DNA of 64,000 nt from Micromonospora sp. Llam0 (GTDB taxonomy: Bacteria; Actinomycetota; Actinomycetes; Mycobacteriales; Micromonosporaceae): the NCBI RefSeq assembly GCF_003751085.1, contig NZ_RJJY01000001.1, positions 2,542,001-2,606,000 of the forward strand. The letters are read 5' to 3'. Numbering within the stretch: the first letter of the stretch is position 1; each line of letters begins with the position of its first letter. A model generated the notes under the pieces. It ran no database searches. It was not told the origin of the DNA and was given only the letters and a program-made list of their open reading frames with translations. The position numbers and the translations under genes were made by a program. Below are positions 1-64,000 of this stretch, one piece after another.

Positions 1-1420
1 CCCGCAGGAACGCCTTTATCTCGCGCAGCGCAGGTGCGGCTCCTCTGGCGACAACGCAAGCGCAGATCACCTCGCCCATGACCGCGTCGGGCAACCCGAC
101 CACCGCGACGTCGTGCACGGACTCATGCGCGAGTAGGTGGTTCTCCAGCTCCTGCGCTGGAACTTTCTCGCCACCGCGATTGATCTGGTCCTTGTTGCGA
201 CCCTCGACGATCAGATGCCCGGTCGGCAGCACTCGAACGATGTCTCCGGTGCGGAAGAATCCGTCCGGCGTGAAGGACCGCGAGTCGGCCCGATAGTAGC
301 CACGCAACGTGTACGGCCCTCGGGTCAGCAGCTCACCGTCGACCACCTGGATCTCGTCGCCAGGGCTGAGCGGCCTCCCCTGCGTACCGATGACAAGGTC
401 CTCGGGGTCGTCTAGGCGGGTGAAGTTCAGCAGCCCTTCCGCCATCCCGAAAACCTGCTGCAACGCGCAACCCAGCGTGCCGCGCACCCGCCCGGCGGGC
501 TCCGGGTTCAGCCGGGCACCACCCACCTGCAACAGCTCCAGACTGGACAGGTCAGCACCCATCACGTCCGCGACGTCCATCCACAGCAATGCCACCGGTG
601 GGACGACCGCCGTCACGGTGATCCGCTCACGCTCGATCAGCGCGAACGCGGTGTCCGGGCTCGGATCGGGCGCGAGCACCACCGTGGCGCCCGCGGCCAT
701 CGCACCGAGCAACCCGGGGCACGCGAGCGCGAAGTTGTGGGCCGCCGGCAACGCGACCAGGTAGCGGGTTTCTTCGGTGAAGCCGCAGACCTCAGCGCTC
801 GCCCGCGCGTTGTACAGATAGTCGTTGTGCGTACGGGGAATGAGCTTGGGGGTCCCGGTCGTACCGCCGGAAAGCAGAAACAGTGCCGGTTCCGCCGGAT
901 CGGCCGCGGGTAGCGACACCGGCTCGCCCTGCGGCACGGCCTCGAACTCACCCGGCTCGCCGACAACGAACACGTGCCGCACAAGCCCGCTTACCGTGCG
1001 CGCCAGCGCTCGATGCTCAGGGCTCGAACCGTCGATGATGTAGATCGCTGCCTGGCTCAGCTCGCACAACGGCACGATCTCGCTTTCCCGGTGCGCGGGC
1101 AGCGCCAGCACGGGCAGCAGCCGGGCACGCAGCAACGCGAACAGCACCGCCACAAACTCCGGCACGTTCGGCAACTGCACCAGCACTCGCGTGTACGGGT
1201 CCAGTCCGATCCCGGCCAGCCCTGCGGCGAGGCGGTCGGCCCACTCGTCAAGCTCCGCCCAGCTCCACCGCCGCCCGTCTGCGGCGATCAGCACCGTACG
1301 GGCAGGATGCTTGCGGGCACCTTCGCGCAGCAGCACATCGAGTGGCTCACCGGTCCAGTAGCCGGCCTCACGGTAGTGGTCCGCTAGGTCTTGCGGCCAG
1401 GGCTTACAGCCATCCAGCAT
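1..1420 (-). CDS. Salicylate-AMP ligase (aryl acid adenylating enzyme), 3' end outside window
   Basis: Activates an aryl acid as the acyl-adenylate and loads it on the ArCP of the NRPS encoded at 25944-32225. Translating the minus strand from the ATG at 1420-1418 gives about 473 residues of the EntE/DhbE/YbtE/PchD family. Visible are the A3 loop SGGTTGTPK, the substrate motif [13 protein letters not shown], and [16 protein letters not shown]. In the DhbE structure work, a Cys (instead of Ser) in the HN...CPG motif and a Leu (instead of Val) in EGL(L/V)N mark salicylate rather than 2,3-dihydroxybenzoate enzymes. Both salicylate-type residues are present. Homologues have about 525-565 residues, so some 55-90 residues are missing beyond base 1. 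The start codon shares one base with the stop of the upstream ATPase gene, so the genes are translationally coupled. No salicylate synthase is in the window. Confidence 0.93.
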
Positions 1421-2886
1421 CAGGGTCCTCCTGTCACGCAGATCGCGTCCGCGGGCGTCCGATCGGCCGCCGGGCGTTCGAAGGTTCCGTTCTCGAGGGT
1501 CAGCACGTCGTCCGAGATCCGCCGCACGACGTGGTTGTCATGGGTGATCGAGAGGACGGCCAGCGCCTGGGTGGCGCACAGCTCCCGCAGCAGGTCGAGC
1601 ACTGCCGCCCGGGTCACCGAGTCCAGCGCCGAGGTGACCTCGTCGCAGATCAGCACACGGGGCCCGGCGGCCAGGGCCCGGGCGATCGCGACCCGCTGCC
1701 GTTGCCCGCCGGATATCTCACCCGGTAGCCGCCGGGCATGGTCGACGGGCAGCCCTACCAGCCCGAGTAGCCGGTCGATCTCCGCAGCGAGCTCGGTCCG
1801 GTCCGTGATGCCGCGCAGCAGTTTCAGCGGGCGGACGAGCGCCGTCTGGATCTGCTGCCCGGGATGGAGGGTGTCGGCCGGGTTCTGGGGCACCAGTTGG
1901 ATCGCCGCGCGCTGCCGGGTCGGGCGTCGGCGGGCGCTCGACGCGAGCGGCGTTCCGTCGAGCAGCAACTCGCCGCCCTCCGGCCGGTGCAGCCCGGCGA
2001 GGCACCGGGCAAGCGTGGTCTTGCCGCTGCCGGACGAGCCCACCACCGTCAAGCACCGCCCGGGGCGCAGCTCCAAGTCGACACCGTCGAGCACGCGCCG
2101 GCCCGCGTATCCGGCTTGCAGCCGCCGGGCCCGCAGAATCGGCGGTTCCAGTGGCGGCTCCGGCCGGGGGCCGGGTTGCGCGACGGCGGCCACGAGCGCG
2201 GCCGCCGCCGGGGACTCGGGTCTGGTCAGGACATCCGCCGCCGGCCGGTGCTCCACCACCCGGCCGGCGTCGAGCACCACGATCTGGTCGACAAGGCCCG
2301 CGGTGGAGTCGATGTCGTGTGTGATCCAGAGCAGTGCGACTCCGTCGGCGCGCAACCTGCCCAGCTCCGCCCGGAACTCCTCGACCGCGCGAGGGTCGAG
2401 CGCCGACGTAGGTTCGTCGAGGACCAGCAGGCGAGGGTTGCGTGACAGCGCCACGGCGAGGGCGCCGCGTTGCTGCTGGCCGCCGGAGAGCTCGGCGGGT
2501 CGGCGGTCGCCTAGGGCGGGGTCCAGCCCGGCACGGCGTAGCACGTGGTCGACCGGTCCTCGCAGACCGGCGGCGCTGCGCACGGTGGCCCGCAGTTTCC
2601 GGTACGGGTTAAGGCTGCTGCCGGGGTCCTGCCCGACGTAGCCGACGCTGTCCGGCCGGTGGCGCAGGACGTCGCGGCCGTCGACGGTGACGGTTCCCCC
2701 GGCGTGCCAGATTCCGTCACGCAGCCGGCCGAGGCAGGCCAGCGCCAGGGTGGTCTTGCCCGAGCCCGACGCGCCGACGACGGCCACCGCCGCGCCGGGT
2801 CCGATTTCGAGGTCGACGCCGTCGATGATCGGGCCTGCGGCCGCGTACAGGCGCAGGCCGTTGACTTTGACCAGCGGCTCGCTCAT
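1420..2886 (-). CDS. Double-ATPase subunit of Opp/Nik-type ABC importer (DppD-DppF fusion)
   Basis: Cytoplasmic ATPase energising the peptide/nickel-type importer encoded by the next three upstream genes. The 488 residues contain two complete nucleotide-binding domains. The first has Walker [12 protein letters not shown], signature LSGGQQQR and Walker [13 protein letters not shown]. The second has [19 protein letters not shown] and [12 protein letters not shown]. Most family members use two separate ATPases of about 330 residues, so this is a fused DppDF. I chose the ATG at 2886 (MSEPLVKV). It overlaps the permease stop as ATGA, and the upstream extension is Arg-rich shadow sequence. The neighbouring ligase and exporters suggest that the cargo is a metal-metallophore complex, as for staphylopine CntABCDF. 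That substrate is inference. Confidence 0.93.
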
Positions 2887-3668
2887 CGCGCCACCAGAGC
2901 ATCGGAGGCAAGATTCAGCGGTACGGTCAGCGCTGCGATCAGCGCCAGCGGTGCCAGCAACGCGACCGGCTGTAGTGCCGCGCCCGGCAATGCCTGCGCG
3001 ATCAGGGTCCCCCAGTCGGTGCCGGCGTCGCCCAGTCCCAGGAAACCGGCGGCCGTGACCATGTAGAGCGACACCACGAACCGCAGTCCGGCGTCGGCGG
3101 CGACGGTGCCGGCGATCAGCGGCAGGACTTCCTGGCGCAACACCCAACCCCAGCGCTCACCTCGTGCTATCGCGAGTTCGATGTGCGGGCGCCCGATCAC
3201 GAGGCTGGCGGCGGCGTAGGTGACCCGTGCGGTGAGTGGCACACCCGCCGCGGCGACCGCGATGACCACGCCGCGCCGGTCGGGCAGTGCGGTCAACGCG
3301 AGGACCAGCACCAGAATCGGCGGCAGCGCGACTACGGCGTCGAGCGGTCGCAGCACCAGACCTTCGAGGATCCGCCGGTGGGCTCCGGCGAACGCGGCGA
3401 CCACCCCGGCCGTCACGCCGAGCCCCACCGCGACCGCTGTGCCGAGTGCCGTGGTGGCCAGCATCCCGGGCCCACCGTCCAGGATGCGCGACAACACGTC
3501 CCGGCCGAGATGATCGGTGCCGAGCCACGCCTGCGGTCCTGGACCCGCATATGGCGCCCCCACCGGCGTGATCGCCGGATACGGCGCGAACACGGGCCCG
3601 GCCAACGCCACGACGACCACCACCGCAGCCACCGCCGTCAACGGCACAACCCGGGCGCGCGGCGTCAT
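2883..3668 (-). CDS. Opp/Nik-type ABC importer permease (DppC-like)
   Basis: Inner-membrane permease subunit of 261 residues, close to the usual 280-300. The N-terminal hydrophobic segment VAAVVVVVALAGPVFAPY is followed by WLGTDHLGRDVLSRIL, the typical DppC/NikC signature. A further set of hydrophobic helices follows, with an EAA-type cytoplasmic loop around RGERWGWVLRQEVLP. It pairs with the DppB-like permease just upstream to form the channel. The stop overlaps the start of the fused ATPase (ATGA). The gap to the upstream permease gene is 40 bases. Confidence 0.92.
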   Translation of the reverse strand: MTPRARVVPLTAVAAVVVVVALAGPVFAPYPAITPVGAPYAGPGPQAWLGTDHLGRDVLSRILDGGPGMLATTALGTAVAVGLGVTAGVVAAFAGAHRRILEGLVLRPLDAVVALPPILVLVLALTALPDRRGVVIAVAAAGVPLTARVTYAAASLVIGRPHIELAIARGERWGWVLRQEVLPLIAGTVAADAGLRFVVSLYMVTAAGFLGLGDAGTDWGTLIAQALPGAALQPVALLAPLALIAALTVPLNLASDALVAR

Positions 3669-3708
3669 GCCGACCTCCGACGAGTTGCCACGGGGAAAAC
3701 ATGCGGGG

Positions 3709-4653
3709 TCATGTCAGCCTCTTGCGGGTAGTGACCGTGCCGGCGATGTCGGCGGCGACCATGCCGAGCAGGGTGACGGTGCCGAGGACCATGGCCACGG
3801 CCTGCGCGACCGGCAGATCACCGCCGCGCACCGAGGTGACCAGCAGCGCGCCGATCCCGGGATAGCCGTAGACCAGCTCGACCAGCACCGCGCCGCCGAC
3901 CATCGAGGTGGCCGTGACCGCCCAGACCTGGGCCGCGGTCGGCAGGATCGCGGGCAGCACGGCTTGCCGGAAGACCGTCGCCGCGGCGACCCCGTTCAGG
4001 CGGAGGAACTCCACGTGCGGTGCCTTCAGGGCGGTCACGGTCGCCGCCCTGATGATCCGGGCGGCGTAGGCGAGGCTGACGATCACCAGACTGGCCACCG
4101 GCAGGACCAGCACCTCCGGGTGCGCCAGCGGGCTGTCCCCCGCCGGTACGAGCGAGACCGCGGGAAAGAGGCCGAGGCCGATGGCGAGGGTGGTCACCAG
4201 CACGGCGGCGATGACGAACTCCGGCACGGAGACGGTGAGCAGCAGCGCGGCCGATCCGGCCCGGTCGGCCGCCGATCCCCGGCGGGCACCGAGCAGGACC
4301 CCGACCAGCAGGGACAGCGGGATCACTACGACGACCGCGGTGGCGGTGAGGACCGCCGAGTTGGCGAGCCGGCCCGCTACCATGCCGGCCACCGGTTGCC
4401 CCGTCGCGGAGGTGCCGAGATCGCCGCGGGCCAGGCCGGCCGCCCACTCCTGGTAGCGGTCGAGCACCGGCCGGTCGAGCCCCAGCCGCTCCCGGGCCTG
4501 CTCGATTTGCTGCGGCGAGGCTCCGGGACCGAGCCTCGCCGTCACCGGGTCGCCGGGCAGCACGTCGGTGCCGACGAAGACCACCAGGGAGAGCAGCATC
4601 AGGAGCAGGACCACCGAGCCGGCCCGGCCGGCGACATAGCGTGCCGGTCTCAT
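3709..4653 (-). CDS. Opp/Nik-type ABC importer permease (DppB-like)
   Basis: Inner-membrane permease of 314 residues and partner of the DppC-like protein. The start at 4653 (MRPARYVAGRAG) overlaps the stop of the binding-protein gene as ATGA. It is followed by a first helix, VVLLLMLLSLVVFVG, and then DVLPGDPVTARLGPGAS. That arrangement of helix 1 plus a PGDP loop marks DppB/OppB/NikB proteins. The EAA-like loop is visible as LNGVAAATVFRQAVLPAILP. A longer open frame to 5052 exists, but its extra N-terminus is Arg/Gly-rich antisense noise. Confidence 0.92.
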   Translation of the reverse strand: MRPARYVAGRAGSVVLLLMLLSLVVFVGTDVLPGDPVTARLGPGASPQQIEQARERLGLDRPVLDRYQEWAAGLARGDLGTSATGQPVAGMVAGRLANSAVLTATAVVVVIPLSLLVGVLLGARRGSAADRAGSAALLLTVSVPEFVIAAVLVTTLAIGLGLFPAVSLVPAGDSPLAHPEVLVLPVASLVIVSLAYAARIIRAATVTALKAPHVEFLRLNGVAAATVFRQAVLPAILPTAAQVWAVTATSMVGGAVLVELVYGYPGIGALLVTSVRGGDLPVAQAVAMVLGTVTLLGMVAADIAGTVTTRKRLT

Positions 4654-6254
4654 CCGGTGAAGCCGGTCTTGCCCAGCCAGGGATACTTCGGCGACTCGCG
4701 GGCGAGCAGACCGGTGAGGTTCTCCCTGGCGACGCTGAGCACGTCGCCGCGTCCCCACGCGATCCAGTTGCCCCGGTCGGTCATGACCTTTTGCGCGGTG
4801 GCCCACGCCTCGGCCCGCTCCTGCTCGACCGTCGCAGCCAGGGCCACGGCGACGGCGGTTTTGAGCTCGTCGTCCGGGAAAGCGAGTGCCTCGAACGCCG
4901 CCGACCGGGTGTAGGTCACCGAGAGCGAGAACGGCCCGAGCGGGAAGGTGACGGCGTCGGCGGTGGCGAGCCCTTCCTGGTCGAAGTACTCGGTCAGGCC
5001 GACGATGTCGACGCGGGCGTCCAGGCCCAGTTCCTTGAGCTGCGCAACCCACAGCTCGGCGGAGGAGTTGAGGCCGACCTCGTATTCGGCGGTGCGTACC
5101 ACGAAGGGCTTGCCGGCCGCTCCGGCCTGCTCGATCAGCTGCTTGGCCTTTGCCACGTCGCGGGCGACGGGGTCGACGCCCTCGACGAAGTACTTGGCGC
5201 CGTAACCGAACAGGTCGTTGGCGACGGCGCCGTAGCCGAGGAAGACGGCGTCGACCAGTGCCTGCCGGTCGATGCCGGTACGCAGTGCGGTCCGGACGCG
5301 CGGGTCCTTGATCAGCGGCCGGGTCATGTTCAGCACGAACCCGTATGTGGTGCGGGCCTTCTCTGCGGCGGCACGGATCTGCAGGCCGGCGCCGGGCGAG
5401 CCGGACTTGGCTGTGGCGTACGGGATGTCGGAGGCGTAGTCGGCCTGCCCGCCACGGACGGCGTTCACCCGGGCAGCCGGGTCGTCGAGGCTGAGTAGGA
5501 CGATCTCGTCGGCGTACCCGGGGCCGTCCCAGTAGGTCTCCACCCGGGAGAGGCGGGCCTCGCTGCCGGCCTGGTAGGCGGTGAGCTGGTAGGGGCCGGT
5601 GCCGACCACCTTGCCGGTCTCGAAGGCCGCCGTGCCCTCCTTGATCACCATGAGTCCGGCGCTGGCGAGGACGGTGGCGGGATCGCCGACGGGCTGGATC
5701 GTCGGCACCACGACGGTGTGGGTCCCGGTGGCGCGGGCTGCGGCGAGGTTGAAGTACATCGACAGCTCGCTCGGCATCTGCCGGTCGGGCGCGGCGCGGT
5801 GTTTGAAGGTGTGCACCACGTCGGCGGCGGTGAACGGTGATCCGTCGTGCCAGGTGACGTCGGTGCGCAGGGTCAGTGTGCAGTCCGTGCCCCCGGCGCC
5901 CGGCTCTGCCTTGAGCGCCAGCGCCGGCTGTGGGCTGCCGTCGGCGAAGACGAAGAGTTGGTCGTAGACGAGCAGAAACCGGGCGAGTTCGACCGGCGTG
6001 GTGCCGACGGTTGGGTCGAGCGATTCGTTCGCGCCGCCGCCGGCGAAGGCCAGCCGTACGGTGCCACCGCGGTGGGGGGTGCCGGTCGGCTCGCCGTCAC
6101 CGGCGCGGGTCAGGGTGGCCGCGGTGCCGTCGCCGCCCGTGCAGGCGGTGAGCAGCGGCGTGGCTACGGCTGTGGCTCCGAGCCCGATCATGCCGAGGAG
6201 GCGACGACGGGTGAGGGGTCCGGTGACGAGGGGCGGCATCGAGTTATGTGCCAT
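4650..6254 (-). CDS. Family 5 solute-binding lipoprotein of Opp/Nik-type importer
   Basis: Extracytoplasmic receptor (534 residues) delivering substrate to the permeases encoded downstream. The N-terminus has a twin-arginine-like run TRRRLLGMIGLG, a hydrophobic core and a lipobox LLTAC, so a lipid-anchored protein is expected. The family 5 fold is shown by TLTLRTDVTWHDGSPFTAADV, VVGTGPYQL and the KDPRVRTALRTGIDRQAL segment. The family includes DppA, OppA, NikA and the metallophore receptor CntA. Sequence alone does not say which ligand is bound. Start ATG at 6254 lies only 10 bases after the stop of the exporter gene, so it is cotranscribed. An AT-rich stretch with ATGATT lies just before this start but matches a Zur-type operator weakly. 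Confidence 0.93.
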   Translation of the reverse strand: MAHNSMPPLVTGPLTRRRLLGMIGLGATAVATPLLTACTGGDGTAATLTRAGDGEPTGTPHRGGTVRLAFAGGGANESLDPTVGTTPVELARFLLVYDQLFVFADGSPQPALALKAEPGAGGTDCTLTLRTDVTWHDGSPFTAADVVHTFKHRAAPDRQMPSELSMYFNLAAARATGTHTVVVPTIQPVGDPATVLASAGLMVIKEGTAAFETGKVVGTGPYQLTAYQAGSEARLSRVETYWDGPGYADEIVLLSLDDPAARVNAVRGGQADYASDIPYATAKSGSPGAGLQIRAAAEKARTTYGFVLNMTRPLIKDPRVRTALRTGIDRQALVDAVFLGYGAVANDLFGYGAKYFVEGVDPVARDVAKAKQLIEQAGAAGKPFVVRTAEYEVGLNSSAELWVAQLKELGLDARVDIVGLTEYFDQEGLATADAVTFPLGPFSLSVTYTRSAAFEALAFPDDELKTAVAVALAATVEQERAEAWATAQKVMTDRGNWIAWGRGDVLSVARENLTGLLARESPKYPWLGKTGFTG

Positions 6255-6264
6255 GTTGTTCCAA

Positions 6265-8004
6265 TCATTTTTGGGGTGTAGCGGTTCGGATGATCTGCCA
6301 GCCTTCGGCGGAGCTGCGTTCGTGCCACAGCGCGGCGTACCGGCCGCCGAGGGCGAGCAGTTCCTCGTGGGTGCCGCGTTCGGCGATCCGGCCACGGTCG
6401 AGGTAGAGGCTCTGGTCGGCGTCACGGATGGTGGCGAGGCGGTGGGCGATGACCAAGACGGTCCGGTCGCGGGCCAGGTCCCGTACCGCTGCGGTGACCG
6501 CGGCCTCGTTCTCGGCATCCAGGGCCGAGGTGACCTCGTCGAGCAGCACGATCGGGGCGTCCTTGAGCAGGGCGCGGGCGATGGAGACGCGCTGGCGCTC
6601 GCCGCCGGACAGCAACGATCCGCCCTCGCCGACCCGGGTCTCCCAGCCGTCCGGCAGCCGGTCGACCACCTCGTCGAGGCGGGCGGCCAAGGCTGCGGCG
6701 CGTACTTGTTCCTCGTCCGCATCGGGGCGGGCGATGCGGACGTTGTCCCCGATCGTGCCGTCGAAGAGGTAGACGTGCTGAAAGACCATGGCGACGCGGG
6801 AGGCCAGCGCACCGGAGCCGATCGCGCGGACGTCGATGCCGCCGATCGTGACGGATCCGGTGCCGGTGTCCCAGAAGCGCCCGGCGAGCCGGGTCAGGGT
6901 GGTCTTGCCCGAGCCGGACGGGCCGACCAGAGCGGTCAGAGTGTTCGCCGGCAGTGTCGCGGTGATCTCGTGCAGCACGGTCTCGTCGCCGTACCCGAAT
7001 GTCACGTCGGTGAAGGCGACTTCGTTGGTGGCGGGGGTCCGCGGCTCGGCGGGCTCGGTCAGCGGCTGCACGTCGAGGACCTCGCTGATCCCGCGCAGCG
7101 AGACTCGGGCCAGCGCGGTGCCCTTGCCGAAGGCCGCCAGCATGCTCATCGGCTCGACGAACCGTACGGCGAGGACCAGGATGACGATCAGAGCGGCGGG
7201 CTCGATGCCGCCGGTGGTCACGAGCAGCGCGCCGACCGCGATCACCAGCAGGAGGCCGAGCTGCACGATCACCATGAAGAGCGTGTTCGGGCCGGTGGTG
7301 CCGTCCAGCTCACGCAGGTTGGCGTCGCGATTCTCGATCAGCGCCTCATCGAGCCGCTGCCAGCCTTCCTGCTGTCGTCCCGCCGCGCGCAGCACATGCT
7401 GGGCACGGGCGAACTCGACGATCCGGCCGGCCAGTTCGGACTCCGTGGTGTCGATCGCCTCGTACTCGGGGCGGACCGCCCGCTGCACCCGCCGGTAGGC
7501 CCAGACGCCCAGGGGGACGAACGCGACCAGGGCCAGCGCCATCCGCACGTCGACGAAGAGGACCGCGACGAAGACGGTCAGCGGGGTGACCACGACGGTG
7601 ACGAGTTGGGAGAGGATGGTCCCCGGGACCGTCATGAGGATGGCGGTGGACTCAGTGACCAGTTGCACCAGGCGGCCCTTGGTGGCCTTGTCGAACCAGC
7701 CGAGCGGGATCCGGGTCGCGTGCTCGCCGAGCCGGTGCAGCACTCCACCGGCGAGGTTCACGATGCCCACCCGGTAGGCGCGGGCCTCCGTCCACCAGCG
7801 CACGACGCCGTGCAGGACGGCGAGCACCCCGGCCGATACGATCCAGGGCCACGCCGCATCGACGTCGCCGCCGAGCAGGGCACGCAGGATCGGGAAGAGC
7901 GCCGCGAAGGTCAGACCCTGTAGGACTCCGGCGAGGGCGTAACCGGCGATCTGGCCGCGCAACCCGTGGCCGCGCCCGAGAATCCGATCAAGATCGTCGA
8001 TCAC
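6265..8004 (-). CDS. Exporter-fold ABC transporter half, YbtQ/IrtB-like
   Basis: Fused membrane-ATPase subunit of 579 residues. The transmembrane half (about residues 1-320) is followed by an ATPase half with [25 protein letters not shown] and [11 protein letters not shown]. It starts with GTG at 8004, overlapping the stop of the preceding exporter gene (GTGA), so the two should form a heterodimer. YbtPQ and IrtAB have the exporter fold yet import ferric siderophores, so direction of transport cannot be read from the fold. Position directly between siderophore synthesis genes and an importer supports a metallophore cargo. Confidence 0.92.
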   Translation of the reverse strand: MIDDLDRILGRGHGLRGQIAGYALAGVLQGLTFAALFPILRALLGGDVDAAWPWIVSAGVLAVLHGVVRWWTEARAYRVGIVNLAGGVLHRLGEHATRIPLGWFDKATKGRLVQLVTESTAILMTVPGTILSQLVTVVVTPLTVFVAVLFVDVRMALALVAFVPLGVWAYRRVQRAVRPEYEAIDTTESELAGRIVEFARAQHVLRAAGRQQEGWQRLDEALIENRDANLRELDGTTGPNTLFMVIVQLGLLLVIAVGALLVTTGGIEPAALIVILVLAVRFVEPMSMLAAFGKGTALARVSLRGISEVLDVQPLTEPAEPRTPATNEVAFTDVTFGYGDETVLHEITATLPANTLTALVGPSGSGKTTLTRLAGRFWDTGTGSVTIGGIDVRAIGSGALASRVAMVFQHVYLFDGTIGDNVRIARPDADEEQVRAAALAARLDEVVDRLPDGWETRVGEGGSLLSGGERQRVSIARALLKDAPIVLLDEVTSALDAENEAAVTAAVRDLARDRTVLVIAHRLATIRDADQSLYLDRGRIAERGTHEELLALGGRYAALWHERSSAEGWQIIRTATPQK

Positions 8005-9782
8005 CGCACGATGCCTTCCGTATGCGTGGTCTGCTGGGCACGCCACATGCGTGCGTAGAGGCCGTCCTGGGCAACCAGGTCGTCGTGCGTCCCGCGTTGG
8101 ACGACCCGGCCGCCGTCGAGCACCACGATCTGGTCGGCGAAGCGGATCGTGTGCAACCGGTGCGCGATGACCATCAGGGTGTTGCCTTGCGCGGCGAGTT
8201 CGCCGAGCGCACGTTGGACCGCCGCTTCGCTGTGCGGGTCGGCGTGGGCGGTGGCCTCGTCGAGGATCACGATCCGTGGGTTCTGGACGATCGCGCGGGC
8301 GATGGTGATCCGCTGCTGCTCACCGCCGGACAAGTCGCCGCCGCCAGCCCCGAGGACGGTGTCGTAACCCGCCGGCAGTGCTTCGATCACGGCGTGGATC
8401 TGGGCCCGCCGGGCCGCCGCCACCACGTCGTCGTCGCTCGCCCGCGGCGAACCGATCCGGATGTTCTCCCGTACGGTGTCACGCAGCAGAGCGATGTCCT
8501 GGAAGACGATCGCCATCGTCCGCAGCAGGTCGGCGGAGTCCAGCTCGCGCAGGTCTGCGCCGCCGAGGCGGATAGCGCCCGAGTCCACGTCCCAGAAGCG
8601 GGGCAGCAGCCGGGCCAGGGTGGTCTTGCCGGAGCCCGAGGGGCCGACGATTGCGGTCACCGTCCCGGCCGGGATGGTGAACGAGACGTCCCGCAGCACC
8701 GGGTGGCCGGGGTCGTACCCGAAGGACACGGCGTCGAACTCAATGTCGGTCCCGGCGGGGGTCACCGGCATGACCGGTTCGGGCAGGCCGGGCTCGGCGA
8801 AGACGCGCCCGATGCGGGTGGCACCGAGCTGACCCTCGCGGTAAAGGTTCGCCATTGTGCCGATGTGTAGGGCGGCGGCCGGCACACCCAGGCCAAGGAC
8901 GAGGAACGCGACGAGGCCGGCCGGTGTCGCCCAGCCCGCCGGGAGCATCGCGGCACCCGCGGCGGTCAGGAAGACGATCATCGAGGCGGGCGAGAAGAGG
9001 ACCGTCAGCAGCGAGGTCGATCGGCCCATCTGGGACATCCAGCGCAGGCAGACCTCGACCATGGTGTCGACCGCACGGGTGTAGCGGTCGAACGCGCGGG
9101 CACCGGACCCGTACGACTTGACCACTTCGATGCCGTCACCGAGCTCGACCGCCGCCGCCGCGAGGTCGCTGGTGGACCTGTTCCAGGCGGCGATGTTCTC
9201 CCGGTAGCCACGGCTCATCGCCGGGGCCGCGATCATCATGCAGGCGATAAGGTAGCCGACGAAGACTAGGCCCAGACGCCAGTCGACGGCCAGGAGGTAG
9301 CCCACGGAGACGACCGGGGTCAGCACGGCGGGGATCAGATCGGCGGGCAGGTGCGCGACGAGCAGGTGCATGCGTTTCACGTCGTCGGTCATCGCCTGTT
9401 TGATCGCACCCGAGCCGCTGGTGGTGAACCAGCCGAGCCGGACGCCGGTGAGGTGCCGGGCGAGCCTCGATCGGATCAGGTACTTGAAGTTGGCGTCGGC
9501 GACGTGGCAGATGGCGATCGCCGCGACGTAGAGACCGAAACCAATGGCGGCACCGGCCGCGCCGACCGCCGTCCAGACCCAGATCGCCCGGTCGCTGCCG
9601 TCCTGCAGGAGCTGCCGGGAGATCTCGACGAGCGCGACGTAGGGCATCAGCCGCAGGGGCACGGAGAGTGCCGAGAGCAGTGCGCCGAAGACCAGGCGCC
9701 CCCGCACCAACGCGAGGGTCCGGCCCAGGGCACCCTTGGTGACCAGATTGTCCGGTCCACTGTCCGGTGGAGCGGGGTTCAA
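8001..9782 (-). CDS. Exporter-fold ABC transporter half, YbtP/IrtA-like
   Basis: Partner of the downstream half-transporter, 593 residues. Transmembrane part first, then ATPase with [24 protein letters not shown] and VILDEATAHAD. Walker B is normal, but the D-loop reads AHAD instead of SALD. An open frame extends to a TTG at 9884, which would overlap the divergent TetR gene. I prefer the TTG at 9782, because GGAAGG sits about six bases upstream and the protein then begins a short way before the first membrane helix. It is the first gene of the minus-strand operon that runs to the window edge. Confidence 0.88.
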   Translation of the reverse strand: MNPAPPDSGPDNLVTKGALGRTLALVRGRLVFGALLSALSVPLRLMPYVALVEISRQLLQDGSDRAIWVWTAVGAAGAAIGFGLYVAAIAICHVADANFKYLIRSRLARHLTGVRLGWFTTSGSGAIKQAMTDDVKRMHLLVAHLPADLIPAVLTPVVSVGYLLAVDWRLGLVFVGYLIACMMIAAPAMSRGYRENIAAWNRSTSDLAAAAVELGDGIEVVKSYGSGARAFDRYTRAVDTMVEVCLRWMSQMGRSTSLLTVLFSPASMIVFLTAAGAAMLPAGWATPAGLVAFLVLGLGVPAAALHIGTMANLYREGQLGATRIGRVFAEPGLPEPVMPVTPAGTDIEFDAVSFGYDPGHPVLRDVSFTIPAGTVTAIVGPSGSGKTTLARLLPRFWDVDSGAIRLGGADLRELDSADLLRTMAIVFQDIALLRDTVRENIRIGSPRASDDDVVAAARRAQIHAVIEALPAGYDTVLGAGGGDLSGGEQQRITIARAIVQNPRIVILDEATAHADPHSEAAVQRALGELAAQGNTLMVIAHRLHTIRFADQIVVLDGGRVVQRGTHDDLVAQDGLYARMWRAQQTTHTEGIVR

Positions 9783-9809
9783 GGCAGGTCCTTCCGTGGT
9801 GCCTAAGCC

Positions 9810-10628
9810 GTGGCGGCGGCCCAGATAGAATTGGAACGGTGTTCGCTTCTGGGCGACTGTACCCAGACGAGAGAACTTAGGCAACCCTTACTTGCCAACC
9901 GAGTTTATACGGAGAGTGACATCATCGCCGCAAAGAAGTACAAGACGGGTGTCACGCGTGACGCGGTGGTCGCCACCGCCCTGGAGTTGACCCGGCAGCA
10001 CGGCCTCTACGGCTGGTCCGTCCGCGACCTGGTCAGGACACTCGGAACGGCCACCTCCGTGGTCTACACAAAGGTCGGCGGCAAGGATGCGCTCTGCGAG
10101 GCGGTGGTCGAGCACATCTTCACTACCCGTGAGTTGATTGTGACCGACGACACGCTCAGCTGGCAGGAGTGGTTCAGCCGGACACTCCTCACCCTTCGCG
10201 ACGAGCTGGTGCACTATCCCGGGGTGGCCAAATGGCTGACCCTGCACGGTGGACCCACTTTTCCGGGTGTCGTCGAGCGTCTGCACCACGGCCTGGAGAA
10301 GCTGCATGCCGCCGGCTTCGGTGACAACTCGGTTTCGGTCTTCGCGGCCCTGATGACCACGGCGATGAACACCATCACGATGTCGGACGAGCGGCTGAGC
10401 CACGAGGACGACGGCCCCCGCGATCACAGCCACATCGTCGACCGGCTCTCGCGCGCTGGCGACGAGAGCACGGCGGTCCAGGGCTTCCGCGAGTTCAGCG
10501 AGGGTTTCGCCGGCCGGCCGGAGGAAAGCGACGCGCGTCGCCGGGAGTACTTCACTCTCGTCATCACCACGATGATCACCGGCTTCGCCCACCAAGGGGA
10601 CGGCATGCGAACGAACAGGCCAAACTGA
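9810..10628 (+). CDS. TetR-family transcriptional regulator
   Basis: DNA-binding repressor, probably of the divergent transporter operon or the biosynthetic operon. The helix-turn-helix is clear: TRDAVVATALELTRQHGLYG, then SVRDLVRTLGTATSVVYTKVGGKDAL. A ligand-binding C-terminal part follows, with WLTLHGGPTFPGVVERL. The total of 272 residues is longer than usual because the only standard in-frame starts are GTG 9810 and TTG 9831, which add about 40 unlikely residues before the HTH. The real start may be nearer 9919, after GGAGAGTGAC, where only a non-standard ATC codon is in frame. An iron-box-like sequence lies inside this disputed N-terminal stretch, which favours the shorter protein. Function as a local regulator is inferred from position. 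Confidence 0.85.
   Translation: MAAAQIELERCSLLGDCTQTRELRQPLLANRVYTESDIIAAKKYKTGVTRDAVVATALELTRQHGLYGWSVRDLVRTLGTATSVVYTKVGGKDALCEAVVEHIFTTRELIVTDDTLSWQEWFSRTLLTLRDELVHYPGVAKWLTLHGGPTFPGVVERLHHGLEKLHAAGFGDNSVSVFAALMTTAMNTITMSDERLSHEDDGPRDHSHIVDRLSRAGDESTAVQGFREFSEGFAGRPEESDARRREYFTLVITTMITGFAHQGDGMRTNRPN
9877..9895. promoter_or_regulatory. DtxR/IdeR-like iron box between exporter operon and TetR gene
   Basis: The 19-mer TTAGGCAACCCTTACTTGC resembles the DtxR/IdeR/DmdR consensus TTAGGTTAGSCTAACCTAA. Reading the reverse strand, I count about 12-13 matches of 19. It lies about 95 bases upstream of the exporter start at 9782, and upstream of the likely true TetR start. Iron-dependent repression of one or both directions is inferred. 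Confidence 0.45.
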
Positions 10629-11006
10629 CCTGTATGGACAGTAGACCGCCGGGTCGGAGCCGCCCGAACGATCCTTGGCACAACTTACCCCTTGACATTC
10701 CCGGGCTGCGGACTCCAGGCTAGGAACGCCTTACCCACCAAGGGAAGATGCGCGCCGAGTCGCGCCGTCGCCCGGGTCGCGATCCGCTGACGCATCGTGG
10801 TGTGGCGGGCATCGCCCTGGCGGGGGCGACGGCGGAGAGCCGCACCGGTGTTCACCCGAACGAGCCTGTCTCCAGCGCCGTGAGCACTTTTCTGCCCATC
10901 TACTGTGACTCGTCGGGGTCATCCGCTTGGTTCTTTTCTCATCCCGGCGACTTGCAGCCAGCTAACGAGAATGATTGTCATTGTCTATGATCCGAAGGAC
11001 CCTTCG
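10629..11006. other. Intergenic leader of the biosynthetic operon
   Basis: 378 bases between the TetR gene and the thioesterase start. I find no convincing gene. A short open frame (10748-10990) has no recognisable product. The only clear signal is the Zur-like palindrome near its right end, 27 bases before the thioesterase ATG. The promoter of the biosynthetic operon should lie here. Confidence 0.6.
10966..10980. promoter_or_regulatory. Zur-like box upstream of biosynthetic operon
   Basis: CGAGAATGATTGTCA matches the remembered actinobacterial Zur consensus TGAAAATGATTTTCA at 12 of 15 positions. It extends into a perfect inverted repeat AATGA-TTG-TCATT (10970-10982). It is an AT-rich island in GC-rich DNA, 26 bases before the thioesterase start at 11007. 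Zinc-dependent repression of the operon is inferred. The coelibactin cluster of Streptomyces coelicolor is known to be Zur-controlled. Confidence 0.7.
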
Positions 11007-11747
11007 ATGAGTTCCCTGTGGCTGCGGTGCCAGCGGCGCCGACCTAACGCCAGCACCCGCCTCGTCTGCCTGCCGCACGCCGGTGGCACGGCGGCCTTCT
11101 TCACGCCCTGGGCGGACCGGGTGCCGGCACCACTGGAAGTCACCGCGGTCCAGTACCCGGGACGTCAGGACCGGCGCACCGACCCGCCCGCCGCCACGGT
11201 CCGCGACCTCGCCACCAGCGTCGCCGGGGCGATCGACCTGACCGACCCACGGTCGATCGTCCTTTTCGGGCACAGTCTCGGCGCGCTGGTCGCTTACGAA
11301 CTCGCCCGTGTTCTCACGGCTTGGGGCCGGGCACCGGACCGGCTGGTCGTGTCCGGGCGCCGGCCACCGGGCGAGAGCACCGGCCGCAGCTGGCACACCC
11401 GGTCCGACGCCGACCTCATCGCCGAGCTGGTTCGTCTCGGCGGCATGGCGGACATCCGATTCTTCGAGGACGCCGAGACTCGCCGGCTCTTCCTGCCCGC
11501 GATCCGCGACGACTTCCGGCTCGCCGAGACCTACCGGCACCGCGCCGATCCCGTCCTCAGCTGTCCCGTCACCGCCGTGATCGGCGCCGACGACCCCGAG
11601 GTCGATGCCGGGCAGGCCGCCCGCTGGGCCGACTGCACCACCGGGCGCTTCGACGCGCATGTGCTGCCCGGCGACCACTTCTACCTGGTGCCGCATCGCG
11701 GCAGGGTGCTGTCGTTGCTGTCCGCCGAGGGGGCAAGACTGCCGTGA
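11007..11747 (+). CDS. Type II thioesterase of NRPS system
   Basis: Editing thioesterase (246 residues) that removes misprimed acyl groups from carrier proteins, like YbtT/PchC. Early residues show VCLPHAGGTAAFF, the oxyanion/entry motif of type II enzymes. The nucleophile elbow is FGHSLGALVAYELA (Ser), and the catalytic His is in LPGDHFYL near the C-terminus, with an Asp in GADDPEV. The ATG at 11007 has GAAGGAC six bases upstream. An in-frame start at 10905 would place the Zur-like box inside the gene and is disfavoured. Its stop overlaps the next start (GTGA). It is the first gene of the operon. Confidence 0.94.
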   Translation: MSSLWLRCQRRRPNASTRLVCLPHAGGTAAFFTPWADRVPAPLEVTAVQYPGRQDRRTDPPAATVRDLATSVAGAIDLTDPRSIVLFGHSLGALVAYELARVLTAWGRAPDRLVVSGRRPPGESTGRSWHTRSDADLIAELVRLGGMADIRFFEDAETRRLFLPAIRDDFRLAETYRHRADPVLSCPVTAVIGADDPEVDAGQAARWADCTTGRFDAHVLPGDHFYLVPHRGRVLSLLSAEGARLP

Positions 11748-12829
11748 GCAAACCTCGCCGAGTCCTGATCGCCGGCACCGCGTTCGGCCGCTTCTACCTC
11801 GACGCAATCGACGCCGACCCGAAACACTTCACGTTGGCGGGCATCCTCAGCCGTGGTGGCGAGTTCTCCCGTGAGCTGGCGCGGCAGCGCAACGTGCCGC
11901 TGCACACGACGACCGACGAAATCCCCGGCGACATCGACCTGGCCTGCGTCGTCGTGAGGTCCGGCGCAACCGGCGGCCCCGGTACGGAACTCGCGCTGAG
12001 CCTGCTCACCCGGGGCATACCCGTCCTGCAGGAGCATCCCGTCCACGCCGGCGAGATCGCCGAATGCCTGCGCGCGGCCCGCCGCCACGGCGTGCCCTAC
12101 GCGGTCGAGACGATGTATCCACAACTGCAGCCGGTCAGGCAGTTCCTGGCGGCGGCCGAAGTACTACGAGACCGCGTCGGGCTGACCTACGTGGACGCGT
12201 CGGCGAACAGTCAGGTCCTCTATCCCCTGCTCGACATCCTCGCCCGGCTGACCGCGACCCCGCGGCCCTGGCATTTCGCCGAGCCGGCACCCGCCGCCGC
12301 CGGCTACCCCTTCACCGAGGTGCAGGCGGTCGTCGGCGGCACGCCCGTCAGCCTGCGCATTCAGAACCAGGTGCACCCCGACGACCCGGACAACCACTCG
12401 TACTTGTTCCATAGGCTGGCCGCCGGCACGCCTGCCGGGGTGCTCACCCTGGCGGACACCCACGGACCCGTGCTCTGGCAGCCCCGCCTGCACTCTCCCC
12501 GCGACCATACCGGCCGGTTGCTCACCCGCGGACCGGGCACGCACCGCCTCGATGTCCCGAGCACCTCCTCGCTGAGCGCCAGACCGGGGACATTCCACGA
12601 GGTCTTCGCCGAGCTCTGGCCGGACGCGCTCGCGCACCGGATGCGCCAGTTCTGCCGGCTCCTCGACGAACCCGCCGGCCGGGCCGCCTCCGGCCAATGG
12701 GACCTGGCGGTTTCGACGATGTGGGCACAGTTGACCGGCCGGATCGGGCTGCCTGAGCTGATCCGACCGGGCGAGCCTCCCCCCGTACCGATGACGGACC
12801 TCGAGGAGGCCGCACGTGCCGCCGCTTGA
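11744..12829 (+). CDS. Thiazolinyl imide reductase (PchG/YbtU-like, Gfo/Idh fold)
   Basis: NADPH-dependent reduction of a carrier-bound thiazoline ring to thiazolidine. The 361-residue protein opens with KPRRVLIAGTAFGRFYLDAI. GTAFGRFYLDA is the recognisable N-terminal nucleotide-binding motif of Irp3/YbtU/PchG. Further family features are IPVLQEHPVHAGEIAECL and the YPQLQPVRQFL region. It starts with GTG at 11744, overlapping the thioesterase stop. A longer frame from 11321 is antisense-like and rejected. Its presence predicts that at least one ring of the product is reduced. By analogy with pyochelin, this would be the last ring, made by the Cy-A-MT-PCP module. Confidence 0.93.
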   Translation: MSKPRRVLIAGTAFGRFYLDAIDADPKHFTLAGILSRGGEFSRELARQRNVPLHTTTDEIPGDIDLACVVVRSGATGGPGTELALSLLTRGIPVLQEHPVHAGEIAECLRAARRHGVPYAVETMYPQLQPVRQFLAAAEVLRDRVGLTYVDASANSQVLYPLLDILARLTATPRPWHFAEPAPAAAGYPFTEVQAVVGGTPVSLRIQNQVHPDDPDNHSYLFHRLAAGTPAGVLTLADTHGPVLWQPRLHSPRDHTGRLLTRGPGTHRLDVPSTSSLSARPGTFHEVFAELWPDALAHRMRQFCRLLDEPAGRAASGQWDLAVSTMWAQLTGRIGLPELIRPGEPPPVPMTDLEEAARAAA

Positions 12830-13529
12830 CCGAACACCGCGCCGGTGCAGCCACGTCCTGCTCCGGGTCGCCGATCTGGCCGCCGCGGTCGCTAATTTCG
12901 AAACGGCGGGTTTCACGGTGACCTTCGCCTCCCGGCGTGAATCGGCCCGCCACGCGCACATCTGGTTCCGCAGCGGACCGATCATCGAGCTGCTCGACCC
13001 ACCGGCGCGGGCGGGGCTCTACCGCGTGCCGCTTGAGCTGGCGTTCGGGCGGGGTGCTGGACGGCGGATGATCCGCTGGGCGCGGCAGCCCGAGGGGTTC
13101 TGCGACGCGGCAGTCCTCGTCGACAGCCCCGACCTCGGTGAGCAACGCGCGGCGCTGGCGCAGGCCGGAGTCCCCACCGGCCGCGCCGTGCGGTGGACGC
13201 GACGCCGCGAGGACGGTGAGAGCACCCGGTTCCAGTTCAGCTATCCCCGCAACGACCGGCTGCCGTTCCTGGTGACCCCCTACTCCCCCGCGCAGCACCC
13301 GCCGGACGTCCGGCATGTCAACGGTGCGACCGCGCTCAGCCGTGTCGTCCTGGGTGTACGGCCTGACGACCGAGCCGCGCTGCTCGCGGTCACCGGCTCC
13401 GATCCGACCTTCCTCTTGGAAGAGGCTGCCGTGACCGGAGTACGGGCCATCGAGCTGGACGGCCTGCGCCAATCCCTCGACCCGGGGCTGCTGCACGGCG
13501 CCGTGATCCGACCAAGGAGTTCGACATGA
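12816..13529 (+). CDS. VOC / glyoxalase-like family protein
   Basis: 237 residues beginning CSHVLLRVADLAAAVANFETAGFTV, the beta-alpha-beta-beta-beta start of a vicinal-oxygen-chelate (glyoxalase-like) fold. IIELLDPP and a second half with HVNGATALSRVVLGVRPDD fit two VOC modules. The GTG start at 12816 has GAGGAGG upstream and overlaps the reductase gene by 14 bases. The stop overlaps the NRPS start (ATGA). VOC proteins include metal-dependent isomerases, dioxygenases and metallophore-binding immunity proteins. I cannot assign the reaction. I do not know this type from the classical pyochelin or yersiniabactin clusters. Confidence 0.8.
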   Translation: MPPLDRTPRRCSHVLLRVADLAAAVANFETAGFTVTFASRRESARHAHIWFRSGPIIELLDPPARAGLYRVPLELAFGRGAGRRMIRWARQPEGFCDAAVLVDSPDLGEQRAALAQAGVPTGRAVRWTRRREDGESTRFQFSYPRNDRLPFLVTPYSPAQHPPDVRHVNGATALSRVVLGVRPDDRAALLAVTGSDPTFLLEEAAVTGVRAIELDGLRQSLDPGLLHGAVIRPRSST

Positions 13530-16500
13530 GTACACGTCAGATCGTCGCGGAACTCTCCGCTCTGGGCGTCGAGTTGTGGGAGGACGGTGGCGCCCTCAAG
13601 TTCCGCGCCCCCGCCGGGGTGCTGACCGACCAGCGACGACAGCGGGTACGTGAACACCGGGACGAGATCCTGGCCCTGTTGGCCGCCGACCGGTCGGCGG
13701 TCACCGTGCGCACTGATCCGGCCTCGGCGCACGAGCCGTTCCCGCTCACCGACGTACAGACCGCCTACCTGGTGGGCCGGCGGGAGTCCTTCGGCTTCGG
13801 CGGCGTCGCCTGTCACGGCTACCTCGAAGTCACGTACCCGCGCATCGAACCGACTGCGCTACAGGACGCCTGGAACCTCCTGATCGACCGGCACGGCATG
13901 CTGCGCGCGGTCGTCGAGGCGGACGGCTATCAGCGGGTGCTCCCGGAGGTGCCCCGCGTCGTCGTCGAGGTCTGCGACCTGCGCGAGGCGGGGACCGAGG
14001 CGGTCGACGCGGAGCTCGCCCGGATCCGGGAAGAGCTGGGCCACCGGCGGTACGACCCGGCCAGGTGGCCGCTGCACACGCTGCGCCTGACCCGCACCCC
14101 GGCCGGTGACGTCCTGCACTTCTCCATGGATTCGCTGGTCGCAGACTGGGGCAGCGCCGGCGTCCTGCTCGACGAGCTGGACGCCGTGCTCGCCGGAGAC
14201 GCCGCCGCCCTGCCACCGCTGGAAATCGGGTTTCGCGACTATCTGACCGCCGAACGCGGCCTGCGCGAGACCGAGCGCTACCGGCGTGACCGCGCCTACT
14301 GGCTGGAGCGGATCGACGAGCTGCCGCCCGCCCCCGAGTTGCCGACGGTCCCCGCGATCGATCAGCCGCAGGCAGCCGTCCGGTTCCGCCGCCACCACGC
14401 CCGGATCGCGCAACCCCGATGGTCCGCTCTACGCGAACGGGCCCAGGCCGCGGGAACCACGCCGACCGCCGCGGTGCTGAGCGCGTACGCGATGGTTCTC
14501 GGCCGGTGGAGCCGCACCGAGCGGTTCACGCTCGACCTGACGCTGCTCAACCGGCTGCCCCTGCATCCCGACGTCGACCGGCTGGTCGGCGACTTCACCT
14601 CGGTCAGCCTGCTCGCGGTCGACGGCACCGCCGGCTCCTTCAGCGAGCTCTCCCGTTCGCTGGGCGCGCAGCTATTCGCCGGACTGGAGCACCGGTTGTT
14701 CTCCGGCGTGCAGGTGCTGCGCGAGGTTGCCCGCCGCCGGGGCCGGGAGGCGGCGCTGATGCCGGTCGTCTTCACCAGCGCGATCGGTCTGGGTCCACGG
14801 GCAACCGGCGGGCGACGCATCACCCACGGCATCACCCAGACCCCGCAGGTGACTCTGGACTGCCAGGTCGGTGACGGCCCCGACGGCTTGGAGGTCAACT
14901 GGGACGTCCGTGACGGCGTGTTCCCGCCCGGACTGATCGAAGACGCGTTCGACGCCTTCGTCACGCTGCTGGACAGGCTGGCCGACGACTGGGACGCCAC
15001 CGAGGAGCTGCCCGAGTACCAGCTGCGTGAGCGGGCCGAGGCGAACGACACCGACGGGCCGCTGCCGGACGGGCTGCTGCACGACGGCTTCCGCACCATG
15101 GTCGACGAGGCACCCGACCGGTACGCGATCACCGGCCCGGGTGGCGCGGTCACGTACCGGCAATTGCTGCGGCGTGCCCACGGTGTCGCAGCGGCGTTGC
15201 AGGCGCACGGTTGCCGTCCCGGTGACCGCGTGCCCATCGTGCTGGACAAGAGCGCCGAGCAGGTGGTGGCCGTGCTGGGTGTACTGCTCGCCGGCGCCGC
15301 GTACGTTCCGGTCGACACCACCCAGCCACGACTGCGCAGGGAGAAGCTGATCGCCGACGTCGGCGCCCGGCACGTCCTCACGCACTCGCACCTCGCCGCG
15401 CACATCACCTGGCCACAGGAGGCGACCGTCCTGCATGTCGACGGGCTGCCCGAGGCCGATCAGGCGCCGCGGCCCGAGCCCGGCGACCCGGACGGTCTCG
15501 CCTATGTCATCTACACCTCCGGATCGACCGGCACACCGAAGGGCGTGATGATCAGCCACCGGGCCGCGCTGAACACCGTCGAGGACATCAACCGCCGGTA
15601 CGCCTTCGGGCCGGGCGACCGGGTGCTCGGCCTCGCCCAGCTCGGCTTCGACCTCTCCGTTCACGACATCTTCGGCACCCTCGCCGCCGGCGCGACCCTG
15701 GTCCTGCCCGACCACCGCCGCCCCGCCGACCCCTCGCACTGGGCCGAGCTGATCACCGCGTACGGCGTGACGATCTGGAACTCCGTCCCAGCGCTGTTGA
15801 ACATGCTCACCGACTACCTGGAGAGCGAACCGGTCGTGCTGGACTCGCTGCGGCTGGCGATGCTCTCCGGCGACTGGATCCCCGTGACGCTGCCCGACCG
15901 GATCCGGCGGCTGATCCCCGGCTTGCGGCTCAACTCGCTCGGCGGCGCCACCGAAGCGGCCATTTGGTCGATCCAGTTCCCGATCGACCGGGTCGACCCG
16001 GGATGGCCGAGCATCCCGTACGGTTTCCCGCTGACCAACCAGTCCTTCCGGGTGCTGGACGCCGCCCTGCGGGACCGGCCCGTCTGGGTGCCCGGCGAAC
16101 TCTACATCGGCGGGCACGGGCTCGCCCTCGGCTACCATGGCGACGCCGCGACGACCGCAGCCCGCTTCGTGGACCTGCCCGACGGCACTCGGCTCTACCG
16201 CACCGGGGACCTCGGCCGTTATCTGCCCGGCGGGGTCCTCGAGTTCCTCGGCCGCGAGGACGACCAGGTGAAAATCCGCGGGCACCGGATCGAGCTCGGC
16301 GAGATCGAGGCGGCGCTGCTTGCTCACCCGCACGTCGATGGCGCGGCGGTGGTGATCGGCGGCACCGACCGTTTCGACCGGCACCTGCTCGGCTTCGTCT
16401 CGCCCGCCGCCGGCCAGGCCGCCCCCGCGCCGCGCAACCTGGACGCCGCGGTGAGCCGCTACGCCGACCGGCAGGCCGCCGGGTTGAGTACGGAGCAGGT

Positions 16501-18967
16501 ATCGGCGCAGGTGTCGGCGTTGCACGATGCGGCGCTGGCGTCGATGCTGCACGGCTTGGCCGCCTGCGGTGCCTTCGACCGCGGCCCGGTCACCCCCGAC
16601 GAGTTGCTGGACCGGGCCCGGATCCACGACCGGCACCGCTGGCTCGTGCGGCGCTGGCTGCACCTACTCACCGCCGACGGCCGGCTCACCCAGGACACCG
16701 AGGGGCGGCTGACCCCGGCACCGACCGCACCGGTCTCCGTAACCGGGCTGTGGTCGGCGATCGAGCGTGACGCGGTCGCGGCGGGGTTGTGCACGGCGGA
16801 CTTCGTCGGATACCACCTGGCGCACGTGGAGCGCCTGCCCGAGTTGCTGCGGAACCAGCAGAATCCGTTCGAGCTGCTCTTCCCCGAGGGCCGCACGGAC
16901 CAGGCCCGCGCCGTCTACCGCGACGATTCGATCGCCCGTTACCTCAACCACGCGGCGGCCGCCCTGCTCAACCGGATCGCGGCCGCCGCGCCTGAGCAGC
17001 AGCGCCTGCGGGTGCTGGAGCTCGGCGCGGGCACCGGCGCCACCAGTGCCGCCGTCCTGCCCGCCCTGGCCGGCTTCGAGGTGGACTACCTCTACACGGA
17101 CCTGACGCCCTTCTTCCTGCCGGAGGCCCGCGTTGAGTTCGGTGACCGGCCGGGCGTGCGGTTCGCAGTGTTCGATCTCGACCGGGACCCGCGCGTCCAG
17201 GGCCGGGCGCCGAACAGCGCTGACGTGGTGCTCTGCGCCGGGATGCTGAACAGCACCGCAGACCCGGTCGCAGCGGTGCGGGCGGCGGCCCGGCTCTGCG
17301 CGCCGGGCGGCTGGCTGGTGCTCATCGAACCTACCGGGGAACACCCGCACATTCTGCTCACCCAGGGCTTCATGATGGACCCGGCCGACGGCGACCGCGA
17401 GTACGGCAGCAGCACGCTGTTGTCGTTGGACCGGTGGCGCGACGCCCTTGCCGGTGCCGGCGCGCAGGAGCTGCTCTGCCTGCCGGGCGACGATCACCCG
17501 CTGGCCCCGTACGGCATGCGACTGCTCGCGGCCCGGGTCAAGACGGGGCGCCTGCCCGTCCGTACGGAGGAACTGACCGCGTTTCTCGCCGAAAGGCTCC
17601 CCGCGCACATGGTCCCGGGCCGGCTGCAGGTGATCGACGAACTGCCGATCACCGCCAACGGCAAGACGGACCGGCGCACCCTCGCCGGGTGGGGCGTGGG
17701 CGAACTGGCTGGAACCGGCTCCGCCGACGGCGGTGACGAGGCCCTCGACGACCTGGAACGGCGGCTTGCCCAGCTGTGGAACGAAGCGCTCGGCACCACC
17801 GCCCTGGGCCGCCTGGACAGTTTCTACGACCACGGCGCGGACTCACTGATCATGGCTCGGGTCGCCGGCCGGCTGCGCGAGCAGATTCCCGAGGCCGCCG
17901 CGTTCAGCTACGACGCCCTGCTGCGGCAGATGCTGAACGAGCCGACCCTGGCCGCGCTGGCTCAACTGCTGCGGACCGATTCCGGCGAGTCCGCGACGGC
18001 CGCTGCGCAGGCCGGCGGCAACTGCCTGCTCGTGCCGTTCGGCGGCGCGGGTGACGGCCCGGTACGGGTACTCTTCCACGCCGCCCTCGGCACCCTCGAC
18101 TACTTCCAGACGCTAGGCCGAGGCCTCGCCGCGCAGAACCTCGGCCCGGTCATCGGCGTTGCGGTGGCCGACGCGGAAGCCTACTGCGCGACCGCACCGC
18201 AGGAGTTGCTGGCGCAGATCGCCGAGGACTACACCGACCGGCTGCTCGCCGAGGGGTACACGCGTTTCCAGCTGATCGGCTACTGCCTCGGCGGGCTGCT
18301 CGCCACCGAGGTGGGCCGGCGGCTGGCCGAACGTGGTGTCGCCGTGCAGGACCTGACCCTGGTCGACAGCATCCCGATGTTCCTGGACACCGACGAGGAG
18401 CTGGCCTTCGAGGCGATCTTCGTACCGAACCTCGGCCTGGACCCGGTGACGACGGTGTTCGGCCCGCACGTCGACCCGGCGGATGTCTACCGGGCCATCG
18501 ACGGCCTGATGGCCGCCAACGACAATAGGGTGGCCGCCGGCGCGCTGGGCGGGTTGACCGGTGACGCCGGAATCGAGGCGGTCGCGGCGGCGGCCCGGGA
18601 ACGCACCGCCCTCGGTCAGGAAGCCCGACTGGCCTTGTACGCCGAGGCTGCAGCCGGACAGACAGGGCTGCCGATCGACCCGCGGCTCGTCCCGGCGCTA
18701 TTCCGCGTCTGCCGGCACAGCATGCGGGCAGCTCGGTACACCCCCGAGCCGTACGCGGGCGACATGACGTTCCTGCGCGCGACCGAGAACCAGTCCTTCG
18801 GCATCTCGGCGGGGGTCGGGCATCTGGCCGCGCCGTTCTGGGAGCGGACCTGCGTCGGCGAGTTCAGGGTGATCGACGTGCCGGGCAACCACTTCAGCGT
18901 CGTCGAGCAGCCACACGTCGACGTCGTCACCGAGCACCTCGCCGCGCCGCTGCGGGCGGCACAGTGA
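13526..18967 (+). CDS. NRPS-A: docking-Cy-A(Cys)-MT-PCP-TE, PchF-like terminating module
   Basis: 1813 residues. Residues 1-55 resemble a TubC-type docking domain. The Cy domain (about 70-490) has FPLTDVQTAYLVGR and the DxxxxDxxS motif as DSLVADWGS. The A domain has YTSGSTGTPKG near 662 and specificity residues that I read as D-L-H-N-M-S-L-I-W, cysteine-like. A methyltransferase (about 985-1330, LELGAGTGAT near 1165) is inserted between VKIRGHRIELGEIE (A8) and NGKTDRR (A10), as in PchF. The PCP Ser lies in HGADSL near 1440. The thioesterase follows, with GYCLGG (Cys near 1587 where Ser is usual) and GNHFSVVE for the His. It should add a cyclised, methylated Cys and release the product. Start ATG 13526 has AAGGAG upstream and overlaps the VOC stop. 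Confidence 0.95.
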   Translation: MSTRQIVAELSALGVELWEDGGALKFRAPAGVLTDQRRQRVREHRDEILALLAADRSAVTVRTDPASAHEPFPLTDVQTAYLVGRRESFGFGGVACHGYLEVTYPRIEPTALQDAWNLLIDRHGMLRAVVEADGYQRVLPEVPRVVVEVCDLREAGTEAVDAELARIREELGHRRYDPARWPLHTLRLTRTPAGDVLHFSMDSLVADWGSAGVLLDELDAVLAGDAAALPPLEIGFRDYLTAERGLRETERYRRDRAYWLERIDELPPAPELPTVPAIDQPQAAVRFRRHHARIAQPRWSALRERAQAAGTTPTAAVLSAYAMVLGRWSRTERFTLDLTLLNRLPLHPDVDRLVGDFTSVSLLAVDGTAGSFSELSRSLGAQLFAGLEHRLFSGVQVLREVARRRGREAALMPVVFTSAIGLGPRATGGRRITHGITQTPQVTLDCQVGDGPDGLEVNWDVRDGVFPPGLIEDAFDAFVTLLDRLADDWDATEELPEYQLRERAEANDTDGPLPDGLLHDGFRTMVDEAPDRYAITGPGGAVTYRQLLRRAHGVAAALQAHGCRPGDRVPIVLDKSAEQVVAVLGVLLAGAAYVPVDTTQPRLRREKLIADVGARHVLTHSHLAAHITWPQEATVLHVDGLPEADQAPRPEPGDPDGLAYVIYTSGSTGTPKGVMISHRAALNTVEDINRRYAFGPGDRVLGLAQLGFDLSVHDIFGTLAAGATLVLPDHRRPADPSHWAELITAYGVTIWNSVPALLNMLTDYLESEPVVLDSLRLAMLSGDWIPVTLPDRIRRLIPGLRLNSLGGATEAAIWSIQFPIDRVDPGWPSIPYGFPLTNQSFRVLDAALRDRPVWVPGELYIGGHGLALGYHGDAATTAARFVDLPDGTRLYRTGDLGRYLPGGVLEFLGREDDQVKIRGHRIELGEIEAALLAHPHVDGAAVVIGGTDRFDRHLLGFVSPAAGQAAPAPRNLDAAVSRYADRQAAGLSTEQVSAQVSALHDAALASMLHGLAACGAFDRGPVTPDELLDRARIHDRHRWLVRRWLHLLTADGRLTQDTEGRLTPAPTAPVSVTGLWSAIERDAVAAGLCTADFVGYHLAHVERLPELLRNQQNPFELLFPEGRTDQARAVYRDDSIARYLNHAAAALLNRIAAAAPEQQRLRVLELGAGTGATSAAVLPALAGFEVDYLYTDLTPFFLPEARVEFGDRPGVRFAVFDLDRDPRVQGRAPNSADVVLCAGMLNSTADPVAAVRAAARLCAPGGWLVLIEPTGEHPHILLTQGFMMDPADGDREYGSSTLLSLDRWRDALAGAGAQELLCLPGDDHPLAPYGMRLLAARVKTGRLPVRTEELTAFLAERLPAHMVPGRLQVIDELPITANGKTDRRTLAGWGVGELAGTGSADGGDEALDDLERRLAQLWNEALGTTALGRLDSFYDHGADSLIMARVAGRLREQIPEAAAFSYDALLRQMLNEPTLAALAQLLRTDSGESATAAAQAGGNCLLVPFGGAGDGPVRVLFHAALGTLDYFQTLGRGLAAQNLGPVIGVAVADAEAYCATAPQELLAQIAEDYTDRLLAEGYTRFQLIGYCLGGLLATEVGRRLAERGVAVQDLTLVDSIPMFLDTDEELAFEAIFVPNLGLDPVTTVFGPHVDPADVYRAIDGLMAANDNRVAAGALGGLTGDAGIEAVAAAARERTALGQEARLALYAEAAAGQTGLPIDPRLVPALFRVCRHSMRAARYTPEPYAGDMTFLRATENQSFGISAGVGHLAAPFWERTCVGEFRVIDVPGNHFSVVEQPHVDVVTEHLAAPLRAAQ

Positions 18968-20013
18968 TCGGGATTCTCGGCGGATACGGGGACGTCGGAC
19001 GCTTCGCGACCCTGGCGCTGCACACGGCCGGCGCGGGTCCGCTGCGCGTCGGCGGACGGCGGCCTGAGATCGGGCGGCGGCTGCTCGACGGGATCGATGC
19101 CTCGTTCACGGCGGTGGACCACGCCGACGATGACGCCGTACGCCGTTTCGTGACCGGCTGCGATGTGGTGCTCAACTGCGCCGGCCCGGCCCACCGGATC
19201 GGCACCAGAATCCTGGACGAGGCCGTACGCGGCGGTGCCGCCTACGTCGACGTCTCCGACCTCGCAGCCGTGGACGTTACGGGCACAGTGGTGCTGGCTG
19301 CGGGTTTGCGGCCCGGGCTCACCGGCTTGCTGCCGCGCTGGCTGGCCCGCGCCGAGTTCGCGACGGTACGGCGGATGAGCTGCTACTTCGGGCTGCGGGA
19401 CCGGTTCACCGAGGTGGCCGCCGACGACTACGTGCACGCCTCGTCCGGCGGCGGTTTGCATCCGTTGGCGGCCTGGCGGGACGGGCCCCGGGCACGGGTG
19501 CACACCCGGCGTACCGACGTCGAGGTGCCGTTCTTTCCCGAACCGGCGGCGTTACTTCCCTATTTGGACAGCGAGGGTGAATCACTGGCCAGCACGCTCG
19601 GTCTCACCGCCGGAGACTGGTTCTCCGTGCTCTGCGGGCCGGCGGTGCGGGCCGCGTTCGACCGTGTCCACGGGTTGCCCCGAGCCGACGCCGTTGCCCA
19701 GTTGTGCCGCGCGGCCCGGCTCGACCTCGTCGGCAGGGAGCCCTTCGTGCTGTTGCTCGTCGAGGCCCACGGCGAGCCGGGCATCCGTACCGGGGTGTTC
19801 CGCGGCAGATCGAACGCGGAGCTCACCGGATTGACGGCGGCCCTGGCCACCGTGGCGGTCGCGCGCGGCAACGTGCCGCCGGGGGTGCATCACGCCGCGG
19901 ATGTTCTCGACCCGCATGCCGTCGTCGAAGGACTGCGGGATGGCCCGCTGGAGGTGACGGTCTTCGCCGGAACCGTCGATTCGCTGGGTCGGGTCGAAGG
20001 TGGTGTGCTGTGA
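18964..20013 (+). CDS. Saccharopine-dehydrogenase-like NAD(P)-dependent reductase
   Basis: 349 residues with a Rossmann start MIGILGGYGDVGRFATLAL and the segment CDVVLNCAGPAHRIGTRILDEAVRGGAAYVDVSD cut into typical saccharopine-dehydrogenase-like elements (NCAGP, AYVDVSD). It begins as GTG/ATG-type overlap with the NRPS stop (GTGA) and ends overlapping the next gene (GTGA). A redox role on a heterocycle or on a released aldehyde or imine is inferred from the operon. The exact substrate is unknown. It is unrelated in sequence to the PchG-like reductase in the same operon, so two distinct reductions are possible. Confidence 0.85.
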   Translation: MIGILGGYGDVGRFATLALHTAGAGPLRVGGRRPEIGRRLLDGIDASFTAVDHADDDAVRRFVTGCDVVLNCAGPAHRIGTRILDEAVRGGAAYVDVSDLAAVDVTGTVVLAAGLRPGLTGLLPRWLARAEFATVRRMSCYFGLRDRFTEVAADDYVHASSGGGLHPLAAWRDGPRARVHTRRTDVEVPFFPEPAALLPYLDSEGESLASTLGLTAGDWFSVLCGPAVRAAFDRVHGLPRADAVAQLCRAARLDLVGREPFVLLLVEAHGEPGIRTGVFRGRSNAELTGLTAALATVAVARGNVPPGVHHAADVLDPHAVVEGLRDGPLEVTVFAGTVDSLGRVEGGVL

Positions 20014-21011
20014 CCCGGATCGCCGCCGCGCTGCAGGATCTGCGCGCCGTGAGCCTTGCGGCGATGGCGACCGTGCTGCCCTCGACAGACCCGGGCACCG
20101 CGGCGGAGGTGGTCGACCGTATCGGTGCGGCACCGCGGCACGCCTGGCTGGTCCGGCGCTGGCTGGTAGCGCTGACCGAGGCAAAACTGCTCCGGCGCGA
20201 CGGCGACCGGTATCGATGGGCCACGGTCGCGGCCGCCACGGCCGACCTCGCCGACGCGTACGCGGAGCTTGGTTTTCCGCCGAGGATGGCCGCCTTCCAC
20301 CGAACGGCGCTCACCCTGCTGCCCGAGCTGGTGCGCGACGAGGTCACCGTGCAGGAGTTGTTGTTCGCCGACGGGGACGTGGTGGAGGCGCTCGCCGCGT
20401 ACCAGGACAATGTCATCACCGCCGAACTCAACGAGCGCTGCGGCCGGCTGGCTCGCGAGGTCTGCGATGCCGTCAGCGGGCCGGCGCAAATAGTCGAACT
20501 GGGCGGCGGTGCGGGACTGACCACGGCCGCGATGCTGCGTGCCCTCGACGGGACGGACGTCGACTACCTCTTCACCGACCTGTCCCGCATCCTTGTCTCC
20601 GCTGCCCGGCAACGGTACGCGGACCGGCCCGAGATGACATTTCGGCAGCTGGACATCGACGCCGCCTTCGAAGGGCAGGGACTGCTACCCGGATCGGCGG
20701 ACATCGTCGTGGCCGGCAATGTCCTGCACAACGCGGCGGAGCGCTGCCGGACTCTCACCGAGATCCACCGCTTGCTCGGACCCGGCGGGTCGCTGCTGTT
20801 CACCGAGTCGATCGGCGACGACCCGGCGGTGCTGACCTCGATGCAGTTTCTGCTCTCCCCGGCCCAGGGAACCGCGCGCACCGACGAGTTCTTCCCTGGC
20901 CCCGACGAGTGGGCGGCCGAGCTGATCAAGGTTGGATTCGCGGCGCCCGCTGTCACCACGAGCCACTTCCAGGCGCTCTTCCACGTACGCCGCGAGGAGG
21001 CAGCTCCGTGA
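20010..21011 (+). CDS. Stand-alone methyltransferase homologous to the NRPS-embedded MT domain
   Basis: 333 residues. It has a winged-helix-like N-terminus with HAWLVRRWLVALTEAKLLRR, then a SAM-binding region VELGGGAGLTTAAML, VDYLFTDLSRILVSAARQRY and an acidic DIDAAFEGQ loop. The same landmarks (RHRWLVRRW, LELGAGTGAT, VDYLYTDLTPFFLPEARVEF, VFDLDRDPRVQG) occur in the MT domain of NRPS-A, so I read it as a freestanding paralogue acting in trans on a carrier-bound intermediate. GTG start at 20010 overlaps the reductase stop. Which atom it methylates (N or C) cannot be told. Confidence 0.88.
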   Translation: MTRIAAALQDLRAVSLAAMATVLPSTDPGTAAEVVDRIGAAPRHAWLVRRWLVALTEAKLLRRDGDRYRWATVAAATADLADAYAELGFPPRMAAFHRTALTLLPELVRDEVTVQELLFADGDVVEALAAYQDNVITAELNERCGRLAREVCDAVSGPAQIVELGGGAGLTTAAMLRALDGTDVDYLFTDLSRILVSAARQRYADRPEMTFRQLDIDAAFEGQGLLPGSADIVVAGNVLHNAAERCRTLTEIHRLLGPGGSLLFTESIGDDPAVLTSMQFLLSPAQGTARTDEFFPGPDEWAAELIKVGFAAPAVTTSHFQALFHVRREEAAP

Positions 21012-22862
21012 CGGCACCACCGCTGATCGTCGGCCCGGCCGCCGCCGACGCCGTCCGGTCCGGCCTGATCCGCCTCGGCGACCACCCGGCGCTGACGGCC
21101 GCGCAGTCAACCTGGAACGGCACCCAGCTGCTCACCGCAAGCTCCACAGACACCACCGCCACCCCCGGCGCGGGCGGCGCGTTGCTGGCACGGCTGGCGC
21201 TGGGCGCGCAGGTTACCGCGCCGGCCGCCGAGGTGCTGGTGGCGGCCTTGGCGGAGCCGAATGCACGGACGGCGGTGTTGACGCCGACCGTCGGGGTCGG
21301 TGGGGACGTCGCCCTGACCAGTTGGGCGGCGGGGACGAACGTGTACTGCGGCCACGGCGATGGGCCCGCCGTTGTCGTACGCGAGCTCGAGCGCTGCGGC
21401 GCAACGGTCGCGGTGGTGCCACTGGCGACTCTGCGCGCCCTCCCGGACGAGCCGGCCGCCCTGATGGCCGACCTGTCCGAGCTTCAGCTGCTGCTCTATG
21501 ACGCCGCCGACGGGATGCTCACCGACTCGCAGGAGCGGGCCGTTCGCGACACCCTGGGGATCACTCCTCGGGGTGTCCTGTCCGGGTCGGCCAGCAGTGA
21601 GGGAGCTGTCATCGCTCGGCTCGTGCGGGCCTGCACCGGCGTAGGTGACGTGCGCGTGGACCGCGGCCGCGACAGCTGGTCGGTACGGGTCACTCCGGTC
21701 CGTCGTCACGCGCATGCGGACCCGGCCGGTGACGCGGCACTGGCCGGCAGCGTGCAGTCAGCGGCGGACAAGGCCATCTCCACCATGAACGCCGAGGCAG
21801 CTCTGGACGCGCTTCGCTGCCTCGATCGAACCGCCCTGCTGTCCATGCTCGCCGCCCTGGACCGCTGTGGCGACACCTTGGCTGACACGCCACACAAAGC
21901 GCTCGTACGACGCTGGCACACTGTCCTCGCCGCTCAAAATCTTGCAACCCCCGACTCGGCCGCACTTGAGCGGGCCTGGCGGGACACCGCCCAGCGGTGG
22001 CGGGTCGCCGTCGGCGGCACCGGAACCATCGACTACGCCCGGCGCACCTGCGACCGGCTCCCGGAGTTGCTCCGCGGCGAGGTCCAGGCCGTGCACCTGT
22101 TGTTCCCCAAGGGCGACGCCACAGCGGCCGAGGCGCTCTACCGCGAGAGCATCACCGCCCGATACCAGCATCACGGCGTCGCCGCGGCGGTCGCCGAAAT
22201 CGTCCGCCGCCGGCCCGGCCCGGTGCGAGTACTCGAGGTCGGCGCGGGCACCGGAGCGACCACCGACGCCGTGCTCCCCGAACTCGCCGGTCTGCCCGTG
22301 GACTATCTCTTCACCGACGTCTCCCGTTACTTCATTGACCGCGCGCGTCCGGTACGCGGCCTATCCCTGGGTCCGGTACGCGACCTTCGACATGGACGCT
22401 CCTGAGGGTCAACGGCCAGACTCGATCGATGTGATCGTCGCCGGTGGTTCCCTCAACGCGGCCGCCGACACCGACGCCACGATCGGCCATCTCGTCCGCC
22501 TGCTCAGCCCCGGGGGTTGGCTGGTGATCACGGAGCCCACCACCGAGCAGCACTGGGTGCTGGCCTCCCAGGCGTTCATGCTCGCCGAGCCCCGAAACCG
22601 GCGGACGGGAACATTTCTCAGCCATGAACAGTGGATGGACGTGCTGACCGAGGCCGGTCTCCGGCCGGTAGTTGACCTGCCCGAGCCAGGTCATCCGCTG
22701 GATCCCCTGGGCCATCGCATCCTCGTCGCCCAGGCTAAGACCGACCGGATGCCGCTGAGCCCGGCCGCCGTCGCCGCGACCGTCGCACCGCTGCCTGTGG
22801 ACGTCACGGTGCACGACCACCTGCCCGACAATCAGAGAGGCACTTCGGAATGTGCGGAATAA
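21008..22862 (+). pseudogene. Degenerate adenylation-like + methyltransferase protein, frameshifted
   Basis: The frame from GTG 21008 runs to a stop at 22405. The MT domain then continues in another frame to 22862. The break is at a CG run (22340-22347) that appears two bases short: DRAR should run on into VRYAAYPWVRYATFDMD. The first about 230 residues look like a worn adenylating domain. The stretch DLSELQLLLYDAADG...SGSASSEG aligns with [14 protein letters not shown]...VFGMAEG of the aryl ligase, but the A3 loop and catalytic Lys are not recognisable. The C-terminal part is a third copy of the local MT family (HKALVRRW, LEVGAGTGATTDAVLPEL). It could be a real pseudogene, a sequencing error or a programmed shift. 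The end overlaps the amidotransferase start by 13 bases, so the operon frame is otherwise intact. Confidence 0.75.
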
Positions 22863-24688
22863 CGGGCTGGGTGGCGTTCGACGCCGACCTGCGGGCGCAC
22901 CCGCAGGTCATCGACGCGATGACCGCGACCATGGCCGATCGAGGACCCGACGAGGGCGGCACCTGGCTGGGCCGACACGCCGTGTTGGGGCATCGGCGGC
23001 TTGCCGTCATCGACCTCGCCGGCGGGCGCCAGCCGATGACCGCCGCGACACCCACCGGTGACGTGGTGCTGGTTTACTCCGGCGAGGTCTACAACTTCCG
23101 GGATCTGCGCGCCGACCTCACCGGCCGCGGCCACCGTTTCCACACCGGTAGCGACACCGAGGTCGTGCTGCACGGCTACCTCGAGTGGGGTGACGCGGTC
23201 GCCGAGCGACTCAACGGCATGTACGCCTTTGCGATCTGGGACCAACGTGCCGAGCGGCTGGTGCTGGTCCGGGACCGGATGGGTGTCAAGCCGCTCTATC
23301 TGCACCGCACCCCGGACGGCGTGCTCTTCGGCTCCGAACCCAAGGCCATCCTCGCCAACCCTCGCTACCGCCGCGTCGTAGAGACCGCGGATCTACGGGA
23401 GCTGGTCGGCTTCACCAAGGCGCCGGGCTGGTCGATCTGGAAGGACTTGGTTGAAGTCGAGCCGGCCACGACGGTCACGGTCGACCGCAACGGCACTCGC
23501 GTGCGCACCTATTGGCAGTTGGAGACAGCACCGCACCCGGACGACGCACCGACCTCGGTGGCTCGCGTCGGTGAATTACTCGATGACATCGTACGCAGGC
23601 AAATGGTCTCCGATGTTCCGCAATGTGTTCTGCTCTCCGGCGGCCTGGACTCCAGCGCCATCACCGCCCTCGCCGCTGCCGCCGCGGCCGACGAAGGCGA
23701 GCAGTTGCGGTCGTTCGCGGTCGACTTCGCGGGCTACGAGGAGAACTTCCGCCCCGACGAGCTGCGGGACACGCCCGATTCGCCGTTCATCCGCGACGTG
23801 GTCAAGCATGTCGGGTCGGCGCATCACGACGTGGTGCTCAGCTCCCGTGACCTGCTCGACCCGGCGCTGCGCCGTCGTGTGGTGGGCGCCCGGGACATGC
23901 CGATCGGCCTCGGCGACATCGACGCCTCGATGCTGCTGCTGTTCCAGGCGATCCGGGCCGAGTCGACGGTCGCGCTCTCCGGCGAGTTCGCCGACGAGCT
24001 CTTCGGCGGCTATATCTGGTTCCACCATCCGGCCGCCCGCGACGCCGACACCTTCCCCTGGCTGGCCTTCCAGAACACCTATACCGCCGACCGTGCGCAG
24101 CCGCTGCGCCCCGCACTGCGCGACGCCCTCGACATCGGCACCTACGTCGCGGACGAATACAAGGCCGCCGTCGCCCGTGTGCAACCCCTCGATGGTGAGG
24201 ACGCTTTCGCGCACCGGATGCGAGTGAGCAGCCACCTGCACATCACCCGGCTGGTCCGGGCGATGCTCGACCGCAAGGACCGTACGTCGATGGCCGTCGG
24301 GCTCGAGGTGCGGGTGCCGTTCGCCGATCACCGGCTGGTCGAGTACGTCTACAACACCCCGTGGTCGTTGAAAACCGCCGACGGTCGCGAAAAGGGTCTG
24401 CTCCGGCAGGCCGTGGCGCCGCTGCTGCCCGCCTCGGTCGTCGAGCGGGTGAAGAGCCCGTACCCATCCGCTCAGGACGCTGCCTATCCGGCCGCCTTGC
24501 AGCATCAATGCCGGGAGTTGCTGGCCGATCCGGGTGCCGCGGTGTTCGAGGTGTTCGACCCGGCCTGGGTGCGTGACGTCGTCGCGCGTGATCCGACGAA
24601 CGTGACGATGGGCGTACGCACGGGCCTTGAACGGGTTCTGGATTTCCACCACTGGGCGGACATCTACCGCCCCGACCTTCAGCTCTAG
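22850..24688 (+). CDS. Asparagine-synthetase-like glutamine amidotransferase (AsnB family)
   Basis: 612 residues. The N-terminal glutaminase domain begins MCGITGW, with Cys2 as nucleophile exposed after Met removal. RLAVIDL, YSGEVYNFRDLR and GSDTEVVLHGY are visible. The C-terminal ATP-pyrophosphatase domain has LLSGGLDSSAI and SGEFADELFGGY. All catalytic landmarks are present. The usual reaction converts a carboxylate to an amide via an acyl-adenylate with Gln as nitrogen donor. Inside a metallophore operon it may amidate the product or a precursor, or act as a beta-lactam-synthetase-type cyclase. This is inference. ATG 22850 has AGAGAGG upstream. Confidence 0.93.
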   Translation: MCGITGWVAFDADLRAHPQVIDAMTATMADRGPDEGGTWLGRHAVLGHRRLAVIDLAGGRQPMTAATPTGDVVLVYSGEVYNFRDLRADLTGRGHRFHTGSDTEVVLHGYLEWGDAVAERLNGMYAFAIWDQRAERLVLVRDRMGVKPLYLHRTPDGVLFGSEPKAILANPRYRRVVETADLRELVGFTKAPGWSIWKDLVEVEPATTVTVDRNGTRVRTYWQLETAPHPDDAPTSVARVGELLDDIVRRQMVSDVPQCVLLSGGLDSSAITALAAAAAADEGEQLRSFAVDFAGYEENFRPDELRDTPDSPFIRDVVKHVGSAHHDVVLSSRDLLDPALRRRVVGARDMPIGLGDIDASMLLLFQAIRAESTVALSGEFADELFGGYIWFHHPAARDADTFPWLAFQNTYTADRAQPLRPALRDALDIGTYVADEYKAAVARVQPLDGEDAFAHRMRVSSHLHITRLVRAMLDRKDRTSMAVGLEVRVPFADHRLVEYVYNTPWSLKTADGREKGLLRQAVAPLLPASVVERVKSPYPSAQDAAYPAALQHQCRELLADPGAAVFEVFDPAWVRDVVARDPTNVTMGVRTGLERVLDFHHWADIYRPDLQL

Positions 24689-24696
24689 GAGACATA

Positions 24697-25917
24697 GTGA
24701 CGACCATTCCCGTCGAGCCGATGGTTCTCGGTGACGACTTCATTCAGGAAGCGCACCGGGTGGCGGCGGACATGCGGCAGAGCACGCCGGTGCGGTTCGT
24801 GGTGCTGCCGGGCGGTTTCCCGGTCTGGCTCATCACCGGCTACGCCGAGGCACGCGCCGCGATGACCGACCCCCGGTTCAGCAGCCACCGCGTGTACGAC
24901 AGGCTCGAACGCCTACGTCTGGGCGACGACAACGCCGAGAGCCAGTTCTCCCCTGATCTGGCCGAGAACCTGCTCAACCTCGACCCGCCGAACCACACGC
25001 GGCTGCGCAAGCTGGTCGCGAAGGTGTTCACCACCGGTTCGGTCGCTCCGCTGCGTCCCCGCATCGAGCAGATCACCGACGAACTGCTGGACGAGATGGC
25101 CGCGACGATGGCCGCAGACGGTGTGGTCGAGTTGCTGACCGACTATGCGTACCCATTGCCGATCAGGGTCATCTGCGAGTTGCTCGGCATACCCGCCACC
25201 GACCGTAAGGATTTCATCGGCTGGTCCCGCACAATGGTCGCGACCACGACACCGGAGGAAATTGGCGCGGCGTCGATGCACATGGCCGGCTATCTGCGCA
25301 CGCTGGTCGAGGCGAAGCGGCACGACCCCGGCGACGACCTGCTCTCCCGGCTGGTGCACGTCAGCGAGGACGGCGACCGGATAACCGTACCGGAGCTGAT
25401 CTCGACGGCCGTGGTGCTGCTCACCGGCGGCTTCGAAACCACCGTCAACCTGATCAGCAGTGGCCTGCTCGCCTTGGTGCGCCACCCGGATCAACTGCGA
25501 CTGCTGCGGGACCAGCCCACGCTGTTGCCGCAGGCTGTCGAGGAACTGCTGCGCTACGAGACCCCGAACAATCTTTCGTCGCCGCGCTACACCACCGAAC
25601 CGGTCGAGCTCGGCGGCATCACGATCCCCGCCGGCCATTTCGTGATGGTGTCCTGGCTCGCCGCCAACCGCTCGGAACGCTTCGCCGAGCCGGACCGGTT
25701 GGACCTGACCCGGCCAGGCACCGGTCACCTGGCCTTCGGACACGGCATCCACCGCTGCCTCGGCGCACCGCTGGCCCGCCTCGAGGGTGAGATCGCGTTC
25801 GGCCGCTTGCTGGACCGCTTCGGCCACATCGAGCTGGCCGCCGATCCGGAGACCCTGCGCTGGCGCTACAGCACCGCCATGCACGGCCTCGAAACGTTGC
25901 CGGTGCGTTTGTCATGA
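24697..25917 (+). CDS. Cytochrome P450
   Basis: Soluble actinobacterial P450 of 406 residues for oxidative tailoring. Heme-binding loop FGHGIHRCLGAPLARLE, ExxR helix as EELLRYE, and I-helix LLTGGFETTVNLI, where the usual A-G-x-(D/E)-T is T-G-G-F-E-T-T. GTG at 24697 lies eight bases after the amidotransferase stop, with AGGAGA before it. The coelibactin cluster also carries a P450 (CYP105N1), so a conserved tailoring oxidation of this metallophore class is plausible. No ferredoxin of the classical P450-partner type is adjacent. Confidence 0.94.
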   Translation: MTTIPVEPMVLGDDFIQEAHRVAADMRQSTPVRFVVLPGGFPVWLITGYAEARAAMTDPRFSSHRVYDRLERLRLGDDNAESQFSPDLAENLLNLDPPNHTRLRKLVAKVFTTGSVAPLRPRIEQITDELLDEMAATMAADGVVELLTDYAYPLPIRVICELLGIPATDRKDFIGWSRTMVATTTPEEIGAASMHMAGYLRTLVEAKRHDPGDDLLSRLVHVSEDGDRITVPELISTAVVLLTGGFETTVNLISSGLLALVRHPDQLRLLRDQPTLLPQAVEELLRYETPNNLSSPRYTTEPVELGGITIPAGHFVMVSWLAANRSERFAEPDRLDLTRPGTGHLAFGHGIHRCLGAPLARLEGEIAFGRLLDRFGHIELAADPETLRWRYSTAMHGLETLPVRLS

Positions 25918-25943
25918 GCCCCGTATCCCAAGGAGAGCAAGCC

Positions 25944-28900
25944 ATGTCACCGGATACCCTCGCCGACGAGCTGTCGGCGGTACTGGGCCTGCCGGCCGGC
26001 ACGATCGGCGACGACGACAACCTGATCGAGCTCGGCATGGACTCGATGGCCACCATGCGGCTGGCGGGCGCATGGCGGCGGGCCGGAATCGTGGTCCGCT
26101 TCGGTGACCTGTTCGCCCGCCCGACCCTCGGCGCATGGCGGGACCTACTGGCCGCGAGCGTCCCTCGGCCGGAGCCGGCGACCGAGCCCGACGTCGCGGA
26201 GGACGAGCCCTTCCCTCTCGCGTTGATGCAGCACGCCTACTGGGTCGGCCGCACGCCGGGCCAGCGCCTGGGTGGTGTCGCCGCGCACTTCTACGAGGAG
26301 TTCGACGGCAAGGACATCGACCCCGCCCGGCTCGAGCAGGCGGTGCGGCAGGTCCTGGCAAGGCACGGCATGCTCCGCGTCCGGGTGAACGACGACGGGA
26401 CGCAGCAGATCCTGCCCACCAGCCCGTGGCCCGGCTTGCGAATCCACGACCTGACCGGATGCACGCCCGAGGAAGCCGAGCAACGCCTCGCCGAACTGCG
26501 CAGCCGCCTCTCCCACCGCCAACTGGACGCCTCGACGGGTGAGGTCTTCGACGTACGCCTGTCGCTGCTGCCCTCCGGCGGCACCCGCGTCCACGTCAAC
26601 CTCGACATGATCGCCGCCGACGCGCTGAGCCTTCGGGTGCTGATGGCCGACCTCGCCACGTACTACACCGACGGGACACCACCGCCACCGCTCGGCTACA
26701 GCTATCCCCGCTACCTTGCCGACCGCGACCGCCACCGGGATGACGTCGAGGCGGACCGCTCGTACTGGCGTCTCAGAGACCTGCCAGGCGCCCCCGAACT
26801 GCCGGTCGTCACGCAGCATGCGCGGACGGCGACCCGGGTGGTCCGGCGACACCGCATCCTGGACTCCTCGGAGTTCGCCGTGCTGAGCCGCCGCGCCCAG
26901 CAGCACGCCCTGACCCCCGCGATGGCCCTCGCAGCCGTGTTCGCCGAGACGTTGACCCAGTGGAGCGCCGAGCCCCGGTTCCTGCTCAACCTGCCGCTGT
27001 TCGACCGGGAGCCGCTGCACCCCGACGTGGCGTCGCTGGTCGGCGACTTCACCTCCTCGGTACTGCTGGCCTGGGACGGCACCGCCGGTGGCGGATTCGC
27101 CGACCGGGCCCGCCGCCTCCAGGAGCAGTTCCAGGCCGACGCGGCACACACCGGCTATTCCGGGGTCGAGGTGCTGCGCGACGCCAGCCGTCGACAGGGC
27201 TCCCAGATGCTGGCGCCGGTGGTCTACACCAGCGCGCTCGGGCTGGGCCCGCTGTTCACCGAGGAGGTGCGGCAGTGCTTCGGCGAGGCCACCTGGATCG
27301 TCTCGCAGGGGCCGCAGGTGTTGCTGGACGCGCAGGTCACCGAGCTGGACGGCGGGGTGCTGGTCAACTGGGACGCCCGGGAAGACGCGTTCCTGCCCGG
27401 CGTGCTCGACGCCATGTTCGCCGCGTACGGCACGTTGCTCGACCGGCTACTCGGGGAGCCGCAAGCGTGGTCGGCGTTGTTTTCTGACGGCCGACGGGTC
27501 GTCACCTTCGAGCCACCTGCCGATGTCACCCACCGACTTCATGATGCATTCTTCGTACGGGCCGCGCAGTCACCGCAAGCACCGGCCCTGATCTGGGCGC
27601 GTGACGGCTGGCTCAGCTACGGTGACCTCGCCGACCGGGTGCTACGGATGGCCGGGACACTGCGGGCCCGCGGCGCCGGCCGGGGTGACCTGGTCGCGAT
27701 CTCGTTGCCCAAGGGGCCGGACCAGATCGTCGCCGCGCTGGCTGTGCTCGCCGCAGGCGCCGCCTACCTGCCCGTCGGGGTCGACCAGCCGCCAGCGCGC
27801 CGCGAGCGCATCCTGTCCGGGGCCGGGACCACACTGCTGATCGACGAGTCCTTCGAGGTCACCGGTCCGCCGCTGACGACGCCCGTCGACGGCGAGCCCG
27901 GTGACCTGGCGTACGTGCTCTACACCTCGGGCTCCACCGGCGAGCCCAAGGGTGTCGAGGTCACGCACGCGGCCGCGCAAAACACCGTCGCCGACCTAAG
28001 CGACCGGTTCGGGCTCGGCCCCGGCGACCGGACCCTCGCGGTCTCGGCGCTGGAGTTCGACCTGTCGGTTTTCGACATGTTTGCGACCCTGGGCAGCGGC
28101 GGCTCACTGGTGTGCGTCGACCAGCGGGACCGGCGCGATGCGACAGCCTGGGCTGAGCTCGTACGCCGGCACGAAGTCACCGTCCTCAACTGTGTGCCCC
28201 CGCTGCTGGACGCGTTGCTGACCGCGCTCGATGGCAACGCCGTACCGCTGCGGGTGGTGCTTCTCGGGGGCGATCGGGTAACGGTTGATCTGCCCGGACG
28301 GCTCGCGGCAGTGGCTCCTCAATGCCGGTTCGTCGCGGCGGGCGGCACCACCGAGACCGCGATCCACTCGACGATCTGTGAGGTCACCGACGTGCCCGCC
28401 GACTGGGCACTGGTTCCCTACGGCGTGCCGCTGCGCGGCGTCCGATGTCGGGTGGTGGACCCGCTCGGCCGGGACTGCCCCGACTGGGTCACCGGCGAGC
28501 TGTGGATCGGCGGGGCGGGGGTGGCGCGCGGCTACCGCGGCGATCCGACGCGTACGAGCGAACGCTTTGTCATTCATGATGGAGTCCGCTGGTATCGGAC
28601 CGGTGATCGGGCCAGGTATCGCCCCGGCGCGGTCATCGAGTTCCTCGGCCGCACCGACCACCAGGTGAAGATTCGCGGCTACCGGGTCGAGCTGGGTGAG
28701 GTCGAGGCGGCGCTGAGCAGCCACCCGCAGGTGACCGGCAGTGTCGTGGTGCGCACGGCGGACGGTCGGCTCGGTGCGGCCGTCACCGGCACCGCCGATC
28801 CGGACTCGGTCTCCAAGACCTTGGCCACGCTACTGCCGGAGCCGATGCGCCCGGACCTGATCGTGCACGTCGCCGAGCTACCCCTGACCCGCAACGGCAA

Positions 28901-31900
28901 AATCGACCGATCCGCAGCAGCGGGGCTGCTCGATGGCTACGTCGTCGACCGCCGCCCAGCGACGCCGCCGCGCGGACTTGTCGAGCAGCGGGTCGCCGAG
29001 GCGTGGCGTGATGTACTCGGCGCGGATCCGGTGGGGCGCGAGGACGACTTCTTCGCCCTGGGCGGCGACTCCCTCCTGGCGACGAAGTTGCTCGGCCGGT
29101 TGCGCTCGGCGGGGTTCACCGGTGTCGCCCTGAGTGCGCTCTTCGCCCATCCGGTGCTGGCCGACTTCGCCGAGACGCTACGGGTCGGCTCGGAGCCGGC
29201 GGTCCGGCAGATCACCGCCGACCCGGCCGCCGCACACGAGCCATTTCCGCCCACCGACGTGCAGCGCGCCTACTGGCTGGGCCGCTCCCCGGAATTCACC
29301 CTCGGCGGCGTCGGCTGCCACTTCTACCGCGAGTTCGACACGCCGACGATCGACGTGGCGCGGCTGGAGGCGGCCGCGAACCGGTTGGTCCAACGACACC
29401 CGATGCTGCGAGCAGTCTTCGCAGACAACGGCGTGCAACGGGTCCTTCCCCACGTGCCGCAATTCCGCGTACGGGTGCTGCCGGATGTTCGAGAAGCCAT
29501 GGCTCACCGGGTCTTCGATCCTTCCGTATGGCCGCTGTTCGACATCGGGGTCGAGCAGACGCCGACCGGTGCCCGGATCGGTCTCGGCATCGACACGCTT
29601 GTCGCGGACGCGCTGAGCATCCTTATGATCTACTCCGAGCTGTCCGCTCTGTACGCTGATCTGGGTGCGGCGCTGCCGCCCGTGGAGCTCACGTTCCGCG
29701 ACTACCTGCTCGGCAGCCGTCCGTCGCCCGCTGCGCTACGGAAGGCCACCGACTATTGGCGGTCAAGGCTCGACACTCTGCCGCCTGCGCCGCAGCTGCC
29801 ACTCGCGGTGGACCCGGCGACGACCGGGGTGCCCCGGTTCACGCGCCGCTCGTCGAGCATCGGCCCATCCGACTGGCAGCGGTTGCGGGATCGGGCCCGG
29901 GAGCACGGCGTTACCCCGTCGGCTCTGCTGCTGACCGCGTACGCGGAAATTCTCGGTCGGTGGAGTGCTCGGACCGACCTGACCCTCAACCTCACGCTCT
30001 TCGACCGCGACGGACACCCGCACGTGGACCGGGTCGTCGGCGACTTCACCTCGCTCGTGCTGGTGGCCTACCAGCCCGAGACGGGCGACAGCTGGCTCGA
30101 CCGGGTGCGGCGCGTCCAGCGCGATCTGTGGCAGGGCTTGGACCACCGGGAGCTCTCCGCGGTCGGGGTCCTGCGCGAGCTCGCCCGCCACACCGGCGAC
30201 GGCGCGGTCACCATGCCGGTCGTGTTCACCAGTGCGCTCGGTGTGCCCGGCGAGGCGGCAAGCTCTGGCCTGTTTGCCGAGCCGGTCTGGGGGCTGTCCC
30301 AGACGCCGCAGGTCTGGCTCGACCACCAGGTGGTGGAACGGCACGACCCCGACGGGCTCGGCGTCGACCTGTACTGGGACGCCGTGGAAGGGCTCTTCCC
30401 ACCGGGCGTGCTCGACGACATGTTCGGCGCATACCTGGCGCTGGTGACCGCCCTCGCCGATTCACCCTGGGACGCACCGGCACCCACCGCGCTGCCATCG
30501 GATCAGGTGCGGCAGCGGCAACTGGTCAATGCGACCGCGGCGCCGGAGCGGGAGCGGACGCTGCACCTGCCATTCTTCGCTATGGCCCGCGACGATCCGG
30601 ATGAGCCCGCGGTTGTTGACCACACCGGGGCCGTGCTCACCCGTGGGCAGCTTGCCGACAAAGCGCTGCGGGTCGCCGCACTGCTGCGCGCCAAGGGGGT
30701 CAGCCCGGCCGAGCCGGTCGCGGTGTCGCTGCCGAAGGGTCCGGACCAGATCGTCGCGGTCCTCGGCGTGCTCGCGGCGGGCGCGGCTTACGTGCCGGTC
30801 GGCGTCGACCAGCCACCGGCCCGCCGGGACCGCACACTGGCCACCGCCGACGCCCGGATCGTGCTCACCGGCGCCACGTTGCAGGAGGCGCGACGGTTCG
30901 AGCCGCTGCCGACTCCCGCACCTGCCGACCCTGAGGCGCTCGCCTACCTGATCTTCACCTCGGGTTCCACCGGCGAGCCGAGGGGCGTAGAGATCACGCA
31001 CCGGGCTGCCGCCAACACCGTTGAGGACATCAACGACCGCTACGGTGTCGGTCCGGAAGACCGGGTCCTCGCCGTCTCGGCTTTGGACTTCGACCTTTCC
31101 GTGTACGACATCTTCGGGCTGCTCGGCGCGGGCGGCGCGGTCGTAACCATCGGCGAGGAACATCGACGTGACGCCCAGGCGTGGCACCGGATCGCCTCGG
31201 AACACGGGGTGACCGTGTGGAACTCCGTACCCACGCTGCTCGAAATGCTCCTCGTCGTCGGTGACGTGGGGTCGCTGCGGCTGGCGCTGGTTTCCGGTGA
31301 CTGGGTCGGGCTGGACCTTCGTGTTCCCGGCGCGCGACTGGTGGCGCTCGGCGGGGCCACAGAGGCCTCGATCTGGTCGAACGCCTTCGACGTCGCCGAT
31401 CTGGACCCGGAATGGCCGTCGGTGCCCTACGGCTATCCCCTACGGAATCAGCGTTTCCGCGTGGTCGACGGCCTCGGCCGGGACTGCCCGGACTGGGTGC
31501 CCGGGGAACTCTGGATCGGCGGTGCCGGTGTCGCCCGTCGTTACCGCGACGCTCCGGAGCTGACCTCGGCCAGGTTCGTCGTGGCAGACGGCGAACGCTG
31601 GTACCGGACCGGCGACCTGGGCCGCTACCGCCCCGGCGCCATCCTGGAATTCCTGGGCCGTGCCGATCACCAGGTCAAACTCCGTGGCCACCGAATCGAG
31701 CTCGGCGAGATCGAAGCCGCCCTCTGCGCCCATCCGGCCATCGCCTCGGCCGTCGCCGTGTTCACCGGCTCCGCGATCACCGCCGCCGCTGTACCAGCCG
31801 CCGATACCGTGGACGAGGACGCCCTGGTGAGGTGGGTCGTGGACCGGTTGCCGGCGCACATGGTGCCGGCTCGGATCGCGGTCATCGAGGCGTTGCCGTT

Positions 31901-32225
31901 GAGCGCGAACGGAAAAATCGACCGGCGGCGCATCGCCGAACTGTCCGCCGACACCCGCCCCGACCAGGCGACGGCACCCGAAGGCCCGCTCGAGGTCGCC
32001 TTGGCCGAAACCTGGTCCACGCTGCTCAACCAACCGACAATCGGTCGCGACGATAACTTCTTCACCCTAGGCGGCGACAGCCTCGCAGCCACTCGCATCA
32101 TCGAGCAGATCCGCCGCGCGGGCCTCGGCGAAGTGACCCTCGCCGTCTTTTTCTCGGCCGCCACAATCCGCCGAGTCGCCGCCCACCTAGCTGCCGTCGG
32201 CCCATACGAGTCAGGAGAGATCTAA
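25944..32225 (+). CDS. NRPS-B: ArCP-Cy-A-PCP-Cy-A(Cys)-PCP, loading and first two modules
   Basis: 2093 residues from the ATG at 25944 (AAGGAG eight bases upstream; an in-frame ATG at 25914 overlaps the P450 stop). Order: aryl carrier domain with LGMDSMATMR (Ser near 34); Cy1 with DMIAADALS near 220; A1 with YTSGSTGEPKG near 659; PCP1 LGGDSL near 1040; Cy2 with DTLVADALS near 1216; A2 with FTSGSTGEPRG near 1670; PCP2 LGGDSL near 2043. A2 specificity residues read D-L-Y-N-L-S-L-I-W, the published Cys code. A1 reads D-L-F-N-L-G-A-I-H, which is not the Cys code and may indicate Thr/Ser (oxazoline). No C-terminal release domain is present, so the chain should pass to the docking/Cy start of NRPS-A. 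Confidence 0.95.
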   Translation: MSPDTLADELSAVLGLPAGTIGDDDNLIELGMDSMATMRLAGAWRRAGIVVRFGDLFARPTLGAWRDLLAASVPRPEPATEPDVAEDEPFPLALMQHAYWVGRTPGQRLGGVAAHFYEEFDGKDIDPARLEQAVRQVLARHGMLRVRVNDDGTQQILPTSPWPGLRIHDLTGCTPEEAEQRLAELRSRLSHRQLDASTGEVFDVRLSLLPSGGTRVHVNLDMIAADALSLRVLMADLATYYTDGTPPPPLGYSYPRYLADRDRHRDDVEADRSYWRLRDLPGAPELPVVTQHARTATRVVRRHRILDSSEFAVLSRRAQQHALTPAMALAAVFAETLTQWSAEPRFLLNLPLFDREPLHPDVASLVGDFTSSVLLAWDGTAGGGFADRARRLQEQFQADAAHTGYSGVEVLRDASRRQGSQMLAPVVYTSALGLGPLFTEEVRQCFGEATWIVSQGPQVLLDAQVTELDGGVLVNWDAREDAFLPGVLDAMFAAYGTLLDRLLGEPQAWSALFSDGRRVVTFEPPADVTHRLHDAFFVRAAQSPQAPALIWARDGWLSYGDLADRVLRMAGTLRARGAGRGDLVAISLPKGPDQIVAALAVLAAGAAYLPVGVDQPPARRERILSGAGTTLLIDESFEVTGPPLTTPVDGEPGDLAYVLYTSGSTGEPKGVEVTHAAAQNTVADLSDRFGLGPGDRTLAVSALEFDLSVFDMFATLGSGGSLVCVDQRDRRDATAWAELVRRHEVTVLNCVPPLLDALLTALDGNAVPLRVVLLGGDRVTVDLPGRLAAVAPQCRFVAAGGTTETAIHSTICEVTDVPADWALVPYGVPLRGVRCRVVDPLGRDCPDWVTGELWIGGAGVARGYRGDPTRTSERFVIHDGVRWYRTGDRARYRPGAVIEFLGRTDHQVKIRGYRVELGEVEAALSSHPQVTGSVVVRTADGRLGAAVTGTADPDSVSKTLATLLPEPMRPDLIVHVAELPLTRNGKIDRSAAAGLLDGYVVDRRPATPPRGLVEQRVAEAWRDVLGADPVGREDDFFALGGDSLLATKLLGRLRSAGFTGVALSALFAHPVLADFAETLRVGSEPAVRQITADPAAAHEPFPPTDVQRAYWLGRSPEFTLGGVGCHFYREFDTPTIDVARLEAAANRLVQRHPMLRAVFADNGVQRVLPHVPQFRVRVLPDVREAMAHRVFDPSVWPLFDIGVEQTPTGARIGLGIDTLVADALSILMIYSELSALYADLGAALPPVELTFRDYLLGSRPSPAALRKATDYWRSRLDTLPPAPQLPLAVDPATTGVPRFTRRSSSIGPSDWQRLRDRAREHGVTPSALLLTAYAEILGRWSARTDLTLNLTLFDRDGHPHVDRVVGDFTSLVLVAYQPETGDSWLDRVRRVQRDLWQGLDHRELSAVGVLRELARHTGDGAVTMPVVFTSALGVPGEAASSGLFAEPVWGLSQTPQVWLDHQVVERHDPDGLGVDLYWDAVEGLFPPGVLDDMFGAYLALVTALADSPWDAPAPTALPSDQVRQRQLVNATAAPERERTLHLPFFAMARDDPDEPAVVDHTGAVLTRGQLADKALRVAALLRAKGVSPAEPVAVSLPKGPDQIVAVLGVLAAGAAYVPVGVDQPPARRDRTLATADARIVLTGATLQEARRFEPLPTPAPADPEALAYLIFTSGSTGEPRGVEITHRAAANTVEDINDRYGVGPEDRVLAVSALDFDLSVYDIFGLLGAGGAVVTIGEEHRRDAQAWHRIASEHGVTVWNSVPTLLEMLLVVGDVGSLRLALVSGDWVGLDLRVPGARLVALGGATEASIWSNAFDVADLDPEWPSVPYGYPLRNQRFRVVDGLGRDCPDWVPGELWIGGAGVARRYRDAPELTSARFVVADGERWYRTGDLGRYRPGAILEFLGRADHQVKLRGHRIELGEIEAALCAHPAIASAVAVFTGSAITAAAVPAADTVDEDALVRWVVDRLPAHMVPARIAVIEALPLSANGKIDRRRIAELSADTRPDQATAPEGPLEVALAETWSTLLNQPTIGRDDNFFTLGGDSLAATRIIEQIRRAGLGEVTLAVFFSAATIRRVAAHLAAVGPYESGEI

Positions 32226-32259
32226 CGATCAGGGCAGGTGCTCAGGCGGATCGCTGAGC

Positions 32260-32442
32260 TTGAGGCCCGGGGTGTACCTGCTGCACGGGCCGTTCCTGTC
32301 GGTGTCGAGGACCGAGGGCGTGCGGCCCGTGATCCGGGACCGGATCACCGACCTCCATGTTCATCAGGCGAAACCGGCGCAACTGGCGGCGTGGATCCGG
32401 GGGCACTGGTCGATCGAGAACAAGGCAGGCAACCACTGGTAG
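32260..32442 (+). pseudogene. ISAs1-family transposase, internal fragment
   Basis: Sixty codons with DRITDLHVHQAKPAQLAAW and IRGHWSIENK, the well-conserved segment before HWVRD in ISAs1 transposases. The frame then hits a stop just after the intron junction. The continuation of the same protein is found 420 bases further on. Confidence 0.8.
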
Positions 32443-32858
32443 CACGGTTCGGGGGCATTCCACTCAAGCGACAGAAAACGGCGGTCACCTCCGACCGCCG
32501 GCCGCCCCAGGTCAGTTTTCCGCACAAGGAGCTGATCAGCAGGCTCCTGGCGGACATCTGCAAAATCTGCAAGCAGACGGACAACATTCAGGTGCATCAC
32601 GTCCGGAAGCTCGCTGACCTCGCCAGAACCGGAGACGCACAACCCGACTGGGTGCAGCTCATGGCACGGCGACGCCGCAAGTCCCTCGTGGTCTGCGGCT
32701 CATGCTACGAACGCATCCAGGGCTGACAGTCGGCCTGAACGCTCACGCAGCAGTCACTGGAGAGCCGGATGATCAGGAAACTATCATGTCCGGTTCGGAG
32801 GGAGGCCGCATGGAAAAGGACCTGCCCAACAGGCACCTCGCCATGCGGCCGACCCTAC
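32441..32858 (+). mobile_element. 5'-truncated group II intron with maturase C-terminus and domains V-VI
   Basis: Bases 32441-32726 encode the HNH end of a group II intron reverse transcriptase/maturase: ARFGGIPLKRQKTAVTSDR, then CKICKQTDNIQVHHVRKLADL and a final CGSCYERI zinc pair. About 35 bases after the stop lies a domain V-like hairpin (32762-32796, GAGCCGGATG ... GTCCGGTTC). Next comes a domain VI-like hairpin with a perfect 10-bp stem, GGCCGCATGG (32804-32813) and CCATGCGGCC (32841-32850). The intron end CCTAC precedes the exon codons for HWVRD. The reverse-transcriptase domains and intron 5' half are absent. Confidence 0.75.
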
Positions 32859-32859
32859 C

Positions 32860-33054
32860 CACTGGGTCCGCGACGTCACCTACGATGAGGCCCGCAGCCA
32901 GATCCGCACCGGCACCGGACCCGAGGTCATGGCAGCTTTACTCAACGCCGCGATCGGCGCCCTTCGCCTGAGCGGGGTCACCAACATCGCCGCCGCCAAC
33001 CGGCATCACGCCCGCGACAGCACCCGCCCGCTGGCACGGCTCGGCATCACCTGA
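32860..33054 (+). pseudogene. ISAs1-family transposase, C-terminal fragment
   Basis: Reading from the CAC at 32860 gives HWVRDVTYDEARSQIRTG, then GPEVMAALLNAAIGALRL, TNIAAANRHHARD and a terminal LARLGIT before TGA. This is the typical C-terminus of ISAs1 transposases and directly continues the fragment that stops at the intron. No start codon or ribosome site is present, so it is not expressed as a protein. Confidence 0.8.
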
Positions 33055-33142
33055 CGACTTTGCCGGGACCCTGCGGGTGATGCCGGCACCGCTGACCGGG
33101 CAACGCCGTCGCCGAGTCACGAGACAACCTTTATAGGCTGTC

Positions 33143-33838
33143 TCATCTCGCTGCGGTGACAAGATACTGCAAGCGAACCTGGGATGACTCGGCACCATCG
33201 GTCTCCGCGCTGTGCCGAAGCTCGATCTCGTAGAGTTCGGTGAGTTCTTGCACTGCGACATCACGATAGCCTGCGGCTTCGATCGCGGCGGTGTATTCTT
33301 CGGCGGAAGTTGCGCTGGCCAAGGTCAGGACAGCCGTCGTGTCCTGGTCGTAGGTGCTCGTGTACATATCCCCCCATGCGCCATCTACGATTGCGATTCG
33401 ACCGCCGGGCCTCAGGAGTCGTCTCCAGTTGCTCAGCGCTCGTTCGGGCTCGCGCAAGGTCCAGAGCACGTAACGCGCCGTGATCGCGTCGAAACTGCCC
33501 TCCGGGAAAGGTGGCGAGACAGCGTCGCCGACCGCGAAGACAGGCGCGTTCTGTACTTGACGTGCTTTGGCACGTGCGAAGTCGAGCATGCCCTCGGCGA
33601 GGTCGACGCCGGTCACGCGATAGCCGAGTCGCCACAACTCCATCGCCACCAGCCCGGTGCCGGTGCCCACGTCGAGCACATCGGCCGGCGGATTCGGCAG
33701 CCCCGAGGCCCAGATGCCACGCCAAAGTCCGGCCGCCTCACCGGTGTGCAGCACGCTGGTCGGATGTACGTCGTAGGCATCTCCCGCTTTGCTCCAGTAC
33801 TCCGTGACAACAGCCTGGGCACTTTCCGAGTTTGTCAT
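33143..33838 (-). CDS. Class I SAM-dependent methyltransferase
   Basis: 231 residues with the glycine-rich SAM motif VLDVGTGTGLVAMELW, acidic VTGVDLAEGMLDFAR, GDAVSPPFPEGSFDAI and LLRPGGRIAIVD (Methyltransf_11/25 pattern). ATG at 33838 is preceded by GGAAGGAC. It stands alone between mobile-element debris and a broken binding-protein fragment. Small-molecule methylation is likely. The substrate is unknown, and a link to the metallophore rests only on location. Confidence 0.85.
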   Translation of the reverse strand: MTNSESAQAVVTEYWSKAGDAYDVHPTSVLHTGEAAGLWRGIWASGLPNPPADVLDVGTGTGLVAMELWRLGYRVTGVDLAEGMLDFARAKARQVQNAPVFAVGDAVSPPFPEGSFDAITARYVLWTLREPERALSNWRRLLRPGGRIAIVDGAWGDMYTSTYDQDTTAVLTLASATSAEEYTAAIEAAGYRDVAVQELTELYEIELRHSAETDGAESSQVRLQYLVTAAR

Positions 33839-33864
33839 TGCATTCTTGTCCTTCCGATTTTCGA

Positions 33865-34040
33865 TTAGTTATAGAGTGCGATGAGACTTTCGGCAACCTG
33901 GGGAACGGCGTAGGCGAAAGACGACTCCATGTCGCGGCCTGGATGATAAAGCGATCGTTCTTCACCGCGTCCAGGTTTCTCGTCAGCGGATCGCTCTTGA
34001 GCATTGCGATCTTCTCCTCGGCCGCATCGCCCGGCTATCC
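33865..34040 (-). pseudogene. C-terminal fragment of FecB/FepB-type siderophore-binding protein, frameshifted
   Basis: The reverse strand encodes AEEKIAMLKSDPLTRNLDAV, then KNDRFII in one frame. It continues in another frame as HPGRDMESSFAYAVPQVAES and LIALYN before TAA at 33867-33865. Together this resembles the end of iron-siderophore (or heme) substrate-binding proteins, where a VKNxRFVxI strand is followed by a VAESLA helix. The first two thirds, the signal peptide and the ribosome site are missing. It suggests that a siderophore uptake gene once stood beside the exporter pair at 34062-37669. Confidence 0.6.
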
Positions 34041-34061
34041 GCTCAACGTTCGGCGGCTCGG

Positions 34062-35936
34062 TCAGTGACCTGACCGACTCGCTGTTCGCGAGTCCGGATC
34101 GAGGATCCCGTCGAGCTGGGACGCGAGTAGCTCGACGTACGCTCCGCCAGCCGCGAGAAGCTCCTCATGCGTGCCGGACTCCGCCACCCGCCCTTCGGAG
34201 ATGACGACGATACGGTCGGCGGTGCGGATCGTGGACAGCCGGTGGGCGATCACGAGGGTGGTACGACCATGCCGGGCTTCCTCCATCGCCCGAGCGACAG
34301 CGTGTTCGCTCGCTGCGTCGAGGTTAGACACCGCCTCATCCATGACAAGAATCGGAGCGTCTTTCAGCAGAGCCCGTGCTATCGCGATCCGTTGTCGCTG
34401 CCCGCCGGACATCAGCGCGCCGAGCTCGCCTGCGACGGTGTCGTAGCCGTCCGGCAGGCCACTGATGAACTCATGCGCCTGAGCGTCCCGCGCGGCGGCC
34501 TCGACCTCCTCGTCGGAGGCGTCGGCGCGGCCGAGGCGGATGTTGTCACGGATGGTGGTGTTGAACAGGAACGTGTTCTGTGGGACCAGCGTCATCAGCT
34601 GACGCAGGTCCTCCTGCGGGAAATCCCGGACGTCGTGTCCGCCCACGGTCACCGAGCCGGCGGTGACGTCCCAGAATCGCAGCAGCAGATTCGCGCATGT
34701 CGACTTGCCAGCTCCGGAGTGCCCCACCAGCGCGACCGTCTCTCCAGGATGAATCTCGAAACTCACGTCCCGCACTGCCGGCGACAGGTCGCTGCGATAG
34801 GCAAATGTCACGCCGTCGAACTGGACATGCGGTTCAATCGATCCAGCCGGCGGCCGCGTGACCAGGTCGGACACAGGTGCAGGCTCATCGAGCAGGACGT
34901 TGATGCGTTCGGCTGCGGACGCAACCACGGACAACTCGCGCGCGACCTCGGTCACCTTCAGCACCGGCGCCATCGCCATCGCCGCGAGAACGACGGCTAC
35001 GGGATACACCGAGCGATCGAGTTCCCCCGCGACGACGAGCCGGGCACCCAGGACGAGTACGACAAGTATTCCCACGAGTGCGATCGTGTCCGTGGCGGCG
35101 TACTCGATGCCCCCACGGCGGCCGTGGGCGGTCTTCGCCTTGGCCAGCCGAACGCTCTGCTGGCGCAGCAGGCCGAGACGCTGGGAGTGTGCGCCGAAGT
35201 TCACCAGTTCGCGCAACCCTTGGAAGGTATCGGTACTGTCGGCGCTCATTCGGCCGAGAGAATCGCGCAGTTCACGCCCGTGCAGTTCAGCGCGGTGCCG
35301 CAGCCAGGCCGGGACCGACGCCAGCAGTAGCAGCACGGGCAGCAGCGCACAGGCCAGTGACCAGTGGAACGACGCCAGGACGACGGTGGTTGCCACCGGA
35401 ACCGTCGACGCGACGGCCAACGGGCTGAGGGTATGGGCGAAGAAGATCTCGATCTCTTCCACGTCGGAGACGGCGGCCGCACCGAGGTCACCGGAGCGTC
35501 GCTCGACCATGTAGCCGGGTGAGAGCCGTTCGAAGGCGGTGAACACCTTTGCGCGGATGTCGGCCAGCGCTCGGAAAGCGGCGACATGGGCGAAGGTGTT
35601 GTCTGCCACGTTCATGACGACCAACGGCACGATCAGGCACCCGAGGAGGACAAGCCAGCCGGTGAGTTGCCCCGGCGACGCCCCGGCGGCCGCCCGCGCC
35701 ACCACGTAGGCGCCCACTCCGGCCGAGGCGATCAGCAGCAACTGATGCAGCACCCCCGCCAGATAGGCGACGGCGATGAGGTTGCGGTGCTCGCCCAACA
35801 GGGGCATCAGGCTCCTCAGCCTGGTTACCAGCGATCGACGCGAACTCGGACCGTCTGCACGTTCATGGACATGACCGTGGCTGTGACCGTCGGGGTGTCC
35901 AGAGGTAGGCGGGTGCGCGTGCGTGGTCGCGGTCAT
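34062..35936 (-). CDS. Exporter-fold ABC transporter half with His-rich N-terminus
   Basis: 624 residues. The first about 25 residues carry THAHPPTSGHPDGHSHGHVH, a His-rich tail likely to bind Zn or another divalent metal at the cytoplasmic face. Six-helix transmembrane part follows, then an ATPase domain with VGHSGAGKSTCANLLLRFW, MSGGQRQRIAIARALL and ILVMDEAVSNLD (Ala-Val in place of the usual Pro/Ala-Thr after Walker B). Start ATG 35936 overlaps the stop of the partner gene (ATGA). It pairs with the next half as a heterodimer, similar in organisation to CydDC or siderophore IrtAB systems. Confidence 0.9.
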   Translation of the reverse strand: MTATTHAHPPTSGHPDGHSHGHVHERADGPSSRRSLVTRLRSLMPLLGEHRNLIAVAYLAGVLHQLLLIASAGVGAYVVARAAAGASPGQLTGWLVLLGCLIVPLVVMNVADNTFAHVAAFRALADIRAKVFTAFERLSPGYMVERRSGDLGAAAVSDVEEIEIFFAHTLSPLAVASTVPVATTVVLASFHWSLACALLPVLLLLASVPAWLRHRAELHGRELRDSLGRMSADSTDTFQGLRELVNFGAHSQRLGLLRQQSVRLAKAKTAHGRRGGIEYAATDTIALVGILVVLVLGARLVVAGELDRSVYPVAVVLAAMAMAPVLKVTEVARELSVVASAAERINVLLDEPAPVSDLVTRPPAGSIEPHVQFDGVTFAYRSDLSPAVRDVSFEIHPGETVALVGHSGAGKSTCANLLLRFWDVTAGSVTVGGHDVRDFPQEDLRQLMTLVPQNTFLFNTTIRDNIRLGRADASDEEVEAAARDAQAHEFISGLPDGYDTVAGELGALMSGGQRQRIAIARALLKDAPILVMDEAVSNLDAASEHAVARAMEEARHGRTTLVIAHRLSTIRTADRIVVISEGRVAESGTHEELLAAGGAYVELLASQLDGILDPDSRTASRSGH

Positions 35937-37669
35937 GCCGGTGCTCCAGTCTGCGTCGCGACGAGTTCGGCGTAGACACCTTCGCGAGCGACGAGTTCGA
36001 CGTGGCGGCCAGACTCGACGATCCGCCCGGCCTCCATCACCACGATTCTGTCTGCGTCACGAACAGTGGACAGCCGATGGGCGATGATGATCGTCGTACG
36101 GCCGCGGGTCAACTCGCCGAGCGCCCGGGTGATCTCCGCTTCGTTGGCGGCGTCGATGCTCGATGTCGGCTCGTCGAGGATGAGTACGGGGGCGTCCTTG
36201 AGCAGGGCGCGGGCGATCGCGATGCGTTGGCGCTCGCCGCCGGACAGCTTCAGACCTCGTTCACCGACTACCGTGTCGAATCCCTGAGGCAGGCGGGAGA
36301 TGAATTCGGCGGCCTGGGCTGCGGTCACCGCGCGAGCGATCTCGTCGTCGGTGGCGTCCGGTCTGGCGAGCAGCAGGTTCTCGCGGACAGTGCCGTGGAA
36401 CAGGTAGGTGTCCTGCGACACGACACCGACGAGCGACCGCAGGTCGGCCAGCGGGAACGTGCGCGTGTCGTGACCGCCGACACGGATGGACCCGGCGTCG
36501 GCGTCGAAGTAGCGCATCAGCAGACCGACCACGGTGCTCTTACCCGCACCCGAGCGCCCCACGATGGCAACCCGCTCCCCCGGCGCGACGACCAGGCTGA
36601 ACCCGTCGAGCGCGGGTGCCCGCCGCGTCGGGTAGCAGAACCGAAGATCGTCAAATTCCAGGCTCGGCGGATTCTGCCGCAGCTGCGGTGCCGTTGTCGC
36701 GTCGTCTCGCACGTCCGGCTCGAGTCGTAGAACGTCGGCGATGGCGCGGCTGGCCGGGATCGCGGAGTACGCCGCGTGATAGGCCGCCTCGAGGTCGTGC
36801 ATTGGCCTGAACGTCTCCCGCGTCAGGATCAGGATCGTGAACAGCCCTGCGATGCTGACGGCCCCGGTGGCGGCATGCCATGCGCCGAGACCGACCGCGG
36901 CCGCGGTACCGATCGGCACCATCAGTTCCCCGACGCTGGAGGACGCGCACCACGCCATCATGAGCCGAATCGAGTCCCGGCAGAACGCCTCACCTCGGTC
37001 GACCAGTTCCCGGCCGCGCCGGGCGCTGGCGTTGAACGCCTTCAGGGTGGCCATCCCTTGGACCGCGTCCAGGCTCTCGGCGTAGAGGCCGCGGTAGGAG
37101 ATCATCCAGCGATCGCCACGATCCTTGATCCAACGGTCGCCGACCATCTTTGACAATGGAGCCAGCAGCGCGCACGCGAGCACCACGATTCCCACCACCG
37201 GGTCGACCGCGATCACGTAGACCGCAGCAAGGCAGGCCCCGAGCACGGAGGCCACCACGGCGGGCACGAACCGGCCCATCAGCGGATCGAGCAGTTCGAC
37301 GGAGTCCACGATCGTCGACTGCAGGTCACCCGTGCGCATTCGCTGCGCCTGGCCGGGGCCGATTTCCATCAACTTCAACGCGAGGCCCTCGCGCACCGCC
37401 TCCTTGACCCGCGCAGACACCCGCTGCGCCCACGAGTCCTTCACCACGATCAGGGCGCCGCGCGCCAACTGGAGAACACCGATCACGACCAGGGGTACCA
37501 CCAGCTCGCCGAGCTCGGTTGACGAGAACACCCGGGCCAGCAGGTCCGCGATCAGCAGTCCCTGGCCAACGTAGGTCGCCGTGATGAGCAGCATCAGCCC
37601 GACCAGGCCGGCTATCTCCAGCCGGGCCTGCGGCCGCAGCGACAGGAACAGCTTGATCGTCGACCACAC
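35933..37669 (-). CDS. Exporter-fold ABC transporter half, partner of the His-rich half
   Basis: About 578 residues from the GTG at 37669 (WSTIKLFLSLRPQARLEIAG), with GGGGGT seven bases upstream. In-frame starts at 37819 and 37849 would add a poorly coding N-terminus. ATPase landmarks: [35 protein letters not shown] and LILDEPTSSID. It is CydD-like in layout. It is the first gene of a two-gene minus-strand operon, divergent from the L32 operon, with about 308 bases between. Confidence 0.88.
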   Translation of the reverse strand: MWSTIKLFLSLRPQARLEIAGLVGLMLLITATYVGQGLLIADLLARVFSSTELGELVVPLVVIGVLQLARGALIVVKDSWAQRVSARVKEAVREGLALKLMEIGPGQAQRMRTGDLQSTIVDSVELLDPLMGRFVPAVVASVLGACLAAVYVIAVDPVVGIVVLACALLAPLSKMVGDRWIKDRGDRWMISYRGLYAESLDAVQGMATLKAFNASARRGRELVDRGEAFCRDSIRLMMAWCASSSVGELMVPIGTAAAVGLGAWHAATGAVSIAGLFTILILTRETFRPMHDLEAAYHAAYSAIPASRAIADVLRLEPDVRDDATTAPQLRQNPPSLEFDDLRFCYPTRRAPALDGFSLVVAPGERVAIVGRSGAGKSTVVGLLMRYFDADAGSIRVGGHDTRTFPLADLRSLVGVVSQDTYLFHGTVRENLLLARPDATDDEIARAVTAAQAAEFISRLPQGFDTVVGERGLKLSGGERQRIAIARALLKDAPVLILDEPTSSIDAANEAEITRALGELTRGRTTIIIAHRLSTVRDADRIVVMEAGRIVESGRHVELVAREGVYAELVATQTGAPA

Positions 37670-37977
37670 GGCCGCACCCCCAGAACACGTATCGGTCGCA
37701 CTCGACCCGGCGATACCAACGGGCCAATTCCCCATCAGCCAACGGAGCATCCTCAGGCTGCGCAAGGCGCGCGTCGGCACCCGAGCCCATCTTTGCCCCA
37801 GACGGTTTTCGTTGTGCATGGACCGCCCATCGACGGACACCTCGCACACACATGGACCACCTCACCCCCCGCACGCCCACTTCGACGCCGTCGCGGTCCA
37901 AGAACCAGAGCCCCAAGAGCAACATGATAATCAGTACCGATAAGCTGACGCCAGACCCTCTCGTGAAGGAGATCCTG
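37670..37977. other. Divergent intergenic region between exporter pair and L32 operon
   Basis: About 308 bases, assuming the GTG start at 37669. I see no gene. The right half becomes AT-richer and contains a weak Zur-like 15-mer at 37925-37939. A Shine-Dalgarno GAAGGAGA sits before the L32 ATG. Promoters for both directions should lie here. Confidence 0.5.
37925..37939. promoter_or_regulatory. Weak Zur-like box upstream of alternative L32
   Basis: TGATAATCAGTACCG matches the reverse-oriented consensus TGAAAATCATTTTCA at about 10 of 15 positions, best in the left half. It lies 38 bases before the L32 ATG. Zinc control of L32 paralogues is known in streptomycetes, but this match is weak on its own. 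Confidence 0.35.
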
Positions 37978-38157
37978 ATGGCCGTACCGAAGCGGAAGAT
38001 GTCGCGGTCGAACACCCGGCACCGGCGGGCGCGGTGGAAGGCGACGGCGACGCAGGTGACCCCGTGCCCATGCCCCCGCAAGGAGATGGTGGTGCCACAC
38101 CAGGCCTGCACGCACTGCGGTCTGTACAAGGGGCGTCAGGTGGTGGACCGGCCGTGA
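37978..38157 (+). CDS. rpmF: Ribosomal protein L32 paralogue
   Basis: 59 residues. MAVPKRKMSRSNTRHRRARW is the invariant actinobacterial L32 N-terminus, and the end CTHCGLYKGRQVV is L32-like. The first metal-binding pair, normally C-x2-C, reads C-P-C followed by 11 residues before CTHC, so the zinc ribbon spacing is irregular. It has GAAGGAGA before its ATG and heads an operon with a methyltransferase and a ferredoxin-like gene. Together with the L31 paralogue nearby, it fits a zinc-starvation ribosome-remodelling set. The remaining Cys residues mean that it is not the plain Cys-free form. Confidence 0.9.
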   Translation: MAVPKRKMSRSNTRHRRARWKATATQVTPCPCPRKEMVVPHQACTHCGLYKGRQVVDRP

Positions 38158-38230
38158 CCGGACGCCTGCCGGTGACCGCCTTCGGACTCGGCGATCCGTC
38201 TGACCACGCCGAGCCGGTCCCGGACGGACG

Positions 38231-38956
38231 ATGACCGCCCTCACCCGGGATGACGCCAACCGGTGGCGGCGCGACTGGGAAACCATGATGTGTCACTACC
38301 AGCCCGGCCGCACCGAGCTGCACGACGCCGGCCTCGCAGCCACTGAGCGGGTCCACGGGCGGGCACCCGGTCGGGTGCTCGATGTCGGAGGCGGCCCTGG
38401 CACCACCGCGGAGTCGATCCTGCGGCGGTGGCCCGAGGCGCAGCTCACCGTGCTGGATGTCGATCCGGCTCTGCTCGCCCTGGCCGACACCGCGCTGCCG
38501 ACGGTGCGTACCGTACGGGCCGACATCGGCTCGCCCGACTGGACCTCGTTGGCGGGCGGCCCGTACGACCTGGTGCTGGCTCTGATGACCGTGCACTACC
38601 TACCCGAAAACCGGTTGCGAGACTGGTACGCCGAGGCCCGACAGGTGCTCCGCCCGGACGGTTTGCTCCTCGTCGGCGATGCCATGCCTGCTGCCCCCAT
38701 GCTTGCGCGGCGGCGGGACGATGGAAGCGATCTGTGGACCGCCTGGTGGGTCAGGCTGGCCCGCGAGCCAGCGATGGCATCGCTGCTGGACGAGCGGACG
38801 GCGGCCCTGGCTGGACTCGCCTGCGCGGAGTTCGTCGCTTCCACCGACTGGCACCGTGCGGCGGCCCGGCAAGCCGGATTCGGCGAGGCGGCGCTTTTAC
38901 ACCAGCGGGCCGACCATGCCCTGATCGCGTTCCGCCGACGTGCGGACCCTCGATGA
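38231..38956 (+). CDS. Class I SAM-dependent methyltransferase
   Basis: 241 residues with VLDVGGGPGTTAESILRRW, LTVLDVDPALLALA and VLRPDGLLLVGDAMP, a standard small-molecule methyltransferase core. ATG 38231 is 73 bases after L32. The stop overlaps the following ferredoxin-like gene (ATGA). Substrate unknown. Its pairing with zinc-response genes is mirrored by the methyltransferase next to L31/CobW, which suggests a shared and unexplained role. Confidence 0.87.
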   Translation: MTALTRDDANRWRRDWETMMCHYQPGRTELHDAGLAATERVHGRAPGRVLDVGGGPGTTAESILRRWPEAQLTVLDVDPALLALADTALPTVRTVRADIGSPDWTSLAGGPYDLVLALMTVHYLPENRLRDWYAEARQVLRPDGLLLVGDAMPAAPMLARRRDDGSDLWTAWWVRLAREPAMASLLDERTAALAGLACAEFVASTDWHRAAARQAGFGEAALLHQRADHALIAFRRRADPR

Positions 38957-39288
38957 ACTCCGCCGAGCCAGCCCACAGCGGGCTGACCGTCGTCTACTGC
39001 GACGGCCACCGCTGCCACGCCCTGCGCCACCGCAGCTGTTCACGCGCGCCCGACCGTGAGTCGCAGGATCTCGCTGCAGCCCTGCGGGAGGCCGTGCGTT
39101 GCAGCCACGGAGCCATTCTGGTCCGGGCCGGATGCCTCGGCGTCTGCCACCGCGCACCTGCCCTACTCCTGGTCAGCAGGACGGAGTCTGCGGGGCAGCG
39201 CGGAAAGCTGATCGGCCCGGTGGAGGAGCCTGGGCAGCTGGACGCGGTCGTCGAACTCATCCGGCACGCGGACAGGAAATCACCCTGA
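38953..39288 (+). CDS. Small (2Fe-2S)/thioredoxin-like ferredoxin protein
   Basis: 111 residues with Cys spaced as in thioredoxin-fold [2Fe-2S] ferredoxins: VVYCDGHRCHALRHRSC near the N-terminus, then VRCSHGAILVRAGCLGVCHR further on, and the LL(L/V)V strand after it. Some spacing is unusual, so cluster binding is likely but not certain. ATG 38953 overlaps the methyltransferase stop. A protein of similar design is encoded at 59654-60016 beside a ferric-siderophore reductase, which supports a redox role in metal release. Confidence 0.75.
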   Translation: MNSAEPAHSGLTVVYCDGHRCHALRHRSCSRAPDRESQDLAAALREAVRCSHGAILVRAGCLGVCHRAPALLLVSRTESAGQRGKLIGPVEEPGQLDAVVELIRHADRKSP

Positions 39289-39324
39289 CTCGAGGACATA
39301 GTCGTCAGCCAGCAGACGCGGTTG

Positions 39325-40218
39325 TCACCAGCGGTTCACGGATGGTCCCGGGGGGCGTACGCCGAGGTGCACGCTGCGGGCGGAGAGCCGGAACAGGTCG
39401 TTTCGGTGGCCCAGCCAATGCTCCCCTGACCGATCGAGGAGGCGATCCCAGGCGTCGAGATCACCGGTGGCGACAAGGCCGGTGGGCCGCAGCCAGCCGA
39501 CCCGCCGGGTGAGATCCGCTAGCACGGCCTTGCGTGCGGCGTTGTCGAGCGGCGGCGGCCGTTCGTCCAGGGTGGTCCGGGTGGTCACCGGCGACAGCCC
39601 GGCCAGGCGTAACGCTTCGGGCCAGCCGTACGGCATCCGCCGACTGTCGGGTAGTTCTGCCCGCATCCTGGCGAACCATCGGTCCTGGGCTGCGTTCAGC
39701 CGGCCTTCCAGCCCGGGTTCGCCCAGGCCGACGTCCCACGGCAGGTGTTGCTCCGGTAGGCCGCCCTCGGCAAGGGCCAACCGCCCGCCGGGGTCGAGCA
39801 GGCTGGCGAGGGCGGTGACCGCCGCCTGCTGGTCGCCGACATGGTGCAGCGCGGCAGATGCCCAGACCAGATCGGCCGGGCCGCCGAGCGTCTCGCGCAG
39901 GGCGGCCGTGTCGGCGGGAATGTCAACGAGTACCGGCTCCACCCGGACCCGGGGGTCCGACCAGGCGGTACGGATGTGGTCTCGGGCGGTGTCGAGTACC
40001 GCCGGGCTAGCGTCCACCGCGACGACCCTGCCGCAGGTCATCATCCGGGCGATGGCCAGCGACATCCCGCCAGCGCCGCAGCCGACGTCGACCGCGAGTC
40101 GGTCTGCGGGATCGACCAGCTCGCGGGCAAGCGTCAGGTACCAGGCCCGGTCGTGCCGGGCCGCATCGAGCAGCTGTGGTGCCAGTTCGGTCCAGTCGAC
40201 AGGCACCCCGGTGCTCAT
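39325..40218 (-). CDS. Class I SAM-dependent methyltransferase in CobW-L31 operon
   Basis: 297 residues from ATG 40218 ([12 protein letters not shown]), overlapping the L31 stop (ATGA). The longer open frame to 40371 is rejected because it runs through L31. SAM motifs: [53 protein letters not shown] and [14 protein letters not shown]. It is the last gene of the minus-strand operon cobW-like, L31, methyltransferase. Function unknown; zinc-response context. Confidence 0.87.
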
Positions 40219-40478
40219 TTGCTGGCCTGCGGTCCCTTGCGGGCGTACTTCTTGCGGAACTTCTCGACCCGACCAGCGGTGTCGAGCAGGCGCTGCTTGC
40301 CGGTCCAGAAAGGGTGACTGGCGGACGAGATCTGGACGTCGATGACCGGGTAGGTGTTGCCGTCGGTCCACTCGATCGCCTGGTCGCTGGTGGCGGTGGA
40401 ACGGGTGAGGAAGGCGAAGTCGGCGCCCTTGTCGCGGTAGACGACAGGTCGGTACTCGGGGTGGATTCCAGGCTTCAT
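40215..40478 (-). CDS. rpmE2: Ribosomal protein L31 type B, Cys-free (zinc-independent)
   Basis: 87 residues beginning [20 protein letters not shown], with [20 protein letters not shown] and a KFRKKYARK tail. All are diagnostic of type B L31. No cysteine is present, so this is the form that replaces zinc-containing L31 when zinc is scarce. In Bacillus and Streptomyces such paralogues are Zur-repressed. Start ATG 40478 overlaps the CobW-like stop (ATGA). The longer frame to 40544 is a CobW shadow. Confidence 0.96.
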
Positions 40479-41776
40479 ACGGGCTGCGCTCCTTCGGTGT
40501 CGGTGCCGGTGTCGGTCAACTCCCCCGCGTCGAGGGGGAAGCACCCGGCGAACGGGTCGTGGTACGTCCGCCAGGTCTCCTCCCCGTCGGCGAGTTCAGC
40601 GTCGGTGAGTAGGCAGCCGGTGAGGGTGCGGTGCAACTCGGCCGGATCGGCGTCGAGGCCGATGAAGACCAGATGCTGGTGCCGGTCGCCGTAGTAGGGG
40701 TCCCACTGCAGGGCCGCGGCGAGCCGGCGCTGGTCGTGGACATGCTCCCAGCGGTCCTCGGGCAGGCTGACCAGCCAGTGTCCGAGCGACCCCATGGACA
40801 GGCCGCCGCCAGCGAACTCCCAGGCCACCACGGTGTCTGGTTGGCTGGCCAGCCAGAGGTGACCCCGCGAGCGGACCATCTCGGCGTTGACCTCTTCCAG
40901 TACGTCGTGCAGGCGCTGCGGATGAAACGGCCGACAGGCACGGAAGACGACGGAGACCACCCCGCAGTCGGACTCCGGCTCATGGGTGCCCAGCGGGTAG
41001 CCCTGCAGTCCTCGGGCAAGCATTCCGGGAGTCTCCGGCTGGTACCGATGGGTGTGCCGCAGCTGACGGTTCAGTGTGCCGGCGTCCACGGAGTCGCCGT
41101 CGACCCGGATGCGCACCGCCCAGGGCGCCATCCGCTGCAGCAGGACCGACAACCTGCTGGTGTCGAAGGCACCTTCCCGGGACTGCCCCCAGAGCACCAG
41201 GGTGTCGGCGTACTCGATCTGCCGGACAACGACGTCGGCGAGCGCGCGATGATCGTCCTCCGCGGTCTGGATACCGAGCGCGGTGAGATCGTCGGTGCTG
41301 GCAAGGCCGTCGAGCAGAAGCTCGGCGTCGAGGACCGTGATGAACGAGTCGACGCGGATGAGTTCGGCGACCGGCGCCCCGTCGACGAGGCAGTGGTCGC
41401 AGGCGGCGGCGACCGCTTCGGGCTCCACCGCCTCCGGCAGCATCAGCACAAGGTCGTGACCGGGATTGCCACGAGCGAGCCGCACGAGGGTGGGCAGCAC
41501 ATCCTCCCGCAGGGTGCAGGAGACACAGCCGTGCACCAGATCCACCCGCTGGTCCTCGACGATGCCGGCTCCCGAGCGGATCACCCGACGGACCACACCG
41601 TTACGGATCGCGGTGAGGTCGTGCCGCACCAGCAACAACGACGGATCAGCAGCGAGCAGCGTACGGGCAACGGCGAAGGTCGCCGCCGGCCAGAATCCGG
41701 ACAGCACGGTCAGCGACGGGCGGGTATCGGCGTCGGTTGTCCGGGCGTGGGCAGGTGCCCGTGGTGACGAGGACAT
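40475..41776 (-). CDS. COG0523 (CobW/YciC-like) protein lacking a recognisable Walker A motif
   Basis: 433 residues. The family metal motif appears as [16 protein letters not shown], and the C-terminal CobW_C part shows [13 protein letters not shown]. Where GTPases of this family have GxLGxGKTT, the sequence reads [20 protein letters not shown], with no GK(S/T), so GTP binding is doubtful. The family includes zinc chaperones that are Zur-regulated. The start ATG 41776 lies 21 bases from a good Zur-like box. It is the first gene of the operon with L31 and a methyltransferase. Role as zinc chaperone or allocation factor is inferred. Confidence 0.88.
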
Positions 41777-41796
41777 CGCACCCCTCTCGAGCTACT

Positions 41797-41811
41797 TGAA
41801 AACGATTGTCA
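41797..41811. promoter_or_regulatory. Zur-like box upstream of CobW-L31 operon
   Basis: TGAAAACGATTGTCA matches TGAAAATGATTTTCA at 13 of 15 positions. It sits 21 bases before the CobW-like start on the minus strand and faces the divergent exporter operon. Its neighbours are the classical targets of actinobacterial Zur. Confidence 0.75.
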
Positions 41812-41900
41812 TTCTAGACGCACGCAGTCACCGAAGCGAACGGCAGGGCAAAAGCGTGGCACCGGTGCCACGCAGACCCGGCGCCACCAAACTTCCAGCA

Positions 41901-41919
41901 TGAGGTAAGGTCACCCTAA
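41901..41919. promoter_or_regulatory. DtxR/IdeR-like iron box in divergent promoter
   Basis: TGAGGTAAGGTCACCCTAA matches the iron-box consensus TTAGGTTAGGCTCACCTAA at 13 of 19 positions, with both outer arms well kept. It is nine bases from the second Zur-like box and upstream of the exporter pair starting at 41997. It implies joint iron and zinc control, which is inference. Confidence 0.55.
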
Positions 41920-41927
41920 CTCGGAAC

Positions 41928-41942
41928 TGAGAATCATTTACT
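41928..41942. promoter_or_regulatory. Zur-like box upstream of exporter pair
   Basis: TGAGAATCATTTACT read on the reverse strand matches TGAAAATGATTTTCA at 12 of 15 positions. It is 54 bases before the preferred exporter start at 41997. Confidence 0.6.
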
Positions 41943-41996
41943 GGCGGTCCGGATCGGACTCACCCGAGGGCGCACGTCGCGGTGAAGGGACAGCGC

Positions 41997-43844
41997 ATGC
42001 AGGTAACGGACGAGCAGAGCGGGGCGGTCGCGGACTCGACCATCGACGCTGCGCAGGTACGACGCCAGGCTAAGACCGCCGGGGAGTCACTGAATTCCCT
42101 GCTGCGTCCGGTCGCCGGCTCGATCAGGTTCGCGATCGGTATGCAGCTCGTCGCCTCGGTGGCAACGATCGCGCCCTACGTCGCGATCGCGGAACTGGGC
42201 AAACTGTTCCTGGCGGACGGGCCGGTCGAGGCCGGACGGGTGTGGCTGGTCGTCGGTCTCGTGACCGGTGCCCTCGGTCTGCGGGTGCTGTTCGGCGGGG
42301 GCGCGCTCGTGGTCACCCATTTCGCCGACGCCCGGATGCAGGCGGTGCTGCGCCGACGGATCACCGCGCACCTGGGACGGGTGCCACTGGGCTGGTTCAC
42401 CCGCAACTCCTCGGGGCTGGTGCGTAAGGCGACCCAGAACGACATAAACGACCTGCACTACCTCGTCGCGCACGGCGCGGTCGAGACGACCGCCGCGCTG
42501 ACCGTCCCGCTCGTCGGACTGGTCTATCTCGTGGTCCTCGACTGGCGCCTGGCGCTGCTGGGCATCTGCACCCTGCCGGTCTACGCGATCGCCTACGCGG
42601 TCATGGCCCGCGGGATGACGGCGAAGATGATCGAGATGGACCGCGGCATCGCGGCGATCAGCGCAACGATCATCGAGTTCGTCGCCGGCATCTCGGTCGT
42701 CAAGACCTTCGGGCAGGCGGGCAAGGCACATGAGCGCTACCGCAAGGCGGCCACCGGCTTCGGCGAGGCGTACACCGCGTGGGTGCAGCCGATGCTGCGC
42801 ACCGACGCGATCACGAGCATCGCACTCAGCGCCCCGGTAGTGCTGCTGGTAACCCTGGCCGGTGGCACATGGTTGATGTCGGCCGACCAGGTCGGCCCAG
42901 TCGACGTGCTCACCGCGGGCCTGGTGGCGATGACCCTGCCAACCGCGATCGTCACGGTCAGCTACGGGATGCAGGCCCGGCGTGAGGCCGCCGCTGCCGC
43001 CCAACGGATCGTCGACCTGCTCAACACGCCGGTGCTACCGCTCGCCGCGCATCCACGCGATCCCGCCGACGCGACGGTCGCGTTCGAGGACGTGTCGTTC
43101 AGCTACGACGGCACGACGACGGTGCTCGACGACATCAGCCTGCGGCTGCCGATAGGCAGCGTCACCGCGCTGGTAGGGCCATCCGGCTCCGGCAAGTCCA
43201 CGCTCGCCACGCTGCTGCCGCGGTTCCATGACGTGACCAGCGGACGGGTCAGCGTCGGCGGGGTCGACGTGCGCGAGCTCAGCCAGCGTGCCCTGTACGA
43301 GCGGGTCGGCTTCGTACTCCAGGACGTGCAGCTCCTGCGGCTGAGCGTCGCGGACAACATCCGCCTGGCCCGCCCGGATGCCTCCCTCGACCAGGTACGG
43401 GCCGCAGCCCAGGCGGCGCAGATCGACGCCCGCATCCTCGAACTGCCGCGGGGCTACGACTCGGTGATCGGCGACGACGCGCAGCTCTCGGGCGGGGAGG
43501 CACAGCGGGTGTCCATCGCGCGCGCCATCCTCGCCGACCCGCCGATCCTCGTGCTCGACGAGGCGACCGCCTATGCCGACCCGGAATCGGAGGCTGCCAT
43601 CCAGGACGCTCTCTCCCGACTCACCGGCGGCCGGACTCTACTGGTTATCGCACACCGGCTCGGTTCGATCGTCGGCGCCGACCAGATCGCCGTCCTCAGC
43701 GCCGGACGCCTGGTCGAACTCGGCACCCACCCCGAGCTCGTCGCCGCGCAGGGCGAGTACGCACGGATGTGGCAGATCTACACCTCGGCATCCGCAGCGA
43801 CCGGAAACGCCGCGGCGACGACGTCGACAGGAGGACAGCGATGA
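41997..43844 (+). CDS. Exporter-fold ABC transporter half (third system)
   Basis: 615 residues from ATG 41997, which has GAAGGGA six bases upstream; an in-frame GTG at 41982 is the alternative. Transmembrane part, then ATPase landmarks VGPSGSGKSTLATLLPRF, LSGGEAQRVSIARAIL and LVLDEATAYADPESE. It resembles the YbtP-like half at 8001-9782 (DEATA(H/Y)AD D-loop in both), so the two pairs look paralogous. Its stop overlaps the partner start (ATGA). Zur-like and iron-box-like sequences precede it, which supports a metallophore cargo. Confidence 0.91.
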   Translation: MQVTDEQSGAVADSTIDAAQVRRQAKTAGESLNSLLRPVAGSIRFAIGMQLVASVATIAPYVAIAELGKLFLADGPVEAGRVWLVVGLVTGALGLRVLFGGGALVVTHFADARMQAVLRRRITAHLGRVPLGWFTRNSSGLVRKATQNDINDLHYLVAHGAVETTAALTVPLVGLVYLVVLDWRLALLGICTLPVYAIAYAVMARGMTAKMIEMDRGIAAISATIIEFVAGISVVKTFGQAGKAHERYRKAATGFGEAYTAWVQPMLRTDAITSIALSAPVVLLVTLAGGTWLMSADQVGPVDVLTAGLVAMTLPTAIVTVSYGMQARREAAAAAQRIVDLLNTPVLPLAAHPRDPADATVAFEDVSFSYDGTTTVLDDISLRLPIGSVTALVGPSGSGKSTLATLLPRFHDVTSGRVSVGGVDVRELSQRALYERVGFVLQDVQLLRLSVADNIRLARPDASLDQVRAAAQAAQIDARILELPRGYDSVIGDDAQLSGGEAQRVSIARAILADPPILVLDEATAYADPESEAAIQDALSRLTGGRTLLVIAHRLGSIVGADQIAVLSAGRLVELGTHPELVAAQGEYARMWQIYTSASAATGNAAATTSTGGQR

Positions 43845-45580
43845 TCCGCCAGCTCCGGGCAGTCCTGGGACCCCAGGACCAACGCCTCTACACCCGGTTC
43901 CTGATCTGGGCGACTGCCTACGGGGTCCTGCAAGGCGTCGCGATCGTCTTCCTGGTGCCCATCGCCCGGGCGCTGATCGCAGGCGACTACCCGGCGACGC
44001 TCGCCTGGCTTGGCGGCATGCTCGTCGCGGTCCTGGCCTGCTCGGTCGCGCACTACACGCAGGCGATGCTCGGATACCAGGTCGCGGTGATCGTGCTGAA
44101 GACCATGCATCTGAACATCGGCGACCACCTGGTGAAGCTGCCGATCGGCTGGTTCGCCGGCAAGGTCGGCCGGGTCGCCCAGGTCGCCAGCAAGGGCACG
44201 CTCGCGGTCGGCGGCGGCGCGGCCCACCTGATGACCCCGCTCATCACCGGGATCGCCGGGCCGGCGACGGTGACGGTCGCAATGTTCTTCCTCGACTGGC
44301 GTCTCGGGCTCACCCTGCTCGCGGCCGCACCGGTGGTCGCGCTGGCGAGCCGCGGGGCCAGCCGGCTGATCTCCCGCTCGGACGCCGCGGTACACGCCGC
44401 CGCGGTCGAAGCCAACGACCGGGTGATCGAGTTCGCCCGCGCCCAAGGCGTCCTGCGCGCCTTCGGCCGCTCGGCGGAAGGCTACGAACCGCTGGAGGAC
44501 GCCACGCAACGGCAACGCGTCGCCGTACGCCGAAACCTCGTCGAATCGGTGCTCGGACTGATCCTCAGCGGCGTGGCGATCCAACTCACGTTCTCGATCT
44601 TCATCGTGCTGGCCGCGAGCTTCGCTCTGGGCGGCACATTGACCGGGGCTGAGCTGATCGCCCTGCTCGGGGTCATGGCCCGGTTCGTACAGCCGCTCAA
44701 CGAAATCGGAGAGTACGGCGGCTCAATCCGCTCCGCCCGCAGTGAACTGGCGCGCATCCAGGAGATCATGGACGCCACGCCGCTTCCCGAACCGGACGGT
44801 GCCGCCACCGTCGTCGAGCCCGGCGCGATCGAGTTCGACGCTGTCCGATTCGGTTACCGCACCGGTGAACCGGTGCTGAACGGAATCTCCTTCCGAGTGC
44901 CACCTCGTACGATGACCGCCCTGGTCGGACCCTCCGGTTCCGGCAAGACCACGGTCACCCGGCTCATCGCCCGGTTCTACGACATCGACGCCGGAACCGT
45001 GCGGGTCGGCGGCGTCGACGTACGTGACCAACGCGCCGACGACCTCATGGCCCAGCTCTCGCTGGTCTTTCAGGACGTCTATCTGTTCGACGACACCCTG
45101 CGCGAGAACGTCCGCATCGGCAACCCCGCCGCCACTGAGGAGGAGATCGACCGTGCCGCGCACCTGGCCGGCGTCAGCGAGATCGCCGCTCGGCTGCCAC
45201 ACGGGTGGAACACCAAGGTCGGTGAGGCCGGCTCAGCGCTTTCCGGCGGGGAACGCCAACGGGTCTCGATCGCCCGCGCAATCCTGAAGAACACCCCGAT
45301 CGTCCTGCTCGACGAGGCGACCGCCGCCCTCGACCCCGAGAACGAGGCCTACGTGCAGGACTCCATGCGCACCCTCATGGCACGCAGCACCCTACTGGTC
45401 ATCGCACACAAGCTCTCCACGGTGATGGCCGCCGACCAGATCGTGGTGCTCGGCGACGACGGCAGCGTCGTCGAACGGGGCCGCCACGACGAACTGCTGG
45501 CGGCAGGAGGCCGCTATGCCGACTTCTGGCACGAACGCGACCGCGCCCGTGGCTGGACGCTACAACCAGCGCAGGCCTGA
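43841..45580 (+). CDS. Exporter-fold ABC transporter half, partner (third system)
   Basis: 579 residues starting MIRQLRAVLGPQDQRLYTRF. ATPase landmarks: [35 protein letters not shown] and VLLDEATAALD. It matches the YbtQ-like half at 6265-8004 in length and layout. The truncated gene at 52150-53742 is a third relative. The gene ends convergently with a methyltransferase 71 bases away. No clear terminator hairpin was seen in that gap. Confidence 0.91.
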   Translation: MIRQLRAVLGPQDQRLYTRFLIWATAYGVLQGVAIVFLVPIARALIAGDYPATLAWLGGMLVAVLACSVAHYTQAMLGYQVAVIVLKTMHLNIGDHLVKLPIGWFAGKVGRVAQVASKGTLAVGGGAAHLMTPLITGIAGPATVTVAMFFLDWRLGLTLLAAAPVVALASRGASRLISRSDAAVHAAAVEANDRVIEFARAQGVLRAFGRSAEGYEPLEDATQRQRVAVRRNLVESVLGLILSGVAIQLTFSIFIVLAASFALGGTLTGAELIALLGVMARFVQPLNEIGEYGGSIRSARSELARIQEIMDATPLPEPDGAATVVEPGAIEFDAVRFGYRTGEPVLNGISFRVPPRTMTALVGPSGSGKTTVTRLIARFYDIDAGTVRVGGVDVRDQRADDLMAQLSLVFQDVYLFDDTLRENVRIGNPAATEEEIDRAAHLAGVSEIAARLPHGWNTKVGEAGSALSGGERQRVSIARAILKNTPIVLLDEATAALDPENEAYVQDSMRTLMARSTLLVIAHKLSTVMAADQIVVLGDDGSVVERGRHDELLAAGGRYADFWHERDRARGWTLQPAQA

Positions 45581-45651
45581 CCGGCCGTGGTCCCAACTCG
45601 CGCCGATCAGCGGCGGCCAGCCGACCAGCGCCTATCTCGACCACCGGCCGC

Positions 45652-46383
45652 TCATCCGCGCACCGCGCGCACGACACCGAACTGTCCGACCTCGGTCGTG
45701 AAGCCAGCCGCCGACAGCTCCTCGATGAGTTGTGACTCCGACACCACGTACCACGTGTAGTCCGCCACGATCTCCCGCACCGATCGACCTTCGTCGTCGA
45801 GCACCCGGTACCGCATCCGCCAGGTCACCTGGTCGGCCCCGGCGGGCTGTGCGGCTCCGCTGCCCTGGTAGCGGAGCCGACCCACCCGCACCGTGGTGAA
45901 CTCCGACTCCGGGACGGCTACCGCCTCGGCTGGCGGCTGCAGATTCACCACCAGCGGGGCACCGTCACACAGCCGACTGGCCAGGCGTTGCCAGAGCGCA
46001 CCGCGTTCCGCCGCCGTCAGATGGCCGATCATGTTCATCGCCAACACCGCACCGATCGACTCAGGCAGGGCGACCTGTTGCGCGGTGCCGGCAACGACCG
46101 TCGTACGGGAGACGAGATCCGGGTCGTCGACAATCCGGGCGTGCAGGGCCGCCCGCTGCACCGGTGACGGCTCCACCGCGATGATCTCGCCCGCCGGCAG
46201 GGTCTCGGCCAGGATCTGGACACCACGTCCACTGCCGGCACCCAGATCCACGGCGGGAGCGGATGAAGAAGAACCGACGAGAGCCTGCTGGACCGGCGTG
46301 CGCAGAGCCTCCCAGGCATCGACGCTCAACAGGTCGAGGAACTCCCCGGCTTCCTGGTACTGATCGAGCACGAAGATCTCCAT
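45652..46383 (-). CDS. Class I SAM-dependent methyltransferase
   Basis: 243 residues with VDLGAGSGRGVQILAETL, IIAVEPSPVQRAALHARI and GAVLAMNMIGHLTAAERGALW, a standard SAM fold. It lies 73 bases downstream of the large surface protein on the same strand and may be cotranscribed with it. Substrate unknown. It is the fourth non-NRPS methyltransferase in the central region. Confidence 0.85.
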   Translation of the reverse strand: MEIFVLDQYQEAGEFLDLLSVDAWEALRTPVQQALVGSSSSAPAVDLGAGSGRGVQILAETLPAGEIIAVEPSPVQRAALHARIVDDPDLVSRTTVVAGTAQQVALPESIGAVLAMNMIGHLTAAERGALWQRLASRLCDGAPLVVNLQPPAEAVAVPESEFTTVRVGRLRYQGSGAAQPAGADQVTWRMRYRVLDDEGRSVREIVADYTWYVVSESQLIEELSAAGFTTEVGQFGVVRAVRG

Positions 46384-46456
46384 TTCCGGGGGAACAGGTC
46401 GAGTCCATCATCTCCGAGCAGAACGCCGGGCGGCGTCCCCAGGTGGGCAGCCACGG

Positions 46457-49400
46457 CTACGACCCTTCGCACCCACTGGGGTCCACCAGGGTCGGGTCGG
46501 TCTCACCGACGACCACCGCCAGGCTGAACACATCCGACAACGGCGAGCCATCCGCACGCGTACCGGTGCGTTCGAACGCGAGGCAGTAACTACCCTGCGC
46601 CGTGAACGTCCAGTTGCCGTGCACGTGCGTACCCGTGCTGATCCGCTGGGTGTCCGGGAGCCCGTTACTCGAATCAAAGAGGTGGACCGGCGCACCGAAC
46701 GGACCAACCTGGTAGACGAAGACGTCACCCGGTCCCTCGACGGCAGTCAACGACCAGGACAGCCCGTCCCCATCGAGGTCCGTCGGGCGGATCGTCTTCG
46801 CTGACCAGCCCGGCCAGAGCAGGCCCGGCTGCTCAGCCTGTGCAAGGTTCCAGACGGGAGTGCCCACCGGCCCGATGAAGCCGTACGCGTCACCCAGGAC
46901 CACCGTCCGGGACTCCGGAAGCAGTTGGAACACCACATCCGACAACTCATGCCAGAACGCCTGATTGCCGTCCGAGGACCGGGAGATCCCTTCGACTGTC
47001 AGGTCCCGGACCCTGGTACGCAGCGTACCGTCGTCGAGCGTCGAGGCGATGTCCACGTATCCACGGTTGAGGATGACCGCGCCCGACGTCGTACGCGACC
47101 AGTTCGGGACGTTCCAGGGGTCCTCTACCGGGTTGGGATCTTCACCAGGTAGTAGGTCCGCGCATCCTCCCGGATCGACGCCGGTCGGGTCGGCCTCGCC
47201 GACGACGACCGCCAGGGTGAAGGCGTTCGACAGTTGTGTGCCGTCGGCTCGGGTGCCGGTCCGTTCGAACGCGAGGCAGTAGCTGCCCTGGGCAGTGAAC
47301 GTCCAGTTGGCGTGCACGTGCGAGCCGGCGCTGATTCTGGTCGTGTCCGGCAGCCCGTTCGCGGAGTCGAAGATGTGCACCGGCGCCCCGAACGGACCGA
47401 CCTGGTGGATGAAGAAGTCGCCGGGTCCACGGGCGGCAGTGAGCGTCCAGTTCAGTCCGTCTCCGGTGAGGTCGGACGGGCGGATGGTCTCCGCGGACCA
47501 GCCTGGCCACAGCAGGCCAGGTTGTTCGGTCTGCGGCAGGTTCCAGATGCGGCTGCCGACGGGTCCGATGAAGGTGTACGCCCCATTCGGCACGGTTGTC
47601 GCGGACTCCGGGAGCAGTTGGAGGACCACGTCCGACATCTCGTGCCAGTACGCCCCGCTGCCGTCGGGTGGGTGTGCGATCCCCTCGGTGGTGGTGTCCT
47701 TCACCATGGTGCGCAGTCCGCCGCCGTCGAGGGTCGAGGCGAGGTCGACGTGTCCGCGGTTGAGGATTGTCGCGCCGGATGTAGTCCGGGACCAGTTCGG
47801 GACGTTCCAGGGATGCTCCACGGGGTCGGGTTCGCCGCCGGGAATGGGAACCTCCTCGGGCTTGGTCGGCCGGCCGCCGTCGACACAGGTCTTCGTCAGC
47901 GTCTCGGCGTCGTGGGTGAAGGAGGCACCCGGGTAGCTGCCGTCAGGGTTGGCGCGGACGGTGGGGTCGAGCGGGCCGTCCACGACGAAGGTCAGTGTCC
48001 TGCGGTCCGAAGCGATGTCACCGGCGGGCAGGTCTGCTGTCCATTCCAGGTCGAGGCAGTACTTCCCCGGCCGGCTGAAGGACCATAGGACGGCGCTGTT
48101 CGTCTCGCCGCCGCCCGCACCCGGCCACAAACGGTGGGCCTCGGTCTGGCCGGTGGCGGTGTTGAACACGAACGGCCCGCTCTGAGTCTGACCATGAGAC
48201 AGTGCCACATCTCCTGGCCCCACCACCGAGTGCAGCGACCAACGTAGGTCGCCGTCTAGTTGCTCGGGCCGGATTCCAGTGGTGTCCCACCGGATCACCT
48301 GCATCGAATTGCCGTACACGCCGGTGTCGAAGCCGGGCACGTTCCCGGTGCCGGCCCGGAACAACGCCGCCGGGCGGTGAAAGATCACGCTTTCCAGGTC
48401 GTGCCGGGTCCCGGGCGTGGACAGCGTCGGGTCGAGGACCGCGAGTTGGGTCTCCAGGTCGCCATCGTCGATCGCGCTGACCAGGGAGGACACGCCAGCG
48501 CCCAGCACGAACGAATCCGATATCGGATTCGGTGCCGGCACAGCGGCACTCCGCTCAGGATAGTCCTGCGTCCGTCCGCACGGTGTGACGGTGGACGGGT
48601 CGGTGCTGTCGCCGACCACGAGGGTCAGCTGCTCCGTGTCGGCGACCCGCCGACCATCCTCGGTCTCCGCATCGAGGGCCATCGCGATGCAGTAGACACC
48701 AGGCTCGGTGATCGACCAGTTGAAGTGGGCATGGGTGTGCAGCGGCACCCACCGCGCCGCCGGTAGGCCGAGTTTCGTGCTGAACACCGGCAGGTCGATG
48801 CGTTCCATTCCGATGCCGGCCCGCTGCGGGTATCCCTCCCACAGGATGACGTCCCCGGGGGCGGGCTGGTTGTCCGGCCCGGTGACGGCGTCGACGCGCC
48901 ACAGCACCCGGTCCTGGCCCAACCCGGCCAGTGTCGGGGACTCGGTGCTCAGGCCGGCCCACGGCGCACCGGCCAACTGGCCGAGCGGCAGGTTCCAGTA
49001 CGACGTGGCAGGCGGGGCGATGAAGGACCATTCGTCACCGGGCAGGTACGCGGCGGGGGTGCTCAGCTGCACGGAGTCCGGGACGACGATGACCAGCTCG
49101 TCGTACTCGATCCACTCCGCACGGGACTCGCCGGGAACGTCGTACTTCGCCTGTAGCGACAGCGCGTCCACGTCGTCAACGGTGTCGATCCGCCCGGCGA
49201 CCGCATCGATGTGACCGTCACGGATCACCCAGTCGGCAACCGAGGGATCACCGGGGTCGGTCGGGTCGGTGGGATCGGTCGGGTCAGTAGGATCCGTCGG
49301 GTCGGAGCCGCCAGGGGTGTCACCGCACTGCGCATCGGCTGCGATCCCGTCGCCGACAGCGAACCGCAGCCGCACCGAGGCGGTCCCGGTCGTACCGTCC

Positions 49401-50077
49401 GCCAACGACGCGCTCGTCGTCACGGTCAGGCAATACATCCCGGCAGCGGAGAAGCGGAAACGGTCGTTGATCGTCGTGCGGGGTGCCAACTCGACCGGGA
49501 CCGCCCCCTGCGGCGTGCCGTCACGTTGCACACCGGTACCGAAGCGGGAACCGGCCGGAGCATTTGGCTCCGGCGCCAGGAACGGTAGATCGGGAAGCTG
49601 ATAGAACGCGAAGTCACCGGGACCGGTCACGTCCGAGAAGGCAAAGGAGATCGGCGCGTCCTCGCCGAGGAGGTCGTCGTAGTAGTCGTAGCCGGCGACT
49701 CCCCGGGTGGACAGCGACAACTTGACCGCCGACGAGCCGGTCAGCCAGCCCTCGGTCGCGTAGCCCGGCGATCCCGCCGACCCGAGCCAGGCGTACGCCC
49801 CGGCGTCGGGCACCGGGTAGGACGCCTGACTCGGAAGGCGGAACGTGAGCACATCGCCCGTGACCTCGGTGATCTCACCACGGTCGGCAAGACCGATCGT
49901 CATCCCACCGCTATCGACCGGATACGAGGTCAACTCGTACTCGCCCGCGGTGATCTCCTCCGGCACGGTAGCAGCGGCCGGCGTCGGGGCAGAAATCAGC
50001 GCGGTCATGACAGCGACCACCGTCACGACCGCGCACGTCGACCTCGGTGTTCGCTGACGCCGTCCCAGAGGCTCCAC
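46457..50077 (-). CDS. Large secreted protein with five choice-of-anchor-M-type repeat modules
   Basis: About 1206 residues from GTG 50077 (GAAGGG six bases upstream; another GTG at 50098). A signal peptide with TVVAVMTALISAPTPAAA is visible. About five modules follow, each ending in a GxYCL strand and a VVG(E/D) close. The first is separated by a (DPT)n linker. Modules 4 and 5 are almost identical and start NVPNWSRTTSGA. Modules 2, 4 and 5 contain H-x-H-x-x-W (HAHFNW, HVHANW, HVHGNW), a possible metal site. This resembles the actinobacterial surface-anchored repeat family often found beside metal ABC transporters. No LPxTG motif or C-terminal membrane anchor is present, so it may be released or be held by another protein. 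Confidence 0.82.
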   Translation of the reverse strand: MEPLGRRQRTPRSTCAVVTVVAVMTALISAPTPAAATVPEEITAGEYELTSYPVDSGGMTIGLADRGEITEVTGDVLTFRLPSQASYPVPDAGAYAWLGSAGSPGYATEGWLTGSSAVKLSLSTRGVAGYDYYDDLLGEDAPISFAFSDVTGPGDFAFYQLPDLPFLAPEPNAPAGSRFGTGVQRDGTPQGAVPVELAPRTTINDRFRFSAAGMYCLTVTTSASLADGTTGTASVRLRFAVGDGIAADAQCGDTPGGSDPTDPTDPTDPTDPTDPGDPSVADWVIRDGHIDAVAGRIDTVDDVDALSLQAKYDVPGESRAEWIEYDELVIVVPDSVQLSTPAAYLPGDEWSFIAPPATSYWNLPLGQLAGAPWAGLSTESPTLAGLGQDRVLWRVDAVTGPDNQPAPGDVILWEGYPQRAGIGMERIDLPVFSTKLGLPAARWVPLHTHAHFNWSITEPGVYCIAMALDAETEDGRRVADTEQLTLVVGDSTDPSTVTPCGRTQDYPERSAAVPAPNPISDSFVLGAGVSSLVSAIDDGDLETQLAVLDPTLSTPGTRHDLESVIFHRPAALFRAGTGNVPGFDTGVYGNSMQVIRWDTTGIRPEQLDGDLRWSLHSVVGPGDVALSHGQTQSGPFVFNTATGQTEAHRLWPGAGGGETNSAVLWSFSRPGKYCLDLEWTADLPAGDIASDRRTLTFVVDGPLDPTVRANPDGSYPGASFTHDAETLTKTCVDGGRPTKPEEVPIPGGEPDPVEHPWNVPNWSRTTSGATILNRGHVDLASTLDGGGLRTMVKDTTTEGIAHPPDGSGAYWHEMSDVVLQLLPESATTVPNGAYTFIGPVGSRIWNLPQTEQPGLLWPGWSAETIRPSDLTGDGLNWTLTAARGPGDFFIHQVGPFGAPVHIFDSANGLPDTTRISAGSHVHANWTFTAQGSYCLAFERTGTRADGTQLSNAFTLAVVVGEADPTGVDPGGCADLLPGEDPNPVEDPWNVPNWSRTTSGAVILNRGYVDIASTLDDGTLRTRVRDLTVEGISRSSDGNQAFWHELSDVVFQLLPESRTVVLGDAYGFIGPVGTPVWNLAQAEQPGLLWPGWSAKTIRPTDLDGDGLSWSLTAVEGPGDVFVYQVGPFGAPVHLFDSSNGLPDTQRISTGTHVHGNWTFTAQGSYCLAFERTGTRADGSPLSDVFSLAVVVGETDPTLVDPSGCEGS
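46470..47820 (-). repeat. Recent intragenic duplication of a surface-protein module
   Basis: DNA at about 46470-47120 and 47160-47820 encodes two modules with the same order and nearly the same residues: NVPNWSRTTSGA, WHE(M/L)SDVV, LLWPGWSA(E/K)TIRP and SYCLAFERTGTRADG. High nucleotide identity shows a young tandem duplication inside the gene. Confidence 0.85.
49251..49308 (-). repeat. Low-complexity tandem repeat encoding a (Asp-Pro-Thr)n linker
   Basis: Nine-base units of the type GGTCGGGTC, slightly varied, code for DPTDPTDPTDPTDP between module 1 and module 2 of the secreted protein. A flexible extracellular linker is likely, and copy number may vary between strains. Confidence 0.85.
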
Positions 50078-50119
50078 GGGTTTCCCTTCGAGTTGCACGG
50101 TCCTGTTTCATCGGAGCGA

Positions 50120-50148
50120 CAGGGGCGGCCGCGCAACGGCCGCCCCTG
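50120..50148 (-). terminator. Strong hairpin between the two secreted-protein genes
   Basis: CAGGGGCGGCCG (50120-50131) and CGGCCGCCCCTG (50137-50148) form a perfect 12-bp stem with a CGCAA loop. It lies ten bases after the stop of the small secreted protein and before the start of the large one. There is no U-run. It may act as a terminator, attenuator or mRNA-end stabiliser, giving more of the small protein than the large one. Confidence 0.7.
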
Positions 50149-50157
50149 CTCCAGAAC

Positions 50158-50841
50158 TCAGGGGACGATTACGAACTTCGCTGCCAGCCAGTTCTGGGTG
50201 GACAGTGGCGCGGAGGCGGAGAATCCGAAGTACAGGTTGTAGATCTGCGGCGTGGTTGCCTTCGACGCCGCGTAGAAACGCCACTCGAAGTGGGTGTGCG
50301 CTCCCGACCCGAGCGGGTATGTGCCGGACGACGTGCCCAGCACCTGCGAGCCTGCCGAGTTGAACAGACGGACGTCACCCGGATTCGCGCCAGCGGCGCT
50401 CATCCACACCGCGCCACTTCCCGGGCAGGAACCTTCGAAGCTGAACCCGACCCAGGGAGCGGAGGACTGCGTGGCCGAGCCGATGTCGATCTTCCAGTAG
50501 CCGGCGGTACCGGTCGTCGACACCCAGGTCACGGCGGTGCTCACGTCGTCGTAGACGAACGCGTAGTTGTGCATGTCCACCGGGTTCACCGGGGTACCCG
50601 AACCGATCTTCGTGGTCAGGGCGAGCGTCGGAGTGGACGGACACTCAATGTTGACAATGTCGATGTGACCGGCGGTGATGTCGTTCGTCGCGTAGACGCC
50701 CGCGTACGCGGGCGAGCCAGCCGCTACAGCCAGCAGCAACCCACAGACGCCAGCGCCGACGGCGGCGAGGATGTTCCGCCCCGCCTTCCTCGGGAGACCG
50801 GTGTCTTCCGATGTCCGGACAGCAGTCATGGTCTCGGTCAC
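50158..50841 (-). CDS. Small secreted protein, single choice-of-anchor-M-like module
   Basis: 227 residues with a long signal sequence (GRNILAAVGAGVCGLLLAVA, cleavage after SPAYA) and one beta-rich module. It shares landmarks with the large neighbour: HIDIVNIEC like GHIDAV, a GPGDV-type loop as NPGDVRLF, and GAHTHFEWRF matching the H-x-H-x-x-W of the repeats. GTG 50841 is given. ATG 50829 is an equal alternative, with AGAGG upstream. A 14/15 Zur-like box lies 89 bases upstream, so zinc-starvation expression and a surface metal-binding role are inferred. Confidence 0.82.
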   Translation of the reverse strand: MTETMTAVRTSEDTGLPRKAGRNILAAVGAGVCGLLLAVAAGSPAYAGVYATNDITAGHIDIVNIECPSTPTLALTTKIGSGTPVNPVDMHNYAFVYDDVSTAVTWVSTTGTAGYWKIDIGSATQSSAPWVGFSFEGSCPGSGAVWMSAAGANPGDVRLFNSAGSQVLGTSSGTYPLGSGAHTHFEWRFYAASKATTPQIYNLYFGFSASAPLSTQNWLAAKFVIVP

Positions 50842-50929
50842 CTCTCACTCACTGGAGTTGGCAGCCACTGATGAGTACGTAGTGGACGCAAACGGCTCCT
50901 TCCAGCACGTCTCACCCCAGTAGCGTTAA

Positions 50930-50944
50930 TGAAAATGAATTTCA
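50930..50944. promoter_or_regulatory. Best Zur-like box, upstream of secreted metal-site proteins
   Basis: TGAAAATGAATTTCA differs from TGAAAATGATTTTCA at one position. It is the closest match in the window and an obvious AT island. It lies 89 bases before the GTG of the small secreted protein. Confidence 0.8.
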
Positions 50945-51229
50945 TCTTGATCTAAGCAGTGAGCTGTCACCCTGTCAAGACGATCTAGTCGAAACCCGGA
51001 GGACACCAACCCCTACCGCGACGCAGCTCGAAGGCCACGACAGCACCTCGCACCGACAGGCGGCTCCGGCTGTCGGTGCAGAATGGAGAAGGCTGGAGTG
51101 GGCAGCCCATCCAACAAGGCTGGATCCTTCCGCCCCGGAACCAGGCCGGGCCGGCATTGCCGCAAGCCATCAGTCCTCGCGGGCTACAGCCGTTGGCCGC
51201 GGCTACGGACGATGCACGGAGCAGGGCGC

Positions 51230-51668
51230 CGGACCGCACCAGCGCTCGTTGCAATGGCAACCCTGCAACAGTGGTCCACGTGCCGGCGAGGTGCGATCCG
51301 AGGCGGCAACATGATCCGCCGGCTGGCACGCATTCCAGGTGCGCGAGCACGCCGGGAAGGACCGGGACACCGGTACTGGACGGCTGCCATGGCACGCCCG
51401 GCAAAGGTTGCGGGCCGGGCGCAGCAAGCGCCGCGCCAAGATCATCCTGATCGGCGGCGAGGGTGGCGATGTCGACCCGAGCCGTCCGGCGAATGTCCGG
51501 CCACGTCGTGGACTGATCCCCACGCGGAACCCGACCAGCACCGACCGGAGCGAGATGGGGATGAGAGCCGACCAGCAAGGCGGGCGGGCCTCGGTCGGTG
51601 GCCGCCGTCAACGCGACCGCGCCGGTCGGATAGGCGCGCATCAACTCCCGGAATCGGCCTGCAAGCAT
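51230..51668 (-). pseudogene. Decayed flavin reductase-like gene
   Basis: The reverse strand from ATG 51668 reads MLAGRFRELMRAYPTGAVAL, then after disturbed sequence STTWPDIRRTARVDIATLAA, DQDDLGAALAAPG and GVPWQPSSTGVPVL. This is the order of elements in flavin-reductase-like FMN-binding split-barrel proteins. The VGSHPHLAPVGAGRVPRGDQ stretch does not fit the family and looks frameshifted. After about codon 145 the translation is noise. Such reductases can serve siderophore reduction, but this copy should be inactive. Confidence 0.6.
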
Positions 51669-51677
51669 ACCCGAAAT

Positions 51678-52100
51678 TCAGTCATCGCCGTGCCGGGCGC
51701 AGTCGGTGCAGATGCCGAAGAGCTCGAGTATGCAGTTGACGTCGGTGAAACCGTGCTCGGCGGCGACCTGGCCGATCCACTCCTGAGTGGGCGGTCCGGC
51801 GACCTCGACGGTCCGGGCGCACAGCCGGCAGACCAGATGGTGGTGCTCGGTCTGGCTGCACCGACGGTACAGCTGCTCGCCGCCGGCACTGTGCATCACA
51901 TCGACCTGACCGGCGCTGGCGAACACCTGCAGGGTCCGGTAGACGGTCGTCAGACCGACGGTCGAACCTCGTGCACGCAACGCCGCGTACAGCTGCTGGG
52001 CGCTGCGAAACTCGGCGGTCGCGTCCAGCAGAGCGAGGATCTCGTTGCGCTGGCGGGTGGAGCGGCCGGCCTCCGCGGGCTGTTGATTCACCACGCCCAC
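51678..52100 (-). CDS. zur: Fur-family metalloregulator, probably Zur
   Basis: 140 residues. Winged helix with TRQRNEILALLDATAEFRSA and GLTTVYRTLQVFASAGQVDV, then the metal-binding domain. HHHLVCRLCARTVEV gives the His-rich stretch and first C-x2-C. The C-terminal CILELFGICTDC gives the second C-x2-C, so a structural zinc site is intact. GTG at 52100 is used; a second GTG lies two codons downstream. Assignment to Zur rather than Fur/Nur rests on the Zur-like boxes and zinc-sparing neighbours. Two overlapping palindromes just upstream suggest autoregulation and control of the divergent transporter fragment. Confidence 0.85.
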   Translation of the reverse strand: MGVVNQQPAEAGRSTRQRNEILALLDATAEFRSAQQLYAALRARGSTVGLTTVYRTLQVFASAGQVDVMHSAGGEQLYRRCSQTEHHHLVCRLCARTVEVAGPPTQEWIGQVAAEHGFTDVNCILELFGICTDCARHGDD

Positions 52101-52109
52101 CTCATGTTA

Positions 52110-52137
52110 GTAACGGTTGCCATTACCATAATGGCAA
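52110..52137. promoter_or_regulatory. Two overlapping Fur-type palindromes upstream of the regulator
   Basis: GTAACGGTTGCCATTAC (52110-52126) is an imperfect palindrome. Overlapping it, arms TTGCCATTA (52117-52125) and TAATGGCAA (52129-52137) form a perfect 9-bp inverted repeat around CCA. Position ten bases before the regulator start fits autorepression. The sequence differs from the other four boxes. Confidence 0.65.
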
Positions 52138-52149
52138 CGAGGAAGGTCG

Positions 52150-53742
52150 GTGGTGATGTGGGTGCCGGTGACCGGTGGCAGGGGTAGCCGGCACCCACAT
52201 CGCGTGAATTCGCGATCCGCGCTGACCTGGTCGGGGCAGTACCTGGGCTTCGCCACCGGGCAGGCCGTGGCCCGGCTGCTGCACCAACGGCTCGGCGAGA
52301 AGATCGCCCAGCTGCCGCTGGGCTGGTTCAGCCCGACCCGCACCGGCGAGGTCAGCCGGCTGGCGAGCCAGAGCGTCCTGCAGCTGATGAACGTGCCCGC
52401 ACACCTGATGCGGCCGGTGATCACCGCCGCGGTGACACCACCAGTGGTGGTGCTGGCGCTGCTCGTCGTCGAGCCGCGACTCGGGATCGCCGTCGCCGTG
52501 GCCGCACCGCTGCTGCTGCTCATCCTGCGCTGGAGCAACCGGGCGATCGCCCGGGCCGACGCCGACCGGCACCGGGTGATGGACGACTCGGCGAGCCGGA
52601 TCGTCGAGTTCGCGCAGGCGCAGCCGCTGCTGCGGGCATACGGGCGGACCGCCCGGGAACACCGTCTGCTCGACGACACCCTGCTCGCGCAGAGCCAGGC
52701 GGACCGTGCCCTGCTGAGCCGCGCCATCGTCGGCCTGATTTCCTTCGGATTCGCCGTACGGGCCCTACTCGGCGCCGTACTGCTGATCGGGGTCCACCTC
52801 GCGCTCGGCGGCGCGCTGGACGCGGCGACGCTCGTCGCCGTACTGGTGTTGACGGTCCGGTTCACCGAACCACTGGCCACGGCCGCCGAACTCGGCGCGT
52901 CGCTACGGATGGCCGCTGGACACCTCGCCGGGCTGAACCGGGTCCTGCAGGCGGCGACGTTGCCCGAGCCCCAGCACCCCCGGCAGCCGGACGGTTGCGA
53001 GGTCGTCTTCGACGACGTGCAGTTCGGCTACGAGGGGCGCCCGGTGCTACGCGGGGTCAGCTTCACGCTGCCGCAGCGGAGCATGACCGCGTTGGTCGGC
53101 CCGTCGGGCGCCGGCAAGACGACGGTAGCCCGCCTGCTGGCCCGGTTCTGGGACGTCGACGCCGGGGCGGTACGCGTCGGCGGAGTCGACGTACGGGACC
53201 TGAACGCGGCGGACCTGGCGTCACGGGTGTCGTTCGTCTTCCAGGACGTGTATCTGTTCGACGGCACCCTCGCCGACAACGTCCGACTCGGCCGGCCGGA
53301 TGCCAGCGACGACGAGGTGCGCGAGGCCATCACCCAAGCCGGTCTCGGCGACGTCCTCGCCGAGCTGCCCGCCGGATTGGACACTGCGGTAGGTGAGGGC
53401 GGCACGGCGCTGTCAGGCGGGCAGCGCCAGCGGGTGTCGATCGCCCGGGCGCTACTCAAGGATGCTCCGATCGTCGTCCTCGACGAGGCGACCGCGTCGT
53501 TGGACGCCGAAGCCGACGCGGCGGTGCAGACGGCGGTAGCCGCCCTGGCCAGCCGGGCGACCCTGTTGGTCATCGCCCACCGGCTGCAGACCGTACGGGC
53601 CGCGGACCAGATCCTGGTGCTGTCCGACGGGCAGGTCAGTGACCGGGGCACCCACGACGAACTCGTCGACCGAACCGGCCTGTACGCGTCGTTCTGGCAT
53701 GAGCGCGTCGCAGCACAAGGGTGGCGCCTCGTCGACCGATAG
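52150..53742 (+). CDS. N-terminally truncated exporter-fold ABC transporter
   Basis: The open frame gives 530 residues. From about residue 24 (SALTWSGQYLGFATGQAVAR) it aligns with the YbtQ-like halves from about their residue 58 onward, so the first membrane helix is missing. It is replaced by 24 unrelated residues read through an inverted repeat. The ATPase half is complete: [35 protein letters not shown] and VVLDEATASLD. No partner half is adjacent. It is either a decaying copy or an altered protein. GTG 52150 is the open-frame start; a GTG at 52204 is possible. Confidence 0.75.
   Translation: MVMWVPVTGGRGSRHPHRVNSRSALTWSGQYLGFATGQAVARLLHQRLGEKIAQLPLGWFSPTRTGEVSRLASQSVLQLMNVPAHLMRPVITAAVTPPVVVLALLVVEPRLGIAVAVAAPLLLLILRWSNRAIARADADRHRVMDDSASRIVEFAQAQPLLRAYGRTAREHRLLDDTLLAQSQADRALLSRAIVGLISFGFAVRALLGAVLLIGVHLALGGALDAATLVAVLVLTVRFTEPLATAAELGASLRMAAGHLAGLNRVLQAATLPEPQHPRQPDGCEVVFDDVQFGYEGRPVLRGVSFTLPQRSMTALVGPSGAGKTTVARLLARFWDVDAGAVRVGGVDVRDLNAADLASRVSFVFQDVYLFDGTLADNVRLGRPDASDDEVREAITQAGLGDVLAELPAGLDTAVGEGGTALSGGQRQRVSIARALLKDAPIVVLDEATASLDAEADAAVQTAVAALASRATLLVIAHRLQTVRAADQILVLSDGQVSDRGTHDELVDRTGLYASFWHERVAAQGWRLVDR
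52155..52201. repeat. 14-bp perfect inverted repeat at the 5' end of the truncated exporter
   Basis: GATGTGGGTGCCGG (52155-52168) and its exact reverse complement CCGGCACCCACATC (52188-52201) enclose 19 bases. It occupies the place where the missing transporter N-terminus should start. It could be a transcript hairpin, an operator, or a scar from the rearrangement that removed the 5' end. Confidence 0.8.
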
Positions 53743-53799
53743 GCGGGTCTGTCCCCCGGTGCGCCACCGGCGGCGCGACAACCGGCGGAATCACCGGTG

Positions 53800-54102
53800 T
53801 CAGTGGTCGTCCCAGTGCCCGTCGTGCCGGGTGTGTCGATGTCCGTCGTGCACGTAGTCCACGTGTCCGTCGTGCGGCACCGCCACGTGCCCGCACCCTT
53901 CACGGTGCTCGTGGTCGTGCCGGTCGTGAACCTGGTGACCGCCGGGCTCGCATTCGTCGAAGTGGCCCTGGTGCTCACGGTGCAGGTGACCGTCGTGGGC
54001 GTAGTCGACGTGTTCCTGGTGCGGTACGGCGACGTGACCGCAGTCCGGCCCATGTCGGTGCTGGTGTGCCTCGTGTTGCCGATGCATCTGTTCGGTTGCC
54101 AC
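53800..54102 (-). CDS. His-rich small protein, probable zinc binder
   Basis: 100 residues from GTG 54102 (GGAGGAGGGG before it). About a quarter of the residues are His. Two copies of CGHVAVPHxxHVDYxHDGHxH are separated by an acidic DECEPGGHQVHDRHDHEH stretch, and the protein ends DGHWDDH. No signal peptide, so cytoplasmic. Repeated Cys/His/Asp clusters strongly suggest binding of several divalent metal ions, as a store or chaperone. Convergent with the truncated exporter, about 57 bases apart. A related short HVDYVHDGHRH motif is, as I recall, common in actinobacterial hypotheticals. Confidence 0.85.
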   Translation of the reverse strand: MATEQMHRQHEAHQHRHGPDCGHVAVPHQEHVDYAHDGHLHREHQGHFDECEPGGHQVHDRHDHEHREGCGHVAVPHDGHVDYVHDGHRHTRHDGHWDDH

Positions 54103-54670
54103 TGCCCCTCCTCCGAAGAAGCCCGGTACGCCAGGAAACGGTAGTGAGGGCGGCACCGATTCTCACGGATTCGGAGACAACCTGCCCGATCGGCTACTAC
54201 CGGTGCGGCCACTCGGCCGGTCCTACCAGGACGCCCTACGGATCCAGGGCAGTTCACCGCGCAGCGGAAGCTCGCGGAACGCACCCGCGTCGGGCCGAAC
54301 GGGGTCCACTACGAGCTCATCCATCCGACTGACCGCAGCTCGCCCGGGCACAACAAACCCGACAGCGTCGCGCAGCGGCCCCGTTCCCGTCGACGATCCA
54401 CCATCAGCGCCGCAGTCCACACGACAGTCCGTGACCACGAACCACCTCACGGTCAATCCGTAAAGATGATTGCCAGCGGCGCCTACGACGTCGCAGTCAG
54501 CGAGGGGCCGCTTCCCGCGATCGAAAGGGCACCACGGCACCGCCGACCACGTCAGCACCTTCAGCCCCGGGCTATGTCACTTGGCGGCGGGAGTTGGGTT
54601 CGCAGCTCGCGTCGTAGTCGACGGATGCGGCGAGCAGTCTGGCGGTTGCTGAAAAGCTGGGACTGCAGTT
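54103..54670. other. Region without a supported gene
   Basis: 568 bases. Short open frames on both strands (54223-54558 minus, 54203-54463 plus) have shadow-like composition and no ribosome site that I trust. It may hold the remnant of a lost gene and the promoter of the His-rich gene. Confidence 0.5.
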
Positions 54671-55042
54671 TCACCTGCCAGTTCGTCGAAAGCCGTTTCG
54701 CCGACCGCTACCCACAGGCCCAGAACTGCGAGGTCGGACCGGCTGATCAGCCGGTCCGTCGACGGCACCGGGGCTGGAGAACGACACCGAAGGCGCCGCA
54801 GGACGGGAAGACTTCGGTGGCGGCCATCGCGACGACGCGATCTGGGCCCCGGTAACCGGCAGGGTGGGCGAAATCTGGTCGAGCAAGCGCTGCGCCAGGG
54901 CGGCGTCGATCTCGAGGTCTGCGCTGATGCGAACATCAGCCGCGGTCGCCAGGTCCACGACGTCGTCGCTGGTGAACGTATCAGCTCCGAGAGTACTCAG
55001 CCGTTGCGCGAACTCCTGGACATTGATCATTTGCAGCCTCAT
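54671..55042 (-). CDS. Hypothetical protein, possibly frameshifted
   Basis: From ATG 55042 (or ATG 55030, MINVQEFAQRLSTLGADTF) the first about 70 residues look like a real acidic helical protein (TSDDVVDLATAADVRISADL). The second half becomes Pro/Ser/Arg-rich and looks like an out-of-frame reading, so the gene may be broken near 54850. No family recognised. Confidence 0.35.
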   Translation of the reverse strand: MRLQMINVQEFAQRLSTLGADTFTSDDVVDLATAADVRISADLEIDAALAQRLLDQISPTLPVTGAQIASSRWPPPKSSRPAAPSVSFSSPGAVDGPADQPVRPRSSGPVGSGRRNGFRRTGR

Positions 55043-55230
55043 CGTCGGATTGTTGGTTATCCACCGTAACCCCCGCTTCGGTCGGCGGATCGTGCGCCCG
55101 CCGTGCGGGCCACTGCGGCCGACAGTCGGCGCCGGCAACTGCGACCGCTGCGCGGCAGTCCGCAACTCTTCGGTGAGCTAATCGCGCGCGGGGCCGGCAG
55201 GGCTGTCACGCTCTGTGCTACCCATGCTGC

Positions 55231-55260
55231 CCCACGACGCCCCACGACGCCCCACGACGC
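55231..55260. repeat. Three tandem copies of a 10-bp unit
   Basis: CCCACGACGC occurs three times head to tail in a stretch without a supported gene (55043-55302). Function unknown; probably slippage. Confidence 0.85.
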
Positions 55261-55302
55261 CCGGAAATGCCGCCGCGCGGGCGCTGCTGAACGTCGAGGG
55301 AC

Positions 55303-55692
55303 TCAGCCCTCAAGGAGGAGCGTGTCGTCACGGCAGGAACGTGCACCACACCGGGAACGGTGCAGGTGGCTGCGCCTTCCGCATGTCCGTGTCCGTGGCT
55401 TAATCGGTGATGTCGACCAGTTCGCTCCAGGAAACGACACCGGCTCCGGGTCCACAGCGGCCAGCTGCACAACCTCGACAGCGTCGCCGGTCACCACGGA
55501 GGGCGCTCGGAATGGAAGGGTCTCCGGTGGGAATGAGGACAGCGAACATCTCAGTTGGCCCGCCTGCTGGTCGTACCACGCGTAGAACGTGCCCGAGCTA
55601 TGAGTGGCCAGACGCTGGCGGAGCTCCGCTGCGACGACCCGGAGCGCCGCCACGACCGCAGGCACGTCGCTGCTCCCCCGGAGCTTCGCCAA
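55303..55692 (-). CDS. Hypothetical protein
   Basis: 129 residues, MAKLRGSSDVPAVVAALRVV followed by GTFYAWYDQQAGQLRCSLSS and VTGDAVEVVQLAAVDPEPVS. These first about 85 residues have natural codon and residue balance. The tail is Arg-rich. Another frame of the same strand gives VVSWSELVDITD before TAA around 55400, so a frameshift near 55440 is possible. No family recognised. Confidence 0.4.
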   Translation of the reverse strand: MAKLRGSSDVPAVVAALRVVAAELRQRLATHSSGTFYAWYDQQAGQLRCSLSSFPPETLPFRAPSVVTGDAVEVVQLAAVDPEPVSFPGANWSTSPIKPRTRTCGRRSHLHRSRCGARSCRDDTLLLEG

Positions 55693-55737
55693 ATGCGCTC
55701 TGCGGCACCGGCCAGTAAGGCTGTAGTATCAGCGCAT

Positions 55738-55754
55738 GCGCACTCAAAGTGCGC
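55738..55754. promoter_or_regulatory. Perfect 7-3-7 palindrome
   Basis: GCGCACT-CAA-AGTGCGC lies 46 bases before the hypothetical gene start at 55692 and 53 bases past the recombinase stop. It could be an operator or a short hairpin between the two genes. Confidence 0.5.
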
Positions 55755-55806
55755 GTAGGTGCGGACGGTGGGGATTCTCGGACACGTTAACCCCCACGGG
55801 TGGTCT

Positions 55807-57315
55807 TCACGGTAGATGAAGCGCCTCGGTGGGGTTTTCTGCTGCCCTGCGCTGGTGTGGGATCGCGGCTGGCCGGTGTATCGCCGACCGGGTGGGGATA
55901 TCCATGACGGTCAGCGTTCCACCAATGGCGCAAGTGACGTGGACATCGTGTTCGAGCAGCGCGGCTACGACGGCGTTGGGGTCGGCGGCCGGGATACCGA
56001 GCCGCTGGGCAAGTTGTCTGATCGCTTTGGCTTCGTGGATGTAGACGTTGCGCGGCCGGGTCACCCCGTCTGCCGCTGTGGTGCGATGACCGTGGCGGCA
56101 GCGGTAGGCGGCGTGCTTGTTGACCCAGTGTGCGTCGAGAGTCCGGCCGCATTCCTGGCAGCGGATCAGTCCGGTGAGCAGATAGCGACCGCTTCCGCTG
56201 TCGGCCGGTGCCGGTCGGGCGTCGGCCTGCTGGGCGGCAACAAAGTCGCGTTCGCTGACCAGCGGCGGATGGGCGATGTCCTGGGAGATGACCCACTGTT
56301 GCATCAGACTCCAGCGGCGCACCTCCGAATGACCAAGAAGATCATCGGCGGCGTCGAGCGGGCCGCGGTCAGTGTGCTGCCGGTTCCAGACCTGCCGACC
56401 TGTGTATCGAGGGTTGGCCAGGATCGACGCCACCGTACGCAGCGTCCATCCCGCACCACTACGGTGCGGGTTACGACCCGGGTCAACGCTGGACGGGCAT
56501 GGGACGCGACGGTCGTTGAGATCACGGGCGATCCCGGCCACGCTGCGCCCGGTGAGGCGTTGGGCGAACATCCACCGCACGTGCGGCGCGGTGGACGGGT
56601 CGGGTTCCAGCCGGTGGGCCACGCGTCCCCACTTGGCATGGGCCGGGTTCGGGTGCGGCCCCGCCGCGACGAGGCGGTACCCGTACGGCGGCCGGCCGCC
56701 GAGATGACGGCCCTGCTCGATCACCTGGGCGCGCATGGCCGCCTTCGCCCGAAACCGGGAGCGCTGGACCTCCCGTTTCGAGTGCACGCCGAGCAGGGCC
56801 AGTAGTGACAGGTGATGCTCGTTGCCGGTGTCGACCGGGCCATCGAGCTCGGGCAACCACAACCGCACCCCGTACAGATCGAACAGTGGCGCGAGTTCAC
56901 GGAACTGGTTGCCGTAGAAGGCCCGCTCGAACTCGCCCACGACCACCGCATTGAACCCCCGGCCGGGATCAGCCAGACCTGCCAGCAACCGGGCGGCTTG
57001 CGGACGACGCTGCCAGGGCACCTGCCGGGAACAACCCACATCGAAGAAGTCGGCCACGATCGCACCCCGGCCCGCGATCGTCTCCTCAGCGACGTCCCGC
57101 TGCCACCGCGCCGACGACAACCGATCCTGGAACTCCCGGGTCGACATCCGTCCGTAGAAGGCGAACCGTATCCCCGCGGAAGCCGACGGTGGTGTCGGGC
57201 ACCGCATCCGTGTGCGGCCCCGCCGGTCCGGCTGCCGCAGCCACCAGCCGAGCAGATCAGGACCGTCCGACTCCGGTGAGTACCGCACCAGGACCCTCCC
57301 GCGCAGAGACTCCAC
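55807..57315 (-). CDS. Large serine recombinase
   Basis: 502 residues from GTG 57315; ATG 57207 is a likely alternative that removes 36 weakly coding residues. Resolvase domain with FAFYGRMSTREFQDR (catalytic Ser), VVVGEFERAFYGNQF and a long recombinase domain starting GGRPPYGYRLV. A zinc ribbon (CQECGRTL ... YRCRHGH) and the C-terminal part typical of phage/ICE integrases follow. It cuts and rejoins att sites through a Ser-DNA link. No phage genes, excisionase or att pair were recognised nearby, so it may be an orphan from an integrated element. Confidence 0.9.
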   Translation of the reverse strand: MESLRGRVLVRYSPESDGPDLLGWWLRQPDRRGRTRMRCPTPPSASAGIRFAFYGRMSTREFQDRLSSARWQRDVAEETIAGRGAIVADFFDVGCSRQVPWQRRPQAARLLAGLADPGRGFNAVVVGEFERAFYGNQFRELAPLFDLYGVRLWLPELDGPVDTGNEHHLSLLALLGVHSKREVQRSRFRAKAAMRAQVIEQGRHLGGRPPYGYRLVAAGPHPNPAHAKWGRVAHRLEPDPSTAPHVRWMFAQRLTGRSVAGIARDLNDRRVPCPSSVDPGRNPHRSGAGWTLRTVASILANPRYTGRQVWNRQHTDRGPLDAADDLLGHSEVRRWSLMQQWVISQDIAHPPLVSERDFVAAQQADARPAPADSGSGRYLLTGLIRCQECGRTLDAHWVNKHAAYRCRHGHRTTAADGVTRPRNVYIHEAKAIRQLAQRLGIPAADPNAVVAALLEHDVHVTCAIGGTLTVMDIPTRSAIHRPAAIPHQRRAAENPTEALHLP

Positions 57316-57542
57316 AAAAAATTACAGCTGTCGATGCAAGTGGACAACGATGCGGCGGTCGGTGAGACTCGGCTTCCCGCACGACGGCAAAGCCCGCCCA
57401 AGACGACCATGGAGCCCGAGGGGAACCGGTCAAGGAGATTACAGCGGTTGAATAGCTGGGGTCTGTTGGTCGGTTCGGGTCTGGTTGATCACAGGCGGCG
57501 TGTCGGCGTGACCACCGATGACGGCCGGTCTATGCCGGAGGT

Positions 57543-58034
57543 ATGAGGTACGCCGATAGTGGTGGTCTGTCCGCCGGCGGGCGGGCCAAGCGGGAAGAGA
57601 TGCGGATGCGGGCGGCGCGGATGTTCGCCGCCGGTGTGCCCGCGACCGAGGTCGCGGCCCGGCTGCGGGTGTCGACGAAGTCGGCCTACCAGTGGCGGCG
57701 CCGCTGGCAGGCCGGCGGGATGACCGCCCTCGCCTCGACCGGACCCGGCGGAACCATCTGCCGGCTCTCACCCGATCAGCTGCTGCGACTACGCGCCGAG
57801 CTGGACCTCGGACCAGCCGAACACGGCTGGAGCGAGGACCAACGCTGGACCCTCGCCCGGGTCGCCACGCTCATCGGACGGTTGTTCCACACCTCCTACA
57901 CCCTGCGCGGAGTGTCCTACCTGCTGCACCGCATCGGCTACACCCCGCAGGTCCCGAAGCATCGGGCGGTCCAACGCGACGAGGACGCTATCGCCGCCTG
58001 GCGGGCCACGACCTGGGCCAAGGTACGAGGCTAG
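57543..58034 (+). CDS. IS630 transposase, first reading frame
   Basis: 163 residues. Helix-turn-helix region AARMFAAGVPATEVAARLRV followed by SAYQWRRRWQAGGMTALAST, then a winged region GWSEDQRWTLARVATLIG and LHRIGYTPQVP. ATG 57543 is just inside the left repeat. It ends at TAG 58034, where the catalytic part goes on in another frame, a common arrangement in IS630 elements made by ribosomal frameshifting. Confidence 0.85.
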   Translation: MRYADSGGLSAGGRAKREEMRMRAARMFAAGVPATEVAARLRVSTKSAYQWRRRWQAGGMTALASTGPGGTICRLSPDQLLRLRAELDLGPAEHGWSEDQRWTLARVATLIGRLFHTSYTLRGVSYLLHRIGYTPQVPKHRAVQRDEDAIAAWRATTWAKVRG

Positions 58035-58501
58035 CGGCGGCGACCGGGGCGTGGATCGTCTTCGAGGACGAGGCCGGACAGACCCTGCGACCACCACGGG
58101 CCACCACCTGGGCCCGCAGAGGACACACACCCGTCGTGCGAGTCAACGCCAAGGGCTCGGGCCGGGTCTCGATCGCCGGCCTGGTCTGCCTCAAACCCGG
58201 CCGGCGCGGCCACGTCTTCTACCGGCTCCGTGTGCACCGCAACCGCGCCGGTGAACGCCGCAGCCTGTCCGAGGACGACTACGCAGCCCTGATCACCGCC
58301 GCGCACCACCAACTCCACGCCCCGATCATCCTGATCTGGGACGGGGTCAACACCCACACCAGCACCACGATGCGTCGCCTGACCGCCGCCCGTCACCGGT
58401 GGCTGACCGTGGTCCAGCTACCCGCGTACGCCCCGGACCTCAACCCCGTCGAGAGTCTGTGGTCGACAGTGAAGTTTTCTCAACAACGAATGGTTCGTTG
58501 A
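58020..58501 (+). pseudogene. IS630 transposase catalytic part, cut by IS5-type insertion
   Basis: Frame shifted relative to the first part: GAWIVFEDEAGQTLRPPRAT (first Asp), HAPIILIWDGVNTHTS (second Asp) and LPAYAPDLNPVESLWS (final Glu). The DDE triad is present, but the frame leaves IS630 sequence after ESLWST and ends in the inner element. Confidence 0.85.
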
Positions 58502-59451
58502 ATGGTGCGACACGCACATAAGGGGCAATAGCGACGATTCTTGTGGGACGTGAGGTCCTCCGATAAACCGGTCTCACCACAAGAATCCGTCACCAAGAGG
58601 ACCCCACGTGATCACTTATCGTGCCACACTCGACGTCCCGAGGGAACTCGTCTCCTACGTGGCGAGTCTGCTACGCGCCCACCGGCGGTCGCTGGGCACA
58701 CGCAGGAAGACCCGACTGCTCACCTGCTGGCGGCAGGCGGTGTTCGGCCTTGTCTGGTTCCGTAACCGCGGCGTGGACATCCCCCAGCTCGGCGCCGGGT
58801 TCGGGCTGTCCCGGGCCACCTCCTACCGCTACCACGACGAGGTCTTGGCGGTGCTGTCCGCGCAGGCGCCGGATCTGTCCGAGGCCCTCGACCGGGTCGA
58901 AGCCGAGGGCTGGTCACACCTGATCCTCGACGGCAAGGTCGTGGACAGCGACCGGTACGCGGAGAAGACAGCCAACAGGAAGGGCGAGACCATCGACGCC
59001 TACTACTCCGGAAAGACCCACGACTTCGGCGGCAACGTCCAGGCGCTGATGCGCCCCGACGGGTTCCCGGTATGGGTCTCCGGTGTCGCTCCCGGCTCAG
59101 TCCATGACCTACGTATCGCCCAGGAAGAGGTCCTCGGCGCGCTCTACGCGGCCGCCGCTCGCGGACTACCCACCTTGGCGGATTCCGGGTACGAAGGTGC
59201 AGGTCAGGGCGTACACACCCCCGTGAAGAAGCCGACCAGTGGACACCGGCTCCACGTCGACAACCGGACCTACAACATGCTCCTGCGTGCGATGCGGTGC
59301 CTCGGCGAACGCGGATTCGCGCTATTGAGCCAGAGGTGGCGCGTCCTGCAAGGTGTCACGACTCCGCCGACGAAGATCGGCGACATAGCGAAAGCCGCCC
59401 TCGTGCTACTTCACTTTGAACATGGTTACAGATCTTGTTGAGATAACTTCA
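58470..59451 (+). mobile_element. IS5-type element nested in the IS630 element
   Basis: About 982 bases. Terminal repeats TGAAGTTTTCTCAACAA (58470-58486) and TTGTTGAGATAACTTCA (59435-59451) match in 16 of 17 positions as inverted copies. The element carries one intact transposase gene, so it is the younger insertion and may still be mobile. I could not settle the target duplication; a 2-bp CA is one reading. Confidence 0.85.
58608..59441 (+). CDS. IS5-family transposase (DDE_Tnp_4 type)
   Basis: 277 residues, intact. HTH-like GVDIPQLGAGFGLSRATSYR, catalytic Asp in HLILDGKVVDSDRY, FGGNVQALMRPDGFPVW, and second Asp in LADSGYEGA. GTG 58608 has AAGAGG upstream. The stop lies inside the right terminal repeat, so coding covers the whole element. 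Confidence 0.88.
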   Translation: MITYRATLDVPRELVSYVASLLRAHRRSLGTRRKTRLLTCWRQAVFGLVWFRNRGVDIPQLGAGFGLSRATSYRYHDEVLAVLSAQAPDLSEALDRVEAEGWSHLILDGKVVDSDRYAEKTANRKGETIDAYYSGKTHDFGGNVQALMRPDGFPVWVSGVAPGSVHDLRIAQEEVLGALYAAAARGLPTLADSGYEGAGQGVHTPVKKPTSGHRLHVDNRTYNMLLRAMRCLGERGFALLSQRWRVLQGVTTPPTKIGDIAKAALVLLHFEHGYRSC

Positions 59452-59604
59452 ATGAAAGCCGGCCTGGGCAACCTCGCCGTCGACGGCGTGGACCACCTCG
59501 CCGCGATCATCCGCAACCGGCTCAAACGCATCCAGTACCGGCCGGAGCTGATACCCGGCTTCCTCGCCCAGACCGGACTCACCCTCGAACCGGAACCACC
59601 ATGA
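59452..59604 (+). pseudogene. IS630 transposase C-terminal fragment
   Basis: Reads MKAGLGNLAVDGVDHLAAII, then RNRLKRIQYRPELIPGFLAQ and TGLTLEPEPP to TGA at 59602-59604, the usual end of IS630 transposases. It belongs to the part cut at about 58469. Confidence 0.85.
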
Positions 59605-59653
59605 CAACTACAGACCCCAGCTATTCAACCGCTGTAGCGGGCCGGGGTATGGG

Positions 59654-60016
59654 TCATTGGGCCGGCGCGGTGACCACCGACAGTTCCAGGATCGGCGGCA
59701 GCGGTGCCACTCCGGGTCCACCGTCGAGCACCCATCCGATCAGGTCATCGTCGATCGCCGGGGCGTCGACCAGCCCGAACCAGACCGGACGGGCGCCTGC
59801 CCGACGGGTCGCCGGGGTGGGATGCACCACGATCACGTTGGCCTGGTCGCAGACGTCCAGACACTGGCTTGTGCGTACCCGGTGCCGCCCGGTCAACGCC
59901 TCCCGCAGCCGCCGCAGTTGGCCGTCGTGGTCCACGGCCGGGCGTTTGGACGGGTTGCCGCAGCAGCAGTCCCGGCACACGGTCACCGTGCATCCGACAG
60001 GCCCGGTCGTTGTCAC
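59654..60016 (-). CDS. Small thioredoxin-like (2Fe-2S) ferredoxin protein
   Basis: 120 residues with VTVCRDCCCGNPSKRPAVDH and TSQCLDVCDQANVIVVHPTP, the Cys pattern of thioredoxin-fold ferredoxins (C-x2-C-C-C and C-x3-C). GTG 60016 overlaps the stop of the FhuF-like reductase (GTGA), so the two are coupled. It may pass electrons for siderophore-metal reduction. It resembles the gene at 38953-39288. Confidence 0.8.
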   Translation of the reverse strand: MTTTGPVGCTVTVCRDCCCGNPSKRPAVDHDGQLRRLREALTGRHRVRTSQCLDVCDQANVIVVHPTPATRRAGARPVWFGLVDAPAIDDDLIGWVLDGGPGVAPLPPILELSVVTAPAQ

Positions 60017-60855
60017 TGGCGTGTCTCCTCGTCATCATGACCCCATGGGTCGGGTCGTCCGGCACGGTCACGGCGCCAGCGATGCAGCCGAGGGCACGCT
60101 GTGCAGTGTCCGGCCTCGTCACCGCCGCTGAAGGGGTCGGAGTGGATCCGGTACAGCAGGCAGCAGGTGCCGTTGATCAGCAGGATGTCGCTGGCGGCTA
60201 CCGCTGTATCGTCCAGGCGGGGCCGGGTGCGCAGCGGCACACGCCTGGCGAGGCGGTCGGTGAGCCGGCCGGCCGCAATCCATGCGGTCGCCGGCTCCGG
60301 ACCGGCGGCCAGGGCGCGGCGGTGGATCTGGTCAGCGACGTGCCCCCACAGGCCGGGCAGGCCGTAGCGGGTCAGGGCAGCGACATACGCGAATACCGGG
60401 GCGAGGAAGGCTGTGATCTCGTCGGCCGCGGCGTCGAGCAGGTCGCCGTCGGCCGGCAGGTCGGGTTCGCCGAGGTGGCGCAGGCGTGCCCCGGGTACGG
60501 CGATCGCGTCGAACCACCGGCCGTCGGGGTGCACCCGGGCATCGACCGGGCCGTCGCGGAGGGTCCATAGTGCGCTGTGTGCGGTGACGGCGGCGGCGAT
60601 CGGTCCGGCGACGGCGTGGGCGAGGTACAGTCCGTGGAACGCCCCGGCGACGCCGGGATCGCCGCAGGCGTCGGTGGCGAGCATCGCGTCGACCGAGCGT
60701 TGGACCGCGTCGACGCGGCCGAGGCCGGTCAGGTCCACCCACTCCCGCCCGTTCGCAGGGTCGGGTGGTGCGCTGCTCAGCTGCAGGTCGCCGCAGCGCG
60801 CGGTCACGGCGGCCAGCAGCTGGTCGAGCGTCCCGACGCGGTCGGCTCCGGTCAC
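60013..60855 (-). CDS. FhuF-like (2Fe-2S) ferric-siderophore reductase
   Basis: 280 residues. The C-terminal cluster-binding motif LINGTCCLLYRI followed by GHCTACPR (C-C, then C-x2-C) is the hallmark of FhuF and related IucA/IucC-C-terminal-domain proteins. The helical N-terminal part with HGLYLAHAVAGPIAAAV fits. It reduces ferric siderophore in the cytoplasm to free iron. GTG 60855 overlaps the binding-protein stop; its own stop overlaps the ferredoxin gene. Confidence 0.87.
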   Translation of the reverse strand: MTGADRVGTLDQLLAAVTARCGDLQLSSAPPDPANGREWVDLTGLGRVDAVQRSVDAMLATDACGDPGVAGAFHGLYLAHAVAGPIAAAVTAHSALWTLRDGPVDARVHPDGRWFDAIAVPGARLRHLGEPDLPADGDLLDAAADEITAFLAPVFAYVAALTRYGLPGLWGHVADQIHRRALAAGPEPATAWIAAGRLTDRLARRVPLRTRPRLDDTAVAASDILLINGTCCLLYRIHSDPFSGGDEAGHCTACPRLHRWRRDRAGRPDPWGHDDEETRQ

Positions 60856-61922
60856 TGGAACCGGTCGGGGTGCAGCGCCCGGGCGATCTGCGCCGCAGTG
60901 TCGGCGTTGCGGATTCCGCTGAACAGACCGGGGAAGGGCACGACGACGAACCGCTGGTCGCGTACGGCGGCCACGTCGGACAGCGCGGGGGCGGCGAGGT
61001 ACTTGTCGATCTCCTTCTGTCCGTCGGCGACGGTCATGTCCGCGCCGCAGCAGGGGGCTAGCACGATGACGTCGGGGTCGCGGCGTACGAAGTCCTCGAC
61101 GGAGACGCTGGCCTGGCGGGTGGCGACGTCCGCGTAGGCGTTAGTGCCGCCAGCGATGTCGATGATCTCCTGGGTGATACCGCTGCCGCCCTGGACCGAT
61201 ACGGTCCCGTCGTCGCGGAGGGTGCCGACGGCAACGCTGACCGAGGTGTCTGCACCGCTGACGCGCTGACGGGTGTCGTCGACGGTGGCTTGCATCGCGG
61301 CGATGATCTCGGCCGCCCGGTCCGCTGCGCCGAGGAGGTCACCGACCTGGGTGATGTCGGCGTAGGTCGTTTCGAACGTGGCCTGCGTCAGCTGCAGCGG
61401 GTTGCCCTCCCCCGGCTCCCCCGCTGGACACCATTCACCGAAGACGTAGCTTTCGATACCCTGCTGCGCCAGGTCGTCCTGGCTGCCGAGGACGGCGGGG
61501 GTGAAGGCGTCGTTGAAGGCGCTGAGCACGAAGTCCGGAGACAGCGAGTAGAGCCGTTCCTTGCTGGGATAGTCGTCGTTGTACGGCACATCGGCCTGTG
61601 CTGCGGCGTACTCGGGCAGGATCTCGTTGTCCAGGAAGGCCGAGCCGATGAGCCGGTCGCTGGCACCGAGTGCGTGCACCAGCTCGATGGCCGGGTGGAA
61701 GACAGCGAAGATTCGCTCTGGCGAGGTCTCCAGGGTGATCGTGCGCTGGCACGTTTCTACGGTGATCGGGCCGGTGGCTGCAGTCGGCGCGGCGGCGGGG
61801 TCGGCCCGGTTGGAGTCGGAGGTGCTGGTGCAGCCGGCGACGGCGACGACGCCGGTGAGGGTGGCTGCGACGACAGCGCGTCGGCTGCGGGTGGGCGCTG
61901 TCACGGTTGGTCCTGTGGTCAT
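60852..61922 (-). CDS. Siderophore/metal-binding lipoprotein of FecCD-type importer
   Basis: 356 residues. N-terminal SRRAVVAATLTGVVAVAGC gives a lipobox with the lipidated Cys. The binding fold has ERIFAVFHPAIELVHALGAS, RLYSLSPDFVLSAFNDAF and a long central helix, like class III (FepB/BtuF) receptors. The acidic CPAGEPGEGNPLQL and APCCGADM stretches add extra Cys residues. ATG 61922 overlaps the second binding-protein gene. Ligand not predictable; position suggests a ferric or zinc metallophore. Confidence 0.9.
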   Translation of the reverse strand: MTTGPTVTAPTRSRRAVVAATLTGVVAVAGCTSTSDSNRADPAAAPTAATGPITVETCQRTITLETSPERIFAVFHPAIELVHALGASDRLIGSAFLDNEILPEYAAAQADVPYNDDYPSKERLYSLSPDFVLSAFNDAFTPAVLGSQDDLAQQGIESYVFGEWCPAGEPGEGNPLQLTQATFETTYADITQVGDLLGAADRAAEIIAAMQATVDDTRQRVSGADTSVSVAVGTLRDDGTVSVQGGSGITQEIIDIAGGTNAYADVATRQASVSVEDFVRRDPDVIVLAPCCGADMTVADGQKEIDKYLAAPALSDVAAVRDQRFVVVPFPGLFSGIRNADTAAQIARALHPDRFQ

Positions 61923-62884
61923 GGTCGCTCCGGTTGATCGGTGGGTTCGATGCCTTGGCTGGCGGGTCCGGCGTCCTGGCCGATGAGTCCGGCGTCAATG
62001 GGCAGATCCGCGAATGCGGTCGCGAGGTACTCGAGCGCGTCGATGTTGTTGGCGCCTTCGACGGTGTCGCGTAGCGGTAGGACGACGGTGGGCAGCTCGC
62101 CGACGCGCCACGCGGTGATCTCGGGTCGGGCCCGCAGGCGGTCGAGCTTGTCCGCTACGTCGAATGGGCCGTAGTCGCTGACGAGCAGCACGTGTGGGCG
62201 GGGTCGCGTGGCGAGCTGGTGCCAGGGCATCCAGCCGTAGGTGAAAGGCAGATCGGTTGTCACGGGTTCACCGCCGACTCGACGCAGCAGATCGGTCACC
62301 ACGGCGGCGCTACCGGCGGTGAGCACGGCGTCGTGGCGGGGCATGTCGAGTACGAAGACCCGTCGTGGTGGGTTGCGTCGTGTTCGCGAGGCGACGGCGT
62401 CGATCCGGGTACGCCAGCCGGCGGCGATCGTCTCGGCCCGGTCGGCGACGCCGAGGGCGTGGCCGAGGGCGATGGTGTCGTTGATCGTCGAGTGGATCGT
62501 GGCCGGTGTGATGACGGGTGCGTCCTCGAGTGCGGCCTCGGTGAGCAGGAACGAGCGGATGCCGCGTCGGGCCAGTGCGGCGCGGGCGCCGAGGGCGCCG
62601 TCGCCGAACGCCTCGTTGTCGCCGGCGACTACCAGGTCGGGGCCGTGGGCAAGGATGTCGGCGAGTGTTGGGAAGCGACGCGGTAGCAACGAGATCTGTG
62701 CTCGGGTAGTGGCGGGCAGCGTCGACCAGCCGCCGTCGGTGTCGTTGGCGGCGACGACGCGGTCGACGGTGCCCAACGCCGCGAGCAGGGACAGTGGGCC
62801 GCTGTCGATGGTGACGACCCGCCGCGCCGGTGCCGCTGCTTCGCCGACGAGGCCCGGCCGGTAGGTCAGCTCGTCACCGGGCAT
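61919..62884 (-). CDS. Class III binding-protein-like protein without signal peptide
   Basis: 321 residues from ATG 62884 ([20 protein letters not shown]). It shows a FepB/BtuF-like fold: VVTIDSGPLSLLAALGTVDR, FPTLADILAHGPDLVVAGDN, RRIPGIRSFLLTEA-type helix and RPHVLLVSDYGPF. No hydrophobic leader or lipobox is present at this start, and the upstream frame is ATPase shadow. It would stay in the cytoplasm unless an unusual export route exists. It overlaps the ATPase by 11 bases and the lipoprotein start by 4. Confidence 0.8.
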   Translation of the reverse strand: MPGDELTYRPGLVGEAAAPARRVVTIDSGPLSLLAALGTVDRVVAANDTDGGWSTLPATTRAQISLLPRRFPTLADILAHGPDLVVAGDNEAFGDGALGARAALARRGIRSFLLTEAALEDAPVITPATIHSTINDTIALGHALGVADRAETIAAGWRTRIDAVASRTRRNPPRRVFVLDMPRHDAVLTAGSAAVVTDLLRRVGGEPVTTDLPFTYGWMPWHQLATRPRPHVLLVSDYGPFDVADKLDRLRARPEITAWRVGELPTVVLPLRDTVEGANNIDALEYLATAFADLPIDAGLIGQDAGPASQGIEPTDQPERP

Positions 62885-63701
62885 TGTCGGCTCCGGTCGG
62901 TGTGTCCGGGACCGGATGCGACGGCGGGGGTCCGAGTGGGGCGTACACGAGTTGGGTTCCTCCGGTGAGTGGGTTGACGACGGTGGCGGCTCGGATGCCG
63001 AAGACCCGCTCGACCAGAGCGGGTTCGATGATCTGCGCCGGGGGGCCGCTGGCGACCAGCGCGCCGGCGTACAACACGTGCACGGCGTCGCAGTACGCCA
63101 ACGCGAGGTTGAGGTCGTGCACGGCGGCCAGCACGGTGAGCTCCAGCCCGCGCAGCAGACGCAGGACCTCGTGCTGCGCGGCGACGTCGAGGTGGTTGGT
63201 GGGTTCGTCGAGCACGAGCAGATCGGCGCGTTGGGCCAGCGCGCGGGCAATGAGTACGCGTTGACGTTCGCCACCGGACAGCGTGGCGAAGGCCCGGTGC
63301 CGCAGATGGGAGGCGTCCACCCGGGTCAGGCAGCGGTCGAGCCAGGCGAGGTCGGCTGCGGTGTCGGGCTCGAATGCCCGCTTGTACGGGGTCAGGCCCA
63401 TGGCGACCACGTCGGCGACGGTCAGTTCGAGCGCGTGGTCGCGTTCCTGCAGGACGACGGCGAGCCGACGGGCCAAGGCACGCGGGCGTAGCTGGGGAAG
63501 GCTCGTACCGTCGAGCCGGACGTCGCCGGAGTCGGGGCGCACGACGCGGTAGCCGGCGCGCAGCAGCGTCGTCTTACCGGCGCCGTTCGGCCCGAGGATG
63601 CCGGTTATCGTGCCGCGTCGTACGGTGATCGAGACGTCCCGCACGAGGTCCCGGCCGCCGACGTGCACGGTGACCGTGTCGAAGTCGAGCGCGCCGGTCA
63701 C
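62874..63701 (-). CDS. FecE/FepC-type ABC importer ATPase
   Basis: 275 residues from GTG 63701, overlapping the permease stop (GTGA). Walker [19 protein letters not shown], signature [17 protein letters not shown], Walker [14 protein letters not shown] and H-loop [10 protein letters not shown] are all intact, typical of siderophore and cobalamin importers. Drives the adjoining FecCD permease. Confidence 0.93.
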
Positions 63702-64000
63702 GCGGTGACCCCGAGCCCGCTGCGGCCGCTGCGGCGCAGCAGCAGCCAGAGGAAGAACGGGCCGCCGCACAACGCGGTGAGCACTCCCAGGGGCAGCTCC
63801 GCCGGAGCGGCCACGGTGCGGGCCGCGAGGTCGGCCAGGACGAGGAACGACGCGCCGGTGAGCATCGCCACCGGCAGCACGGCCCGGTGGTCGGCTCCCA
63901 TGACGAGCCGCACGGCGTGCGGGGCCATCAACCCGACGAAGCCCACAGCGCCCACCCCGGCGACCGCCACGGCCGTCATCAGCGCGCAGACGCCCAGCAG
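63698..64000 (-). CDS. FecCD/BtuC-type permease, C-terminal part (start outside window)
   Basis: About 100 codons reach the right edge. [20 protein letters not shown] is the diagnostic FecCD loop (GFVGLxxPHxxR), followed by [15 protein letters not shown] and [18 protein letters not shown]. The N-terminal two thirds lie beyond 64000. First visible gene of the right-hand uptake operon. Confidence 0.93.

Follow-up and report, generated by a model that had tools for sequence, protein, structure and literature searches.

The 64,000-nucleotide stretch of Micromonospora sp. Llam0 analysed here (the window) is probably a zinc-starvation island. The genome holds two such groupings, and the right part of the present one is a collapsed duplicate of the other. 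The reading as a Zur-boxed metallophore locus has been adopted because it is what the boxes, the COG0523-L31 operon, the Zur paralogue and the HxD/HxH proteins jointly indicate, and the grouping is repeated in other families; a role in zinc has computational support. Gene content, box sequences, the duplication and the recurrence in other genomes can be read directly from the DNA. The second Zur-boxed cluster, locus B, lies 0.8 Mb off in the same genome. The biosynthetic genes of the window and its left flank are the following:

2..1420, extending past the window edge, minus strand: stand-alone ligase, probably a salicyl-AMP ligase (AMP-binding, 226 bits)
L008:18668-19879, left flank, after the ligase: salicylate synthase (Chorismate_bind, 238.8 bits)
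11008..11747, plus strand: type II thioesterase (Thioesterase, 169 bits); start set by inspection (10971 in the gene caller)
11744..12829, plus strand: thiazolinyl imine reductase, Irp3-like (PF21390, 62 bits)
12816..13529, plus strand: glyoxalase-like protein (Glyoxalase_3), SrbJ counterpart by family
13526..18967, plus strand: NRPS, TubC docking-Cy-A-MT-PCP-TE (Pfam domains)
18964..20013, plus strand: saccharopine-dehydrogenase-like protein (PF03435), SrbE counterpart by family
20010..21011, plus strand: methyltransferase
21008..22405, plus strand: second methyltransferase-type protein, frame interrupted, homology resuming in another frame at 22335-22736
22850..24688, plus strand: asparagine-synthase-like amidotransferase, AsnB (Asn_synthase, 288 bits)
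24697..25917, plus strand: cytochrome P450
25914..32225, plus strand: NRPS, ArCP-Cy-A-PCP-Cy-A-PCP (Pfam domains)

The Cy domains of both synthetases carry DxxxxDxxS motifs, motif inspection of the two found no HHxxxDG, and the TE of the first has GYCLG at residue 1585, with Cys in the nucleophile place. The stretch 21008-22405, which has no clear Pfam family, is part of a tandem methyltransferase with a broken frame. The end of a group II intron and an HNH fragment are found at 32.2-32.9 kb. The transport genes are as follows:

1420..6239, minus strand: Opp/Nik-type importer (Pfam), with fused ATPase (1420-2886), permeases (2883-3668 and 3709-4653) and SBP_bac_5 protein (4650-6239)
6265..9884, minus strand: exporter-fold ABC pair 1 (ABC_membrane + ABC_tran)
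34062..37849, minus strand: exporter-fold ABC pair 2
41982..45580, plus strand: exporter-fold ABC pair 3, whose second subunit comes closest to IrtB/YbtQ among half-size chains
52204..53742, plus strand: truncated ABC subunit half, a 99% copy of a full gene of locus B
59654..64000, minus strand: FecCD-type importer operon with an FhuF-like protein (FecCD-type genes at 60852-64000 and beyond)

In ABC pair 2, the N terminus of the subunit at 34062-35936 is rich in His (7 among the first 40 residues), and the structural matches of this chain include SAV1866 (290 bits), MsbA (284) and 6p6i_A, presumably YbtP (277). The second subunit of pair 3 scores 345 and 318 bits against IrtB/YbtQ, full-size ABCB1 chains scoring higher through two stretches; a gene-caller frame at 42087-43004 was rejected as antisense, the first subunit of pair 3 (ABC3a) occupying the opposite strand. 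The FecCD/FhuF-like genes speak for iron. In the window scan their operon has no Zur box, recombinase and transposase genes lie between it and the rest, and its membership in the locus is doubtful. The remaining genes comprise zinc-sparing, surface and regulatory functions:

9810..10628, plus strand: TetR-like regulator running divergently from ABC pair 1, with an uncertain start (TetR_N 23.4 bits, cut-off 24)
37978..38157, plus strand: L32 paralogue (PF01783)
39325..40218, minus strand: methyltransferase that comes third in the COG0523-L31 operon, with overlapping ends
40215..40478, minus strand: type B ribosomal protein L31, lacking Cys (NF002462 133.7 bits, cut-off 86)
40475..41776, minus strand: COG0523 GTPase (nearest NF047431, 316 of the 375 bits needed)
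45652..46383, minus strand: methyltransferase, 75.5% identical in locus B
46457..50098, minus strand: secreted choice_anch_M / TIGR03773 surface protein with three H-x-H-x-x-W motifs (NF038134 418.8 bits, cut-off 55)
50158..50841, minus strand: small secreted protein of similar kind with one H-x-H-x-x-W (NF038134 22.6 bits, below the cut-off of 55)
51678..52100, minus strand: Zur paralogue (150 bits to 3mwm and 148.5 to 2o03, against 60 for the best Fur)
53800..54102, minus strand: His-rich protein with 27 His among its 95 residues, counted from the Met start; an identical copy is in locus B

Two further gene-caller frames, 9888-10592 and 53839-54144, were discarded as antisense, the TetR-like and the His-rich gene respectively lying on the opposite strand. 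The preliminary description of this DNA had named three exporter-fold pairs and a truncated half, Opp/Nik and FecCD importers, a Cys-free L31, a COG0523 protein, secreted H-x-H-x-x-W proteins, a Fur/Zur-family regulator and several Zur-like boxes, and all of these were recovered. Its salicylate-NRPS pathway is present as far as the two synthetases are concerned, the salicylate synthase being placed just left of the window. The proposed L32 paralogue exists and is amended in one respect, as it keeps four Cys, with a first pair C-x-C against C-x-x-C in the other L32 of the genome. The His-rich protein at 53800..54102 is also there; it stems from the duplication, however, and its 353 relatives, several of them named threonine dehydratase among the 120 matches listed, rule it out as locus-specific. 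As to the proposal of a zinc or dual zinc/iron metallophore locus, a Zur-boxed locus with zinc-sparing and surface-capture genes stands, compatible with zinc alone and with zinc plus iron.

Zur-like boxes have been searched with TGANAATNATTNTCA, a strong one having a single mismatch. The regulatory sites include:

10966..10980: Zur box CGAGAATGATTGTCA, ahead of the biosynthetic operon
41797..41811: Zur box TGAAAACGATTGTCA, ahead of COG0523-L31
41901..41919: iron-box-like site, 14/19, in the ABC pair 3 promoter
41928..41942: weaker Zur-like box, two mismatches, ahead of ABC pair 3
50930..50944: Zur box TGAAAATGAATTTCA, ahead of the surface-protein genes
52116..52138: perfect palindrome GTTGCCATTACCATAATGGCAAC, ahead of the Zur paralogue, a single site in the genome

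The COG0523 and L31 genes overlap in a single operon, whose Zur box is centred 28 nt ahead of its start codon; the weakest site, with three mismatches, lies at about 37925 near the L32 paralogue. At one mismatch or fewer, the window holds three boxes where 10 block shuffles average 0.0, and the genome seven against none for the pattern read backwards. The binomial probability of at least three of the seven in 64 kb is 1.3e-5, a test that is not blind, as the window was chosen for its zinc genes. Five of the seven lie within 50 kb of the two Irp3 genes, and the remaining two precede a ZnuA-like gene (read by eye) and L31B, expected Zur targets. No box at two mismatches or fewer was seen in the minus-strand half of the metallophore genes, formed by ABC pair 1, Opp, the ligase and the salicylate synthase. 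The motif alone cannot name the metal, because the pattern also fits Fur boxes, matching 14 of 26 non-actinobacterial loci; it matches 19 of 51 named actinobacterial loci within the DNA examined around each. The palindrome at 52116 was rejected as a repeated operator, with its one genome occurrence and three forward matches at up to three mismatches for a backward-read control.

Relative to locus B, the right part of the window (45.6-57.2 kb) has lost the core and Opp genes. The truncated ABC half is explained by this collapsed copy; both it and the His-rich gene derive from the duplication, and the truncated half is probably dead. The duplicated Zur and surface genes show dN/dS of 0.15-0.24, evolution under constraint. 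For the Zur paralogue, the structure search gave the S. coelicolor and M. tuberculosis Zur proteins far higher scores than Fur. Shortly before the second CxxC, this protein has Cys and the locus B paralogue Tyr, at a position where His, which we take to be a regulatory zinc ligand, occurs in 7/7 of the nearest aligned homologues (68-158 bits), 3mwm and 2o03 having it as well; it is also missing from three distant Fur-family proteins (41-52 bits). Besides these two paralogues the genome has a further Zur homologue, at C1:4098159. It is a speculative suggestion, and on balance a doubtful one, that the in-locus paralogues are second sensors with a different zinc threshold or for another metal, that of the window perhaps self-controlled through the palindrome, so that the island would be a self-regulated unit, duplicated and diverged, with ABC pair 3 sensing zinc and iron.

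Recurrence was surveyed in 22 genomes with an Irp3-like gene, this one included (23 were Irp3-positive, and G069, below the cut-off, was left out), of a class taken as actinobacterial from its named relatives. In 16 of the 22, Zur boxes are found no more than 50 kb from that gene, and L31, COG0523, Opp or surface-protein neighbours accompany such loci in several families. With expected numbers calculated for evenly spread positions and without regard to contig ends, 36 of 104 Zur boxes fall inside 50 kb of Irp3 (1.7 expected), as do 12 of 38 COG0523 genes (0.6 expected) and 4 of 46 L31 genes (0.75 expected; P 0.007); second fragments of one gene were dropped, leaving 46 of 47 L31 and 38 of 39 CobW_C rows. 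Seven of 24 Irp3 loci, including G082 of the same family, have no Zur box within 50 kb. Opp genes are present at the loci of G276, G213 and G185, and in Kribbella L020 a perfect Zur box stands between an Opp operon and TEII-NRPS2.

Repression by Zur, the structure and metal of the product, and the direction of transport are predicted from sequence. With ample zinc, Zur with the metal would occupy the boxes at 10966, 41797 and 50930, perhaps also 41928, and block transcription, repression being released when zinc drops. The cell would then produce a salicyl-(oxazoline/thiazoline)-N-methylthiazolidine metallophore of the sorangibactin/coelibactin type, predicted to differ from it in an extra amidation (AsnB) and a P450 oxidation. 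The loaded chelator may be imported by ABC pair 3, as an IrtAB/YbtPQ-like exporter-fold importer that perhaps responds to iron too, and/or by the Opp importer. Zinc may be retained at the wall by the HxD/HxH surface proteins, and intracellular zinc would be freed or directed by type B L31, the L32 paralogue and COG0523.

It is quite possible, if short of probable, that the metallophore also serves iron (or cobalt), and that zinc and iron shortage both trigger some promoters. The site at 41901 came from a scan with a 19-bp IdeR/DmdR iron-box consensus. A gap of 9 nt separates it from the weak Zur box ahead of ABC pair 3, so dual Zn/Fe control may operate there, and no other site in 143.5 kb around the window scores 14 of 19; within the window the one further site of at least 13 falls in ABC pair 2 (36627). 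One such site per window is nevertheless near chance (0.2 per shuffle, 20 shuffles). Sites of equal score adjoin Zur boxes twice in G319 and once in Kribbella L020, and over 50 Zur boxes at 29 loci five windows (four distinct sites) reach 14/19 against an average of 0.05 in 60 local shuffles, a post hoc test; yet none of these boxes has a site of 15/19 or more beside it, locus B is without any at 13, and none at 14 was found in G124, G276, G213, G027 and G185. The TetR-like protein, the FecCD/FhuF-like operon and the absence of a Zur box from the ABC1-Opp-ligase operon add to the non-zinc side; against this, recombinase and transposase genes separate off the FecCD operon. Cobalt transport by pyochelin under Zur has been described in P. 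aeruginosa (PMC11481552).

A partly or wholly broken pathway, with the zinc genes retained for other reasons, is unlikely: the interrupted methyltransferase frame, the truncated ABC half, the deletions of the right part, and the intron and HNH remnants would fit such decay, but uninterrupted frames cover the Pfam domains of the NRPS, P450, AsnB, Irp3 and glyoxalase proteins, and the dN/dS values of the duplicated genes speak against it. Very improbable is a chance crowding of unrelated zinc and siderophore genes; the neighbourhood is rich in transposases and recombinases, and the 40 kb part of G082 examined holds none of the zinc genes, whereas similar gene kinds stand beside Irp3-NRPS loci in G276, G124, G213, G319, G185 and G027, the grouping occurs twice within this genome, and the 22-genome co-location counts argue against chance.

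A synthetase of the coelibactin kind set among dense Zur boxes, a pattern met across several families and at two loci of this genome, gives genomic support to a role in zinc. These loci offer new metallophore producers for testing, and the co-located L31, COG0523, surface-protein and Opp genes are possible genome-mining markers for zinc versus iron metallophore clusters. The view that the combination had not been described before is not borne out, as it has precedents in coelibactin, sorangibactin and the zinc island of Mycobacterium avium ssp. paratuberculosis and recurs in other families; novelty holds only for the exact set found here. The sorangibactin cluster of Sorangiineae MSr11367, as described in PMC10127202, shares the salicylate synthase, stand-alone ligase, 7-domain and 5-domain NRPS, SacDH-like protein, two methyltransferases, P450, Irp3-like and glyoxalase-like proteins and a TE with Cys. 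All ten genes given there as needed have counterparts at the window locus, by family alone and with the second methyltransferase frame-interrupted; the window has in addition AsnB, the Opp importer, Zur boxes and zinc genes, and the word Zur has no match in the text of that paper. Another example is the coelibactin cluster of Streptomyces coelicolor (SCO7676-92), with a Zur-repressed NRPS, metal-transport genes (four putative ones, SCO7677-80; PMC3430247), P450 and ABC genes (PMC5472717, PMC3430247). Coelibactin is called a zincophore, yet the product was never isolated according to PMC3430247 and PMC10127202; its cluster lacks the glyoxalase, as stated in PMC10127202, and the window adds AsnB and, at the one locus, a Zur paralogue, surface proteins, COG0523, L31 and L32. 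The M. avium ssp. paratuberculosis island, as described in PMC4298942, shares clustered Zur boxes (11 promoters there), a sid NRPS likened by description, IrtAB-like mptABC, COG0523 genes and an L31 paralogue; it has an ESX system where the window has a coelibactin-type NRPS, Opp and HxD/HxH proteins. The zinc-binding wall proteins ZnuE/F/G and CmrA of C. diphtheriae (PMC12445094) resemble the window proteins, by motifs alone, in being secreted and carrying HxD and HxH motifs; those of the window differ in their metallophore-locus setting and in C termini where no sortase signal was seen by eye. New with respect to these systems are the two loci in one genome, the AsnB chemistry and the in-locus Zur paralogues without the conserved histidine.

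Gene calls in the window, made by codon usage together with Pfam and NCBIfam scans, give the following order:

2-9884, minus strand: ligase, Opp-type importer and ABC pair 1 (exporter-fold transporters)
9810-10628: TetR-like gene
11008-32225, plus strand: TEII, Irp3-like reductase, glyoxalase-like gene, NRPS1, SacDH-like gene, two methyltransferase-type genes, AsnB, P450 and NRPS2
after NRPS2: ABC pair 2, L32 paralogue, methyltransferases, COG0523-L31, ABC pair 3 and two secreted choice_anch_M-type proteins
after these proteins: Zur paralogue, truncated ABC subunit, His-rich gene, recombinase and transposase genes, FecCD-type importer

Salicylate-NRPS biosynthesis had been placed in the window by the preliminary description; this holds for the NRPS genes, but the salicylate synthase lies just beyond the edge. 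The DxxxxDxxS heterocyclization motif occurs in all three condensation domains of NRPS1 and NRPS2, and HHxxxDG was not found in the condensation domains of either. Against solved structures, NRPS2 scores highest with linear gramicidin synthase A (838.6 bits, three stretches), followed by dihydroaeruginoic acid synthetase (795.5) and BmdB (637.8), and Irp2 scores lower (336 bits); NRPS1 scores highest with 6lta (674 bits, annotated as nonribosomal peptide synthetase) and BmdB (628). The GYCLG of the window TE fits a Cys nucleophile, as described for sorangibactin (PMC10127202). The ten sorangibactin genes reported there as experimentally confirmed have counterparts in the window, matched by family, to which AsnB is an addition. 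In one of the two methyltransferases the reading frame is interrupted; at 21008-22736 the homology switches frame near 22340, through either a genomic frame change or a sequencing error. The closest clusters with AsnB and P450 are those of Kribbella sandramycini (L020; AsnB 67%, P450 61%), Allokutzneria (L085; 61%, 60%), Streptomyces ISL-12 (L013; AsnB 77%) and S. cacaoi (L016; AsnB 75%). L020 carries a perfect Zur box between the Opp operon and TEII-NRPS2, and in L013 NRPS2 is followed by a Fur-family and a COG0523 gene; L085 and L016 yielded no Zur box at up to 2 mismatches.

Several other features were noted in the window and its right flank. Behind NRPS2, 32238-32858 holds a group II intron 3' end (RF00029, 53.4 bits) and an HNH fragment (PF21368), next to a transposase-like remnant. 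At 59654-60855 are encoded a Cys-rich 120-aa protein (no Pfam match) and a 280-aa protein (no Pfam or NCBIfam match) whose C-terminal CC...CxxC motif resembles FhuF. In the right flank, L010:1604-15870 encodes two YcaO proteins and an S15 peptidase, together with what may be a short precursor peptide (6987-7133). It also has a probable MFS gene, an ABC pair, another FecCD importer and a gene of the Fur family, and looks like a RiPP cluster adjoining metal transporters.

The Zur pattern TGANAATNATTNTCA, generalised from motifs quoted in PMC5472717, occurs at 7 sites in the 8.9-Mb genome at up to 1 mismatch, and the backward-read pattern at 0. Three of the seven are inside the window, which bears out the several Zur-like boxes proposed there; two are in locus B, a second cluster 0.8 Mb away, at its Opp operon and its surface-protein genes. 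Another precedes a gene judged ZnuA-like by eye; the best-scoring Fur-family gene of the genome, which is of Zur type, lies 3.2 kb away. The last precedes a second L31B (4.83 Mb) adjoining choice_anch_M genes. Such neighbours argue for Zur rather than Fur sites. Beside the second L31B and its box lies a gene for a protein related to the His-rich one (48%; L115:5789-6488, C1:4827789-4828488), so that the genome has three places where this protein neighbours Zur-boxed genes.

The regulator described as Fur/Zur-family scores 150 bits against Zur structures vs 60 for the best Fur. A His of the seven nearest aligned homologues, including the other Zur of this genome (L001), is Cys or Tyr in both in-locus paralogues; it is also absent from three distant Fur-family proteins in the alignment. 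We take this residue to be a regulatory zinc ligand in S. coelicolor Zur. The window paralogue is preceded by a perfect palindrome that differs from the Zur box and is single-copy in the genome.

Locus B (C1:1.691-1.735 Mb) comprises Opp genes, an ABC pair, ligase, Irp3, P450 and TEII, the same His-rich gene, and its own NRPSs, 45-50% identical to those of the window. Its Zur paralogue is 89% identical, and the two surface proteins 85% and 81%. By blastn, window 45646-52217 is collinear with B 55055-48478 (three pieces, 78-86%), 52217-54219 with B 21000-18998 (98.95%) and 54295-57174, in pieces, with B 13835-11217, which makes the window's right part a copy of B without the 27.5-kb biosynthetic core and Opp operon. 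Identity at two levels points to an old duplication plus a recent transfer or conversion of the piece with ABC4 and the His-rich gene. The dN/dS values between copies (Zur 0.15; surface proteins 0.23 and 0.24; methyltransferase 0.21) indicate that these duplicated genes are being retained. ABC4, correctly recognised as a truncated half, is missing roughly 65 N-terminal residues and probably no longer functions.

As for iron, the best iron-box-like site of the window (41901-41919; 14/19 to the IdeR/DmdR consensus) lies 63 nt upstream of ABC pair 3, whose weak Zur-like box is 9 nt away, and whole-window shuffles give 0.2 such sites each, so that a single one is near chance. Sites of 14/19 also adjoin Zur boxes in L020 (9105) and in genome G319 (26671 and 49415 of the joined stretch; C1 about 5038671 and 5061415), and L085 has another in its Opp/TEII promoter (9204). 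In three metallophore loci (window, L020, G319) such sites and Zur boxes share promoters. When the surroundings of 50 Zur boxes (29 loci) were searched to a distance of 150 nt, 5 windows with 4 distinct sites reached 14/19 and none scored 15, while local shuffles (n=60) averaged 0.05 and never exceeded 1; this post hoc test was designed once the sites were known. Of 51 named actinobacterial loci, 6 carry strong iron boxes (at least 15), and one of the six (L032) has a Zur box too. A dual zinc/iron control of ABC pair 3 is thus possible.

Within the class, 23 of 393 genomes carry Irp3-like genes. In 22 of the 23, including this one, a distance of at most 50 kb separates Irp3 from 36 of 104 Zur boxes (1.7 expected; 16 genomes), from 12 of 38 COG0523 genes (0.6 expected; 8 genomes) and from 4 of 46 L31 genes (0.75 expected, P 0.007; 4 genomes); 7 of 24 Irp3 loci have no Zur box at this distance. 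Genes of choice_anch_M type occur in 2 of the 22 genomes (own and G213), with some copies near Irp3 in each. Six genomes were mapped, mostly picked for nearby boxes or neighbour genes, and the maps are thus an illustration, not a frequency estimate; four of them are:

G276: L32-L31-COG0523-methyltransferase-Opp-ligase-box-NRPS2-NRPS1-...-ABC pair-salicylate synthase
G124: COG0523-box-L32-L31-COG0523-...-Fur family, with NRPS genes adjoining
G213: Opp; COG0523-boxes-choice_anch_M
G319: ABC pair, His-rich gene (60%), COG0523 genes and L31, with six boxes among them

In a seventh (G082), zinc genes were not found over 40 kb. Among 77 named loci, the pattern matches 19 of 51 actinobacterial and 14 of 26 others (backward control 0 and 1), the latter 14 being probably similar-looking Fur boxes.

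Related systems have been reported. Coelibactin is repressed by Zur (PMC5472717) and has four putative metal-transport genes (PMC3430247); a zinc island exists in M. avium paratuberculosis (PMC4298942); the C. glutamicum Zur regulon includes COG0523, surface-anchored proteins and ribosomal paralogues (PMC2823685); wall proteins of C. diphtheriae with HxD/HxH bind zinc (PMC12445094); and pyochelin-cobalt is Zur-controlled (PMC11481552). A coelibactin-type cluster together with L31, COG0523 and surface proteins did not appear in the titles or abstract openings among the matches listed from open-licence literature. The combination had been thought undescribed, yet the window is a real zinc-linked island, with a putative metallophore product, of a kind already known; this variant stands out by its AsnB chemistry, by having two loci in one genome and by in-locus Zur paralogues that have diverged.
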